Shown: positions 1-64,000 of the stretch, piece after piece | Position numbering within the stretch: position 1 is the first letter of the stretch | Layout of the letters: each line of letters opens with the position of its first letter | Source: Roseomonas sp. OT10 | GTDB taxonomy: Bacteria; Pseudomonadota; Alphaproteobacteria; Acetobacterales; Acetobacteraceae | NCBI RefSeq assembly: GCF_020991085.1 | Contig: NZ_CP087719.1 | Location: forward strand, 992,001 to 1,056,000 | Reading direction: 5' to 3' | Length of the DNA: 64,000 nucleotides | Program-made: the position numbers and the translations under genes | Notes under the pieces: generated by a model | Databases searched by the model: none | Seen by the model: only the letters and a program-made list of their open reading frames with translations | Told to the model about the DNA's origin: nothing

Positions 1-16704: not shown

Positions 16705-17997
16705 ATGACCCCCGCCGATGCCCTGGCCGCGCTACGCGACGCGGCGCCGGAGCGACCGACGCTGGCCGAGCGGCGGCGGCGGCTGGGCGCACTGGCACGG
16801 GTGCTGGTGCGGCGGGCGGGGGAGGTCGCGGCGGCGGCGGATGCGGATTACGGCGGGCGGGCGGCGGAGGAGACGCTGGTCGCCGACGTGCTGGTGACCG
16901 TGCAGGCGGCGCGGCGGGCGCGGCGGTGGCTGCGGTGGTGGGCGCGGCCGCGGCCCGTGCTGGCGCCGCTGCCGTTCCAGCCGTGCTGGGCCTGGGTGGA
17001 GCCGGTGCCCAAGGGCGTGGTGGGGGTGATGGCGCCGTGGAACTACCCGGTGCAGCTTTGCCTCTGGCCGGCGCTGGAGGCGGTGGCAGCGGGGAACCGC
17101 GTCTGCCTGAAGCCGAGCGAGCACACGCCGCGCACGGCGGCCCTGATCGCGGAGATGGTGGAGGAGGCCTGGGGGCCTTCCGTCGCGCGCGTCGTGCAGG
17201 GGGGGCCGGAGGTGGCGGCCGATTTCGCGGCGCAGCCCTGGGACCACCTGGTCTTCACCGGCGGGACGGAGACGGGGCGGCTGGTCGCCCAGGCCGCGGC
17301 GGCCGGGCTGGTGCCGGTGACGCTGGAGCTGGGCGGGCGCTGCGCCGCGCTGGTGCTGCCGGGCGCGCGGCTGGACGCGGCGGCGCGCGCGATTCTGGCG
17401 GGCAAGGCGGTGAATGCCGGGCAGACCTGCGTGGCGCCGGATACCGTGCTGCTGGTCGGGCATTCGCGCGCGGACTTCGCCGCCGCGGCGCGGGCGACGG
17501 GGATCGCGGCGGAGACGCGGGTGGTGCCGTGGCAGGCGCCGCGGCAGGCGCGGCTGGCCGAGGGAACGGAGCGGCTGGCGCCGGGGCCGGTGCCGCTGCG
17601 CCTGGGCGGCGATCCGGGGGAGGAGAGCTTCGGTCCGGTGCTGGGCGCGGTGGAATGCGACGGGCTGGACGCGGCCCTGGCATGGCTGGCCGCGCGCCCG
17701 GCGCCGCTGGCCCTGTTCCTGTTCGGTGCGACCGGGGCGGAGGAGGTGCGGATCGCCGCCGGGACGCGCAGCGGGTCCATCGCGACGGGGCGGACGCTGG
17801 ACCATGTCGCCTTCCCCGGACTGCCCTTCGGCGGGGTCGGGGCTTCGGGGTCGGGGCGCTACCACGGGCGGGCGGGGTTCGACGCCTTCAGCGACTGGCG
17901 CGCCCGCGTGCGGCACGGGCCCTTCGCCCTGGCCCGGCTGCTCGACGCCCCGCGCGGCGAGCGCGCGCGGAAGCTGGCGCGGCGCCTGGTGCGATAG
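16705..17997 (+). CDS. Aldehyde dehydrogenase of the C30 carotenoid cluster
   Basis: 430-residue NAD(P)-dependent aldehyde dehydrogenase, somewhat short for the family. GVMAPWNYPVQLCLWPALEA and the KPSE cofactor motif, FTGGTETGRLV, the general base in VTLELGGRCAALVL and the nucleophile in NAGQTCVAPDTVLLV are all present, so it should be active. It closes the carotenoid cluster, and its likely role is to oxidise the terminal aldehyde made by the CrtP-like enzyme to a carboxylic acid before glycosylation. I chose the ATG at 16705 because the longer frame upstream is arginine- and glycine-rich and unlike the family. Confidence 0.85.
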   Translation: MTPADALAALRDAAPERPTLAERRRRLGALARVLVRRAGEVAAAADADYGGRAAEETLVADVLVTVQAARRARRWLRWWARPRPVLAPLPFQPCWAWVEPVPKGVVGVMAPWNYPVQLCLWPALEAVAAGNRVCLKPSEHTPRTAALIAEMVEEAWGPSVARVVQGGPEVAADFAAQPWDHLVFTGGTETGRLVAQAAAAGLVPVTLELGGRCAALVLPGARLDAAARAILAGKAVNAGQTCVAPDTVLLVGHSRADFAAAARATGIAAETRVVPWQAPRQARLAEGTERLAPGPVPLRLGGDPGEESFGPVLGAVECDGLDAALAWLAARPAPLALFLFGATGAEEVRIAAGTRSGSIATGRTLDHVAFPGLPFGGVGASGSGRYHGRAGFDAFSDWRARVRHGPFALARLLDAPRGERARKLARRLVR

Positions 17998-18082
17998 TGC
18001 GGGACGCCCCGGGCTGGATTTCCACGTTCGACGGGCGTATTTCCGACGCCTCTTCGTCAACGGTGAGGATCGTTCCCCTTCC

Positions 18083-18529
18083 ATGCTGCTCCGCCAGGAC
18101 CGCGCACTGACCGCCGTGGCCGTCATGCTCGACGTGGCCTTCCACGCCGGGCGGGGTGGCGGGGTGGCAAGCGGCGCGGACATCGCCGAGCGGCTGGGGG
18201 CGGCCAAGCGCGGCATCGAGCCGGTCTTCCAGATCCTCTCCCGCGCCGGCCTGCTGGAGAGCACGCGCGGCCCGCGCGGCGGTTACCGCCTGGCGCGGCG
18301 CGGCCGGGATATCCGCCTGTCCGAGGTGGTGGCCAGCGTGGCCGATGACGGCGGGACGCCGGAGCTGCACGGGCGGCTGCAGGCGGTGATCGTCGGGCCG
18401 CTATGGCGGGAGCTGGATGCGGCGCTGCGCGAGAGGCTGGAATCCATGACCGTGGAGGATCTGCTGCGCCGGGCCCAGGCGGCCGGGCTGAAGCGCCCTT
18501 CCACCGAGCCGCTGAACTTCGCGATCTGA
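18083..18529 (+). CDS. Rrf2 family transcriptional regulator lacking cysteines
   Basis: 148-residue Rrf2-type winged-helix protein. The helix-turn-helix and wing read ADIAERLGAAKRGIEPVFQI then LSRAGLLESTRGPRGGYRLA, with the family hallmark GPRGGYRL. Most characterised Rrf2 proteins (IscR, NsrR, RirA) hold an iron-sulfur cluster on three cysteines after the wing. This protein contains no cysteine at all, so it cannot bind a cluster that way. It follows the carotenoid aldehyde dehydrogenase on the same strand after an 85-bp gap with its own upstream region. A role in regulating the cluster is possible but not shown. Confidence 0.85.
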   Translation: MLLRQDRALTAVAVMLDVAFHAGRGGGVASGADIAERLGAAKRGIEPVFQILSRAGLLESTRGPRGGYRLARRGRDIRLSEVVASVADDGGTPELHGRLQAVIVGPLWRELDAALRERLESMTVEDLLRRAQAAGLKRPSTEPLNFAI

Positions 18530-18573
18530 CGTCGCGCTTCCAGGGACCAAGGGGGGGCCACGGGAAGCGGCGT

Positions 18574-19248
18574 TCAGCCCGTGGCGGGGTTGTAGGGGAT
18601 GGGCGGCGGCACCGCGGCGGCCTTGCGTCGGCAGACATGCCCGTTGAAATAGCCTTCGACGCGGTAGCGCACGCCGCCCATCGGCTTCGCGTCCACCACG
18701 TGCACCTGGCCATCGCCGGGATCGCAGAGGAAGAGTTGGGTGAGGTCGCCGCGCCCGTCCACCGTATCCGCCACCACCACGTGGTGCGTCCCGTTGGACC
18801 AGCTGATCCCGACGATGACCGGGTCGCCCTGGCGGAGGCTGTCGGCCACCAGCTTGCCGGAGGCGATCGGCGGGACGGCGACGGTCTCCCACTCGCCCAG
18901 GCCAAGGTGACGCAGGATCTTGGGCAGTTCCGCGACGAGGATTGGCTCGTTGCCATCGTAGTACGATCCCCGGATGGCGCCGTAGGCGGCATAGACCTCG
19001 GGTTCCGTCTTCACCGCGTAGTCCACGGCGGTCTGCATCAGCTGCGGCCCGATCAGTCCGCCGAAGACGGGGATGATGGCGCCGCCCGCGGCGGCCGCGG
19101 CGGCGCCCAGCAGCAGCGCGCCCTTCCTGATCTTGAAGTTGACCATCAGCGTGCAGGCGATGGCGCAGGATTGTGGCTGGTCCTGTTCCTTCACCATGTG
19201 CACGGTGCCGTGGCTCGTCAGCCGGGTATGCCAGTCCTTCTTCGCCAT
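18574..19248 (-). CDS. Papain-like (C39-type) cysteine peptidase family protein
   Basis: 224-residue protein with a papain-like catalytic layout: Cys28 in EQDQPQSCAIACTLMVN, His155/His156 in SNGTHHVVVADTV and Asp176 in LFLCDPGDGQV. QxxSCxxAC near the N-terminus and a late GxHHVVV are typical of C39-like and related peptidase folds. A very hydrophobic, alanine- and glycine-rich segment at residues 43-68 lies between Cys and His, which is unusual and could be a membrane hairpin. There is no signal peptide. The start at 19248 is preceded by an AT-rich stretch (19255-19285) that stands out and probably holds the promoter. No ABC exporter or bacteriocin precursor is adjacent, so bacteriocin processing is not supported. 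Confidence 0.6.
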   Translation of the reverse strand: MAKKDWHTRLTSHGTVHMVKEQDQPQSCAIACTLMVNFKIRKGALLLGAAAAAAGGAIIPVFGGLIGPQLMQTAVDYAVKTEPEVYAAYGAIRGSYYDGNEPILVAELPKILRHLGLGEWETVAVPPIASGKLVADSLRQGDPVIVGISWSNGTHHVVVADTVDGRGDLTQLFLCDPGDGQVHVVDAKPMGGVRYRVEGYFNGHVCRRKAAAVPPPIPYNPATG

Positions 19249-19464
19249 TCTGCCGCGTCCAAATGTTACGTATACAGAATGATATTGGGCGCTTGTCGGA
19301 ATCCACAAGGGCGGCGGCATGGCGGATGACGCAAGAAATCGGCATCCGGCCGTCGTCCCGGCATGGGGCGGCCCGTCCCTGTGCCACCCTGCGGGCCATG
19401 CGGCGGGACCGCGGGCGCGCGCGGGCATCCGGCCCGCGCCGGCCGGGGCCCATGCACCCCGCCG

Positions 19465-20259
19465 TCAGAAGGCACGGCGCAGCCCGACCAGCTTCTCGAT
19501 CAGCACGACGCCGGCGAAGGCCAGGATCACGGAGATGGTGGCCGCCGCCGCCGCCGTCGGATCGAAGTCGTAGGCGAGGAAGTCGAACAGCGCGAGGGGC
19601 AGGGTGTTGCCGCCGATCGGCTTGAGCAGCAGCGAGACGGTGAAGATGTCCATCGAGACGATGAAGGCGAAGAGCGCGCCGGTCATCAGCCCCGGCTTCA
19701 TCAGCGGCAGCAGCACGCGGCGGAAGGTCTCGAACCCGCCGGCGCCGAGGCTGTCGGAGGCTTCCTCCAGCGCCGGGTCCACCTGCTCCAGCGCCGCGAC
19801 GATGGAGAGGAAGGCGAAGGGGAAGGCGATGACGACGTGGCCGATCTGCAACCCCAGCAGCGACTTCCCCAGCCCCACCTTGTAGACGAAGAACAGCAGC
19901 CCGATCGCCGTCAGCAGCTCCGGGAGCAGCAGCGGCAGCGTCATCGCCACGCGGAAGGCGGCGCCGAGCCGGCGCGACAGCGCGCGGTGGCACAGCGCCG
20001 CCAGCGTCGCCAGGACGCACACGCACACGGTCGTCGTCAGCGCCACGCGCAGCGAGAGGGTCAGCGCCTCCATGAAGACGACGTTGTCGAAGAAGCGCCC
20101 GAACCACTTCAGCGAGAAGCCCTGGGGCGGCACGCGCATCAGCTCGCCCGCCGTGACGGAGGCGGCGACGACGGCGATCAGCGGCACCAGCAGGAAGGCG
20201 TAGACGGGGATCAGCACGGCGGCGGCGCCGATCCGCGCCCAGCGTTCGCCCGCCCTCAT
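19465..20259 (-). CDS. ABC transporter permease, spermidine/putrescine type (PotC-like)
   Basis: 264-residue inner-membrane permease with about six hydrophobic helices. The EAA loop is ALEQVDPALEEASDSLGAGG followed by FETFRRVLLPLMKPGL, typical of the PotC half of polyamine-type importers. It is the last gene of a five-gene leftward operon, 10 bp after the PotB-like gene. The gap downstream, between this gene and the C39-like gene, shows no second gene. The transported molecule cannot be read from the permease; polyamines, 2-aminoethylphosphonate and other small cations all use this family. Confidence 0.88.
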   Translation of the reverse strand: MRAGERWARIGAAAVLIPVYAFLLVPLIAVVAASVTAGELMRVPPQGFSLKWFGRFFDNVVFMEALTLSLRVALTTTVCVCVLATLAALCHRALSRRLGAAFRVAMTLPLLLPELLTAIGLLFFVYKVGLGKSLLGLQIGHVVIAFPFAFLSIVAALEQVDPALEEASDSLGAGGFETFRRVLLPLMKPGLMTGALFAFIVSMDIFTVSLLLKPIGGNTLPLALFDFLAYDFDPTAAAAATISVILAFAGVVLIEKLVGLRRAF

Positions 20260-20269
20260 GCCGCGTCCC

Positions 20270-21127
20270 TCATGCCCGCGTCCTTTCCGCCAGGCGCTGC
20301 GTCGCGAGGGTGAAGGCGGAGACGATGACCAGCGTGGAGGCGGCCATCACCACCGCCAGCGCCGCGCCGAAGGGCCAGGCGAAAGAGCCGGTGAGCTGCT
20401 GCACGACGATCGAGGGCATCAGCGCCAGCCCCTGCCCGCCCAGCAGCGCGGGCGTGACATAGGCCGCGACGGAGAGCACGAAGACCAGCACCACCCCCGC
20501 CTGGATGCCGGGGAAGGAGAGCGGCAGGGTGACCCGGCGGAACGTCTCCCACCGCCCCGCGCCGAGGGAGGCGGAGGCGTCGCGCAGGCTGTCGTTCACT
20601 CCGCGCAGCGCATTGGCGATGGGCAGCACCATGAAGGGTGTGAAGACATGGACCAGCGCCATCACCACCACGCCCTGGTTGAACAGCAGCCGCATCGGCG
20701 CGGAGATGATCCCGGCCGCCATCAGCCAGCGGTTCAGCGGCCCGTCCACGGCGAGGATCACCATCCAGCCGAAGTTGCGCACCAGCACCCCGATCATCAG
20801 CGGCGAGACGATGCAGGCATAGAAGACGACATGCCAGCGCCCCTGCAGCCGCGAGAGATGCAGCGCCAGCGGGTAGGAGAGCAGCAGGCACAGCAGGGTG
20901 ATCGCCGCCCCCGTGCCCAGGCTGCGCGCCAGCGCGCCCAGGTAGTACGCATCCCCCAGGGCCCGGCCGTAATGCGCCAGCGTGTGGCCCTCGCCGAAGG
21001 GCGCATCCGGCGCCGCGGCGCGGAAGCTCATCGCCACCATCTCGACGTAGGGCAGCACGAAGAAGACCAGCAGGAAGCCCGCGGCCGGCAGGCCGAGCAG
21101 GATGCGGAACAGCTGGCGCCGGCTCAC
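20270..21127 (-). CDS. ABC transporter permease, spermidine/putrescine type (PotB-like)
   Basis: 285-residue permease with about six membrane helices, starting MSRRQLFRILLGLPAAGFLL. The EAA loop is ANALRGVNDSLRDASASLGAG followed by RWETFRRVTLPLSFPGI. It pairs with the PotC-like permease 10 bp downstream to form the membrane channel. The operon order is oxygenase, binding protein, ATPase, PotB, PotC with gaps of 22, 10, 10 and 10 bp, which is strong evidence of co-transcription. Confidence 0.88.
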   Translation of the reverse strand: MSRRQLFRILLGLPAAGFLLVFFVLPYVEMVAMSFRAAAPDAPFGEGHTLAHYGRALGDAYYLGALARSLGTGAAITLLCLLLSYPLALHLSRLQGRWHVVFYACIVSPLMIGVLVRNFGWMVILAVDGPLNRWLMAAGIISAPMRLLFNQGVVVMALVHVFTPFMVLPIANALRGVNDSLRDASASLGAGRWETFRRVTLPLSFPGIQAGVVLVFVLSVAAYVTPALLGGQGLALMPSIVVQQLTGSFAWPFGAALAVVMAASTLVIVSAFTLATQRLAERTRA

Positions 21128-21137
21128 GGGGCGCCCC

Positions 21138-22196
21138 TCACGGTGCGACCTTCGGCATCAGCCAGCCATGCTCGGCCTCCACCGCCAGCGATACCGCCCC
21201 CTCGGCGGGCAGGACGGCGTTCGGCGGGGCGAGGAAGCGCAGCCGCGACCCGTCGGCCAGCACCACCTCGACGTTCTGCGCCGCGCCCAGGAAGGCGGCG
21301 GTGGCGATGCGGCCCGTCAGCGCGCCGGTGCCGTCGGGGGCCAGCGCGATCGCCTCGGGGCGCAGCATCAGCTCCGCCTCCGCCGGCAGGTCGTCCGGCC
21401 CCGGCATGTCCAGCAGCGCCCCGCCGGCGGCCACGCGGTACCAGCCGGGCGCCAGGCGGGATTCCACCCGGGCGGGGAGGAAGTTGGCCTCGCCGGTGAA
21501 GTCGGCGACGTATCGCTCGGTGGGGCGCTGGTAGATCTCGCGCGGGGTGGCGAACTGCGCCACCTGGCCGTGCTTCATCACCGCCACCCGGTCGGAGATC
21601 GCCATCGCCTCCGCCTGGTCGTGGGTGACGTAGAAGGCGGTGGTGCGGGCGGCCTGCTGCACCTCGCGGATCAGCCAGCGCACCTCGTGCCGCAGCCGGG
21701 CGTCCAGGTTGGCCAGCGGCTCGTCCAGCAGCAGCAGGCGCGGGCGGATCACCAGCGCGCGGGCCAGCGCCACGCGCTGCTGCTGCCCGCCGGACAGCGC
21801 GCGGGGCAGGCGCTGCTCCAGCCCGGTCAGCCGCACCATGGCCAGCGCCTCCGCCACGCGCGCGCGCCGCTCCTCCGCCGGTACGCGCCGGGCGACCAGG
21901 CCGTAGGCGACATTGTCGAAGACCGTCAGGTGCGGGAACAGCGCGTAGTTCTGGAACACCACCCCGAAGCCGCGCCGGTTCGCCGGCAACCCCAGGATCG
22001 AGGCGCCGTCCACGCGGATGTCGCCGCCATCGGGGTCCATGAAGCCCGCGATGCAGCGCAGCGTCGTCGTCTTGCCGCAGCCCGAGGGGCCGAGGAGGGA
22101 GATCAGCTCACCCTCCTCCGCCCGCAGGGTCACGCCGTCGAGGGCGGTCGCGCTGCCGTAGCGCTTGCGCAGCCTCGCCACATCCACCTGGGCCAT
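21138..22196 (-). CDS. ABC transporter ATP-binding protein, PotA-like
   Basis: 352-residue ATPase. Walker A is LLGPSGCGKTTTLRCIAG, the Q-loop lies in VVFQNYALFPHLTVFDNVAY, the signature is ALSGGQQQRVALARAL, Walker B is LLLLDEPLANLDARL and the switch His is in YVTHDQAEAMAISDRV. Residues about 240-350 form the TOBE regulatory domain. The start MAQVDVARLRKRYGSA fits the family; the open frame begins 33 bases earlier without support. It energises the permease pair encoded downstream. Confidence 0.92.
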   Translation of the reverse strand: MAQVDVARLRKRYGSATALDGVTLRAEEGELISLLGPSGCGKTTTLRCIAGFMDPDGGDIRVDGASILGLPANRRGFGVVFQNYALFPHLTVFDNVAYGLVARRVPAEERRARVAEALAMVRLTGLEQRLPRALSGGQQQRVALARALVIRPRLLLLDEPLANLDARLRHEVRWLIREVQQAARTTAFYVTHDQAEAMAISDRVAVMKHGQVAQFATPREIYQRPTERYVADFTGEANFLPARVESRLAPGWYRVAAGGALLDMPGPDDLPAEAELMLRPEAIALAPDGTGALTGRIATAAFLGAAQNVEVVLADGSRLRFLAPPNAVLPAEGAVSLAVEAEHGWLMPKVAP

Positions 22197-22206
22197 GCGA
22201 GGTGCT

Positions 22207-23244
22207 TCAGATGGCCTTGGCCCAGGCATCGGAGAGGGCAGGAGCGATCTTCGCCGCCAGCGCCCAGTCGAAGCGCATCGCCTTGGCCATGTGCGCCGGG
22301 GTGATCGGCATGGTCTCGGCGATCTCGGCCGGCAGGACGACGTCCCGGTTCACCGGCGCCTGCTGGAACTCCCGCGCGAAGAGCAGCTGCATCTCCGGGC
22401 TCAGCATGAAGTCCAGGTACTTGTAGGCCGTCTCCTTGTCCGTGCCGTTGGCGAGGATGGAGAAGGTCTGGTCGAAGATCATCATGCCCTCCTCGGGCAG
22501 GACGAACTCCACCGGCACGCCGCGCTTCTTCATGCCGATCACCTCGGCGAGGTCCAGCGGCGCGATGCCGACCTGGCCCTGGGTCAGCAGCGGCGTCATC
22601 TGGCCGGAGAAGGCGACCTGCGGGAAGGGCTTCAGCGCGGCGAACTTCGCCACCGCCGCGTCGATGTCGTCGGGGCCGCGGCCGAAATGCTGCCCGGCCC
22701 ACATCAGCAGCATCATCGAGGCGGAGTTGGTGATGGAATAGAGCGCGAGCTGCCCCTTGTAGGCGGGGTTCCACAGGTCGGCCCAGCCCTTGGGCGGCGT
22801 GCGGACCATGTCCGTGCGGTAGGCGATGCCGATCGGGCCGATCATGCCGGTGACCGACTTGTTGTCGGGGAAGCGCGCGGCCTCCACCACCTTGGCGAGG
22901 TTGGGGACCTTGCTCTCGTCCAGCGTCTCGAAGAACCCCTCCTGGCGCAGCAGCACGACGTAGCGCTCGTTGGCCATGAAGACGGAATAGGGCGGCTTCT
23001 CCCTGCCCGCGGCGCGGAAGGCGGTGACCCAGCCGGTGCCCAGCCCGATGTCGAGCTGCGTCGCCCGCCCGCCGATGGTGCGGGAGAAGCGCGGCATGAT
23101 CTGGTTGCGCCAGATCTGCTCCCACCGCCCGCCATAGGTGTTGGCGGTGAAGGGGCCGGGGGCCTGGGCGAAGGCGCCACCGCCGGACAGAGGCAGGGCG
23201 GCGCCGGCCAGGCCGGCCAGCGCGGAACGGCGGGTCAGGATCAT
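22207..23244 (-). CDS. ABC transporter substrate-binding protein, PotD-like, Tat-exported
   Basis: 345-residue periplasmic binding protein. The N-terminus MILTRRSALAGLAGAALPL, followed by a small-residue region ending in AFAQ, is a twin-arginine signal peptide (R-R-S-A-L-A). The mature part begins near FTANTYGGRWEQIW, as in polyamine- or iron-type extracellular solute-binding proteins (family 1/PotD). It captures the substrate for the importer. Tat export implies folding in the cytoplasm first. It lies 22 bp after the oxygenase gene and 10 bp before the ATPase gene. Confidence 0.87.
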   Translation of the reverse strand: MILTRRSALAGLAGAALPLSGGGAFAQAPGPFTANTYGGRWEQIWRNQIMPRFSRTIGGRATQLDIGLGTGWVTAFRAAGREKPPYSVFMANERYVVLLRQEGFFETLDESKVPNLAKVVEAARFPDNKSVTGMIGPIGIAYRTDMVRTPPKGWADLWNPAYKGQLALYSITNSASMMLLMWAGQHFGRGPDDIDAAVAKFAALKPFPQVAFSGQMTPLLTQGQVGIAPLDLAEVIGMKKRGVPVEFVLPEEGMMIFDQTFSILANGTDKETAYKYLDFMLSPEMQLLFAREFQQAPVNRDVVLPAEIAETMPITPAHMAKAMRFDWALAAKIAPALSDAWAKAI

Positions 23245-23266
23245 CGGGATATCCTTGGGAAGCGGA

Positions 23267-24247
23267 TCAGGCCGAGGACTTCTGGCGGTAGGCGTAGTTC
23301 TTGTTCAGCCGCTCCAGCAGGTAGTCGCCGTAGCGCACGGGCGGGAAGCGCGGCGGGTTGTCCGGGCCCGTGCAGCTCGGCAGGCATTCCACCGTCGCGT
23401 CCATGTCCATGTCGAAGAAGTAGGGGCAGGAGTAGCGGTCCTTGCCCGACAGGTTCTTCACCCGGTGCGGCGTGGACTGCCAGCGCCCGTTGGTCCAGCG
23501 CGAGAGCATGTCGCCCACATTGACCACGAAGGTGCCGGGGATGGGCGTGGCCTTCAGCCAGACGCCGTCGGCGCGCCGCACCTCCAGCCCGCCCAGGCTG
23601 TCCTGCGCCAGCACGGTCAGGAAGCCGTAGTCGGTGTGCGGCGCCGAGCCGAAGGCGTCGTCGGGCGAATCGGGCGCCTGGGGCGGGTAGTGCAGCAGGC
23701 GCAGGAAGGTGGTCGGCTGCTCGAAATAGGGCAGCAGCGCGTCGGGCGGCAGGTTCAGCGCCAGCGCCATGGGGCGCAGCAGCTTGCGGCAGAAGGCTTC
23801 CATCGCCGCTTGGTACGTCAGCACCGCCTCGCGGAACGCCGGCAGCCCCTCCGGCCAGGGGGTCGGGCCCTGCAGCGGCAGGCCGAAGCGCGGGTCCCCG
23901 GCCGGGACCTCGTGCATGAACATGAAGCTCTCGGAGAAGTTCGGCTTCGTCACCTTCGCCACGGAGGAGGTGGCGATGACGGAGGTGTTGGGCGCCATGT
24001 AGCCGCGGTGGAACTCGTTCATCGACACGGCGCGCTTCTGCTCGTCCGGCAGGGCGTGGAAGGCGCGGGAGGCGGCGAAGATCTCCGCCTGCTGCTCCGG
24101 CGTGACCGGGGTGCCGGCGAAATAGGCGAAGCCGACCGTGCCGAAGGCGGCGTCCAGCGCCTTCGCGATGGCGACGTCGCCCGCCGCGCTGCCCAGGCCG
24201 GACAGGTCGATGACGGGGAGGTCGGGGGGCGTGGCGGAGTCGAGCAT
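23267..24247 (-). CDS. Isopenicillin N synthase-like 2-oxoglutarate/Fe(II)-dependent oxygenase
   Basis: 326-residue non-haem iron oxygenase. The iron triad is His204 and Asp206 in SAPHTDYGFLTVL and His261 in STPHRVKNL. The co-substrate Arg and Ser are in DRYSCPYFFD (Arg271, Ser273). The N-terminal DIOX_N region (VIDLSGLGSAAGDVAIAKAL) is also normal. It is the first gene of the five-gene importer operon, so it probably acts on the imported compound or a breakdown product. It is not a penicillin enzyme by context; the family name is structural only. Confidence 0.85.
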   Translation of the reverse strand: MLDSATPPDLPVIDLSGLGSAAGDVAIAKALDAAFGTVGFAYFAGTPVTPEQQAEIFAASRAFHALPDEQKRAVSMNEFHRGYMAPNTSVIATSSVAKVTKPNFSESFMFMHEVPAGDPRFGLPLQGPTPWPEGLPAFREAVLTYQAAMEAFCRKLLRPMALALNLPPDALLPYFEQPTTFLRLLHYPPQAPDSPDDAFGSAPHTDYGFLTVLAQDSLGGLEVRRADGVWLKATPIPGTFVVNVGDMLSRWTNGRWQSTPHRVKNLSGKDRYSCPYFFDMDMDATVECLPSCTGPDNPPRFPPVRYGDYLLERLNKNYAYRQKSSA

Positions 24248-24379
24248 GCGCGCAGCCTAAGGCAATCCGTGTGCCGGGTGCCAGGAGACGGGCCGGGCCA
24301 TGGGGTGGCGGCGCCCGCGGAATTGCCGCCGGGCTGGCCGGCATGGGAGGCTGGGCGGGAACCCTGGCGGACCCGCGCG

Positions 24380-25111
24380 ATGCCCGACCCGGCCTATCCC
24401 CCGCTCGACACGCTGAAGCCGGTCGCGGAGGGGCTGTGGATCGTGGACAGCGCCCCGCTGCATGTCGGGCCGCTGGAGTTCCCGGTGCGGATGACCGTGA
24501 TCCGCTTGGCGGACGGCTCGGTCTGGCTGCATTCCCCGACGCGCTGCACCCCGTCCCTGCGCGCGGAGATCGGGCGATTGGGCCCGGTGCGGCATCTGGT
24601 GGCGCCCAGCATCTCCCACTGGATGATGGTGCGGGACTGGCAGGCCGCCTTCCCCGGCGCGGTGAGCTGGGCGGCGCCTGGCCTGCGCGACCGGCGGGCG
24701 GTGCGCCGCTCGGGCCTGCGGCTGGACACCGACCTGGGCAACCGGGCGCCCCCGGCCTGGGAGGGGGAGATCGACCAGGCGGCGGTGACGGGCGCGCTGG
24801 GCTTCCACGAGATCGCCTTCCACCACCGGGCGTCGCGGACGCTGGTCCTGACGGACCTGATCATCAACCTGGAGGGGGAGAGGCTGCCCTGGTTCTCTCG
24901 CCAGTGGATGGGCATGGCCGGGGCGCTGGCGCCGGACGGGCGTGCCCCGGCCTATCTGCGCTGGCTGGTGAAGGCCGGCGGCGCGGCGCCGCGCGCGGCC
25001 GCCCGGCGGATGCTGGGCTGGGCGCCGGAGCGGGTGATCTTCGCCCATGGCCGCTGGTACGAGGCCGATGGCACGGCGCGGCTGCGGCGGTCGCTGGACT
25101 GGCTGCTGTAG
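24380..25111 (+). CDS. DUF4336 domain protein (metallo-beta-lactamase-like fold)
   Basis: 243-residue protein. Its features fit DUF4336: GLWIVDSAPLHVGPLEFPVR with MTVIRLADGSVWLHSPTR near the N-terminus, HLVAPSISHWMMVRDWQAAF in the middle, TLVLTDLIINLEGERLPW, and the C-terminal RVIFAHGRWYEADGTARLRR. The fold resembles metallo-beta-lactamases, but the HxHxDH motif is absent (SISHWMM stands in that position). Function unknown. It diverges from the oxygenase operon across 132 bp and ends 22 bp before the VOC gene on the other strand. Confidence 0.75.
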   Translation: MPDPAYPPLDTLKPVAEGLWIVDSAPLHVGPLEFPVRMTVIRLADGSVWLHSPTRCTPSLRAEIGRLGPVRHLVAPSISHWMMVRDWQAAFPGAVSWAAPGLRDRRAVRRSGLRLDTDLGNRAPPAWEGEIDQAAVTGALGFHEIAFHHRASRTLVLTDLIINLEGERLPWFSRQWMGMAGALAPDGRAPAYLRWLVKAGGAAPRAAARRMLGWAPERVIFAHGRWYEADGTARLRRSLDWLL

Positions 25112-25132
25112 GCGGAAGGGCCGGTCGGCCCT

Positions 25133-25516
25133 TCACCCGTCCCGTTCGATGAGCTCCACGCGCACCCGGTCCGGCGCCTCGAGGAAGGCCACCCGGATAC
25201 CCGGCTTCACCGTGTTCGGCGGCGTCGCCACCCTGGCCCCCCGGGCCACCGCCCGCTCCACCAGCGTGTCCAGGCCCGTCACCGCCAGCCCGATATGCTC
25301 CATCCCGCGGAAGGGTGGCTCCGGCGGCAACGGGGTCTCCGCGGGCACGGTCTCCAGGAACAGCAGGGTGCCGCCGAGGCGCAGCGCGACCCGGACCGTC
25401 CCCCCCGTGACCCGGCGGTCCACAGGCTCGGCGCCCAGCGCCTCCACGTAGAAGGCGCCGGCCGCATCGGGATCGGCGCTGCGCAGGTGCAGGTGGTCCC
25501 AGCCCAGGACAGGCAT
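25133..25516 (-). CDS. VOC family (glyoxalase-like) protein
   Basis: 127-residue protein with two beta-alpha-beta-beta-beta modules. WDHLHLRSADPDAAGAFYVE opens the first and MEHIGLAVTGLDTLVERAV the second, with metal-ligand-like His in HLHLR and HIGLAV and Glu in LFLETV and RVELIERD. That is the vicinal-oxygen-chelate fold of glyoxalases and dioxygenases. It follows the Bug-type binding protein with a 3-bp gap, so the two form a small operon. No substrate is indicated. Confidence 0.82.
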   Translation of the reverse strand: MPVLGWDHLHLRSADPDAAGAFYVEALGAEPVDRRVTGGTVRVALRLGGTLLFLETVPAETPLPPEPPFRGMEHIGLAVTGLDTLVERAVARGARVATPPNTVKPGIRVAFLEAPDRVRVELIERDG

Positions 25517-25519
25517 GCC

Positions 25520-26470
25520 TCAGCTCCGGAAATAGGTGCGGGACTGGGTGTCCGCCTCGTGGAGGAAGGCGGTGAAATCCGCGATGCCGCGGAACCGCAT
25601 GTCGAAGCCCTGCTGCGCCATCACCGAGGTGAAGCGCGGGTCCGCCATGGCCAGTCGCACCGTCTCCTCCAGCCGCCGCTGGATCGGCTCCGGCACGCCC
25701 TTGGGCAGGGCCAGGCCGCTCCAGTTGCTGACCACCACGTCGAGGCCCTGCTCGGCCGCGGTGGGGACCTCCGGGAACAGCCGGTGCCGCTCGCGCCCCG
25801 TCACCGCCAGCATGCGCAGGTCGCCGGAGGCCACCTGGCCGCGCAGCTCCACCGCGCTCGCCATGGTGGCGTCCAGGTGCCCGCCGAGCATGTCCCGCAC
25901 CACCGGCGCGGCCCCGGCATAGGGAACGTGGGTGAGGGCGATGCCCGCCTTCTTCTCCAGCTCCAGCACGGCGATATGGACCGAGCTGCCTTGGCCGGTA
26001 TTCCCCATCCGCACCGCCTCCGGGTTGGCGCGGGCGAAGGCCAGCAGCTCCGGCAGGGTCCGCCAGGGGGTGCGGCCGCCGACGGTCACGGACAGCACGT
26101 CGGCCTTCAGCATCGCCAGCGGCTGCAGGTCCTGCCAGGTGACCGGGGTGGGGCCCAGCAGCGGCGCCGCGACGAGCTGAGGCCCGATGACGCCGAAGGT
26201 CAGCCCGTCATGCGGCGACTGGCGGATCTGCATGTGCCCGACCACGCCGTTGCCGCCGGGGCGGTTGAGCACGGTCACCGTCGTCCCCAGCAGCTCTCCC
26301 ATCACCGGGGCCAGGGCGCGGCCGATGGTGTCGGTGCCGCCGCCGGCGGTCCAGGGGATGATGAGGGTCAGGGGGCCGTCCGGCCAGGTTGCGGCGCGGA
26401 GCAGGGAGGGGCGGGCGAGGGTGGCGGCGAGGCCCCCGGCCGTCAGCAGCAGGTTGCGTCTGCTGGGCAT
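25520..26470 (-). CDS. Bug-type tripartite tricarboxylate transporter substrate-binding protein
   Basis: 316-residue periplasmic binding protein of the TctC/Bug family. The signal peptide starts MPSRRNLLLTAGGLAATLAR; the body shows PLTLIIPWTAGGGTDTIGRA, VTVLNRPGGNGVVGHMQI and VPYAGAAPVVRDMLGGHLDA, all family hallmarks. I prefer the ATG at 26470 to the one at 26476 because a GGGAG site lies 7 bases before it and only 1 base before the other. No TctA or TctB membrane genes are adjacent, as is usual for orphan Bug proteins. A 16-bp palindrome lies about 65 bp upstream. Confidence 0.88.
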   Translation of the reverse strand: MPSRRNLLLTAGGLAATLARPSLLRAATWPDGPLTLIIPWTAGGGTDTIGRALAPVMGELLGTTVTVLNRPGGNGVVGHMQIRQSPHDGLTFGVIGPQLVAAPLLGPTPVTWQDLQPLAMLKADVLSVTVGGRTPWRTLPELLAFARANPEAVRMGNTGQGSSVHIAVLELEKKAGIALTHVPYAGAAPVVRDMLGGHLDATMASAVELRGQVASGDLRMLAVTGRERHRLFPEVPTAAEQGLDVVVSNWSGLALPKGVPEPIQRRLEETVRLAMADPRFTSVMAQQGFDMRFRGIADFTAFLHEADTQSRTYFRS

Positions 26471-26536
26471 GGACATACTCCCGGTTTCGCGGGCCGGTTG
26501 CTCCGGCCCGCATGATTCGTCTTGTCGAGCCGGGCT

Positions 26537-26552
26537 ATGTTATCGGTAACAT
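26537..26552. promoter_or_regulatory. LacI-type operator candidate upstream of the Bug protein gene
   Basis: ATGTTATCGGTAACAT has 6-bp arms ATGTTA and TAACAT around TCGG. This matches the general form of operators bound by gluconate-type LacI-family repressors (TGTTA-N4-TAACA). It sits in an unusually AT-rich island between the Bug gene start and the hairpin-rich region to its right. No LacI-family gene is in the window. Confidence 0.45.
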
Positions 26553-26668
26553 GATGGGGCGGCAAGCCGTCCGCCCCCACGAAGGTGGCGCCTGACCCCC
26601 GCTGGCCGGCGCCCTGTCCGCGACGGGCTTGCAGGCCGTCCCGGCGTCCGGGGTACCGCCAGGGAAGG

Positions 26669-26751
26669 GTCGCGGCCTTCGGACGGCCGCGACGCAATGC
26701 CACGTCCTGCTGTGGGGGGCGGCCCACCCCTGTCCCGATGTCTTCATCGGG
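26669..26751. terminator. Pair of hairpins in the gap downstream of the family 5 binding-protein gene
   Basis: Stem 1: GTCGCGGCC (26669-26677) pairs with GGCCGCGAC (26685-26693), loop TTCGGAC. Stem 2: CCCGATG (26734-26740) pairs with CATCGGG (26745-26751), loop TCTT. Both lie in the 346-bp gap between the Bug gene and the 3' end of the leftward binding-protein gene (stop at 26817). There is no T-run, so Rho-independent action is doubtful. The rest of the gap holds no gene. Confidence 0.35.
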
Positions 26752-26816
26752 GCGGCTCCGACCCGTCGCGCGGCGCGGCGTCCCGCTCCCGGGCGAGGAT
26801 GGGGCCCCCGGAGCCC

Positions 26817-28430
26817 TTACGCCCCCCGCGTCACGTTCAGCGGCAGGCTCATCCCGCGCCGCGCCATGGTGAAGTTGCTTCGCCGCGCCACGTCCACGAA
26901 GTACTGCCCCAGCGGCCAGTAGGGCACGTCCTGGAAGAACTGCGCCTGGATCTGCCGCCCGATCGCCTTCTGCGCCTCGGCGCTCGGCGCCTCGAACCAG
27001 GCGTCGCGCAGCTCCTCCAGCCTCGGGCTGGTGGGCCAGCCGAACCAGGCATCCTGCCCGTTGCCGCGCAGCAGCGGGTGGCCGCCGGGATTCGCCAGGT
27101 CCTCGCCGCCGAACAGCACCACCACCGCGTTCCACCCGCCCTCGCTGGGCGGGGTCTTGCGCCCGCGCCGCTGCAGCAGCGTGCCCCAGTCGGAGACGGC
27201 GTCCTCCGGCTCCAGCCCGACCTTGCGGAACATGTCGATGGCGACCGCGGTCAGGTTGCTGTTGTTGATCTGGTCGGCGGGGTTGAGGGTGACGACCTTC
27301 GCCCCCAGCTTGCCCGCCGCCTGCAAGGCCGCGCGCGCCTTGGCGAGGTCGCGCGGCCCGGTCAGCGCCGCCATCCCCTCGTCCGAGGCGAGCGCGGAGC
27401 CGGCCGGGAAGGCGCCCACCCCGTCCTGCCACAGCGACCGGTCCGGCCCCATCACGGCGGACATGTAGTCGGACTGCACGATGGCCGGCCACAGCGCCCG
27501 CCGCACCGCCGGGTCGTCGAAGGGCGGGTGCAGGTGGTTGGGGCGCAGCATCACGACCGTGCCGTTGGTCTCCACCCGGTCGATCACCACGTCCCGCCGG
27601 CGGGAGAGGACGGAGCGCAGGTCGGGGGCCATGCGCTCCCAGATGTCCACCTCGCCCGCCTGGAGCGCCGCGCCGGCGGTGGCGGGGTCGGAGATGATGC
27701 GCCACTCCAGCCGCTCGAAATTCGCGAGCTTCGGCCCGGCGGTGACGCCCGGCGTGCCCACCGGGGTCGGCACGTAGCGGCCGTACTTCTGGTAGACCAC
27801 CTGCGCCCCCGACCGTCGCTCGCCCGCCAGGAAGCGATAGGGGCCGGAGCCCACCACCTCCGTCAGCGGCGTGGTGAAGGGCGTGTTGGCGAAGCGCTCC
27901 GGCATGACGAAGCAGGGGTAGGAGGAGGATTTGCCCAGCGCGTCCAACATGGCGCCGAAGGGCTTCTTCAGCCGCAGCTCGAAGCGCCGGTCGTCAAGCG
28001 CGCGGATCTCGTCCAGCCGCGCGGCGAGGGTCTGGCCGTGCGTGTCGCGCCCCATCCACCGCTTGATGGAAGCCACCGCATCGGCCGCCCGCACCTTCTC
28101 GCCGTCGTGGAAGGTCGGCCCGTCGCGCAGGGTGAAGACCCAGCGCTTGCCGTCATCCTCCACCGTGTGGCCCTCGGCGAGCTGAGGCTGCGGGCGGAAG
28201 TCGGTGTCCAGCCCGTAGAGCGTGTCCCAGACCATGTGCCCGTGGTTGCGCACGGCATAGGAGGTGGTGGCCAGCGGATCGAGCGTGGTCACGTCCGCCT
28301 GGGGGATGAAGCGCAGCACATGCGCGGCATCACCCTGGGCAAGGGCCGGACGACCCAGTCCGGTGGTCCCGAGCCCGGCGGCGAGGCCGGCGGTTCCGGC
28401 AAGCAGTCCGCGTCGCGTGGCGAGGGGCAT
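26817..28430 (-). CDS. ABC transporter substrate-binding protein, dipeptide/oligopeptide type (family 5)
   Basis: 537-residue periplasmic protein. The N-terminus [20 protein letters not shown] has a twin-arginine signal (R-R-G-L-L-A-G) ending in PALAQ. The mature part starts [20 protein letters not shown] and carries [20 protein letters not shown] and [20 protein letters not shown], typical of SBP_bac_5 (DppA/OppA) proteins. No permease or ATPase genes are next to it, so its partners must be elsewhere. It diverges from dapF across 167 bp. The true ligand may be a peptide, a glutathione-like compound or nickel; the sequence alone does not decide. Confidence 0.88.
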
Positions 28431-28597
28431 GGGATCGTCACTCCGGCTGTGTGGGGCTGCGTCGCGCCCGGGGCGGCGGAGATTGCACAAGACGGGCCGC
28501 GAAGCCCAGCGACCGGTGCGGGTGGGACGGCCGTCGCGCCCTCCCGCGCCCGGCGCCGCGCTTCCACCCCCGGCGGGGGCGCCCTATATGCCGGGAC

Positions 28598-29431
28598 GTG
28601 CTCATCCCCTTCCGCAAGATGCACGGCCTCGGCAATGACTTCGTCATCCTGGACGCCCGTGCCGCCGACCTGCCCCTGACCCCCGAGCGGATCGCCGCCA
28701 TCGGCGACCGTCGCCGCGGCGTGGGCTTCGATCAGCTCATCGTGCTGGAGCCCGGCGCGGCGGGCCACGATGCCTTCATGCGCATCGCCAACCCGGACGG
28801 CTCCGCCTCCGGCGCCTGCGGCAACGCCACGCGCTGCGTCGCGCATCTGCTGATGGCGGAATCCGGCGGCGACCAGGCGGTGATCCGCACCATCGCCGGG
28901 GATCTGCGCGCCGTGGCCCGCGAGGGCGGGCTGATCGAGGTGGACATGGGGGCGCCCCGGCTGGACTGGCGCGACGTGCCGCTGGCGCGGGCGATGGACA
29001 CGCTGCACCTGCCGCTGGCGCGGCCCGGCTTCGAGCATGCGGGGGTCGCCGATCCCGCCGCCTGCTCCATGGGCAATCCGCACGCGACCTTCTTCGTGCC
29101 GGACCTCGCGGCGATCGACGCCGGGGCCCTCGGCCCGGGGCTGGAGCACGACCCGCTCTTCCCGGAGCGCGCCAATATCGGCTTCGCCGAGGTGCTGGGC
29201 CCCGACCGCATCCTGCTCACGGTCTGGGAGCGGGGGGCCGGGCTGACGCTCGCCTGCGGCTCCGGCGCCTGCGCGGCGCTGGTGAACGCCCATCGCCGCG
29301 GCCTGACCGGACGCGAGGCGACCGTCATCCTGCCCGGCGGCGAGCTTCGCATCGCCTGGCGCGAATCGGATGGCCACGTGCTGATGACCGGCCCGGTGGC
29401 GACCGCCTTCCAGGGCACGCTCGAACTCTAG
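28598..29431 (+). CDS. dapF: Diaminopimelate epimerase
   Basis: 277-residue PLP-independent racemase that interconverts LL- and meso-diaminopimelate for lysine and peptidoglycan synthesis. The two catalytic cysteines are Cys74 in [12 protein letters not shown] and Cys220 in [29 protein letters not shown] is the conserved start. I chose the GTG at 28598 ([15 protein letters not shown]) because homologues begin a few residues before MHGLG; an upstream CTATAT near 28585 could be a -10 element. In many alphaproteobacteria dapF is followed by mtaB and ftsY; here ftsY follows without mtaB. Confidence 0.95.
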
Positions 29432-29570
29432 TGGCCGGGCCGCGTTCGCCCGGTCGGCCATCGTCCCGCGCCGGCCGCCGGCCGGCCGTTTGTCCAGCGT
29501 GCCGAGGCTTCCGTGCCGCGTGGGCAGCACCCACGGGGGATGGAAGCGGCACAGCAGAGGAGCCCGCCGC

Positions 29571-31079
29571 ATGGCGCTGAAGGACCTGTGGGGCCGGCTG
29601 ACCGGCCGGGAGGCCAGCCCGGCCGCACCTGCCTCCGAGCCGCCCCCGCCCGGGGATTCCCCCGCCGAGGCACCCCTGTCCAGCATCCTGGAGCCGGTGG
29701 CGGAGGACGCGGACCTGCTGATCCTGCCGCCCGAGGTCGAGGCGCTGCTGCTGGAGGAGGTGCGGGCGGAGGACGCCCCCTTCCGGAGCCTGCGGGGCGG
29801 GGACCCGGTGCCCGAGCCGCCGCCGGTGCAGGAGCCGCCGAATCCCATACCCGTCCCGCCCGACGACGACGAGCCGGATGTGGAGGAGCCGCCACCGGCC
29901 GACATCCCGGATACCCCGCCCGCCGAGGAGCCCGGGACCCCGCCGCCCATCCAGGACCCCCCCGCGTATACCAGCGCGGGGGTTGCCGTTTCCGGGGCGC
30001 TGCCGCCGTGGCCCGTGGTGCCGCCCGCCGCCCCGCCGCTGGGGACCGTGCCGCCCGCCTGGCCACCCGTTCCCCCGGTGCCGGACGCCCCGCCCGCCTT
30101 CTCGCCGGCCTTCCCGCCGCCCGCCGTCCCCCCTGTCCCGGCCGGCGAGCCGCCGGCCACGGTCGGCTTCTTCGGCCGGCTGAAGGCGGGCTTGCAGCGC
30201 TCCACCCAGCGGCTGACGGAGGGGCTGACCGGCCTTTTCACCAAGCGCAAGCTCGACGATGCCGCGCTGGAGGATCTGGAGGACACGCTGGTCGCCGCCG
30301 ACCTGGGCGTCGCTGCCTCCCGCCGCATCGTCGGCGAGTTCCGCCGCACCCGCTTCGGCCGCGAGGTCTCGGACGAGGAGGTGAAGGGCGCCCTGGCCGA
30401 GGAGATCGCGGCCATCCTGACACCCGTGGCGCAGCCCTTGGTCCCGATGCCGGGGGTGAAGCCCTACGTCGTGCTGATGGTGGGGGTGAACGGCACGGGC
30501 AAGACGACCACCATCGCCAAGCTTTCGGAGCAGTGGCGGGCCGAGGGACGGCGGGTGATGCTGGCGGCCGGCGACACCTTCCGCGCCGCCGCCGTCGAGC
30601 AGCTCCAGGTCTGGGGCGAGCGCACCGGCGCGCCCGTGGTGGCGCCCGCGAAGACCGGCGCGGATGCCGCAGGCCTGGCGCACGAGGCGCTGGACCGCGC
30701 GGTCGCGGAAGGCATGGATATCCTGCTGGTCGACACCGCCGGCCGGCTGCACAACAAGGCCGGGCTGATGGAGGAGCTGCGCAAGATCATCCGCGTGCTC
30801 CGCAAGAAGGACCCTGCCGTTCCCCACGCCGTGCTGCTGGTGCTGGACGCCACCACCGGCCAGAACGCCTTGCAGCAGGTGAAGGTGTTCCGCGAAATGG
30901 TGGACGTCACCGGCCTCGTCGTCACCAAGCTCGACGGCTCGGCCAAGGGCGGCGTCGTCGTCGCGCTGGCGCAGGAGTTCGGCCTGCCCGTCCATGCCGT
31001 GGGCGTGGGCGAGAAGGCCGCCGACCTCCGCCCCTTCGAGCCGCACGACTTCGCCCGCTCCCTCGTCGGGTTGGGCTGA
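29571..31079 (+). CDS. ftsY: Signal recognition particle receptor FtsY
   Basis: 502-residue GTPase receptor that docks the signal recognition particle at the inner membrane. Residues 1 to about 195 form a long proline- and glutamate-rich acidic region, longer than in most FtsY proteins. The NG domain follows: N domain from about 197 and GTPase from about 300, with GVNGTGKTTTIAKL, AGDTFRAAAVEQL, ILLVDTAGRLHNKAGLMEEL and VTKLDGSAKGGVVV. The ATG at 29571 opens MALKDLWGRLTG. A dispersed repeat begins immediately after the stop. Confidence 0.95.
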   Translation: MALKDLWGRLTGREASPAAPASEPPPPGDSPAEAPLSSILEPVAEDADLLILPPEVEALLLEEVRAEDAPFRSLRGGDPVPEPPPVQEPPNPIPVPPDDDEPDVEEPPPADIPDTPPAEEPGTPPPIQDPPAYTSAGVAVSGALPPWPVVPPAAPPLGTVPPAWPPVPPVPDAPPAFSPAFPPPAVPPVPAGEPPATVGFFGRLKAGLQRSTQRLTEGLTGLFTKRKLDDAALEDLEDTLVAADLGVAASRRIVGEFRRTRFGREVSDEEVKGALAEEIAAILTPVAQPLVPMPGVKPYVVLMVGVNGTGKTTTIAKLSEQWRAEGRRVMLAAGDTFRAAAVEQLQVWGERTGAPVVAPAKTGADAAGLAHEALDRAVAEGMDILLVDTAGRLHNKAGLMEELRKIIRVLRKKDPAVPHAVLLVLDATTGQNALQQVKVFREMVDVTGLVVTKLDGSAKGGVVVALAQEFGLPVHAVGVGEKAADLRPFEPHDFARSLVGLG

Positions 31080-31095
31080 TACGGACGGCGGATGT

Positions 31096-31472
31096 GCCGG
31101 CGCGGGGGGGCGCCCGCTCCCCGGGGGCAAGGCTCTGCCTCGCCCCCGTACCCCCACTCCGCCAGGACCCTGCGGGCCCTGGACCCATTTGGCGCTGCCG
31201 CGGGACAGCCTGCGACGGGGTCGCGACGCCGAGGAGCTTGGCTCCTCGGCGGGACCGGCCGCCGCAATCGCTGACGCCTTCAAAGCTATTCTGGAGTCCC
31301 GCCTGTCCGAGCTCCGTCAGGGTTCAACTCGCAGGCTGACGCTCACCGCGCAAAGCCAACTCCCAGCGGGGACCGGGGCCCGCTTGTGGCCCCGGCAGGG
31401 GAGGGTCTGGGAGGGGACGGCGTCCCCTCCCGGTCCACCGCAGGAACACGGCAGCACGACGGGTCAGGTCAT
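31096..31472. repeat. Dispersed multi-hairpin element, copy A (inverted relative to B and C)
   Basis: About 377 bp that matches copies B and C on the opposite strand over its full length. Conserved internal stems include a GAGGGGACG-C-CGTCCCCTC palindrome, a GCCGAGGAGC/GCTCCTCGGC stem, GGGGGC...GCCCCC around an AGGC/GCCT core, and CCGGGGCC/GGCCCCGG. It occupies most of the 462-bp gap between ftsY and mtnC, which converge. The remaining 70 bp to mtnC shows nothing. No open frame inside is protein-like. Confidence 0.85.
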
Positions 31473-31541
31473 CTGGTGGAGGGGGAGGGTGCCTCCCCGG
31501 GCAATGGCCCGAAGTCCCGGGTTTCGCGGACCCGAGCGGTG

Positions 31542-32267
31542 TCAGCCGGCCCCTGCAGCCGGCGCGGCTAGGCCGAACAGCCGGGCGACGCCGCGGAAGT
31601 CTGCCGCGCGGGGGTGCCGGTCCGTGGCCTGCGTACCGTCCTCGGGGCGGACCAGCTGGCAGGCGGCGAGGCCGGCGGCCGTGGCGGCGTCCAGCTCCTC
31701 GGCCACGTCGGAGAGGAACAGGATCTCCCGCGGCGGCAGGTGCAGCCCGGCGGCGATGGCGGCGTAGCTGGCGGCCTCGCGCTTGGCGCCGATGCGGGTG
31801 TCGAAGAAGCCCTCGAACAGGCGGGTCAGGTTGCCCGCGACGGAGTGGCCGAAGAGCAGCCTCTGCGCCTCGGCCGAGCCGGAGGAGTAGACGCAGAGCC
31901 GCAGGCCGGCGCGCGACCAGGCGCGAAGGCAGGGGGCCACGTCGGGGTAGAGGTGCCCGTGCAGCCGGCCATCCTCGAAGCCCGTGCGCCAGATCAGGCC
32001 CTGCAGCGCCTTCAGCGGCGTGACCTTGGCATCCGTCGCCATCCAGCCACGCAGCGCCGCGCGCGGGTCCTGGCCGGGGGCGAGGTGCCCGACCTCGGCC
32101 AGGATGGCGGCGACCTCCGGCTCGGTGCCATGGGCATCCAGGAAGCCGTCCAGCGCCGCTGCCGCGAAGGGGAACAGGGTCTCCTTCACGAAGCTGATGG
32201 CGCTGGTGGTGCCCTCGATGTCCGTGACGACGGCGGCGATCGGCGCCGCCGGCGTGGTCTGGGTCAT
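31542..32267 (-). CDS. mtnC: Acireductone synthase (enolase-phosphatase E1)
   Basis: 241-residue HAD-superfamily enzyme that enolises and dephosphorylates 2,3-diketo-5-methylthiopentyl-1-phosphate in methionine salvage. AVVTDIEGTTSAISFVKETL is the HAD nucleophile motif with the family-specific EGTT. The later motifs are LCVYSSGSAEAQRLLF and EILFLSDVAEELDAATAAGL. The start ATG overlaps the mtnD stop by 4 bp (ATGA). It is the last gene of an mtnB-mtnD-mtnC operon; mtnA and mtnP are not in the window. Confidence 0.93.
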   Translation of the reverse strand: MTQTTPAAPIAAVVTDIEGTTSAISFVKETLFPFAAAALDGFLDAHGTEPEVAAILAEVGHLAPGQDPRAALRGWMATDAKVTPLKALQGLIWRTGFEDGRLHGHLYPDVAPCLRAWSRAGLRLCVYSSGSAEAQRLLFGHSVAGNLTRLFEGFFDTRIGAKREAASYAAIAAGLHLPPREILFLSDVAEELDAATAAGLAACQLVRPEDGTQATDRHPRAADFRGVARLFGLAAPAAGAG

Positions 32268-32827
32268 TCCGCGGCCCTGGCCGGCGCGGCCGCGGTGGCC
32301 GCCGGGAAGCGCTCGGCCATGTCCGTGCCGGTGTAGTGCGGCGTCCAGCCGGTGGTGTCGGTGAAGACCCGCAGCACGGTGAAGGAGGGCTCCGTGCCCG
32401 CGTCGAACCAGTGCTGGCTGTTGGCCGGCACGGAGATCAGGTCGCCCCGGGTGCAGTGGGCGTCGTAGACCTTGCCGTCCACGTGCAGCACGAAGTTGCC
32501 CGAGCCCTCGTGGAAGAAGCGGACCTCGTCCTCCGTGTGGGTGTGCTCGGAGAGGAACTTCGCCCGCATCGCATCCTTCTGCGGATGGCTGGGGTCCAGC
32601 TTGATGACGTCCGCCGTGCCGGCGCCCGTTTCGCCCATGAAGGCGTCGAGCTGCGGGCGATAGGCCTCCAGCACGGCCTCGGCCGCGGCGCCGGCGGGCA
32701 GGGGCGCGACCTCCCACCGTTCGAAGCGCACGCCGATCGGGCGCAGCGTGTCGGCGATGACCCGCGCATCCTGCGTGTCCAGCAGGACGGACTGGGACTT
32801 GGCGTCGTGAACGACGAGACGGCTCAT
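32264..32827 (-). CDS. mtnD: Acireductone dioxygenase
   Basis: 187-residue cupin enzyme of methionine salvage that oxidises acireductone. With Fe(II) the products are formate and the keto acid precursor of methionine; with Ni(II) an off-pathway reaction gives CO. The metal ligands are His95, His97 and Glu101 in FLSEHTHTEDEVRFF and His139 in VPANSQHWFDAGTEP. Length and motif order are normal. It overlaps both neighbours by 4 bp, so translation is coupled. Confidence 0.95.
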   Translation of the reverse strand: MSRLVVHDAKSQSVLLDTQDARVIADTLRPIGVRFERWEVAPLPAGAAAEAVLEAYRPQLDAFMGETGAGTADVIKLDPSHPQKDAMRAKFLSEHTHTEDEVRFFHEGSGNFVLHVDGKVYDAHCTRGDLISVPANSQHWFDAGTEPSFTVLRVFTDTTGWTPHYTGTDMAERFPAATAAAPARAAE

Positions 32828-33459
32828 GCGGGCGATCCTCCTCGGGCCTGGAGCGCGGCGAGCTCGCAGGCCAGCATGAATTCAAGGGCTTCCATCCGGG
32901 CCAGGGCGCCGGGCATGTCGGGGCCCCATACATAGATGCCGTGACCCCGGATCAAGTAGCCGGGAGGGATGGGCAGGCCGTCCGCGGCCATCTCCTGCCA
33001 GCGGGCCTCGACCCGGCCTTGCAGGCGGGGGATGTCCTGGTCGTTCTCGAAGACCGGGACCTCGACCGTCGCCTCGTGCGTCGGCAGGCCGGGGAAGGCC
33101 TTCAGCAGCTCGTAGCCCTCCAGCAGCACCACGTCGCCGGAGAGGCGGGAGAGGACGGTGTTGGCCGGACTGTGCCCGTGCAGCACCGCCCCCGCGTCGG
33201 GGAAGCGGCGATAGGCGCCGCAGTGCAGCAGCGTCTCGGCGGAGGGGCGCAGGGCGGCATCCTCCGCCGTTCCGTCCAGGTCCACGATCATGACCTGCCC
33301 GGCGTCGAGGAAGCCCTTGTGGCTGCCGGAGCGCGTGATGGCGATGCGGCCATCCGCCAGGCGGAGGGAGATGTTGCCCGCGGTCGCCGGCACCCAGCCC
33401 AGCCGGTCCAGCCGGTTCCCGGCCGCGACGATGGCCTCGGCGGCCTCCTGCTCGGTCAT
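32824..33459 (-). CDS. mtnB: Methylthioribulose-1-phosphate dehydratase
   Basis: 211-residue class II aldolase-fold zinc enzyme of methionine salvage. WVPATAGNISLRLADGRIAI, the zinc motif AVLHGHSPANTVLSRL (HxH) and GYLIRGHGIYVWGPDMPGAL (third His) are all in place. I chose the ATG at 33459 over the TTG at 33465 because a run of seven G lies 6-12 bases upstream. It leads the mtnB-mtnD-mtnC operon. Confidence 0.93.
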   Translation of the reverse strand: MTEQEAAEAIVAAGNRLDRLGWVPATAGNISLRLADGRIAITRSGSHKGFLDAGQVMIVDLDGTAEDAALRPSAETLLHCGAYRRFPDAGAVLHGHSPANTVLSRLSGDVVLLEGYELLKAFPGLPTHEATVEVPVFENDQDIPRLQGRVEARWQEMAADGLPIPPGYLIRGHGIYVWGPDMPGALARMEALEFMLACELAALQARGGSPA

Positions 33460-33644
33460 TCCCAACCCCCCCTTCCGGCCTCCCAGGAATTCTGGGGCAG
33501 GCCCGGCCCTGGGCGCGCGTCGTGACGGGAGGGCGCCGGCGCGTCAATCGCGCGCCGATGCCCAGGGGCGCCGGCAGCCATGCGCTGCCACCCTGTGGCC
33601 GGAGGCTGTCCCCGGGCCGCGGGCGACGCGGGCCCCAAACGAAG

Positions 33645-33697
33645 CGGGCCCGGTGGGGCCGGGCGGCGCCATGGCCGTCCCGGCCCCACCGGGCCCG
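33645..33697. terminator. Strong 19-bp perfect hairpin downstream of tatA
   Basis: Bases 33645-33663 and 33679-33697 are exact reverse complements, separated by a 15-base loop. The hairpin lies 50 bp beyond the stop of tatA (leftward), which fits a transcription terminator separating tatA from mtnB-mtnD-mtnC, although no T-run follows. The rest of the 287-bp gap between mtnB and tatA shows nothing else. Confidence 0.55.
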
Positions 33698-33746
33698 GAA
33701 GGGGGCGCCGGACGGGGCCAGCGGCCCGGCCGGCGGTTCGCCTGCC

Positions 33747-34019
33747 TTACGCCGCGGGGCGCGACGGATTGGCGGTGGTGGTCGCGTTGCCGGTCCCGGT
33801 GGTCGGGGCGCCCGGCGTGCCCGGCGGCGGCAGGTTGCCGGCCGGCGGGGTGTGGGTGCCATCCGCCATGGAGGCGTCCTCGTCCTCGCGCATGTTCTTC
33901 TTGAACGACTTGATGCCCGTGGCGAGGTCGCCCATCAGCCCGCTGATCTTGCCGCTGCCGAAGAGCAGCAGCACGACGAGCAGCACGACGAGCCAGTGCC
34001 AGATGCTGAACGAACCCAT
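33747..34019 (-). CDS. tatA: Twin-arginine translocase subunit TatA
   Basis: 90-residue protein. The single N-terminal membrane helix is [20 protein letters not shown], with the conserved FG..KI hinge, followed by an amphipathic helix ([20 protein letters not shown]) and a disordered, threonine- and proline-rich tail. TatA forms the pore-like component that exports folded proteins with RR signals; two binding proteins in this window carry such signals. tatB and tatC are not adjacent. The 281-bp gap upstream (34020-34300) is GC-rich, with short palindromes and no gene. Confidence 0.92.
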
Positions 34020-34300
34020 GGTGAAGCCTCGATCCCCGTGACTGTCGCGGGACGCCCCCGGTGGCGCCCTGGATATTCGGGCCGACACTAGTGGCGCGGG
34101 CGGTCCGGCGCAAACCGGGCCGCGACGAATCAGGTGGGGGGCCGGGGGGGCCGGGGCAACCGGGGCCGGCCCGATGGCGTGCAACGCTTGGTAACGGGGC
34201 TGCGACCGGCCGGCAGGGGCCGGCCCGAATGCGGGGGCGCCCCTGGGCGGGCAGGGGCCCCACGGGTCGGTCCGGATGGCGTCGCGGCCCAGGGCCGCCC

Positions 34301-37300
34301 CTATTCCGCCGGCACGGCCCGCGCGGCCGGGGCCTTCGCCGCCCGCCCGCGCCGCCCGCGGGCCACCCAGGCGACGCCGCGTCCGACATCGTCCATCAGC
34401 GTATAGGCGGCCGGCACGAAGACCAGGCTGAGCAGGGTGGAGGTGATCAGCCCGCCGATCACCGTCACCGCCATGGGCGAGCGGAACTCCGCATCCGCCC
34501 CCAGGCCGAGGGCGATGTGCGCCATGCCCGCCGTCATGGCGATGGTGGTCATCACGATCGGCCGGGCGCGCTTGCGGGCCGCCTCCAGCAGCGCCTCGCG
34601 CACCGGCAGGCCGGCGCGCTGGCTCTCGATCGCGTATTCCACCAGCAGGATCGAGTTCTTGGCGACGATGCCCATCAGCATCAGCACCCCGATCACCGAG
34701 GAGACGCCCAGCGCCTGCTGCGCCAGCAGCAGCGCGACCAGCGCGCCGCCGAGCGAGAGGGGCAGGGCGGTCATGATGGTCAGCGGCTGCAGGAAGCCGC
34801 CGAACAGCACCACCAGCACCAGGTAGACCAGCAGCACGCCGGCGCCGAGCGCCATGACGAAGCCCTGGAACAGCTCCGCCATGATCTCCGCGTCGCCCAC
34901 CGCCTTCTCGTGCACGCCGGGGGGGAGGGCCTGCATCACCGGCAGGCCGGCGACCAGGGCGCTGGCCTCGCCCAGCGGCATGCCGGACAGCTCCGCCTCC
35001 ACCGTCACCTTGCGCGCGCGGTCCAGCCGGTCGATCTGGGTCGGGCCGCTGCCCAGCCGGATCTCCGCCACCGCGTCGAGCGGCACGGAGCGGCCGTTGC
35101 TGCCGGTCACGCGCAGGGTGCGCAGCACGGCGAGGTCGTCGCGTGCGCCCTCGGTCAGCATCACCCGGATCGGCACCTGCCGGTCGGGCAGGCTGTACTT
35201 GGCGAGCTGCGCGTCGATGTCGCCCAGCGTCGCGACGCGCGCGGTGTTGGCGATGGCCGCGACCGACACGCCCAGCTCCGCCGCCCGCTCCGAGCGCGGG
35301 ACGATCTGCAATTCCGGCCGGGCGAGGCTGGCGGTGGAGCGGGCGCCGGGGAATTGCGGCAGGGCGCGCATCTCGCTCTCCAGCCGGCGGGCGGTGGCGA
35401 TCAGCGCCTCCGGGTCCTCGCCGACCAGGGTGGTGGTGATCTTGGTGCCGCTCTCCCCCGCCGCGCCGAAGCGCAGCCGCACGCCGGGGATGGCGGCCAG
35501 CGCCGGGCGCACATCCGTCTCGAACTGCGTCTGGGTCAGGGCGCGCCTGCCGCGTGGCACCAGGTTGACGATCAGGGTGGCGTTGCGCGGGTCGCCCGCC
35601 TGGCTGCCGCTGACGGGCATGCCGCCATCCGCCTGGAAGGTGCCGATGGCGGCGAAGACGGAGGTCACCTCCGGCCGCGCGCGCAGGATGGCGGTGGCCT
35701 GGGACACGGCGGCTTCCGTCTCGGCCAGCCGGGCGCCGGGCGCCAGCTCCAGGTTGAGGGTGGAGCGGTTCATGTCCGGGGCGGGGACGAAGTCCTGCGG
35801 GATCATTGGCACCAGCGCGACGGAGCCGGCGAAGAACAGCACCCCCCCGGCCAGGGTCACCCAGCGATGGCGCAGCGACCAGCGCAGCAGGCGGAGATAG
35901 CCGCGCATCACCCGGCCCTCGCTGTCCTGGTGCCCCTCGGCATCCTTCGGCCGCAGAAGGTAGGCCCCCATCAGCGGGGTCAGCAGCCGCGCCACCACCA
36001 GGGAGAAGGCGACGGCGGCGGCGACGGTCAGGCCGAACTGGCGGAAGAACTGGCCCGGGATGCCGGGCATGAAGGCGACGGGGACGAAGACGGCCAGGAT
36101 GCAAGCGGTGGTGGCGACCACGGCCATGCCGATCTCGGCCGAGGCTTCCAGCGCCGCGCGGCGCGGGGTCAGGCGCTGCCCGTCCGGCCCGCGCCCGGTG
36201 CGCAGGTGGCGGACGATGTTCTCGATCTCCACGATCGCGTCGTCCACCAGCACGCCGACGACGAGGGTGATGCCCAGCAGCGTGACGTTGTTCAGCGAGT
36301 AGCCCAGCGCGTACATCGCCGCGAAGGTCGGGACCAGCGACAGCGGCATGGCGATGGCCGAGATCAGCGTCGCGCGGAGGTTGCGCAGGAAGACCCAGAC
36401 CACCAGCGTCGCGAGGCCCGCGCCGATCAGCAGCGCCTCGATGGCCCCGTGATAGCCCTCGATGACGAATTCCGTGGTGGAGGCGACGCGGGCGATCTCC
36501 GTCCCCGGCCGCGCGGCGGCCAGCTTCGCCACCGTCGCCGCCACGCGCTCGGAGACGGCGACCTCGCTGGAGCCGCGCGTGCGCATCACCTCGAAGGCGA
36601 CGACGGGCGCATCGTTCAGCCGGGCGGCGGTACGGATCTCGGCGGTGGCGTCGGTGACGGTGCCGAGGTCGGACAGCCGCGCGGTGCGGCCGCCGGGAAG
36701 GATGATCGGCCGCTCGCGCAGCGCCTCCAGGCTGGGCGCGCTGCCCAGGGTGCGCACCGCCTGTTCGCCCGCGCCCAGCGTGCCGCGCCCGCCGGGGCGG
36801 TCCACGTTGAGGTCGCGGAGCTGCGCGTTCACCTCGGCCGCGGTGATGCCCAGCGCCGCGAGGCGGTCGGGATCGAGCGCGACCCGGACCTCCCGGTCCG
36901 CGCCGCCGACGCGGTTGACCTGTGCCACGCCGGGGATGGCGAGCAGCGCCTTGGCCACGGTGTCGTCCACGTACCAGCTCGTCTCCACCGGGGAGAGGCC
37001 GGGGACCCGCACGGTGTAGGTGCCGATCGGCGCGCCGGTGATCTCGACGCGCGTCACCTGCGGCTCGCGGATGTCGGCCGGCAGGTCGGAACGGATGCGC
37101 GAGAGCCGGTCGCGGATGTCGCTGACCGCCTGGTCGATGTCCTTGCCCAGCGCGAACTCGACCGCCGTGGTGGAGGCGCCGTCCGTCACGGTGGAGGTGA
37201 TGTGGCGCACGTCGCCCAGGCCGGAGACGGCGTCCTCCACCCGCCGCGTCACCTGGGTCTCCAGCTCCGACGGCGCCGCACCCGGCTGGGCCACGGTGAC

Positions 37301-37474
37301 GACGACCGCGGGCAGGTCGATGTCCGGGTTCACGTTGATGCGCAGGAAGGGGTAGGAGGCGATCCCCGCCACGGTCAGCAGCAGGAACAGCACCAGCGTC
37401 TGCACCGGGTGGCGGATCGCCCAGCCGGAGATGTTGTTGAAGCGGCGCTCCTCCGCCTCGGGCGCGGCGCTCAC
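34301..37474 (-). CDS. RND multidrug efflux permease (AcrB/MdtB type)
   Basis: 1057-residue inner-membrane RND pump. TM1 is [18 protein letters not shown]; the porter region starts [22 protein letters not shown]4 carries the proton-relay [17 protein letters not shown] with the paired Asp; later signatures are [18 protein letters not shown] and [16 protein letters not shown]. The GTG start overlaps the stop of the membrane-fusion gene by 4 bp (GTGA). It works with that adaptor and an outer-membrane channel encoded elsewhere. Drug range is unknown. Confidence 0.93.
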
Positions 37475-38604
37475 CGGCGGGCCTCCGCCCGCGCGGCGGG
37501 CTCGGCGAGGCGGACCCGGTCGCCGTCGTTCAGGAAGCCGGCGCCGGCGACCACCACCCGCTCGCCGGGGGACAGGCCGGCGCGCACCTCGACCCGCCCG
37601 TCGAGGTCGGCCATGCCCAGCTCCAGCCGGCGCAGCGCCACGCGGTCGCCCTCGACGGCGAAGGCGACCGGGCGGCCGTCGCGGTGCAGCAGCGCCTCGC
37701 GCGGGATGGTCGGGCTGTCCGCCCGGCCGGTGACGATGGCGGCGGAGGCGAACATGCCGGGGCGCAGGCCGGAATCGGGCGGCAGGGAGAGGTGCACGAT
37801 GCCCAGCCGTGTCTCCGGTGCCACGGTGGGAGCGATGGCGCGGACGGTGGCCGTCACCTCCCGTCCCCCGTGCCGCACCCGGGCCGCCTGGCCCGGGGCG
37901 ATGGCGGCCAGGTCCAGCTCCGGGACCCGGGCGTCGAGTTCGATCCGCCCGTCGCGGATCAGGCGCAGCATCTCCTGCCCCAGCGACACCACGGTGCCGA
38001 GCTGGGCGCGGCGGGTGGTGACGATCCCGTCCGTGGGCGCGAGGATCCGCGTCTGGGCCAGGCGCGCCTCGGCATCGTCGCGCTGGGCACGGGCGGCGGC
38101 GAGGCGGGCCTCCGCCCCGGCCGCGTTGGCCTGGCGCTGCTCCAGGGTCTGGCGGGCGGCGTATTCGCCGCGCTGCAGCTCCTGCACCCGGCGCAGCTCG
38201 GCCTGGGCGAGGCGCAGGTTGGCCTCCGCCTCGGTCACGGCGGCGGCGGCCTGGGCGGCCTGGGCGCGGAGGACGGCATCGTCCAGCCGCACCAGGAGCT
38301 GGCCCTGGCGCACGCGGTCGCCCTCCTCGGCCCCCAGCTCCACCACGCGCAGCCCGGCCACCTCCGCACCCAGCACCAGCTCCTGCCAGGCGACGATGGA
38401 GCCGTCGCCGCGGACGCTGCGCTCCACCGCGCGAATCTCCACCGGCGCGGCGGCCACGGTCAGCGCGGCCGGGGGCGCGGCCTGCCCCTGCGCCAGGGCG
38501 GCGTGCGGGGCCGGCAGCCCTGCCGCCAGCAGGACCGCGGCCGACAGGGCGAGGCGCCGCCAGGGCGGGGCGGGGAGGGTGGAGGGCTTGTGTCCGGCGT
38601 CCAT
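37471..38604 (-). CDS. RND efflux periplasmic adaptor (membrane fusion protein)
   Basis: 377-residue adaptor. An N-terminal signal region ([23 protein letters not shown]) is followed by the lipoyl half-motifs [20 protein letters not shown] and [20 protein letters not shown] around a coiled-coil hairpin with heptad-like alanines (about 110-185). The beta-barrel domain follows, then [20 protein letters not shown]. It links the RND pump to the outer membrane. The start is only 12 bp from a palindromic operator, and the divergent tetR gene lies 114 bp away. Confidence 0.9.
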
Positions 38605-38615
38605 GCGTTCTTACC

Positions 38616-38627
38616 GACCGATCGGTC
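38616..38627. promoter_or_regulatory. TetR-type operator between the RND operon and tetR
   Basis: GACCGATCGGTC is a perfect 12-bp palindrome located 12 bp before the adaptor start and about 91 bp before the divergent TetR gene. Self-complementary sites of this kind are the usual targets of TetR-family repressors controlling adjacent RND pumps. Binding is inferred from position and symmetry. Confidence 0.6.
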
Positions 38628-38717
38628 AATATTGGACCGGAAGATGTGGGCGCGGGTCTCCGCGGTCAACCGTTTCCCGCCTATCCTGCATCACGGCCCA
38701 GGGAGTTGGGTGCCATC

Positions 38718-39413
38718 GTGAGCAGCGCGGAAGACGACGAGGCGGCGCCGGCGCGCCCGGGGCCGGCGACGGGTTCCCCCCCGCGCCGCCGCCTGCCGCC
38801 CGCCGAGCGTCTGCCGCAGATCCGGGAGGCCGCCTTCGCCGAGTTCGCCGCCTCCGGCTACGCCGCCGCCAGCATGGGCCGGGTGGCCCAGCGCGCCGGC
38901 GTGGCCAAGAGCCTGCTCTACCACTACTTCCCCGGCGGCAAGGCGGATCTCTTCAAGGACGCCGTCCACAGCGTGATGCAGCCGGTCTTCGAGGATGCGG
39001 AGCGCCTGATCGCCGGGTTCGAGGGGCCCCGCCTCGCCCTGCTGGAGCGGCTGATCGACCATGCCTACACGGTGATGGTGGACGACGCGCGCGAGGCGGT
39101 GGTGACCAAGCTGCTGATCGCCGAGGGCGAGCGCTTTCCCGAACTCGGCGCCTTCTACCGGGCGGAGGTCATGCCCCGGAGCCTGACGCTGCTGCGGCAG
39201 GTGCTCCAGGACGGCGTCTCCCGCAGGGAATTCCGGCCGGAGGCGGCCGCCTGGCTGCCGCAACTCCTGGTGGCGCCGGCGGTCCTCGCCTCCACCTGGC
39301 GGCTGGCCTTCGGCCGGCAGGAGCCGCTGGACGTGGCAGCGTTGCGGCGCGGCCATATGGAGATGCTCTCCCATGGTCTGCTGGCAGCTCCCCCGCGTCC
39401 GGCGCCGGGCTGA
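38718..39413 (+). CDS. TetR/AcrR family transcriptional regulator
   Basis: 231-residue regulator. The helix-turn-helix domain is AAFAEFAASGYAAASMGRVA followed by QRAGVAKSLLYHYFPGGKAD, with the family end LYHYF...K. The C-terminal ligand domain (about 95-225) is all helical. It diverges from the RND operon and very probably represses it and itself through the palindrome at 38616-38627. The GTG at 38718 is the most likely start; an in-frame ATG at 38646 is possible but would include an unlikely proline-rich leader and overlap the operator region. Confidence 0.88.
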   Translation: MSSAEDDEAAPARPGPATGSPPRRRLPPAERLPQIREAAFAEFAASGYAAASMGRVAQRAGVAKSLLYHYFPGGKADLFKDAVHSVMQPVFEDAERLIAGFEGPRLALLERLIDHAYTVMVDDAREAVVTKLLIAEGERFPELGAFYRAEVMPRSLTLLRQVLQDGVSRREFRPEAAAWLPQLLVAPAVLASTWRLAFGRQEPLDVAALRRGHMEMLSHGLLAAPPRPAPG

Positions 39414-39429
39414 TCTGCCGGTAAATTCA

Positions 39430-39458
39430 TTGTCAACGCGCAGGCTGTGGGTTTATTT
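39430..39458 (+). promoter_or_regulatory. Candidate sigma-70 promoter of the hybrid histidine kinase
   Basis: TTGTCA (39430-39435) and TTATTT (39453-39458) are separated by 17 bases in an AT-rich island that stands out from its surroundings. The putative start would lie about 155 bp before the kinase ATG. The rest of the 211-bp gap shows no gene. Confidence 0.35.
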
Positions 39459-39624
39459 TGCATCCACTGGTTGAATCGCGCGGAAAACTACAACGCCGCC
39501 TGGTTCGTTCGTGCGGAGATCATGGGCATTGTGCACCTGAACGGGTCGCCATGGGTCTGAAGCCGGCTTCTCCCCACTGCCGGGCTGGACACTGCCCCCA
39601 TGCCCTGCCGCCGGCCGGGGCTCC

Positions 39625-41574
39625 ATGAACGCGGACCCCTACTTTGCGCGCTCCCTGGCCGACATGCTCGACGGGCTGGAGGTGGCCGCCTACCTGCTGG
39701 ATGATTCCGACCGCGCGGTGCTCTGGAACCGTACCTTCCTGCGCTTCTTCCCCGAGCATGACGGCCGGGTCAGCGTGGGCGAGCCCTATGCCGAGAACCT
39801 GCGCCGCTTCTACAGCGGACGGCTGGAGCCGGGGGAGATGGGCCGGCTGGAGCAGTACGTCGCCGATGGCATCGCCCGGCACCGTGCCCAGGACCGGCCC
39901 TTCTGCTTCTCCCACCATGGCCGTTGGCTGCTCGCGGCCTGCCTGTCCATGCCGGGCGTGGGGCGGATGCGGACCTGGAAGACGCTGCGCTCCCCCGGGC
40001 TGGCCAGCCCGGACTGGACCCCACCGGAGGCGGTGCCGGAGGATGTCGGGCCGCTGCTGCATCGGATCGCCGACGGGATGCTGGTGCGCGGGGATGACGG
40101 CCGGACCGTCTCGGTCAACGAGCAGTTCCTTGCGCTCTACGGGCTGGACAGCGCGGCGGATGCGATCGGGCACAGCTTCCAGGAGATCCTGGACACGGTC
40201 TGGCACCGCCAGCTGCCTGGGCCGGAGGAGGCCCGGGCGCGGGAGGCCTGCGTGTCCCGGCTGCTGGAGAACGGGCGCTTCACCGGCGCCCCCTTCGAGG
40301 TGCCGCTGCCGTGGGACCGCTGGGTGCGGGTGGTGGAGCGGCGGGACGCGGATGGCCGCATCCTGGCGACCCATTCCGACATCTCCGACCTGAAGCGGCA
40401 GCAGCGCGAGACCGCGGAGGCGCGGGACGCCGCCGCCCGGGCCAGCCAGGCCAAGTCCGTCTTCCTGGCCATGATGAGCCACGAGATCCGCACGCCGATG
40501 AACGGCATCCTCGGCATGACCAGCCTGCTGCTGGAGACGCCGCTGGACGAGGTGCAGCGCGGCTATGCCGAGGCGGCGCAGAAATCCGCCTCCGCCCTGC
40601 TGACCATCATCAACGACGTGCTCGACGTCTCGAAGCTGGAGGCGGGCAAGCTGAGGCTGGAGGCGATCGTCTTCGACCTGGCGGAGCTGGCCGAGGACGC
40701 GGTGGCGCTGCTGGCGCCGCGCGCCCGGCAGCGCGGGCTGGAGCTGTCCTGCCGGATCGATCCCACGCTGCGCCGCGCCTTCATCGGCGACCCGACCCGG
40801 CTGCGGCAGGTGCTGCTCAACCTGCTGTCCAACGCGGTGAAGTTCACCTCCGAGGGCCGGGTCGAAGTCGCCCTCCTGCCCGACGAGGCGCAGCCCGGAC
40901 AGGTCCGCTTCGAGGTGCTGGATACCGGCATCGGCTTCGAGCCCGCGGTCGCCGGCAGGCTGTTCGACATGTTCGAGCAGGCGGATGGCAGCATCGCCCG
41001 GCGGTTCGGCGGCACCGGGCTGGGCCTCAGCATCTCCCGCCATCTCGTCGAGCTGATGGGCGGGCGGATCGGGGCCGAGAGCCGCGGTGGCGGCGGCAGC
41101 CGGTTCTGGTTCTCCGTGCCGCTGGAGCCCGCCAGCGGCGTCCCCGCCCTGGCCGTCGGTGCCGCGCCGGTGCCGGGACTGGCGGCGCCGGCCGAGCCGC
41201 GGGAGGTGCTGGTGGTGGAGGACAACCCCACCAACCAGATCATCGCCGAGACCATCCTGCGCAAGGCGGGCTTCCAAGTCCGCGTCGCGGTGGACGGGGC
41301 CTCCGCCCTGGCCTGCGTCTCCGCCTCGTGGCCGGACCTGATCCTGATGGACCTGCAGCTGCCCGACATGGACGGTTACGAGGTGACCCGGCGCATCCGC
41401 GCTGCCATGCCGTTCGGCCGCACCCTGCCGATCATCGCCCTGACGGCCAGCGCCATGGAGGAAGACCGGCAGCGCTGCCTCGATGGCGGGATGGACGACT
41501 ACCTGACCAAGCCCTTCAAGCTGCCCGCGCTGCTCGCCGCCGTGGACCGCTGGCTGGCCCACGCGGCGCATTGA
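39625..41574 (+). CDS. Hybrid sensor histidine kinase/response regulator with PAS domains
   Basis: 649-residue soluble sensor. Residues about 10-110 ([20 protein letters not shown]) and about 145-260 ([20 protein letters not shown]) are PAS-like input domains. The dimerisation helix carries the phospho-acceptor His286 in [19 protein letters not shown]. The ATPase boxes are [17 protein letters not shown] (N), [10 protein letters not shown] (G1) and [20 protein letters not shown] (G2). A receiver domain follows from about 530 with Asp576 in [17 protein letters not shown] and the later KPFKL. There are no membrane helices, so the signal is intracellular. No Hpt or second regulator gene is adjacent. 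A dispersed repeat follows the stop. Confidence 0.93.
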
Positions 41575-41618
41575 GCCGCACAGCCTGCCAGCGGCGCGGC
41601 CTCATGCCGGTTGCTGGA

Positions 41619-41868
41619 TGGCCTGACCCGTCGTGCCGTGGTGTTCCGGCGTCGGACCGGGAGGGGACGCCGTCCCCTCCCAGACCCTCCCCTGCCGGGG
41701 CCACAAGCGGGCCCCGGTCCCCGCTGGGAGTTTGGTGCTTCCGGTAGATGTCCGCCTGCGGGCTGATCCCAGACGGAGCGCGGACAAGCGGGACTCCAGA
41801 ATAGTTTTGAAGGCGTCCGCGAGGGCGACGGCCGTACCCGCCGAGGAGCCAAGCTCCTCGGCGCCTAG
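41619..41868. repeat. Dispersed multi-hairpin element, copy B, left part (interrupted by ISs)
   Basis: Matches the first about 250 bp of copy C in the same orientation, starting near TGACCCGTCG and ending at the CTAG target of the IS5-family insertion (41865-41868). It contains the GAGGGGACG/CGTCCCCTC palindrome, the CCGGGGCC/GGCCCCGG stem and the CCGAGGAG/CTCCTCGG stem. It begins 45 bp after the histidine kinase stop. Confidence 0.85.
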
Positions 41869-42631
41869 GTCGTGGACTCATAAGATTTGAGCCACAGACG
41901 TGTTGAGGCGAGGAGAATGGCGGCGAGGAAGTTGCGCGCGAGCTTGTCGAAGCGGGTGGCGATGCGCCTGAAGTGCTTGAGCTTGCAGAAGAAGCGTTCG
42001 ACCTGATTGCGTTGACGGTAGAGGGTCGGATCGACGGAGCGCTGTATCTTCCGGTCCCGCTGGGTCGGGATATGGGCGCAGCCTCCGCGATCCCGAACCA
42101 GATCGAGGATGGCCTGCGCGTCATAGCCCCGGTCAGCGACAAGGGCTTGGGCGGGCGGCAGGCCGTCGATCAGGGCCTCCACGGCGGCCTTGTCTGAGGC
42201 TTGTCCAGCCGAGAGCACGATCCGCAGCGGCAATCCATCCTGGTTCACCAGGACGTTGATCTTGGTGCTCAGTCCTCCACGAGAACGGCCGATGGCGTGA
42301 TCCGGGCCCCCTTTTTTCCACCGGCGGCATGCTGGTGGGCCCGGATGATGGAACTGTCGATCAGGTGCAGGGATTGAGGCGATGTTGCCGCCAGAGCCTC
42401 AAAGACCCGCAGCCAGACCCCGGCCTTCGCCCACCGGTTGTAGCGATTGTAGATCGTGGTGGAGGGACCATAGCGGCTCGGCAGGTCCCGCCATGGCGAG
42501 CCTGTTCGCAGCACATAGAAAATCCCGTTGATCACCCGACGATCGTCCACCCGGGCCACCCCGCGGGGCTTGTTCGGCAGCAACGCCTCAATCAACCGCC
42601 ACTCCGCCTCGCTCAAATCGTACCTCGCCAT
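41865..42631 (-). CDS. IS5-family transposase, two frames joined by a programmed -1 frameshift
   Basis: ORF 1 (42631 down to 42269) starts MARYDLSEAEWRLIEALL and carries the first catalytic Asp in LHLIDSSIIRAHQHAAGG. ORF 2 (from about 42317 down to 41865) carries the second Asp in ALVADRGYDAQAILDLV and the Glu in RQRNQVERFFCKLKHFRR. A slippery A6 run (42312-42317, read A AAA AAG) is where a -1 shift restores one continuous DDE transposase through GPDHAIGRSRGGLSTKI. The stop codon TAG is formed by the CTAG target duplication, not by the element. The start has a GGAAGGAG site upstream; the IS3 insertion lies 17 bp before the start codon and removes the original promoter region. Confidence 0.88.
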
Positions 42632-42698
42632 CCAAGGCTCCTTCCCAGTGAACCGCGCCGGGTTTGGCGGAGGCTCCAACCGTTGAGAGGATGGAGCG

Positions 42699-43031
42699 AT
42701 GACGGCGAAGAAGACGGCGGCGAGCTACTCGCCTGAGGTTCGGGAGCGGTCGGTGCGGCTGGTGCTGGACGGCGCCGGGGAGCATGGCTCGCAATGGGCG
42801 GCGATTGGCTCGATCGCGGCGAAGATCGGCTGCACGGCGGAGACGCTGCGTCGCTGGGTCCGGCAGGCCGAGCGTGACCGCGGCAAGCGTGCCGGGCCCA
42901 CGAGCGAGGATCGGGATCGCATCAAGGCGCTGGAGCGGGAGAACCGCGAGCTGCGCCAGGCGAACGAGATCCTGCGCAAGGCATCAGCGTATTTTGCCCT
43001 GGCGGAGCTCGACCGCCGGTCGAAGCCATGA
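42699..43031 (+). CDS. IS3-family transposase OrfA (DNA-binding part)
   Basis: 110-residue protein with an N-terminal helix-turn-helix ([20 protein letters not shown]) and a C-terminal leucine-zipper-like helix ([20 protein letters not shown]). It recognises the ends of the element and dimerises. It overlaps orfB by 4 bp (ATGA at 43028-43031). In this family a frameshift between the two often yields the full OrfAB transposase. Confidence 0.93.
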
Positions 43032-43933
43032 TCGCCTTCATCGACGATCATCGGGGCGTGTACGGGGTCGAGTCGATCTGCCGGGTTCTGCCGATCGCCC
43101 CGTCCACCTACCACGCCCATGCCGCGCGCCGCGCCGATCCCACTCTGGGCTCGGCCAGGTCGCAGCGGGACAGCATGCTGCGGGCGGAGGTGCGGCGGGT
43201 CCACGCCGAGAACTTCGGCGTCTACGGCGTGCGGAAGGTCTGGCGCCAGCTCGGCCGCGAGGGGACGTCGGTCGCCCGCTGCACGGTGGCGCGGCTGATG
43301 CGCCAGATGGGCCTGCGCGGCGTGGTGCGTGGCAAGGAGACCAGGACGACGGTGCCCGACAAGGGCGCGCCATGCCCGGCCGACCGGGTAAACCGGCAGT
43401 TCCTGGCGCCGCGGCCGAACCTGCTCTGGGTGTCGGACTTCACCTACGTCGCGACCTGGCAGGGCTTCGTCTACGTCGCCTTCGTCATCGACACCTTCGC
43501 GCGGCGGATCGTCGGCTGGCGGGTGTCGCGCACCTCCCATGCTGGCTTCGTCCTGGATGCCCTGGAGCAGGCGCTGCATGACCGGCGGCCTGTCCAGGGC
43601 ATGGGGCTGATCCATCACAGCGATCGCGGGGTCCAATACGTGTCTATCCGCTACACCGAGCGCCTGGCGGAAGCGGGCATCGAGCCGTCGGTCGGCAGCG
43701 TCGGCGACAGCTACGACAACGCGCTGGCCGAGAGCGTCATCGGCCTGTTCAAGACCGAGGTCATTCGGCGCCGCGGCCCGTGGCGCAGCCTGGAGGGCGT
43801 CGAGTTCGCCACCCTCGAATGGGTGGACTGGTTCAACAACCGCCGCCTCCTCGAGCCGATCGGAAACATCCCGCCCGCCGAGGCGGAGGCGCGCTACTAT
43901 GCCGCCCAGGAGGCCATAGCCCTGGCGGCCTGA
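43028..43933 (+). CDS. IS3-family transposase OrfB (DDE integrase core)
   Basis: 301-residue catalytic half with an HTH_21 region ([20 protein letters not shown]) and an rve core. The catalytic acids are Asp in [19 protein letters not shown], Asp in [20 protein letters not shown] and Glu in [19 protein letters not shown], with [13 protein letters not shown] following as expected. The gene is intact, so the element may still be mobile. Confidence 0.94.
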
Positions 43934-44025
43934 CTCACGCCAAACAGCCTCCGCCAAACCCGGCGCGGTTCACAGAGACTTGAATCAGCCTCCCGCTCAA
44001 CCAGCAAGCTTTATGAGTTCAGAAC

Positions 44026-44155
44026 CTAGACCCCGTGTCAGGCTGTCCCGCGGCAGCGCTGATCGGGTCCAGGGCCCGCAGGGTCCTGGCGGAGTGGGGG
44101 TACGGGGGCGAGGCGGAGCCTTGCCCCCGGGGAACGGGCGCACCCCACGCCGGCG
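44026..44155. repeat. Dispersed multi-hairpin element, copy B, right part
   Basis: Continues copy B after the IS insertion. The stretch after CTAG reads ACCCCGTGTCAGGCTGTCCC and matches copy C from 54169 onward, including the GGGGGCGAGGC...GCCTTGCCCCC stem. Together with the left part it gives about 376 bp, the same length as copies A and C. It ends about 28 bp before the stop of the convergent amidohydrolase gene. Confidence 0.85.
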
Positions 44156-44182
44156 CGGATCAGGGCAACCCGCGCTCCGTCA

Positions 44183-45370
44183 TCACTCCGCCGACAGGTG
44201 ATCGACGCGCCGGCCGCCCTGCATCACCAGCCCCACATGCTCCAGCGCGGCGATGTCGCGCAGCGGGTCGCCGCGCAGGCTGATCACGTCCGCCAGCTTG
44301 CCCGGCTCCAGCGTGCCGACGCTGTCTGCCATCCCGATGGCCTCGGCGGCGCGGCGGGTGATGCCCTCCAGCGCCTGCTCCGGCGTGGCGCCGAACTCCA
44401 CCGCCTTCAGCGCCTCGAACCACAGAAGGCCGTGCATGGAATCCGTCCCCAGCGCCCAGCGCACGCCGGATTCCAGCATCAGCCGGAAGGTGTCCGGCGC
44501 GCGCCCGCGGGATATCCGCAGCTTGGCCATGATGCGCGGGTCGTGGCCGTCGCCCTTCTCGATCCCGTCGGGGTGCTGCGAGATGGCGTTGTTCGCGACT
44601 AGCCAGGTCCCTGCCTTGCGCATCAGCGCGAAATCCTCGGCGGTGGCGAGGCGGCCGTGCTCGATCGTGTCCACCCCCGCCTCGACGCACCAGCGGATGG
44701 CCGGGCCGCCATGGGCATGGACGGCGGCGGGCTTGCCGTCGCGATGCGCCTCCTCGACGATCAGCCGGATCTCCTCGGGCGAGTAGAAGCAGGTCTCGGC
44801 GGGCGCACGGGCGGAGGAGGTGCCGCCGGTCGCGAAGAACTTGATCAGGTCCGCCCCGGCGGCGAGGTTCTCGCGGACGTGGCGGCGGATCTCCTCCGGC
44901 CCGTCGCTCGCGGTCAGCCCGGTGCCATGCCCGTGCCGCGCGGCGATGGGGCGGGTGGCGACGCGCAGCCGCGGCCCGGGGATGCGCCCGGCCTGCTGCG
45001 CGTCCCTGATCTCCACGTCGAGGAAATGCTCCTCGCCCACCACGCGCATGGTGGTGACGCCGGAGAGCAGGTCGGCCCGGATGTTCGGGATGGCGCGCAG
45101 CATCGCCTGGGTGGCGGGGCCGCGGAGCTGGCCGATCTGGTGGCCGAGGCCGGGGATGATGGACAGGTGCGTGTGCGCGTCCACCAGCCCGGGCAGCAGC
45201 GTCTCCTCGCCGCGGTCGATCAGCGCGGCGCCCTCGGGCACGGAGAGGTCCGCCAGGCGGCCGACCGCGGCGATCCGCCCGTCCTCGACCAGCACCGCCC
45301 CGCCCTCGATGGGCGGGGCGCCGGTGCAGGGGATCAGCCGCGCGGCGCGGATCAGGGTATGGCGGCTCAC
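44183..45370 (-). CDS. Metal-dependent amidohydrolase family protein
   Basis: 395-residue amidohydrolase. The metal motif is LLPGLVDAHTHLSIIPGLG (HxH), followed by LIKFFATGGTSSARAPAET (Lys likely carbamylated), KPAAVHAHGGPAIRWCVEAG, VDTIEHGRLATAEDFALM and WALGTDSMHGLLWFEAL (Asp). That is the imidazolonepropionase/Xaa-Pro dipeptidase-like branch. The GTG start overlaps the stop of the M20 peptidase gene (GTGA at 45367-45370), so the two enzymes probably act in one pathway on an amide or peptide substrate. Confidence 0.85.
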   Translation of the reverse strand: MSRHTLIRAARLIPCTGAPPIEGGAVLVEDGRIAAVGRLADLSVPEGAALIDRGEETLLPGLVDAHTHLSIIPGLGHQIGQLRGPATQAMLRAIPNIRADLLSGVTTMRVVGEEHFLDVEIRDAQQAGRIPGPRLRVATRPIAARHGHGTGLTASDGPEEIRRHVRENLAAGADLIKFFATGGTSSARAPAETCFYSPEEIRLIVEEAHRDGKPAAVHAHGGPAIRWCVEAGVDTIEHGRLATAEDFALMRKAGTWLVANNAISQHPDGIEKGDGHDPRIMAKLRISRGRAPDTFRLMLESGVRWALGTDSMHGLLWFEALKAVEFGATPEQALEGITRRAAEAIGMADSVGTLEPGKLADVISLRGDPLRDIAALEHVGLVMQGGRRVDHLSAE

Positions 45371-46485
45371 GACAGCGTCTCCATCAGCCGGCGCAGCAGC
45401 GCGGCGCGCGGCTCCAGCGACGCCACGTAGAGCTGCTCGTAGTCCGTGTGGCCGCCCTTGCCGTCCACCCCCAGCCCGTCCAGCGTGGGCGCGAGGTCGG
45501 CGGTGAAGTTGCCGTCCGAGCCGCCGCCGGTCTTGAGGTCCTCCAGCACGAAGCCGATCCCGGCGGCCAGCGCCTTCGCCTGCTCGAACAGCGCGGCGAT
45601 GCCGGGCAGCTTCTCGTAGGGCGGGCGGTTCAGCCCGCCCGTCACCGTCACCCGGATGTCGGGGTGGTGCGGACGCAGGCCCAGCACCTTCGCCACCATC
45701 TCCTCGGCGACGGCCGGGCTGGGCACGCGCATGTCGATCTCCGCCCGCGCCTCCTCCGCCACCACGTTGGGCCGGGTGCCGCCGGCCACCACGCCCACGT
45801 TCACCGTGATGTCGCGCGCGTAGTCGGTCATGCCGTGCAGGACGAGCACCTGCCGCGCCAGCTCCTCCACCGCGCTGCGGCCGTCCTGGTGCCGGGCACC
45901 GGAATGGGCGGGGCGGCCCTGCACGTGCAGGTCGAAGCGCGCCACCCCCTTGCGCGCGGTGACGATCTTGCCGCCCTCCCGCGCCGGCTCCGTCACCAGC
46001 ACGTACTTCGCCTCCCGCGCCAGCTCGCGGATGAGGTCGGCCGAGGTCGGGCTGCCGACCTCCTCGTCCGAGTTGAACAGGTGCGTCACGGGCAGCGGCG
46101 TCGGGCCGCCGCGCTCCATCAGCGCGCCCAGCGCCGCATGGGCGAGGTAGGCGCCGCCCTTCATGTCGTAGATGCCGGGGCCGAAGGCCGAGCCGCCCTC
46201 GACGCGGAAGGGCATGCGCACCAGCGACCCCATCGGGTGGACCGTGTCGAGATGCGACAGCACCAGGATGCCGCGCCGGCCCTCGCCCCAGGGGCTGCGG
46301 ACGATCAGGTGGTCGCCCAGCCCGTCGCGCCCGGGCACGATCCGCGTGGCGGCGCCGCGCGAGGCGGCGTCGGCCGCCACGGTCGCCATCAGGGCGGAGA
46401 CCGCCTCCGGCGCATCGGTGGGGCTCTCGTGCTCGACCCAGGCGCGGATGCCGTCGAGCAGCGGGGCGGTGGTCAGGTCGGGCAT
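45367..46485 (-). CDS. M20 family metallopeptidase (glutamate carboxypeptidase-like)
   Basis: 372-residue two-zinc exopeptidase. The metal and catalytic residues are in ILVLSHLDTVHPMGSLVR (His, Asp), FGPGIYDMKGGAYLAHAAL (bridging Asp), LFNSDEEVGSPTSADLIREL (Glu-Glu), VTEPAREGG (Glu) and DGKGGHTDYEQLYVASL (His). A dimerisation domain is inserted at about 180-290. It resembles carboxypeptidase G2-like enzymes that release C-terminal glutamate. The start at 46485 has a GGAGAG site. It is coupled to the downstream amidohydrolase. Confidence 0.88.
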   Translation of the reverse strand: MPDLTTAPLLDGIRAWVEHESPTDAPEAVSALMATVAADAASRGAATRIVPGRDGLGDHLIVRSPWGEGRRGILVLSHLDTVHPMGSLVRMPFRVEGGSAFGPGIYDMKGGAYLAHAALGALMERGGPTPLPVTHLFNSDEEVGSPTSADLIRELAREAKYVLVTEPAREGGKIVTARKGVARFDLHVQGRPAHSGARHQDGRSAVEELARQVLVLHGMTDYARDITVNVGVVAGGTRPNVVAEEARAEIDMRVPSPAVAEEMVAKVLGLRPHHPDIRVTVTGGLNRPPYEKLPGIAALFEQAKALAAGIGFVLEDLKTGGGSDGNFTADLAPTLDGLGVDGKGGHTDYEQLYVASLEPRAALLRRLMETLS

Positions 46486-46592
46486 GGTCTCTCCTGCGTC
46501 GGGATTCCGGGGGCGGGTGGTTGCGTCCGGCGGCGGCCGGTCCTGCACTGCGGGGCGCCGGGGACGTTCCCGGCCGGGAAGGGAAGGACGGC

Positions 46593-47615
46593 ATGACATC
46601 CGACCAGGGGCAGGCCCCGGGCCGCATGCGGGCGATCGGCTGGCGGCGCTGCGGCGCGCCGGAGGAGGTGCTGGAGCTGCTGGAGCTGCCGCGCCCCGCG
46701 CCGGGGCCGGGCAAGGTGCTGGTCCGCATCGGCGTCTCGGCGCCCAACCCGCACGACACCAAGGCACGGACGGGCTGGCGCGGCGTGGGGCATGACGGCT
46801 CGCTGGTGATCCCGCACGGCGACGGCGCGGGCGTGGTCGCGGCGGTGGGGGAGGGGGTGCCCGGATCCCGCATCGGCGAGCGGGTCTGGGTCTTCGGCGC
46901 GCCGCATGGCCGCGGCACCTGCGCGGAATACGCCGTCCTCCCCGCCGGGCGGGCGGTGCCGCTGCCGCCGGAGGTGCCGCTGGCGCAGGGCGCCGTGCTG
47001 GGCGTGCCCTGCCTCACCGCCCACCTCGCGCTGTTCTCCGACGGGCCGGTGGCCGGGAGGACGGTGCTGGTGCAGGGCGGCGCCGGGGCGGTGGGGCTGG
47101 CGGCGGTGCTGATCGCCGCGCGGGCCGGGGCGCGCGTCCTGGCCACCGCCAGCACGGAGGAGAAGCGGGCGGCCGCCCTGGCGGCAGGGGCGGAGGCGGC
47201 GGTGGACTACCGCGCGCCGGATGCGGCGGAGCGGCTTCTGGCGCTGACCGGCGGCCGCGGGGTGGACCGCGTCGTCGAGGTCGATTTCGGCGCCAACGCG
47301 GCCATGGATGCGCGGCTGGTGGCGCCGCACGGGGTCATCGCCGCCTATTCCTCCACCCGTGAGCCGAAGCCGGTGCTGGACTACTACGCCTTCGCGCGGA
47401 AGGGGGTCACGCTGCGCTTCGTCCAGGCGATGCTGCTGCACGGGGAGGCGGAGCGCGCCGGGGTGGCCGCGGTGCGCGAGGGCGTGGCGGCCGGCTGGCT
47501 GCGCCTGCCGCTCGGCCTCGCCGTGCCGCTGGAGCGCGCCGCCGAGGCGCAGGCCGCGCTGGAGGCGGGGCGCCCGGGCAAGCCCGTGGTGGTGGTGGCG
47601 CCCGGACTGGCCTGA
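46593..47615 (+). CDS. NADPH:quinone reductase (zinc-independent medium-chain dehydrogenase)
   Basis: 340-residue MDR-family enzyme. APNPHDTKARTGWRG and GDGAGVVAAVGEGVPGSRIG lie in the catalytic domain, and VLVQGGAGAVGLAAVLIAAR is the nucleotide fold with VLATASTEEKRAAALAAG for NADPH selection. The zinc-binding cysteines of alcohol dehydrogenases are absent, as in zeta-crystallin-type quinone reductases. The ATG at 46593 follows a GGGAAGGA site. It diverges from the M20/amidohydrolase pair. Confidence 0.87.
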   Translation: MTSDQGQAPGRMRAIGWRRCGAPEEVLELLELPRPAPGPGKVLVRIGVSAPNPHDTKARTGWRGVGHDGSLVIPHGDGAGVVAAVGEGVPGSRIGERVWVFGAPHGRGTCAEYAVLPAGRAVPLPPEVPLAQGAVLGVPCLTAHLALFSDGPVAGRTVLVQGGAGAVGLAAVLIAARAGARVLATASTEEKRAAALAAGAEAAVDYRAPDAAERLLALTGGRGVDRVVEVDFGANAAMDARLVAPHGVIAAYSSTREPKPVLDYYAFARKGVTLRFVQAMLLHGEAERAGVAAVREGVAAGWLRLPLGLAVPLERAAEAQAALEAGRPGKPVVVVAPGLA

Positions 47616-47634
47616 TGCCGGGCGGCCCATCGGC

Positions 47635-49299
47635 TCAGGCGCCGCGCAGCGCCGCCCCGGCCTCGTCCAGCGCGTGCAGCAGCCGGTTGCGCGCCCGCAC
47701 CGCGCCGACCCGGGCGAGGCGCACCGCCTCCTCGCCCTGCGCCGTCGCCAGGGCGCGCAGCGGCGCCAGCGAGGGCCAGGGCCCCTGCGGCAGGGCGGGG
47801 TCGTGGGCGAAGCGGTCGCCGCTGGCATAGTCGAGCGGCACCAGCGCGCGGGAGGCGCGCATCAGCGCCCGGTTCACCGCTTCCGCCGCGGGGCCGCTCA
47901 GCCCCGTGGAGCGGCCGCGCAGGGCGGCGGCGGCCTCGCGCACGGCCTCGGCGGCCGCGACCGCGCCGGACAGGTCCAGCACCGTGCCCACCGCGTCGTG
48001 CAGCGGGCGCAGCTCCGCCAGCAGCTCCTCCGCCTGCGCGGCGTGGTCCAGCGGCAGCACCGCATCGGTCAGCAGGCGCTGCACCGCGTGCAGCAGCACC
48101 TGCGTGTCGCGGGCCAGGAAGCCCTCGTCCAGCTTGTCGAGCAGATCCTCCGGCGTGTGCCACCACCAGCCCAGGCTGTTGCGCATGCCCGGCGTCGGGT
48201 CGCCCTGGGTGGAGATGGCGCCGAACATCGAGGGGATGCCGATGCCGGGGAAGGATTCGTCGCTGTTGCGCCCCTTGCGCCGGCCGAGGATCGACTGGCC
48301 GCAGGCGTCCCGCACCGCCTCGGCCGCGAGGCCGCGCAGCTCGGCGGCGGCGGCGATCTCCGTCAGGTCGGTCGCGCCGATGCCGCCGGGGCTGTCGATA
48401 TTCACATGCGCGACGCAGCGCCGGTCCAGCTCCGCCCAGTGCTCGTCCGCGTACCAGGCGGAGCCGGAATAGCGGCCGTGCGAATGGCCCGACCAGAAGC
48501 AGATGCGCAGGCCGCGCTTCCACTGCGCGCGCTGCGCCACCGCCTGCCTCGCCGCCTCGATCATGGCGATGTTGGCGGAGCCGTTGTCCATCACGCCGAA
48601 GTACCAGGTGTCGTGGTGGCCGGTGAGCAGCACGAAGGGATCGTCCGGCCCGCCGCCGGGGGCGGGCAGATCCGCCACCAGGATCGGCGTCGGGCGCCAG
48701 CCGGTGTCCACCTCCGCATGCAGCGTGACGCGCGGCTGCTCCCCGCGCGCCAGCCGGGCGCGCAGCGCGTCGCCCTCCTCGCGGGACACGGTGCAGACCA
48801 CCACGCCCGGCAGCATCCCCGCCGTCTCGGCCGAGGGGCTGCCCCAGACGGGGGAGATGCACATCTCGTGCAGGTGCCCGTGCGGCGACGTATGCAGCAC
48901 GCCGGCCGCCCCGGCGCGGGTGGCCCGCAGCGCCACGTCGGGGCTGGCGATGCCCTCCACCAGCAGCAGCCTGCCGGCCAGGTCCTGCCCGGCGAGGTCG
49001 GCCTCCGTTCCCTTGCCCAGCGCGACCAGCGGGCCGGTCACGCCTTCCGGCGGCGAGCGGCGCGACATGGAATGGGTGATGGCGCGCAGCGCGCGGTTGT
49101 CCACCTCGACCCGGGCCTGGCCGGGCAGGCTGATGAAGGCGTCGTGGCGCAGCAGGGTGGTCGCGAAGCCCGCCTCGTCCATCCGCGCGCGGACGAAGTC
49201 GAGGCTCTCCGCCTCCTCCGGCGTGCCGCTCAGCTTCTGCCAGCGGGCGAGCTCCGCCAGCTCCCGCATCATGCGCGCGCCATCCACCGCGAGGTCCAT
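47635..49299 (-). CDS. M28 family peptidase-like protein with protease-associated domain
   Basis: 554-residue protein. A protease-associated region lies at about 85-200 (LAGRLLLVEGIASPDVALRA). The M28 core shows LLTGHHDTWYFGVMDNGSAN (His and Asp ligands), HVNIDSPGGIGATDL and WWWHTPEDLLDKLDEGFL (His ligand). In the position of the usual Glu-Glu pair (WxGEExG) the sequence is ICFWSGHSHGRYSGSAWYAD, so the catalytic Glu and one ligand Glu are replaced. It may use a different chemistry or be non-catalytic. It has no signal peptide and diverges from the GntR gene. Confidence 0.8.
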   Translation of the reverse strand: MDLAVDGARMMRELAELARWQKLSGTPEEAESLDFVRARMDEAGFATTLLRHDAFISLPGQARVEVDNRALRAITHSMSRRSPPEGVTGPLVALGKGTEADLAGQDLAGRLLLVEGIASPDVALRATRAGAAGVLHTSPHGHLHEMCISPVWGSPSAETAGMLPGVVVCTVSREEGDALRARLARGEQPRVTLHAEVDTGWRPTPILVADLPAPGGGPDDPFVLLTGHHDTWYFGVMDNGSANIAMIEAARQAVAQRAQWKRGLRICFWSGHSHGRYSGSAWYADEHWAELDRRCVAHVNIDSPGGIGATDLTEIAAAAELRGLAAEAVRDACGQSILGRRKGRNSDESFPGIGIPSMFGAISTQGDPTPGMRNSLGWWWHTPEDLLDKLDEGFLARDTQVLLHAVQRLLTDAVLPLDHAAQAEELLAELRPLHDAVGTVLDLSGAVAAAEAVREAAAALRGRSTGLSGPAAEAVNRALMRASRALVPLDYASGDRFAHDPALPQGPWPSLAPLRALATAQGEEAVRLARVGAVRARNRLLHALDEAGAALRGA

Positions 49300-49351
49300 C
49301 GCCCTCTCCCCCGTGCCCGTCGCGGCCAGCATGGCAGGCGGGGCGGCGGGG

Positions 49352-49381
49352 TCAATCGGATTGACAGCCCGTCAGACAATC
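49352..49381. promoter_or_regulatory. Overlapping palindromes between the M28 gene and the GntR gene
   Basis: TCAATCGGATTGA (49352-49364) is a 13-bp palindrome with 6-bp arms. It overlaps a second, larger one: GATTG (49359-49363) pairs with CAATC (49377-49381), with an inner TGAC (49362-49365) / GTCA (49371-49374). The site lies 15 bp before the GntR start and 53 bp from the M28 start, so the adjacent FCD-type regulator is the natural candidate to bind it. Confidence 0.5.
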
Positions 49382-49395
49382 CGCAGCGTGCCGGG

Positions 49396-50121
49396 ATGCA
49401 GGAGCTCGCCCGCGAGGACCCCGGCCACGACGATGACGAGCTCCGGGTCGCCGGGCGCGTCGCCACCGTCCGCGCGGTGGTCGAGGACCGGCTCCGCGCC
49501 GCCATCATGCGCGGCCGCTTCCGCCCCGGTCAGCGCCTGCCGGAACGCGAGCTCTGCGCCCTGACCGGCGTGGGCCGCACCTCGGTGCGGGAGGCGCTGC
49601 GGCAGCTGGAGGCGGAGGGGCTGGTGGTGGTGGTGCCGCACCGCGGCCCCGCGGTCGCCGCCATCACCCCGCAGGAGGCGCGCGACCTCTATGCCGTGCG
49701 CAGCGTCCTGGAGGGATTCGCCGGCCGCGGCTGCGCCGAGCGGGCGCGGCCGGAGCACCGCGCCGCCCTCTCGGCGGCGATGGCGGCGATCGAGCGCGCC
49801 GGCGCCACCGGGGACGACCTGGGCGTGATGCGCGCCACCGCCGCCTTCTACGCCGCGCTGCTGGACGGGCACGGCAACGAGGCGCTGCGGCGCAGCCTGG
49901 GCACGCTGCACAACCAGCTCAACCTGCTGCGCTTCGGCTCGGTGCAGTGGCCGGGACGGCTGCCGCGCTCCATCGCCGAGCTGCGCGCGATCCACGACGC
50001 GGTGCTGGCCCGCGACCCCGACGCCGCCGAGGCCGCCTGCCTCCGGCATATGCGGGAGGCGGCCGAGGCGGCGCAGGAGATGCTGGCGGCCCCGCCGCCG
50101 GATGTACGGGAGGCTGTCTGA
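49396..50121 (+). CDS. GntR family transcriptional regulator, FCD (FadR) subfamily
   Basis: 241-residue regulator. The winged helix reads LRAAIMRGRFRPGQRLPERE then LCALTGVGRTSVREALRQLE and GLVVVVPHRGPAVAAITPQE. The all-helical FCD ligand domain follows (about 95-230), with metal-ligand-type residues in IHDAVLARDPDAAEAACLRH MREA. FCD regulators respond to small carboxylates. The start is the ATG at 49396. It precedes an SDR and a Bug binding protein on the same strand (3 and 46 bp gaps), which it probably controls. Confidence 0.9.
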   Translation: MQELAREDPGHDDDELRVAGRVATVRAVVEDRLRAAIMRGRFRPGQRLPERELCALTGVGRTSVREALRQLEAEGLVVVVPHRGPAVAAITPQEARDLYAVRSVLEGFAGRGCAERARPEHRAALSAAMAAIERAGATGDDLGVMRATAAFYAALLDGHGNEALRRSLGTLHNQLNLLRFGSVQWPGRLPRSIAELRAIHDAVLARDPDAAEAACLRHMREAAEAAQEMLAAPPPDVREAV

Positions 50122-50124
50122 ACC

Positions 50125-50886
50125 ATGCGGCTGGATTTCTCGAACCAGGTCGTGGCCGTCACCGGGGCGGGCACCGGCTTCGGCCGGGCCATCGCGCGGT
50201 CCTTCGCCGCGCTCGGGGCCCGGGTCTTCGCCACCGACGTGAAGGCGGAGGGGCTGGCGGAGACCGCCGCGGGGCAGGCGGGCATCGCCACCGCGGTGGT
50301 GGACCTGACCGACCGCGCCGCGGCCGCCGCCTGGATCGCGGCGGTGGAGCGGGAGGCCGGGGCGCCGGTGGCGGTGCTGGTGAACAATGCCGGCGGCACG
50401 CTGTTCCAGACCTTCCGCCCGATCGACGAGGTGGCGGATGCCGACTGGGACCGCATCTTCGCGGTGAACGTGGATGCGACCTTCGTGCTCTGCCGCGCCG
50501 CGGCGCCGGGGATGAAGCGGGCCGGCCGGGGGCGGATCGTCAACATCAGCTCGACCGCCGCGCTGAAGGCCTCGCGCACCCGGATCCAGGCCTATGCCTC
50601 CGCCAAGCACGCGGTGATCGGCCTGACGCGCCAGTTGGCGCAGGAACTCGGCCCCCACGGCATCACCGTGAACAGCGTCGCGCCGGGGCTGATCCTGACC
50701 GACGAGGAGAAGCGGGCGGAGTGGGAGGGGGGCGGCCAAGCGCGCCGCGACGCCACCCTGGCCGCCATCCCGCTGGGCCATCTGGGCGAGGCGCAGGACA
50801 TCGCCGATGCGGTGCTGTTCTTCGCCTCGCCGCTCGCCAAGTTCGTCTCGGGGCAGGTGCTGCCGGTCAATGGCGGCTCCTTCTGA
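50125..50886 (+). CDS. Short-chain dehydrogenase/reductase
   Basis: 253-residue classical SDR. VVAVTGAGTGFGRAIARSFA is the nucleotide motif (TGxxxGxG), VLVNNAGGTLFQTF the NNAG motif, and IVNISSTAALKASRTRIQAY followed by ASAKHAVIGLTRQLAQEL gives the catalytic Ser, Tyr and Lys (YASAK). PGLILT closes the active site. It begins 3 bp after the GntR stop. It probably oxidises a hydroxy intermediate; NAD preference is suggested by the acidic ATDVKAEGL. Confidence 0.9.
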   Translation: MRLDFSNQVVAVTGAGTGFGRAIARSFAALGARVFATDVKAEGLAETAAGQAGIATAVVDLTDRAAAAAWIAAVEREAGAPVAVLVNNAGGTLFQTFRPIDEVADADWDRIFAVNVDATFVLCRAAAPGMKRAGRGRIVNISSTAALKASRTRIQAYASAKHAVIGLTRQLAQELGPHGITVNSVAPGLILTDEEKRAEWEGGGQARRDATLAAIPLGHLGEAQDIADAVLFFASPLAKFVSGQVLPVNGGSF

Positions 50887-50932
50887 TGCCCGGACGCCGA
50901 AGCCCCGTTCTTCCTGCCGGAGCCTGCCCGCC

Positions 50933-51937
50933 ATGACCGATGCCTCCACCACGCCCGGCCGCCTGCCGCGCCGCGGTCTCCTCCTCGCCGGCGGGGGGCT
51001 GCTGGCCGCGCCGGCGCTGCACGCCCAGCCCGCCTGGCCGACCCGGCCGATCCGCATGGTCGTGCCCTTCGCCACCGGCGGCGGTACGGATGTGACGATG
51101 CGGCTGCTCGGCCCGAAGCTGGGCGAGATCCTCGGCCAGCCGGTGGTGATCGAGAACCGCCCCGGCGGCGGCAGTACGGTGGGCACCGACTACGTCGCCA
51201 AGTCGGCGCCGGACGGCAGCACCTTCGTCCTCGCTACCCTCTCCTCGACCGGGGTGGCGAAGGGACTCTACGCCAACCTCTCCTACGACCCGGTGAAGGA
51301 CCTCACCGCGATCGCGCCCACGGTCTTCATCCCGATCTGCCTGGGCGTCACCACCAAGGGGATCGATGCGCGCGACGCCGCCGCCTTCATTGCCCTGCTG
51401 AAGGCCAATCCCAACCGCTTCCAGTACGGCAGCAGCGGCGTCGGCTCGACCGGGCACATCGCCAACGCCAACTTCCTGCGCGCCACGGGGACGCAGGCGG
51501 AGCACGTGCCGTACCGCGGCGGCGGCCAGGTCTTCTCCGCCCTGCTGGCGGGCGAGATCCAGTTCACCCACGACATCCCCAGCCTGCTCAAGCCCTATCA
51601 CGATGCCGGGCAGGCGCGGGTGCTGTTCATCGCCGCAGACCGGCGCTCCACCCTGCTGCCGGACGTGCCGACCCTCGCGGAGGCCGGGGTGCCGGACTAC
51701 AAGGCCTATTCCTGGTACGGCATCTTCGGCCCGGCGGGCACGCCGCGCCCGATCGTCGAGCGCATGGCGGCGGCGATTGAGCAGGCGCTGAACGACCCGA
51801 CGATCAAGGCCCGGCTGGACGAGCTGGGGACGCCGGCCATGACCGGCTACACCCCCGACCGCTTCGCCCGCTACGTGGCCGAGGAGATCGACACCTGGGT
51901 GCCGCTGGTCCGGGCCTCCGGCGCCCGGGTGGAGTAG
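50933..51937 (+). CDS. Bug-type tripartite tricarboxylate transporter substrate-binding protein
   Basis: 334-residue periplasmic protein. The N-terminus LPRRGLLLAGGGLLAAPALH AQP is a signal peptide with an RR-G-LLL core, possibly Tat. The body shows IRMVVPFATGGGTDVTMRLL, VVIENRPGGGSTVGTDYVAK and HVPYRGGGQVFSALLAGEIQ, standard for the family. No TctA/TctB genes are adjacent. Context (GntR, SDR, hydroxyacid dehydrogenase) suggests a carboxylate ligand. Confidence 0.88.
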   Translation: MTDASTTPGRLPRRGLLLAGGGLLAAPALHAQPAWPTRPIRMVVPFATGGGTDVTMRLLGPKLGEILGQPVVIENRPGGGSTVGTDYVAKSAPDGSTFVLATLSSTGVAKGLYANLSYDPVKDLTAIAPTVFIPICLGVTTKGIDARDAAAFIALLKANPNRFQYGSSGVGSTGHIANANFLRATGTQAEHVPYRGGGQVFSALLAGEIQFTHDIPSLLKPYHDAGQARVLFIAADRRSTLLPDVPTLAEAGVPDYKAYSWYGIFGPAGTPRPIVERMAAAIEQALNDPTIKARLDELGTPAMTGYTPDRFARYVAEEIDTWVPLVRASGARVE

Positions 51938-51967
51938 CGCGGGCGCCGGGTCGCGCGGCCCGGCTGT

Positions 51968-52933
51968 TCAGGCGACGCGGTGGGGCGGCTCCTCGCCCCG
52001 CCGCAGCAGCGCGTCCAGGTTGTCCAGGCACCGGAAGCCCATGGCGTCGCGCGTCTCCTCCGTCGCGCTGCCCAGATGCGGCAGCAGGGTGACGTTGGGC
52101 GCGTTGTGGTAGCCCTCGAAGATCTTCGGCTCGCCGGCGAAGACGTCCAGCCCGGCCGCGCGCAGGTGCCCCGAATGCAGCGCCGCGCAGAGGGCCGCGT
52201 CGTCCACCGTCGTGCCGCGCCCGGTGTTCACCACGATGCTGCCCGGCCGCAGCAGGGTGATGCGCCCGGCATCGAGCCAGCCCTTCGTCGCCTCGCCGCC
52301 GGGGATGTGCATGGACAGGATGTCGATGGCGCCGAGGAAGTCCTCGTCGCTGTCGTGGTAGATCGCGCCGCGCTCCTCGGCGGCGGGGAGCCGGCTGCGG
52401 TTGCGGTAGTGGATCTCCATCCCGAAGCCGCGCGCCATGTGGGCCAGGGTCTGGCCGATCCGCCCCATGCCCAGCACGCCGAGCCTCTTGCCCTCCAGCG
52501 TCACGCCCATCAGCTGGGTCGGCGTCCAGCCCGTCCAGGCGCGGTCGCGCAGCATCCGCTCCGCCTCGCCCGCGCGCCGGGCGCACATCAGGATCAGCGT
52601 CATCGCGATCTCGGCGGTGGCGGCGTTCAGCACGTCGGGCGTGTTGGTCACGGCGATGCCGCGCGCCTTCGCCGCCTCCAGCGCGATGTGGTCGGTGCCG
52701 ACGCTGAAGGTGGCGAGGATGCGCACGCTTGCGGGAAGCTGGCGGATCGCATTGGCGCCGAGCGGATCGCCGGCCGCGCAGAGGATGCCCGCCGCCCCCT
52801 CGGCCGCCCGCGCCAGCTCCGCGGCGGTGAAGGGGGTGTCGTCCTGGCGCAGCCGGGCGTCGTAGTCGCGCGCGGCGCGTGCCTCCACGGCCGGCGGGAA
52901 GCGGCGGGTCAGCAGGATGGTCGGCTTGGTCAT
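51968..52933 (-). CDS. D-2-hydroxyacid dehydrogenase (glyoxylate/hydroxypyruvate reductase-like)
   Basis: 321-residue NAD(P)-dependent enzyme. The dinucleotide fold is LGVLGMGRIGQTLAHMARGF. The catalytic Arg is in IVVNTGRGTTVDDAALCAAL, Glu in AAGLDVFAGEPKIFEGYHN and His in VTLLPHLGSATEETRDAMG. The sequence after the fold (EIHYRNRSRL) suggests NADPH use. It converges with the Bug gene, 30 bp apart, and diverges from the SDR gene to its right. Confidence 0.9.
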   Translation of the reverse strand: MTKPTILLTRRFPPAVEARAARDYDARLRQDDTPFTAAELARAAEGAAGILCAAGDPLGANAIRQLPASVRILATFSVGTDHIALEAAKARGIAVTNTPDVLNAATAEIAMTLILMCARRAGEAERMLRDRAWTGWTPTQLMGVTLEGKRLGVLGMGRIGQTLAHMARGFGMEIHYRNRSRLPAAEERGAIYHDSDEDFLGAIDILSMHIPGGEATKGWLDAGRITLLRPGSIVVNTGRGTTVDDAALCAALHSGHLRAAGLDVFAGEPKIFEGYHNAPNVTLLPHLGSATEETRDAMGFRCLDNLDALLRRGEEPPHRVA

Positions 52934-53084
52934 GGGGTCCCTCCCGGTTCGGCGGCGCAGGATGGCGAGGCGCCGCCGCCTTGCCCAGGGGCCCCGGAGG
53001 GCGCACCCCCGTCCGGGGCGGGTTGCCAGCCGGCCGCCCGGGGGCCAGCCTCCCGGCCCATTTCACGTCAGGAGTGCAGGGGCG

Positions 53085-53873
53085 ATGGATCTCGGGTTGC
53101 AGGGCAAGCGGGCGCTGGTCATGGGCGCGTCCAAGGGGCTGGGCCGTTCGGTGGCGGAGGCGCTGGCGGCCGAGGGGGTCGCGCTCACCATCTCCGGCCG
53201 GGAACAGGCCAGCCTGGATGCCGCCTGCGCGGCGCTGAAGGGACTCGGCGCGCCCAAGGCGGTCGGCATCCCCGCCGACGTGGCCGAGGCGGCGCAGATG
53301 GATGCGCTGGTGGACGGCGCCCTGGCGGCGCTGGGCGGGGTGGACATCGTCCTGCTGAACCATGGCGGCCCGCCGCCGGGCACGGCGCTGTCGCTGACGG
53401 AGGAGGCGCTGCAGACCTGGTTCCGCCGCATCGTGCTCTCGCCGATCCAGGTGGCGAACCGGCTGCTGCCCGGCATGCGGGAGCGGAAGTGGGGCCGCAT
53501 CCTGACCGTGGGCAGCACCGGCATGGAGCAGCCGATTCCCAACCTGGCGCTGTCGAACGTGCTGCGCGCCTCGATCGTCGGCTGGAACAAGACCCTGGCC
53601 TCCGAGGTGGCGGGCGAGGGCATCACCTGCAACATCATCGCGCCCGGCGCCTTCCGCACCGACCGCACCGTGGCGATCGCCAGGGCGCAGGGGGAGAAGA
53701 CGGGCCAGACCGTCGAGGAGGTGGCCGCGGAGCGGTCGAAGACCATCCCCGCCGGCCGCTACGGCGAGCCGGACGAGTACGGGCCGATGGCGGCGTTCCT
53801 GGCTTCGGACCGCGCCGCCTACCTGACGGGCTGCATCCTGCGCATCGACGGCGGCGCGGTTCGCGCAGTCTGA
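53085..53873 (+). CDS. SDR-family oxidoreductase with a non-canonical active site
   Basis: 262-residue SDR. RALVMGASKGLGRSVAEALA is the nucleotide fold, and LLNHGGPPPGTALSLTEEAL stands where NNAG is usual. The catalytic Ser is in ILTVGSTGMEQPIPNLALSN, but where YxxxK should follow the sequence is LSNVLRASIVGWNKTLASEV, so no Tyr is in register. The PGAFRTDR motif and a C-terminal LTGCILRIDGGAVR remain. A family of FabG-like proteins with this LSNxLR variant exists; their activity is unclear to me. The start follows an AGGAG site 14 bases upstream. Confidence 0.82.
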   Translation: MDLGLQGKRALVMGASKGLGRSVAEALAAEGVALTISGREQASLDAACAALKGLGAPKAVGIPADVAEAAQMDALVDGALAALGGVDIVLLNHGGPPPGTALSLTEEALQTWFRRIVLSPIQVANRLLPGMRERKWGRILTVGSTGMEQPIPNLALSNVLRASIVGWNKTLASEVAGEGITCNIIAPGAFRTDRTVAIARAQGEKTGQTVEEVAAERSKTIPAGRYGEPDEYGPMAAFLASDRAAYLTGCILRIDGGAVRAV

Positions 53874-53914
53874 GCACCGGATCGCCGGGAGCGGTGGCCC
53901 ATCCGGACGGCGGA

Positions 53915-54290
53915 ATGACCTGACCCGTCGTGCTGCGGTGTTCCTGCGGCGGCACCGGAAGGGGACGCCGTCCCCTCCCGGACCCTCCCCTGCCGGGGCC
54001 ACAAGCAGGCCCCGGTCCCCGCTGGGAGTCTGGTGCTCCGTGGTGGGCGTCAACCTGCGGGCTGAACCCTGACGGAGTGCGGACAGGCGGGACTCTGAAA
54101 AAGTCTCATAGGCGCCAGCGAACGCGGACCCCGTGCCCGCCGAGGAGCATGGCTCCTCGGCGCCTTGACCCCGTATCAGGCTGTCCCGCGGCAGCGCTCA
54201 TCGGGTCCAGGGCCCGCAGGGTCCTGGCGGAGTGGGGTTACGGGGGCGAGGCAGAGCCTTGCCCCCGGGCCACGGGCAGCATGCCGGCAG
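53915..54290. repeat. Dispersed multi-hairpin element, copy C (uninterrupted, reference copy)
   Basis: About 376 bp starting ATGACCTGACCCGTCGTG and ending near the CCGGGCCACGGGC stretch. Stems: GAGGGGACG-like palindrome (here AAGGGGACG/CGTCCCCTC), CCGGGGCC/GGCCCCGG, CCGAGGAGC/GCTCCTCGG with loop ATG, and GGGGGCGAGGC/GCCTTGCCCCC with loop AGA. It fills the 442-bp gap between the SDR and hemerythrin genes, which converge. The remaining bases on either side hold no gene. Confidence 0.85.
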
Positions 54291-54315
54291 ACGTCAAGGC
54301 ATCACGCCGCGCGGA

Positions 54316-54912
54316 TCAGGCCGCCGGCCCTGCGCCACCCGGCTCGGGGCGCCCGGCTCCGAGTCTCGCCGGGCCGGGGCTGAGGCAGGCGGCGAGGAGC
54401 CGCGTGGCGTCCGGCGGCAACCGGTGTCGCGCCAGGGTGATGAGGGACAGCTCCTCGAAGGCCAGCGCCCTGCGGCAGCCGTCGAAGAAGCAGCGCAGCA
54501 TGTAGCCCAGCGCCGCCGCCCCGCCGGGCGGGCCGGAGGCGTCGGCCGCGTCCAGCACGGCGCCGAGGTCCTGGGCATGCAGCTCGTCGAGGGCGTGCTG
54601 GCTGGCGATCCGGTCCAGCAGCGCGTGGCCGAGGGGGTCCTCGCGCGCCTCGGGGAAGAGATCGTCCAGCACGGCCCGTTCCATCGCCTGGTGGCACGGC
54701 ACCAGGGTCGCCAGTTGCCGTGCGATGCGGCCGCGCTCCTCGGCCGCCGGCAGGGCGGGCAGCCTGTCCGCCAGCCCTTCCAGCCGGTCGCAGAGCGCGC
54801 GCAGCCGGACATGGTCGGCCGAGAGCGCGGCGATGCCCGCCTCCGCCCGCGCCTTCCAGCCGAAATCGGGGCGCAGCACCTCGGCCCCCTCGTCGCCTCG
54901 CCTCATCCCCAT
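54316..54912 (-). CDS. Hemerythrin-like (HHE) domain protein
   Basis: 198-residue helical protein. Candidate di-iron ligands are spread over four helices: IAALSADHVRLRALCDRLEG (His), LVPCHQAMERAVLDDLFPEA (HxxxE), HALDELHAQDLGAVLDAADA (HxxxD-like) and CRRALAFEELSLITLARHRL (Glu, His). That is the layout of HHE cation-binding proteins that bind oxygen or NO or repair iron centres. The start has an AGGAGG site. It diverges from hemN, and an FNR-like box lies in the shared gap, which supports a low-oxygen role. Confidence 0.7.
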   Translation of the reverse strand: MGMRRGDEGAEVLRPDFGWKARAEAGIAALSADHVRLRALCDRLEGLADRLPALPAAEERGRIARQLATLVPCHQAMERAVLDDLFPEAREDPLGHALLDRIASQHALDELHAQDLGAVLDAADASGPPGGAAALGYMLRCFFDGCRRALAFEELSLITLARHRLPPDATRLLAACLSPGPARLGAGRPEPGGAGPAA

Positions 54913-54959
54913 CCGCGCCTCCTGGAGGCCGGCATAGCCGCCGGGGGGCGGCGGGGTCC

Positions 54960-54973
54960 TTGACCTCCATCAA
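54960..54973. promoter_or_regulatory. FNR-like box between the hemerythrin-like gene and hemN
   Basis: TTGACCTCCATCAA differs at one base from the FNR consensus TTGAT-N4-ATCAA. Its centre is 54 bp from the hemerythrin-like start and about 92 bp from the hemN start, suitable for activating either. A second, weaker site lies at 55011-55024. Confidence 0.6.
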
Positions 54974-55010
54974 GGGAAGGCCTCCGGGAAGGCTCCATCG
55001 GCGCGATGGC

Positions 55011-55024
55011 TTGCGTTGGATCAA
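55011..55024. promoter_or_regulatory. Second, weaker FNR-like box upstream of hemN
   Basis: TTGCGTTGGATCAA keeps the TTG and ATCAA ends of the FNR consensus with two mismatches in the left half. It is 35 bp before the hemN ATG and 51 bp from the first box centre to centre. Confidence 0.35.
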
Positions 55025-55058
55025 GGCAGATGCGTCCGGGGCATGGTTACCCCTCCCC

Positions 55059-56420
55059 ATGCCCGCGACCGATGCCTCTCCCTCCCGCCTGATGCTTGCC
55101 CTGGCCGAGGCGCGGGTGCCCCGCTACACCAGCTATCCCACCGCGGCGCAGTTCGGCCCGGTGGAGGAGGCGGACTACCGCGCCTGGCTGGCGGACGGGA
55201 TCGGTGCCGGCGACACGCTGTCCCTCTACCTGCACGTGCCCTTCTGCCGCGATCTGTGCTGGTACTGCGCCTGCCACACCCGCCCGACCCGCTCGGCCGC
55301 CCGCCTGGAGGCCTATGCCGCGGCGCTGCGGGCGGAGGCGGCGCTGCTCTCGGCGAGCCTGCCGGACCATGCCGGGGTGTCCCACCTGCATCTCGGCGGC
55401 GGCACCCCCTCCATCCTGGGGCCCGCGGGGCTGCGCGACCTGATGGCGCTGCTGCGCGGGCGCTTCGGGCTGCGCCCGGACGCGGAGGTGGCCATCGAGC
55501 TGGACCCGCGCCACCTGGACGCCGCCACGGCGGAGGCCCTGGGCGAGCTGGGCTTCACCCGCGCCAGCCTTGGCGTGCAGGACATCGACCCGGCGGTGCA
55601 GGCGCGGATCGGCCGCCCGCAGCCCGCGGAGCTGGTCGAGGTGGCGGTGGAGCGGCTGCGGCGCGCGGGGATCGCCGGCATCAACATCGACCTGATGTAC
55701 GGCCTGCCCGGCCAGACGGCGGAGCATGTGGAGCGCAGCGCGCGCTTCGCCGCCTCGCTCGGCGCCGACCGGCTGGCGGTCTTCGGCTATGCGCACGTCG
55801 CCTGGATGATGCCGCACCAGAAGGCGATCGACGAGTCGCTGCTGCCCGGCACGCTGGAGCGGCTGGAGCAGGCGGAGCGCGCGGAGGCGGTGCTGTGCGG
55901 CGCCGGCTACCGGGCGCTGGGGCTGGACCACTTCGCCCGGCCGGAGGACCCGCTGGCCCGCGCGGCGGAGGCGGGACGGCTGCGGCGCAACTTCCAGGGC
56001 TACACCACCGACGCGGCGCCGGTGCTGCTGGGGCTGGGCGCCTCGGCCATCGGCTCGCTGCCCGGCGGCATGGCGCAGAACCTGGTGGAGGAGCGCGCCT
56101 ATGCCGCCGCCGTCGCGGCGGGCCGCCTGCCGGTCGCGCGCGGCGTCGCCGTCGGCGCCGGGGACCGGCTGCGCGCCAGGCTGATCGAGCGGGTGATGTG
56201 CGATTTCGCGCTCGACCTGCACGGCCTGCGGGACGCGGCGCCCGAGGTGCTGCGCGAGGCGATGCCACGGCTGGTGGCGCTGGAGGAAAGCGGCCTGCTG
56301 CGCCTGTCGAACGGGATGCTGCGTGTCACCGATGCGGGCCGCCGCTTCGTGCGGCAGGTCGCGGCCTGCTTCGACGCGCACACCGCGCCGGGGGCCCGCC
56401 GGCACTCCGCGGCGGTGTGA
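55059..56420 (+). CDS. hemN: Oxygen-independent coproporphyrinogen III oxidase
   Basis: 453-residue radical SAM enzyme that decarboxylates coproporphyrinogen III without oxygen in haem synthesis. The cluster motif is LHVPFCRDLCWYCACHTRPT, with Cys63, Cys67 and Cys70 for the 4Fe-4S cluster and Cys72 completing the HemN (not HemW) signature. HLHLGGGTPSILGPAGLRDL and GINIDLMYGLPGQTAEHVER bind SAM and substrate. The C-terminal winged domain includes LIERVMCDFALDL. The FNR-like boxes upstream fit induction at low oxygen. The start MPATDASPSRLML matches the family. Confidence 0.95.
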   Translation: MPATDASPSRLMLALAEARVPRYTSYPTAAQFGPVEEADYRAWLADGIGAGDTLSLYLHVPFCRDLCWYCACHTRPTRSAARLEAYAAALRAEAALLSASLPDHAGVSHLHLGGGTPSILGPAGLRDLMALLRGRFGLRPDAEVAIELDPRHLDAATAEALGELGFTRASLGVQDIDPAVQARIGRPQPAELVEVAVERLRRAGIAGINIDLMYGLPGQTAEHVERSARFAASLGADRLAVFGYAHVAWMMPHQKAIDESLLPGTLERLEQAERAEAVLCGAGYRALGLDHFARPEDPLARAAEAGRLRRNFQGYTTDAAPVLLGLGASAIGSLPGGMAQNLVEERAYAAAVAAGRLPVARGVAVGAGDRLRARLIERVMCDFALDLHGLRDAAPEVLREAMPRLVALEESGLLRLSNGMLRVTDAGRRFVRQVAACFDAHTAPGARRHSAAV

Positions 56421-56444
56421 CGCGGTGCGGCGAATCGCCCCGGC

Positions 56445-56458
56445 ATGACCTGGATCAA
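56445..56458 (+). promoter_or_regulatory. FNR-like box upstream of ompW
   Basis: ATGACCTGGATCAA matches the right half of TTGAT-N4-ATCAA exactly and differs at two bases in the left half. Its centre is 78 bp before the ompW start and 25 bp after the hemN stop. ompW is FNR-controlled in enteric bacteria, which supports the call. Confidence 0.5.
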
Positions 56459-56529
56459 GGCGATGGCGCCACGGGGCGCGTAGGAGGGTGGCGCAGCGGC
56501 GGGTTGCCGCCTGGACACAGAGATACGCG

Positions 56530-57186
56530 ATGAACACGACCTTGAGGATGCTGTCGGCGGCTGCGGCGATGGCGGGGATGCTGGCCTTGCCGGCGGCCGC
56601 GCAGGACGATGCGCCGCGCGGCAAGCAGGCGGGCGACATCGTGCTGGGCTTCGGCGGCATCGTCGTGGCGCCGCAGGATGGCGGGCGGGTGAATGCCGTC
56701 GGCGGCCAGCCGCACGCGACCACCACCGCCACCGGCCAGCTCGACCTCACTTGGTTCGCCACGCCCAACCTGTCGCTGAACCTGATCGCCGCCACCACGC
56801 GGCACGACGTGCGGGTGAACGGGTCCGCCGTGGGCGACCTGCAGCTCGGCCGGGTCTGGGTGCTGCCGCCCACGCTGACCGCGCAGTTCCATCCGCTCCC
56901 CGCGTCGCGCTTCAGCCCCTATGTCGGCGTCGGCCTGAACTACACCGTCTTCTATGGCGAGGGCGGGACCCTGACCTCGCCGGTCAGCAAGGTGGACATC
57001 AAGGACGCCTGGGGCTGGGCGCTGAACGCCGGCCTGGACGTGGAGCTGACGCCGCGCTGGGTGTTCAACGTCGATGCCAAGAAGCTCTTCCTGCAGCCGC
57101 GCGTGTCGGTGAACAGCGGCGCGATCAATGCCCGGGCCGACCTGGACCCCTGGGTGATCGGGGCCGGCATCCGCTATCGCTTCTGA
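56530..57186 (+). CDS. ompW: OmpW family outer-membrane protein
   Basis: 218-residue protein with a signal peptide (MNTTLRMLSAAAAMAGMLAL, cleaved near AAAQD) and an eight-strand beta-barrel. GDIVLGFGGIVVAPQDGG, LDLTWFATPNLSLNLIAATT, TAQFHPLPASRFSPYVGVGL NYTVFY and WVFNVDAKKLFLQPRVSVNS are family blocks. It ends WVIGAGIRYRF with the terminal Phe needed for barrel assembly. OmpW forms a narrow hydrophobic channel. The 220-bp gap downstream holds no gene and ends in a hairpin. Confidence 0.92.
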   Translation: MNTTLRMLSAAAAMAGMLALPAAAQDDAPRGKQAGDIVLGFGGIVVAPQDGGRVNAVGGQPHATTTATGQLDLTWFATPNLSLNLIAATTRHDVRVNGSAVGDLQLGRVWVLPPTLTAQFHPLPASRFSPYVGVGLNYTVFYGEGGTLTSPVSKVDIKDAWGWALNAGLDVELTPRWVFNVDAKKLFLQPRVSVNSGAINARADLDPWVIGAGIRYRF

Positions 57187-57363
57187 TCCCTGGGCGCTTC
57201 GAATCCCCGGGCCGAGGGGCGCCGGCGGCGGTAAGGCCGCTGGCGCCGTCGTCCGCGGCCGCGCGTGACCGGCATTCGCCTCCGATGCGCCGGGCCGGTC
57301 CCGGCGACGAACTCTCCGTGAGCGGCGGTAACCCGCTGCCACCCTTCCGCCCATCCGGGCGTT

Positions 57364-57394
57364 CCGCTGTGCAGCCGCCTTCCAACCACAGCGG
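57364..57394 (+). promoter_or_regulatory. Hairpin just upstream of the aldehyde oxidoreductase start
   Basis: CCGCTGTG (57364-57371) pairs exactly with CACAGCGG (57387-57394), loop of 15 bases. The right arm reaches the likely ribosome-binding region of the iron-sulfur subunit gene (ATG at 57407), so it could limit initiation. No known riboswitch class is recognised. Confidence 0.35.
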
Positions 57395-57406
57395 GATGCC
57401 CAGCCC

Positions 57407-57919
57407 ATGCCCGATACCCATGTCCCCCTTGCGCCGGGGACGGCCGAGCCCGATGCCGGCCTTCCCGTCACCCTGACTGTCAACGGCGAGACCCGGCACC
57501 TCCGGATCGCGCCCTGGACCACGCTGCTGGACCTGCTGCGCGAGCAGCTGCACCTGACGGGCAGCAAGAAGGGCTGCGACCACGGGCAGTGCGGGGCCTG
57601 CACGGTGCTGGTGGATGGCAAGCGCATCAATTCCTGCCTGGCGCTGGCGGTGATGAAGGATGGCTGCTCGGTCACCACCGTCGAGGGGCTCGCCGGCCCG
57701 GACGGGACGCTGCACCCGCTGCAGGACGCCTTCATCGAGCACGATGCCTTCCAGTGCGGCTACTGCACGCCGGGCCAGCTCTGCTCGGCCGCGGGGCTGC
57801 TGGAGGAGGGGCGCGCGACCTCGCGGGAGGAGATCCGCGAGATGATGAGCGGCAACATCTGCCGCTGCGGCGCCTATCCGAACATCGTCGAGGCGATCGG
57901 GGAGGTCGTGGCGCGATGA
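57407..57919 (+). CDS. Aldehyde oxidoreductase (xanthine oxidase family), 2Fe-2S subunit
   Basis: 170-residue iron-sulfur subunit. The plant-type cluster is in [19 protein letters not shown] (Cys57, 62, 65) and NSC (Cys77); the second cluster is in [11 protein letters not shown] (Cys117, 120) and ICRCGAYPN (Cys152, 154). It resembles PaoA/YagT, but the N-terminus ([18 protein letters not shown]) has no Tat signal, so the complex is probably cytoplasmic. It passes electrons between the molybdenum and FAD subunits encoded next. It overlaps the FAD gene by 4 bp (ATGA). Confidence 0.9.
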
Positions 57920-58935
57920 TCCGCTATTCCTATGCCCGGCCCGGCAGCCTGGAGGAAGCGGTCCGCGAGGCCGCCAGCCATCCGGAGGCGAAGTTCATCG
58001 CCGGGGGCACCAACCTCGTCGACCTGATGAAGTACGAGGTGGAGCGGCCGCGCCACCTGATCGACGTCACCCGCCTGCCGGGGCTGGACCGGATCGAGGA
58101 GACGCAGGCCGGCGGCCTGCGCATCGGCGCCCTGGTCAGCAACACCGCCGTGGCCTGGGACGAGAGGGTGGAGCGCCGCTACCCGCTGCTGTCCAGTGCC
58201 ATCCTCGCCGGGGCATCGCCGCAGCTGCGCAACGCCGCCACGACCGGCGGTAACCTGCTGCAACGCACGCGCTGCTACTACTTCTACGACACGGCCACGC
58301 CCTGCAACAAGCGCGAGCCCGGCTCCGGCTGCCCGGCGATCGAGGGGGTGAACCGCATCCACGCCATCCTCGGCACCAGCGACCGCTGCATCGCGACCCA
58401 CCCGTCCGACATGTGCGTCGCCCTGGCCGCGCTGGAGGCGGTGGTGCACGTGGCCGGGCCGCGGGGCGAGCGGGCCATCCCCTTCGCCGAGTTCCACCGC
58501 CTGCCCGGCGACACGCCGGAGGCGGACACCACCCTGGCGCGGGACGAGGTCGTGCTGGCGGTAGAGCTGCCGCCGGAGGGCTTCGCGGCGAACCACAGCT
58601 ACCTGAAGCTGCGCGACCGCCTGTCCTATGCCTTCGCCCTGGTCTCCGTCGCGGCCGCGCTGGAGGTGGAGGGCGGCACGGTGAAGCGGGCGCGGCTGGC
58701 GCTGGGGGGCGTGGCCCACAAGCCCTGGCGGGACACCGGGGCGGAGGCGATGCTGGCCGGCCGGCCCGCCACGGCGGAGAGCTTCGCGGCGGTGGCCGAT
58801 GCGGTCCTGGCCCCGGCCAGGGGCTACAAGGACAACGCCTTCAAGATCGACCTCGCGCGCCGGGCGATCCGGCGTGCGCTGGCGCAGGCCGCGGCCGGGA
58901 CGCCGCAGTCCCAGACCGACAAGCGAATCGCCTGA
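57916..58935 (+). CDS. Aldehyde oxidoreductase, FAD-binding subunit (PaoB-like)
   Basis: 339-residue CO dehydrogenase-type flavoprotein. [20 protein letters not shown] and [16 protein letters not shown] bind FAD. A cysteine-rich insert ([21 protein letters not shown], then [13 protein letters not shown]) matches the extra 4Fe-4S cluster found in PaoB/YagS, which ordinary xanthine dehydrogenases lack. The ATG overlaps the 2Fe-2S subunit stop, and the molybdenum subunit follows after 12 bp, so the three genes form one operon. Confidence 0.9.
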
Positions 58936-58947
58936 GGAGCGCCGGAC

Positions 58948-61197
58948 ATGAACGAGATGAGCCCCGCCGGCCGGCACTTCGGCAGCCCGCGCAGCCGCGT
59001 GGACGGGAAGGCCAAGGTCACCGGCACGGCCCGCTATGCCGGCGAGTTCACCGCCCCCGACCTGCTGCACGGCTATGTCGTCTCCGGCGCCGTCGCCAAG
59101 GGAAAGATCGCCCGGATCGACACAGCCGCGGCGCTGGCCCTGCCCGGCGTGGTGCAGGTCTTCACCCATGAGAACCGGCCCCGCACCGCCTGGCTGGACC
59201 GCAACTACCGCGACGAGGTCGCGCCGCCGGGCGCGCCGTTCCGCCCGCTCTACGACGAGGCGATCCAGTACAGCGGCCAGCCGGTGGCGCTGGTGATCGG
59301 CGAAAGCTTCGAGGCCGCGCGCGACGGCGCCGCGCTGGTGCGGGTGGAGTACGTCACCGAGGCGCATGAGACGGATCTAGAGAAGGCGGCGGCGGCCGCC
59401 TACGAGCCGCCGAAGGCCCGTTCCGGCATCGCCCCGCCGCCCAAGCCGAAGGGGGATGCGGCGGCCGCCTTCGACGCGGCGCCACGCAAGCTGCGGGAGG
59501 AGTACAGCGTCGCGCCCGAGCATCACAACCCGATGGAGCCCCACGCCACCACCGTGGTCTGGGAGGGCGACGGCAAGATCACCGTCCACGACAAGATCCA
59601 GGGCGTGCTGAACACCCAGGGCTACGTCACCAAGGTCTTCGGCCTGTCCGCCGAGGATGTGCGCGTCGTGTCGCCCTTCGTCGGCGGCGGCTTCGGCAGC
59701 GGGCTGCGGCCGCAATACCAGCTCTTCCTGGCCGTGATGGCGGCGATGGAGCTGAAGCGCTCCGTCCGCGTGGTGCTGACGCGCGACCAGATGTTCACCT
59801 TCGGCTACCGCCCGCACGTGCTTCAGACGGTGGCGCTGGGCATGGAGCAGGACGGGACGCTGCAATCCATCCGGCACGAGGCGGTCTCCGGTACCTCCAC
59901 CTACGAGGACTACCAGGAGGTCGTGGTCAACTGGTCCAACGGACTCTACCACTGCGACAATGTCGAGCTGCGCTACAGGCTGGCGAAGCTCGACACCGCC
60001 ACGCCGATCGACATGCGCGCCCCGGGGGCGCCGCTGGGCCAGTTCGCCATGGAATCGGCGCTGGACGAGATGGCGCACGGGCTGGGGGTCGATCCCATCG
60101 AGCTCCGCCTGCGCAACTACGCCGAATCCGACGAGACGACGGGCAAGCACTTCACCAGCAAGGAGCTGCGCCGCGCCTACGAGCTGGGCGCCGAGCGCTT
60201 CGGCTGGGCAAAGCGCGACCCGAGGCCCCGCTCCATGCGGGAGGGGCGGGAGCTGGTCGGCTGGGGCATGGCCTCGGGCATGTGGGAGGCGATGATGCAG
60301 AAGACCAGCGCCCGCGCGGTGCTGGCCCTGGACGGCACGCTGGAGGTCGCCACCGCCACCGCCGATATCGGCACCGGGACCTACACCATCCTGGCGCAGA
60401 TCGCCGCCGATGCGCTGGGCCTGCCGATGGAGAAGGTCAGCGTCAGGATCGGCGACAGCAGCCTGCCGATGTCGCCCATCGAGGGCGGGTCCTGGACGGC
60501 GGCCTCGGCCGGCTCGGCCGTGCAGGCGGCCTGCTTCGCCGTGCGGGAGCGCCTGTTCCGCGATGCCCGGCGGGTGGAGGGGTCGCCGCTTGCCAACACC
60601 CTGCTAGACCATGTCGCCTTCGCCGGCGACCGCATCGTGCTGGCCGCCGATCCCTCCCGCTTCGTCACCTTCGCCGACGCCATGCGCTCCGCCGGGGTGG
60701 AGCGGATCGAGCGGGAGGAGACGGCCAAGCCCAGCATGCTCACGCAGATGCGCTACGCGGGCTACACCCATTCCGCCGTCTTCGCCGAGGTGCGGGTGGA
60801 CGAGGAATTGGGGGTGATCCGCGTGACCCGCATCGTCGACGCGGTGGCGGCGGGGAAGATCATCAACCCCAAGACCGCGCGGTCGCAGATCATCGGCGGC
60901 GTGGTCTTCGGCATCGGCATGGCGCTCGCGGAGGAGAGCCTGCTCGACCACCGGCTCGGCCGCTTCATGAACCACAACCTTGCCGAGTACCATGTGCCGG
61001 CCAATGCCGACATCCACGACATCGACGTGATCTTCGTCCCCGAGGAGGACGACAAGGTCAGCCCGATCGGCGTGAAGGGGCTGGGCGAGATCGGCATCTG
61101 CGGCACGGCGGCGGCCATCGCCAATGCCGTGTTCCACGCCACCGGCCGGCGCGTCCGGCACCTGCCCATCACGATCGACAAGCTCCTCGACGGCTGA
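58948..61197 (+). CDS. Aldehyde oxidoreductase, molybdenum cofactor subunit (PaoC-like)
   Basis: 749-residue catalytic subunit. [20 protein letters not shown] and [20 protein letters not shown] are conserved near the cofactor, [20 protein letters not shown] and [20 protein letters not shown] bind the molybdopterin, and [20 protein letters not shown] holds the catalytic Glu. That wording is YagR/PaoC-like. It oxidises aromatic or other aldehydes to acids with water as oxygen source. Maturation by an XdhC-type chaperone is expected, but no such gene is in the window. Confidence 0.92.
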
Positions 61198-61261
61198 GGG
61201 ACCCCGGCGGGGGGAAGCAACCCCCCCGCTGGACCTCGTGGCGCGGAGGTTCCAGCCTGGG

Positions 61262-63301
61262 ATGGCCATGAACTTCCATTCCCTCTACCGGCACGGCTTC
61301 GCCCGTGTCGCCGCCTGTACCCCCCGCTGCCTGCTGGCCGACCCGCTGGCCAATGCGCAGGGGGCGCTGGCCATGGCCACCGAGTGCCACGACAAGGGCG
61401 TGGCGGTAGCCGTCTTCCCGGAGCTGTCGCTCTCCGGCTACAGCATCGACGACCTGGTGCTGCAGGACGCCGTGCTGGACGCGGTGGAGGAGGCGGTCGG
61501 GCGGCTGGTGTCCCGGACGGAGCGGCTGCGGCCGCTGCTGCTGCTCGGCGCCCCGGTGCGGCACGAGGGCCGCGTCTACAACGCGGCGCTGGCGATCCAG
61601 GGCGGGCGGCTGCTGGGGGTGGTGCCCAAGATCCACCTGCCGAACTACCGCGAGTTCTACGAGCGCCGGTGGTACGCCTCCGGCGCGGGGACGGAGGGCG
61701 GCACCATCCGCCTGGCCGGGTTGACCGCCCCCTTCGGCCCGGACCAGCTCTTCGCCGCCGAGGACCTGCCCGGGCTGGTGGTGCATGCCGAGGTCTGCGA
61801 GGATCTCTGGGTTCCGGCGCCGCCGAGCGGGGAGGGGGCCCTGGCCGGGGCGACGGTGCTGGCCAACCTCTCCGCCAGCAACATCACCGTGGGCAAGGCC
61901 GAGACCCGGCGGCTGCTGTGCCTGTCACAATCGGCGCGCTGCCTCGCCGCCTATGTCTACGCCGCCGCGGGGGTGGGGGAGTCCACCACCGACCTGGCCT
62001 GGGACGGACAGGTCTCGATCTTCGAGAACGGGGCCATCCTGGCGGAGAGCGAGCGCTTCCCGCTCGGCGACCAGATGGTGCTGGCGGATGTGGACCTGGA
62101 CCTGCTGCGGCAGGAGCGGGCGCGCCAGGGCACCTTCGACGACAACCGGCGCCTGCGGCCGCAGGCCTTCCGCCGCATCCCCTTCCGCCTGCGCCCGCCC
62201 GCCGAGGATCTGGGCCTGCTGCGCCCGATCGAGCGCTTCCCCTTCGTCCCGGCCGATCCCGAGCGGCTGAACCAGGATTGCTACGAGGCCTACAGCATCC
62301 AGGTCTCCGGCCTGGAGCAGCGCCTCGCCGTGACCAGCGGGAAGATCGTGATCGGCGTCTCGGGCGGACTCGACTCCACCCAGGCCCTGATCGTGGCGGC
62401 CAAGGCGATGGACCGGCTGCGCCGGCCGCGCACGGATATCCTCGGCTTCACCATGCCCGGCTTCGGCACCAGCGCCGGGACGAAGACCAACGCCCATGCG
62501 CTGATGGAATCGCTGGGCATCGACGCGCGGGAGCTGGATATCCGACCGGCGGCGCGGCAGATGCTGGCCGATCTCGGCCACCCCTTCGCCAGGGGCGAGC
62601 CGGTCTACGACGTCACCTTCGAGAACGTGCAGGCGGGGCTGCGCACCGACTACCTGTTCCGCGCCGCCAACCACCACGGCGGCATGGTCCTGGGCACGGG
62701 CGACCTGTCGGAGCTGGCGCTGGGCTGGTGCACCTATGGCGTCGGCGACCAGATGTCGCACTACAACGTCAATTCCGGCGTGCCGAAGACGCTGATCCAG
62801 CACCTGATCCGCTGGGTGATCGCCTCGGGCCAGTTCACCGGCCCGGTGAACGACACCCTCGCCGCCATCCTGGACACGGAGATCTCGCCCGAGCTGATCC
62901 CGGCCGATGCCGAGACCCAGGCGTTGCAGAGCACGGAGGCCAAGATCGGCCCCTATGCGCTGCAGGACTTCCACCTCTTCTACACGCTGCGCTACGGCTT
63001 CCGCCCGTCCAAGATCGCCTTCCTCGCCCTGCGCGCCTGGGGCGACGCCAGGGCCGGGCGCTGGCCGCCGCATTTCCCCGAGGAGCGGCGCAAGCAGTAC
63101 GACCTGCCCACCATCCGCCACTGGCTGGAGCTGTTCCTGCGGCGCTACTTCGCCTTCAGCCAGTTCAAGCGCTCGGCCATGCCGAACGGGCCGAAGGTCT
63201 CGGGCGGCGGATCGCTCTCGCCGCGGGGCGACTGGCGCGCCCCCTCGGACGGCAATGCCAATGCCTGGCTGGAGGAGCTGCGCCGCAACGTGCCGGAATA
63301 G
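61262..63301 (+). CDS. nadE: Glutamine-dependent NAD(+) synthetase
   Basis: 679-residue two-domain enzyme. The N-terminal nitrilase-type glutaminase (about 1-300) has the Glu-Lys-Cys triad in [29 protein letters not shown] and [15 protein letters not shown]. The C-terminal synthetase (about 340-650) has the PP-loop [19 protein letters not shown] and [20 protein letters not shown]. It amidates deamido-NAD with ammonia channelled from glutamine. The length is typical of the large glutamine-dependent form. Two in-frame ATGs (61262, 61268) are possible starts. It follows the oxidoreductase operon by 64 bp. Confidence 0.94.
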
Positions 63302-63374
63302 TGCGCCGATCCGGCCGGCCTCCGCCGCGGGGCGCGGCCGTTGCCGGCGCCGGGAAGCCGGGGAGGGAAGGGAC

Positions 63375-63983
63375 ATGGGCCAGGAGAGCCTGTCGGGACA
63401 GCCGCTGACGACGCGTTGCGCGCATCTGTGCATCGACATGCAGAACCTGTTCGCCGAGGCCACGGAATGGCAGGCGCCCTGGATGCGCCGTGTCCTGCCG
63501 GTGGTGGAGCGGCTGGTCGCCGCCCACCCGGACCGGACCGTCTTCACCCGCTTCATCCCCGCCGCGCAGCCGGGCGAGGGGCACGGCACCTGGCGCGGCT
63601 ACTGGGAGCGCTGGCACCGCATGACGCGGGCTTCGCTGCCGCCGGGCATGATCGACCTGGTCCCGGCGCTCGCGCGCTTCGTGCCGCCCGCCCGGATCAT
63701 CGACAAGAAGGTCTACTCCCCCTGGGTGCAGCCGGAGCTGGATGCGCTGTTGCAGGAGCGGGGGATCGACACCGTGATCGTCACGGGGGCCGAGACGGAT
63801 GTCTGCGTCCTCGCCACGGTGCTGGGGGCGGTGGACCGCGGCTACCGGGTCGTGGTGCCGACCGATGCCATCTGCTCCTCGGCGGACGCGACCCACGACG
63901 CCATGCTGACCCTCTACCGCGACCGCTACGGGCAGCAGGTCCAGGCGGTGACGGCGGAGGAGGTGCTGCGCGCCTGGCGCTGA
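63375..63983 (+). CDS. Isochorismatase-like cysteine hydrolase
   Basis: 202-residue hydrolase of the isochorismatase superfamily. The triad is Asp21 in HLCIDMQNLF, Lys111 or Lys112 in ARIIDKKVYSPWVQP and Cys144 in VTGAETDVCVLATVLGAVDR. Members hydrolyse nicotinamide, carbamates or biuret-like amides, or act on isochorismate. The gene next to it is nadE, which makes nicotinamidase-like activity attractive, but the wording EGHGTWRGYWERWHRMTRAS is not diagnostic of PncA. The start follows a GGGAAGGGA site. The window ends 17 bp after the stop. Confidence 0.85.
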   Translation: MGQESLSGQPLTTRCAHLCIDMQNLFAEATEWQAPWMRRVLPVVERLVAAHPDRTVFTRFIPAAQPGEGHGTWRGYWERWHRMTRASLPPGMIDLVPALARFVPPARIIDKKVYSPWVQPELDALLQERGIDTVIVTGAETDVCVLATVLGAVDRGYRVVVPTDAICSSADATHDAMLTLYRDRYGQQVQAVTAEEVLRAWR

Positions 63984-64000
63984 TCCCCCCGCGGCTCGCC

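What the first reader, a model, noticed from the sequence alone, without database searches (positions are those of the whole stretch)
31096..54290. A 375-bp multi-hairpin element repeated in three convergent gene gaps
Three copies (31096-31472; 41619-41868 plus 44026-44155; 53915-54290) share length and the order of at least four stem-loops. Each copy sits between two genes that converge (ftsY/mtnC, histidine kinase/amidohydrolase, SDR/hemerythrin). Stem arms are kept while loops vary: the CCGAGGAG/CTCCTCGG stem has loops CCAAG, TTG or ATG, and the AGGC/GCCT stem has GGA or AGA. No terminal inverted repeats, target duplications or protein frame were found, so it is not an obvious MITE. It could be a bidirectional terminator, a REP-like nucleoid or gyrase site, or an RNA element. 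One copy is in the opposite orientation, as expected for a strand-neutral function.
Basis: partly seen in the sequence, partly recalled or inferred. Interest (0 to 1): 0.75.

Follow-up and report, generated by a model that had tools for sequence, protein, structure and literature searches.

The report
Hairpin transposon landing on stop codons
The repeat is a small, gene-less jumping DNA element, rich in hairpins, that often lands on the stop codons of genes and fills about two fifths of the sampled places where two genes of this bacterium run head-on into each other, perhaps ending transcription from both sides.

Summary
The element (about 415 bp; 53902-54315 in copy C) ends in 16-bp terminal inverted repeats (TACSGACGGCGGGATG) flanked by a 3-bp duplication, TGA/TGA or TCA/TCA (identical in 35 of 58). 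It is a MITE-type transposon, roughly 190-230 copies. Of 83 copies sampled, 66 lie between convergent genes (166 of 1100 junctions), 16 in tandem gaps, one in a divergent gap, none in a gene. In 45 of 65 copies with both ends, one end lies exactly on a neighbour's stop codon. Three congeneric relatives carry diverged elements with the same hairpin order; convergent gaps are filled most often there too (32/91 against 24/497 tandem), mostly at other positions than here. Hairpins show about fourfold fewer terminal-branch changes than spacers and covary among the relatives' copies. Best reading: a MITE, apparently immobile now, whose hairpins persist as strand-neutral transcript ends. That last step is inferred; copy C has no U-tract terminator, and no partner transposase was found.

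The parts
31077..31079 (+). TGA stop codon of ftsY, directly abutting the terminal repeat of copy A (insertion site; only this side of the duplication is recognisable)
   Evidence: orthologs in G003, G004 and G012 end at the same codon without an element
31080..31473 (-). Copy A: terminal repeat TACGGACGGCGGATG at 31080-31094 (one base fewer than consensus), hairpin core to about 31473; the distal terminal repeat is not recognisable
41602..41604 (.). TCA, left target duplication of copy B
   Evidence: left terminal repeat position
41605..41867 (+). Copy B, left part, with degenerate left terminal repeat (41605-41620, 5 mismatches)
41868..44026 (.). IS5-type insertion sequence (TA duplicated inside CTAG, by eye) carrying a nested IS3-type element (about 42650-43971); splits copy B
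44027..44182 (+). Copy B, right part, ending in a degenerate right terminal repeat
44183..44185 (-). TCA on the plus strand = TGA stop codon of the amidohydrolase gene = right target duplication of copy B
   Evidence: read by eye, one indel in the terminal repeat (the script placed it one base to the left)
53899..53901 (.). CCA, left target duplication of copy C (one mismatch to TCA)
53902..54315 (+). Copy C, complete element: terminal inverted repeats at both ends, about 414 bp
53957..53979 (+). Hairpin a, left (AGGGGAC-GCC-GTCCCCT core)
53993..54015 (+). Hairpin b, left (GGGGCC...GGCCCC)
54138..54162 (+).
54207..54227 (+). Hairpin b, right (CCAGGGCCC-GCA-GGGTCCTGG); covaries among the relatives' copies
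54242..54266 (+). Hairpin a, right (GGGGGCGAGGC-AGA-GCCTTGCCCCC)
54316..54318 (-). TCA on the plus strand = TGA stop codon of the hemerythrin gene = right target duplication of copy C

Best explanation
It is a MITE-type non-autonomous DNA transposon of about 415 bp. A cut-and-paste (DDE-type) transposase, not found in this genome, inserted it at the trinucleotide TSA, duplicating 3 bp. When the site is the TGA stop codon of a gene, the duplication leaves the reading frame intact. Insertions in genes, between genes of one operon and in divergent promoters are absent or rare, presumably lost; insertions in convergent gaps stayed. Copies are now old and transposition appears to have ceased in this genome: the copy tree is star-like and the terminal repeats are the most decayed part. 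The hairpin modules, arranged head-to-head (a-b ... centre ... b-a), changed about fourfold less than the spacers between them, so I infer that they are kept as a strand-neutral 3'-end structure: each of the two converging transcripts meets hairpins a and b soon after its stop codon, which ends or protects the RNA and limits antisense read-through. Shown: terminal repeats, 3-bp duplication, stop-codon coincidence, convergent bias, hairpin conservation, covariation among relatives' copies, largely different positions between this genome and three relatives. Inferred: transposase type, loss of the other insertions by selection, and the termination or protection function. My split: mobile origin 0.95, hairpin constraint after insertion 0.75, bidirectional transcript-end function 0.5.
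For: Terminal repeats in 167 places at <=2 mismatches against 0 for the reversed pattern; the 100 places listed all lie within 450 bp of a core copy (67 places were not listed). Duplication: TGA/TGA 21, TCA/TCA 13, TGA/TCA 1, TCA/TGA 0; the middle base agrees in 47 of 58 copies; two flush stop codons of convergent genes would instead give TGA...TCA. In 29 of 36 identical duplications the triplet is a neighbour's stop codon, against 39% of TSA sites in empty convergent gaps (p 9e-7). Convergent bias 66 of 83 against 166 of 1100, also against tandem gaps of 100 bp or more (65/166 against 14/252, p 9e-18; per 3' end 0.196 against 0.056, p 2e-6). Terminal-branch changes per column: hairpins 1.74, spacers 6.58, terminal repeats 12.0; star-like tree. 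Relatives' hairpin b: 325 of 369 cells paired against a shuffle maximum of 284, 46 double changes against a maximum of 23. ftsY ends at the same TGA with and without the element. Both strands of copy C fold better than shuffles (z -4.8 and -5.7).
Against: No T-tract terminator at copy C, so intrinsic termination of the classical kind is not expected. No autonomous partner with these ends. Within this genome stems rarely show compensatory changes (13 cells of 5224). Substitutions seen in one copy only are not rarer in hairpins than in spacers (0.67 against 0.61 per column; a measure biased in variable columns) and barely rarer in paired than unpaired core columns (0.59 against 0.65). In the relatives' hairpin b the number of extra pair types (19) is reached by shuffles (maximum 19). 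16 of 83 copies sit in tandem gaps, and 20 of 65 two-ended copies do not touch a called stop codon at either end (19 if copy B is read by eye). In G004 and G012 convergent gaps hold 8 of 17 and 6 of 17 filled junctions only. Between 1.78 and 2.02 Mb only 1 of 33 convergent gaps is filled, so the genome does not need it in every such gap. Gene conversion among copies could also keep hairpins alike.
Confidence: 0.6

Rival explanations
1. Plain selfish MITE: the convergent bias is only survivorship (insertion elsewhere is harmful), the element does nothing for the host, and hairpins stay alike because of gene conversion or because the transposase needed them.
For: Mobile anatomy; largely different positions in the relatives; 32 of 33 convergent gaps empty in the 1.78-2.02 Mb stretch; few compensatory changes within the genome; private substitutions no rarer in hairpins.
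Against: Long tandem gaps, where landing on the upstream stop codon should be harmless, are hit 3.5 times less per 3' end than convergent gaps. Hairpin columns show fewer terminal-branch changes than interleaved spacers (1.74 against 6.58), and transposition-level constraint alone does not act on copies that no longer move.
Confidence: 0.33
2. Targeted insertion: the transposase is guided to 3' ends between convergent genes, for example by positive supercoiling, by RNA polymerase collisions or by hairpins already there, so the bias reflects targeting rather than survival or function.
For: Stop codons are used more than their share of TSA sites within empty convergent gaps (29 of 36 against 39%); convergent gaps of all length classes are filled, including those that would overlap or be under 30 bp without the element (15 of 36, taking 425 bp off each filled gap).
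Against: Explains neither the hairpin constraint after insertion nor the palindromic hairpin order kept in relatives with different ends.
Confidence: 0.25
3. REP/BIME-like nucleoid or gyrase site: the hairpins are protein-binding DNA that handles supercoils trapped between convergent genes.
For: High copy number, extragenic, palindromic, convergent gaps, strand-neutral.
Against: Hairpin stems covary in the relatives, so base pairing rather than a fixed sequence is kept; only two partial copies in the sampled 100 of 286 kb of C2 and none in the sampled 60 of 73 kb of C3. No binding data.
Confidence: 0.15

Closest known systems
Bacterial MITEs in general (reviewed in PMC2229807 and PMC10969869; passages seen)
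   Same: Short, no protein frame, terminal inverted repeats, target duplication, high copy number, strongly folding transcripts
   Different: PMC2229807 describes them as under 200 bp, mostly A+T-rich with TA at the ends; this one is about 415 bp, G+C-rich, duplicates TSA and lies mainly between convergent genes. The terms 'convergent' and 'stop codon' do not occur in the text of PMC10969869.
Correia / NEMIS elements of Neisseria
   Same: Genome-wide MITE that changes transcripts through its folded RNA (passages)
   Different: Correia lies mainly upstream of genes and carries promoters and has TA ends; this one lies at 3' ends and shows no sigma-70-like promoter around copy C
ERIC elements of enterobacteria
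   Same: MITE that, at the 3' end of genes, alters mRNA stability (passages)
   Different: 127 bp, TA ends, orientation-dependent effect; this one is a head-to-head palindrome and sits in both orientations alike
REP/BIME elements (PMC2817692, PMC3733652; search listing with titles and abstract starts only)
   Same: Extragenic palindromes in high copy number, proposed roles in termination, mRNA stability and supercoiling
   Different: REPs are 20-40 bp, GTAG- or CGTC-tagged, with REP-associated tyrosine transposases (listing; absence of a target duplication recalled); this one has 16-bp terminal repeats and a 3-bp duplication
IS5 superfamily with 3-bp TNA duplications (IS1031 group; eukaryotic PIF/Harbinger and Tourist MITEs; recalled)
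   Same: 3-bp duplication of the form TNA (here TSA)
   Different: Ends do not match the IS1031-type ends that I recall; none of the 30 inspected of 34 PF01609 matches of this genome has a convincing pair of these terminal repeats

Membership tests
MITE (non-autonomous DNA transposon) | Terminal inverted repeats | tested here: met
   TACSGACGGCGGGATG at both ends; 167 places genome-wide at <=2 mismatches, reversed control 0
MITE (non-autonomous DNA transposon) | Target site duplication | tested here: met
   3 bp: 35 of 58 identical; middle base equal in 47 of 58; TGA/TGA 21, TCA/TCA 13, mixed 1. The conserved outer T and A rule out most other lengths mechanically, so the variable middle base carries the proof.
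MITE (non-autonomous DNA transposon) | Short, no transposase, many copies | tested here: met
   About 415 bp; 83 copies in 1.256 Mb, estimate 190-230 per genome; no gene called across the middle of a copy except in the IS that splits copy B
MITE (non-autonomous DNA transposon) | Autonomous partner with the same ends | tested here: not met
   None recognised at 30 inspected of 34 PF01609 matches (best chance-level matches 3 mismatches) nor near 100 listed of 167 terminal-repeat places. Other transposase families were not searched. A partner may have been lost, so I treat this as supporting rather than defining.
MITE (non-autonomous DNA transposon) | Empty sites or differing positions in relatives | tested here: met
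   Filled and empty orthologous gaps among G003, G004 and G012; one tandem gap filled in these three and empty in G000; 3' ends filled in G000 rarely filled in the relatives (2 of 13, 1 of 9, 1 of 10). A clean empty site matching both flanks of a G000 copy was not obtained.
Correia/NEMIS | TA duplication and Neisseria-type ends | tested here: not met
   Duplication is TSA; TA ends per PMC2229807 passages; the Correia end sequence itself was not compared
REP/BIME | 20-40 bp unit with GTAG/CGTC tag, linked to REP-associated tyrosine transposases | tested here: not met
   Unit is about 415 bp with a 3-bp duplication; RAYT genes were not searched for
Intrinsic (U-tract) terminator | G+C-rich hairpin followed by a run of T | tested here: not met
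   0 sites on either strand around copy C; copies A and B not scanned
Bidirectional transcript-end element (any mechanism) | Transcripts from both sides end or are processed at the element | not testable with these tools
   Needs RNA data
Known structured RNA family (Rfam 15) | Match to a covariance model | tested here: not met
   No match to E 1 over copy C; the only window match at gathering score is the IS3 ALIL pseudoknot

The most novel reading that the evidence does not exclude
A bacterial transposon family that lands on stop codons and has, in separate lineages of one genus (Roseomonas), built a genome-wide set of bidirectional transcript ends: the element is kept where two genes converge because its head-to-head hairpins serve both transcripts, so that a mobile element supplies about two fifths of the 3'-end architecture of convergent genes in the sampled genome.
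Probability: 0.4. Interest if true: 0.82.

Novelty: new variant of a known kind. Interest (0 to 1): 0.64.

Why it matters
MITEs are usually seen as scattered passengers. Here one occupies 66 of 166 sampled convergent junctions of a genome, sits on stop codons without changing the reading frame, and keeps its hairpins while its transposon ends rot. In three related genomes diverged elements with other ends again fill convergent gaps at a higher rate than tandem gaps, mostly at other sites. That makes a general question testable: can a transposon become the standard transcript-ending device of a genome, and is the convergent-gap bias made by targeting, by purging or by usefulness?

Tried and rejected
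Chance repeat: rejected. Feature confined to the window: rejected. Plasmid- or phage-borne repeat: no match in either collection (records of this or a very near genome may be left out). Two flush stop codons as the cause of the TGA/TCA triplets: rejected, because that would give TGA...TCA, seen once among 35 TSA pairs. Known RNA family: none at copy C. Intrinsic terminator by consensus: none at copy C. Autonomous insertion sequence with the same ends: in 1.256 Mb 88 terminal-repeat-like hits (<=3 mismatches; shuffled blocks gave 58 and 26 in all) lay away from copies and were looked over without a recognisable element; 30 of 34 PF01609 matches and 20 stretches with terminal-repeat hits gave none.

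Ancestral, positionally conserved elements shared with the relatives: not supported for G000 against G003, G004 or G012 (Fisher p 0.64, 1.0, 1.0; only about a quarter of G000 and less than a tenth of each relative were compared). Within-genome covariation as proof of structure: tried and weak. Private substitutions as a test of constraint gave no clear difference; I judged this measure biased in highly variable columns and used terminal-branch changes instead, which may also be affected by recombination between copies. The first alignment left minus-strand copies unturned and is not used for numbers. The reversed-pattern control rang 115 times, I think because the core is itself nearly symmetrical, so that control is void there. 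The conserved outer ends of the relatives' elements were only roughly aligned, and a target duplication was not tested there. The Fisher value printed for the replicate set compares unlike denominators and is not used. The synteny comparison of G000 with G003 gave no conserved convergent pair. The 16 weaker chained hits (98 chained, 82 kept) were dropped before the counts; copy B, whose halves are among them, was added back by hand, giving 83. The 82 aligned copies exclude copy B; one search used 80 of 82.
Full report
OBSERVATION. The three copies exist. A (minus strand), B and C share 84-88% identity over aligned stretches of about 250-380 bp, and 91-93% for the short right half of B. A 30-base core pattern occurs three times in the window with up to 3 mismatches and never in 100 shuffles. 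'mtnC' in particular is not established beyond 'HAD-like hydrolase'.

EXTENT AND ENDS. With copies turned, the left end reads TSA|TACcGACGGCGGGATG and the right end CATCCCGCCGTCCGTA|TSA, that is, a 16-bp terminal inverted repeat. The pattern TSATACSGACGGCGGGATG occurs 167 times at up to 2 mismatches, the reversed control 0 times. The 100 places that were listed all lie within 450 bp of a core copy; 67 were not listed. With up to 1 mismatch it occurs 79 times in this genome and not at all in the 39 other genomes searched.

TARGET DUPLICATION. In 58 copies with both terminal repeats the flanking triplets are identical in 35; the pairs of the form TSA are TGA/TGA 21, TCA/TCA 13, TGA/TCA 1, TCA/TGA 0 (Fisher 9e-9). 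The middle base agrees in 47 of 58. In 57 copies with longer flanks, 35 agree at exactly 3 bases and none at lengths 1, 2 or 4-10; the conserved outer T and A make most other lengths impossible, so the middle base is the real evidence. Two convergent genes ending flush with the element would give TGA...TCA, so the pattern is a duplication and not two stop codons. I read this as the footprint of a DDE-type transposase with target TSA. The class of enzyme is inferred from the duplication.

STOP CODONS. A home-made gene caller gave 1102 genes in 1.256 Mb (its stops at 31079, 44183, 53873 and 54316 agree with the ORF list). Of 65 copies with both terminal repeats recognisable (<=5 mismatches), 36 have identical triplets, and in 29 of these 36 one copy of the triplet is exactly the stop codon of a neighbour. 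Over all 65, one end is on a stop codon in 45 and both ends in none. In empty convergent gaps stop codons make up 39% of the TSA sites, so 29 of 36 is more than their share (p 9e-7). All three window copies show this by eye: A starts right after the ftsY TGA, B ends at the amidohydrolase stop, C ends at the hemerythrin stop. In G003, G004 and G012 ftsY ends with the same TGA without an element behind it (G003), although its next gene differs there.

GENE CONTEXT. Of 83 copies (82 good BLAST copies plus the split copy B) 66 lie in convergent gaps, 16 in tandem gaps, 1 in a divergent gap and none in a gene, against 166 convergent of 1100 junctions (p 5e-44). Against tandem gaps of at least 100 bp the ratio is 65/166 to 14/252 (p 9e-18); per 3' end it is 0.196 to 0.056 (p 2e-6, 82 of the 83 copies). 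Counting every BLAST hit, fragments included, 72 of 166 convergent, 23 of 768 tandem and 2 of 166 divergent junctions are filled. 41 further copies outside the blocks gave 27 convergent, 13 tandem, 1 divergent (chosen partly as best matches, partly by terminal-repeat hits). Orientation is even, 40 to 43. The genome estimate is 191 or 231 copies by two scalings. Elements are scarce in C1:1.78-2.02 Mb (one copy, convergent, so 1 of 33 convergent gaps against 72 of 166 in the blocks, p 2e-6); two partial copies lie in the first 100 of 286 kb of C2 and none in 60 of 73 kb of C3.

RELATIVES. Of 60 genomes searched by DNA, G000 among them, 16 (with G000) have some match, mostly weak; the strong ones are G003, G004 and G012 of the same genus. 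Their elements share the order hairpin a, hairpin b, centre, hairpin b, hairpin a, but not the sequence of the left half or the terminal repeats. In the stretches sampled, filled junctions are convergent 18/48, 8/20, 6/23; tandem 7/245, 8/142, 9/110; divergent 3/48, 1/21, 2/23. Convergent gaps are thus filled at a higher rate than tandem ones in each (p 7e-11, 9e-5, 0.02; together 32/91 against 24/497, p 2e-14), but only in G003 are most filled junctions convergent. Among these three (median protein identity 94-96%) some orthologous gaps are filled in all and others in one or two only, for example 346 bp in G003 against a 10-bp gap in G004. Against G000, positions are not shared beyond chance: of 3' ends with an element in G000, 2 of 13, 1 of 9 and 1 of 10 also have one in G003, G004 and G012, and one tandem gap filled in all three is empty in G000. 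So the family probably colonised the lineages largely separately.

STRUCTURE AND CONSTRAINT. Over 82 copies the hairpin blocks agree with the consensus at 0.95-0.98, spacers at 0.79-0.87, terminal repeats at 0.73-0.77. The copy tree is star-like (mean terminal branch 0.128, internal 0.021; nearest copy at median 10.9%). Terminal-branch changes per column are 1.74 in hairpins, 6.58 in spacers, 12.0 in terminal repeats (80 copies). A pure transposition requirement would protect the ends most, and the opposite is seen. Counter-results: within this genome compensatory changes are few (13 of 5224 cells), and substitutions private to one copy are as frequent in hairpins as in spacers (0.67 against 0.61). 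Among relatives' copies, hairpin b (41 distinct of 90 sequences) pairs in 325 of 369 cells against a shuffle maximum of 284, with 46 double changes against at most 23; slid controls reach at most 193 paired cells and 32 double changes; the number of extra pair types, 19, is reached by shuffles. Hairpin a pairs at 0.876 of its six outer positions against at most 0.810 with arms re-dealt. These are copies of related elements, so shuffles overstate significance. Single strands of copy C fold with z -4.8 and -5.7. Around copy C there is no T-tract terminator and no sigma-70 promoter-like site.

MECHANISM. I therefore take it as a MITE that inserted at TSA, was tolerated chiefly behind stop codons in convergent gaps, stopped moving in this genome, and whose hairpins are kept as a strand-neutral 3'-end structure. 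Whether it terminates, protects or processes RNA cannot be told from sequence. Survivorship alone and targeted insertion are the main rivals, and gene conversion could imitate constraint.

KNOWN KINDS. It meets the anatomical tests of a MITE except for a known partner. It does not fit Correia, ERIC or REP (see membership table and closest known; passages of PMC2229807 and PMC10969869 seen; PMC2817692 and PMC3733652 seen only as listings with abstract starts). Searches of the held library for Roseomonas with 'intergenic repeat' or 'miniature inverted-repeat' returned no paper. Searches on MITEs with stop codons, convergent genes or termination listed 25 of 144, 15 of 74, 12 of 16 and 7 of 7 papers, none of whose titles or abstract starts describes this. 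The 3-bp TNA target of the IS1031 group is recalled; one search did not confirm it.

Noticed in passing
window 41868-44026: An IS5-type insertion sequence with a nested IS3-type element sits inside copy B. The IS has four near-identical copies in the genome among the PF01609 matches, of which only this one lies in the repeat; the IS3 carries the ALIL frameshift pseudoknot (42986-43102).
   Followed up: partly
G000 C1:1780001-2020000 (L132-L143): Element-poor stretch: 1 of 33 convergent gaps filled against 72 of 166 in the blocks, with equal G+C content; possibly younger or rearranged DNA.
   Followed up: partly
G000 C2 (286 kb), L224-L232: The second replicon carries nine PF01609 matches with the same score and frame length (285 aa), evidently recent IS expansion, while the hairpin element is scarce in the 100 kb of it that were sampled.
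   Followed up: no
L251-L268 and blocks, element position about 96/97 of the padded copy C query: A subfamily of the element carries about 28 extra bases between the left spacer and hairpin a (at least 5 copies in the blocks; more in the later stretches).
   Followed up: no
L036 (G013:C1 about 4680486) and other weak hits in G006, G013, G014: More distant members of the genus have weak hits; the one read, in G013, lies in a gap with a similar series of hairpins separated by ACCCC motifs but little sequence similarity, so the hairpin architecture may be genus-wide.
   Followed up: no
G003 4187009, G004 63497, G012 714792: All three relatives have TGATCCGGRCGGCGGAACGC directly at a stop codon, resembling the terminal repeat of the window's species, but in G004 no hairpin core was detected there.
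   Followed up: no
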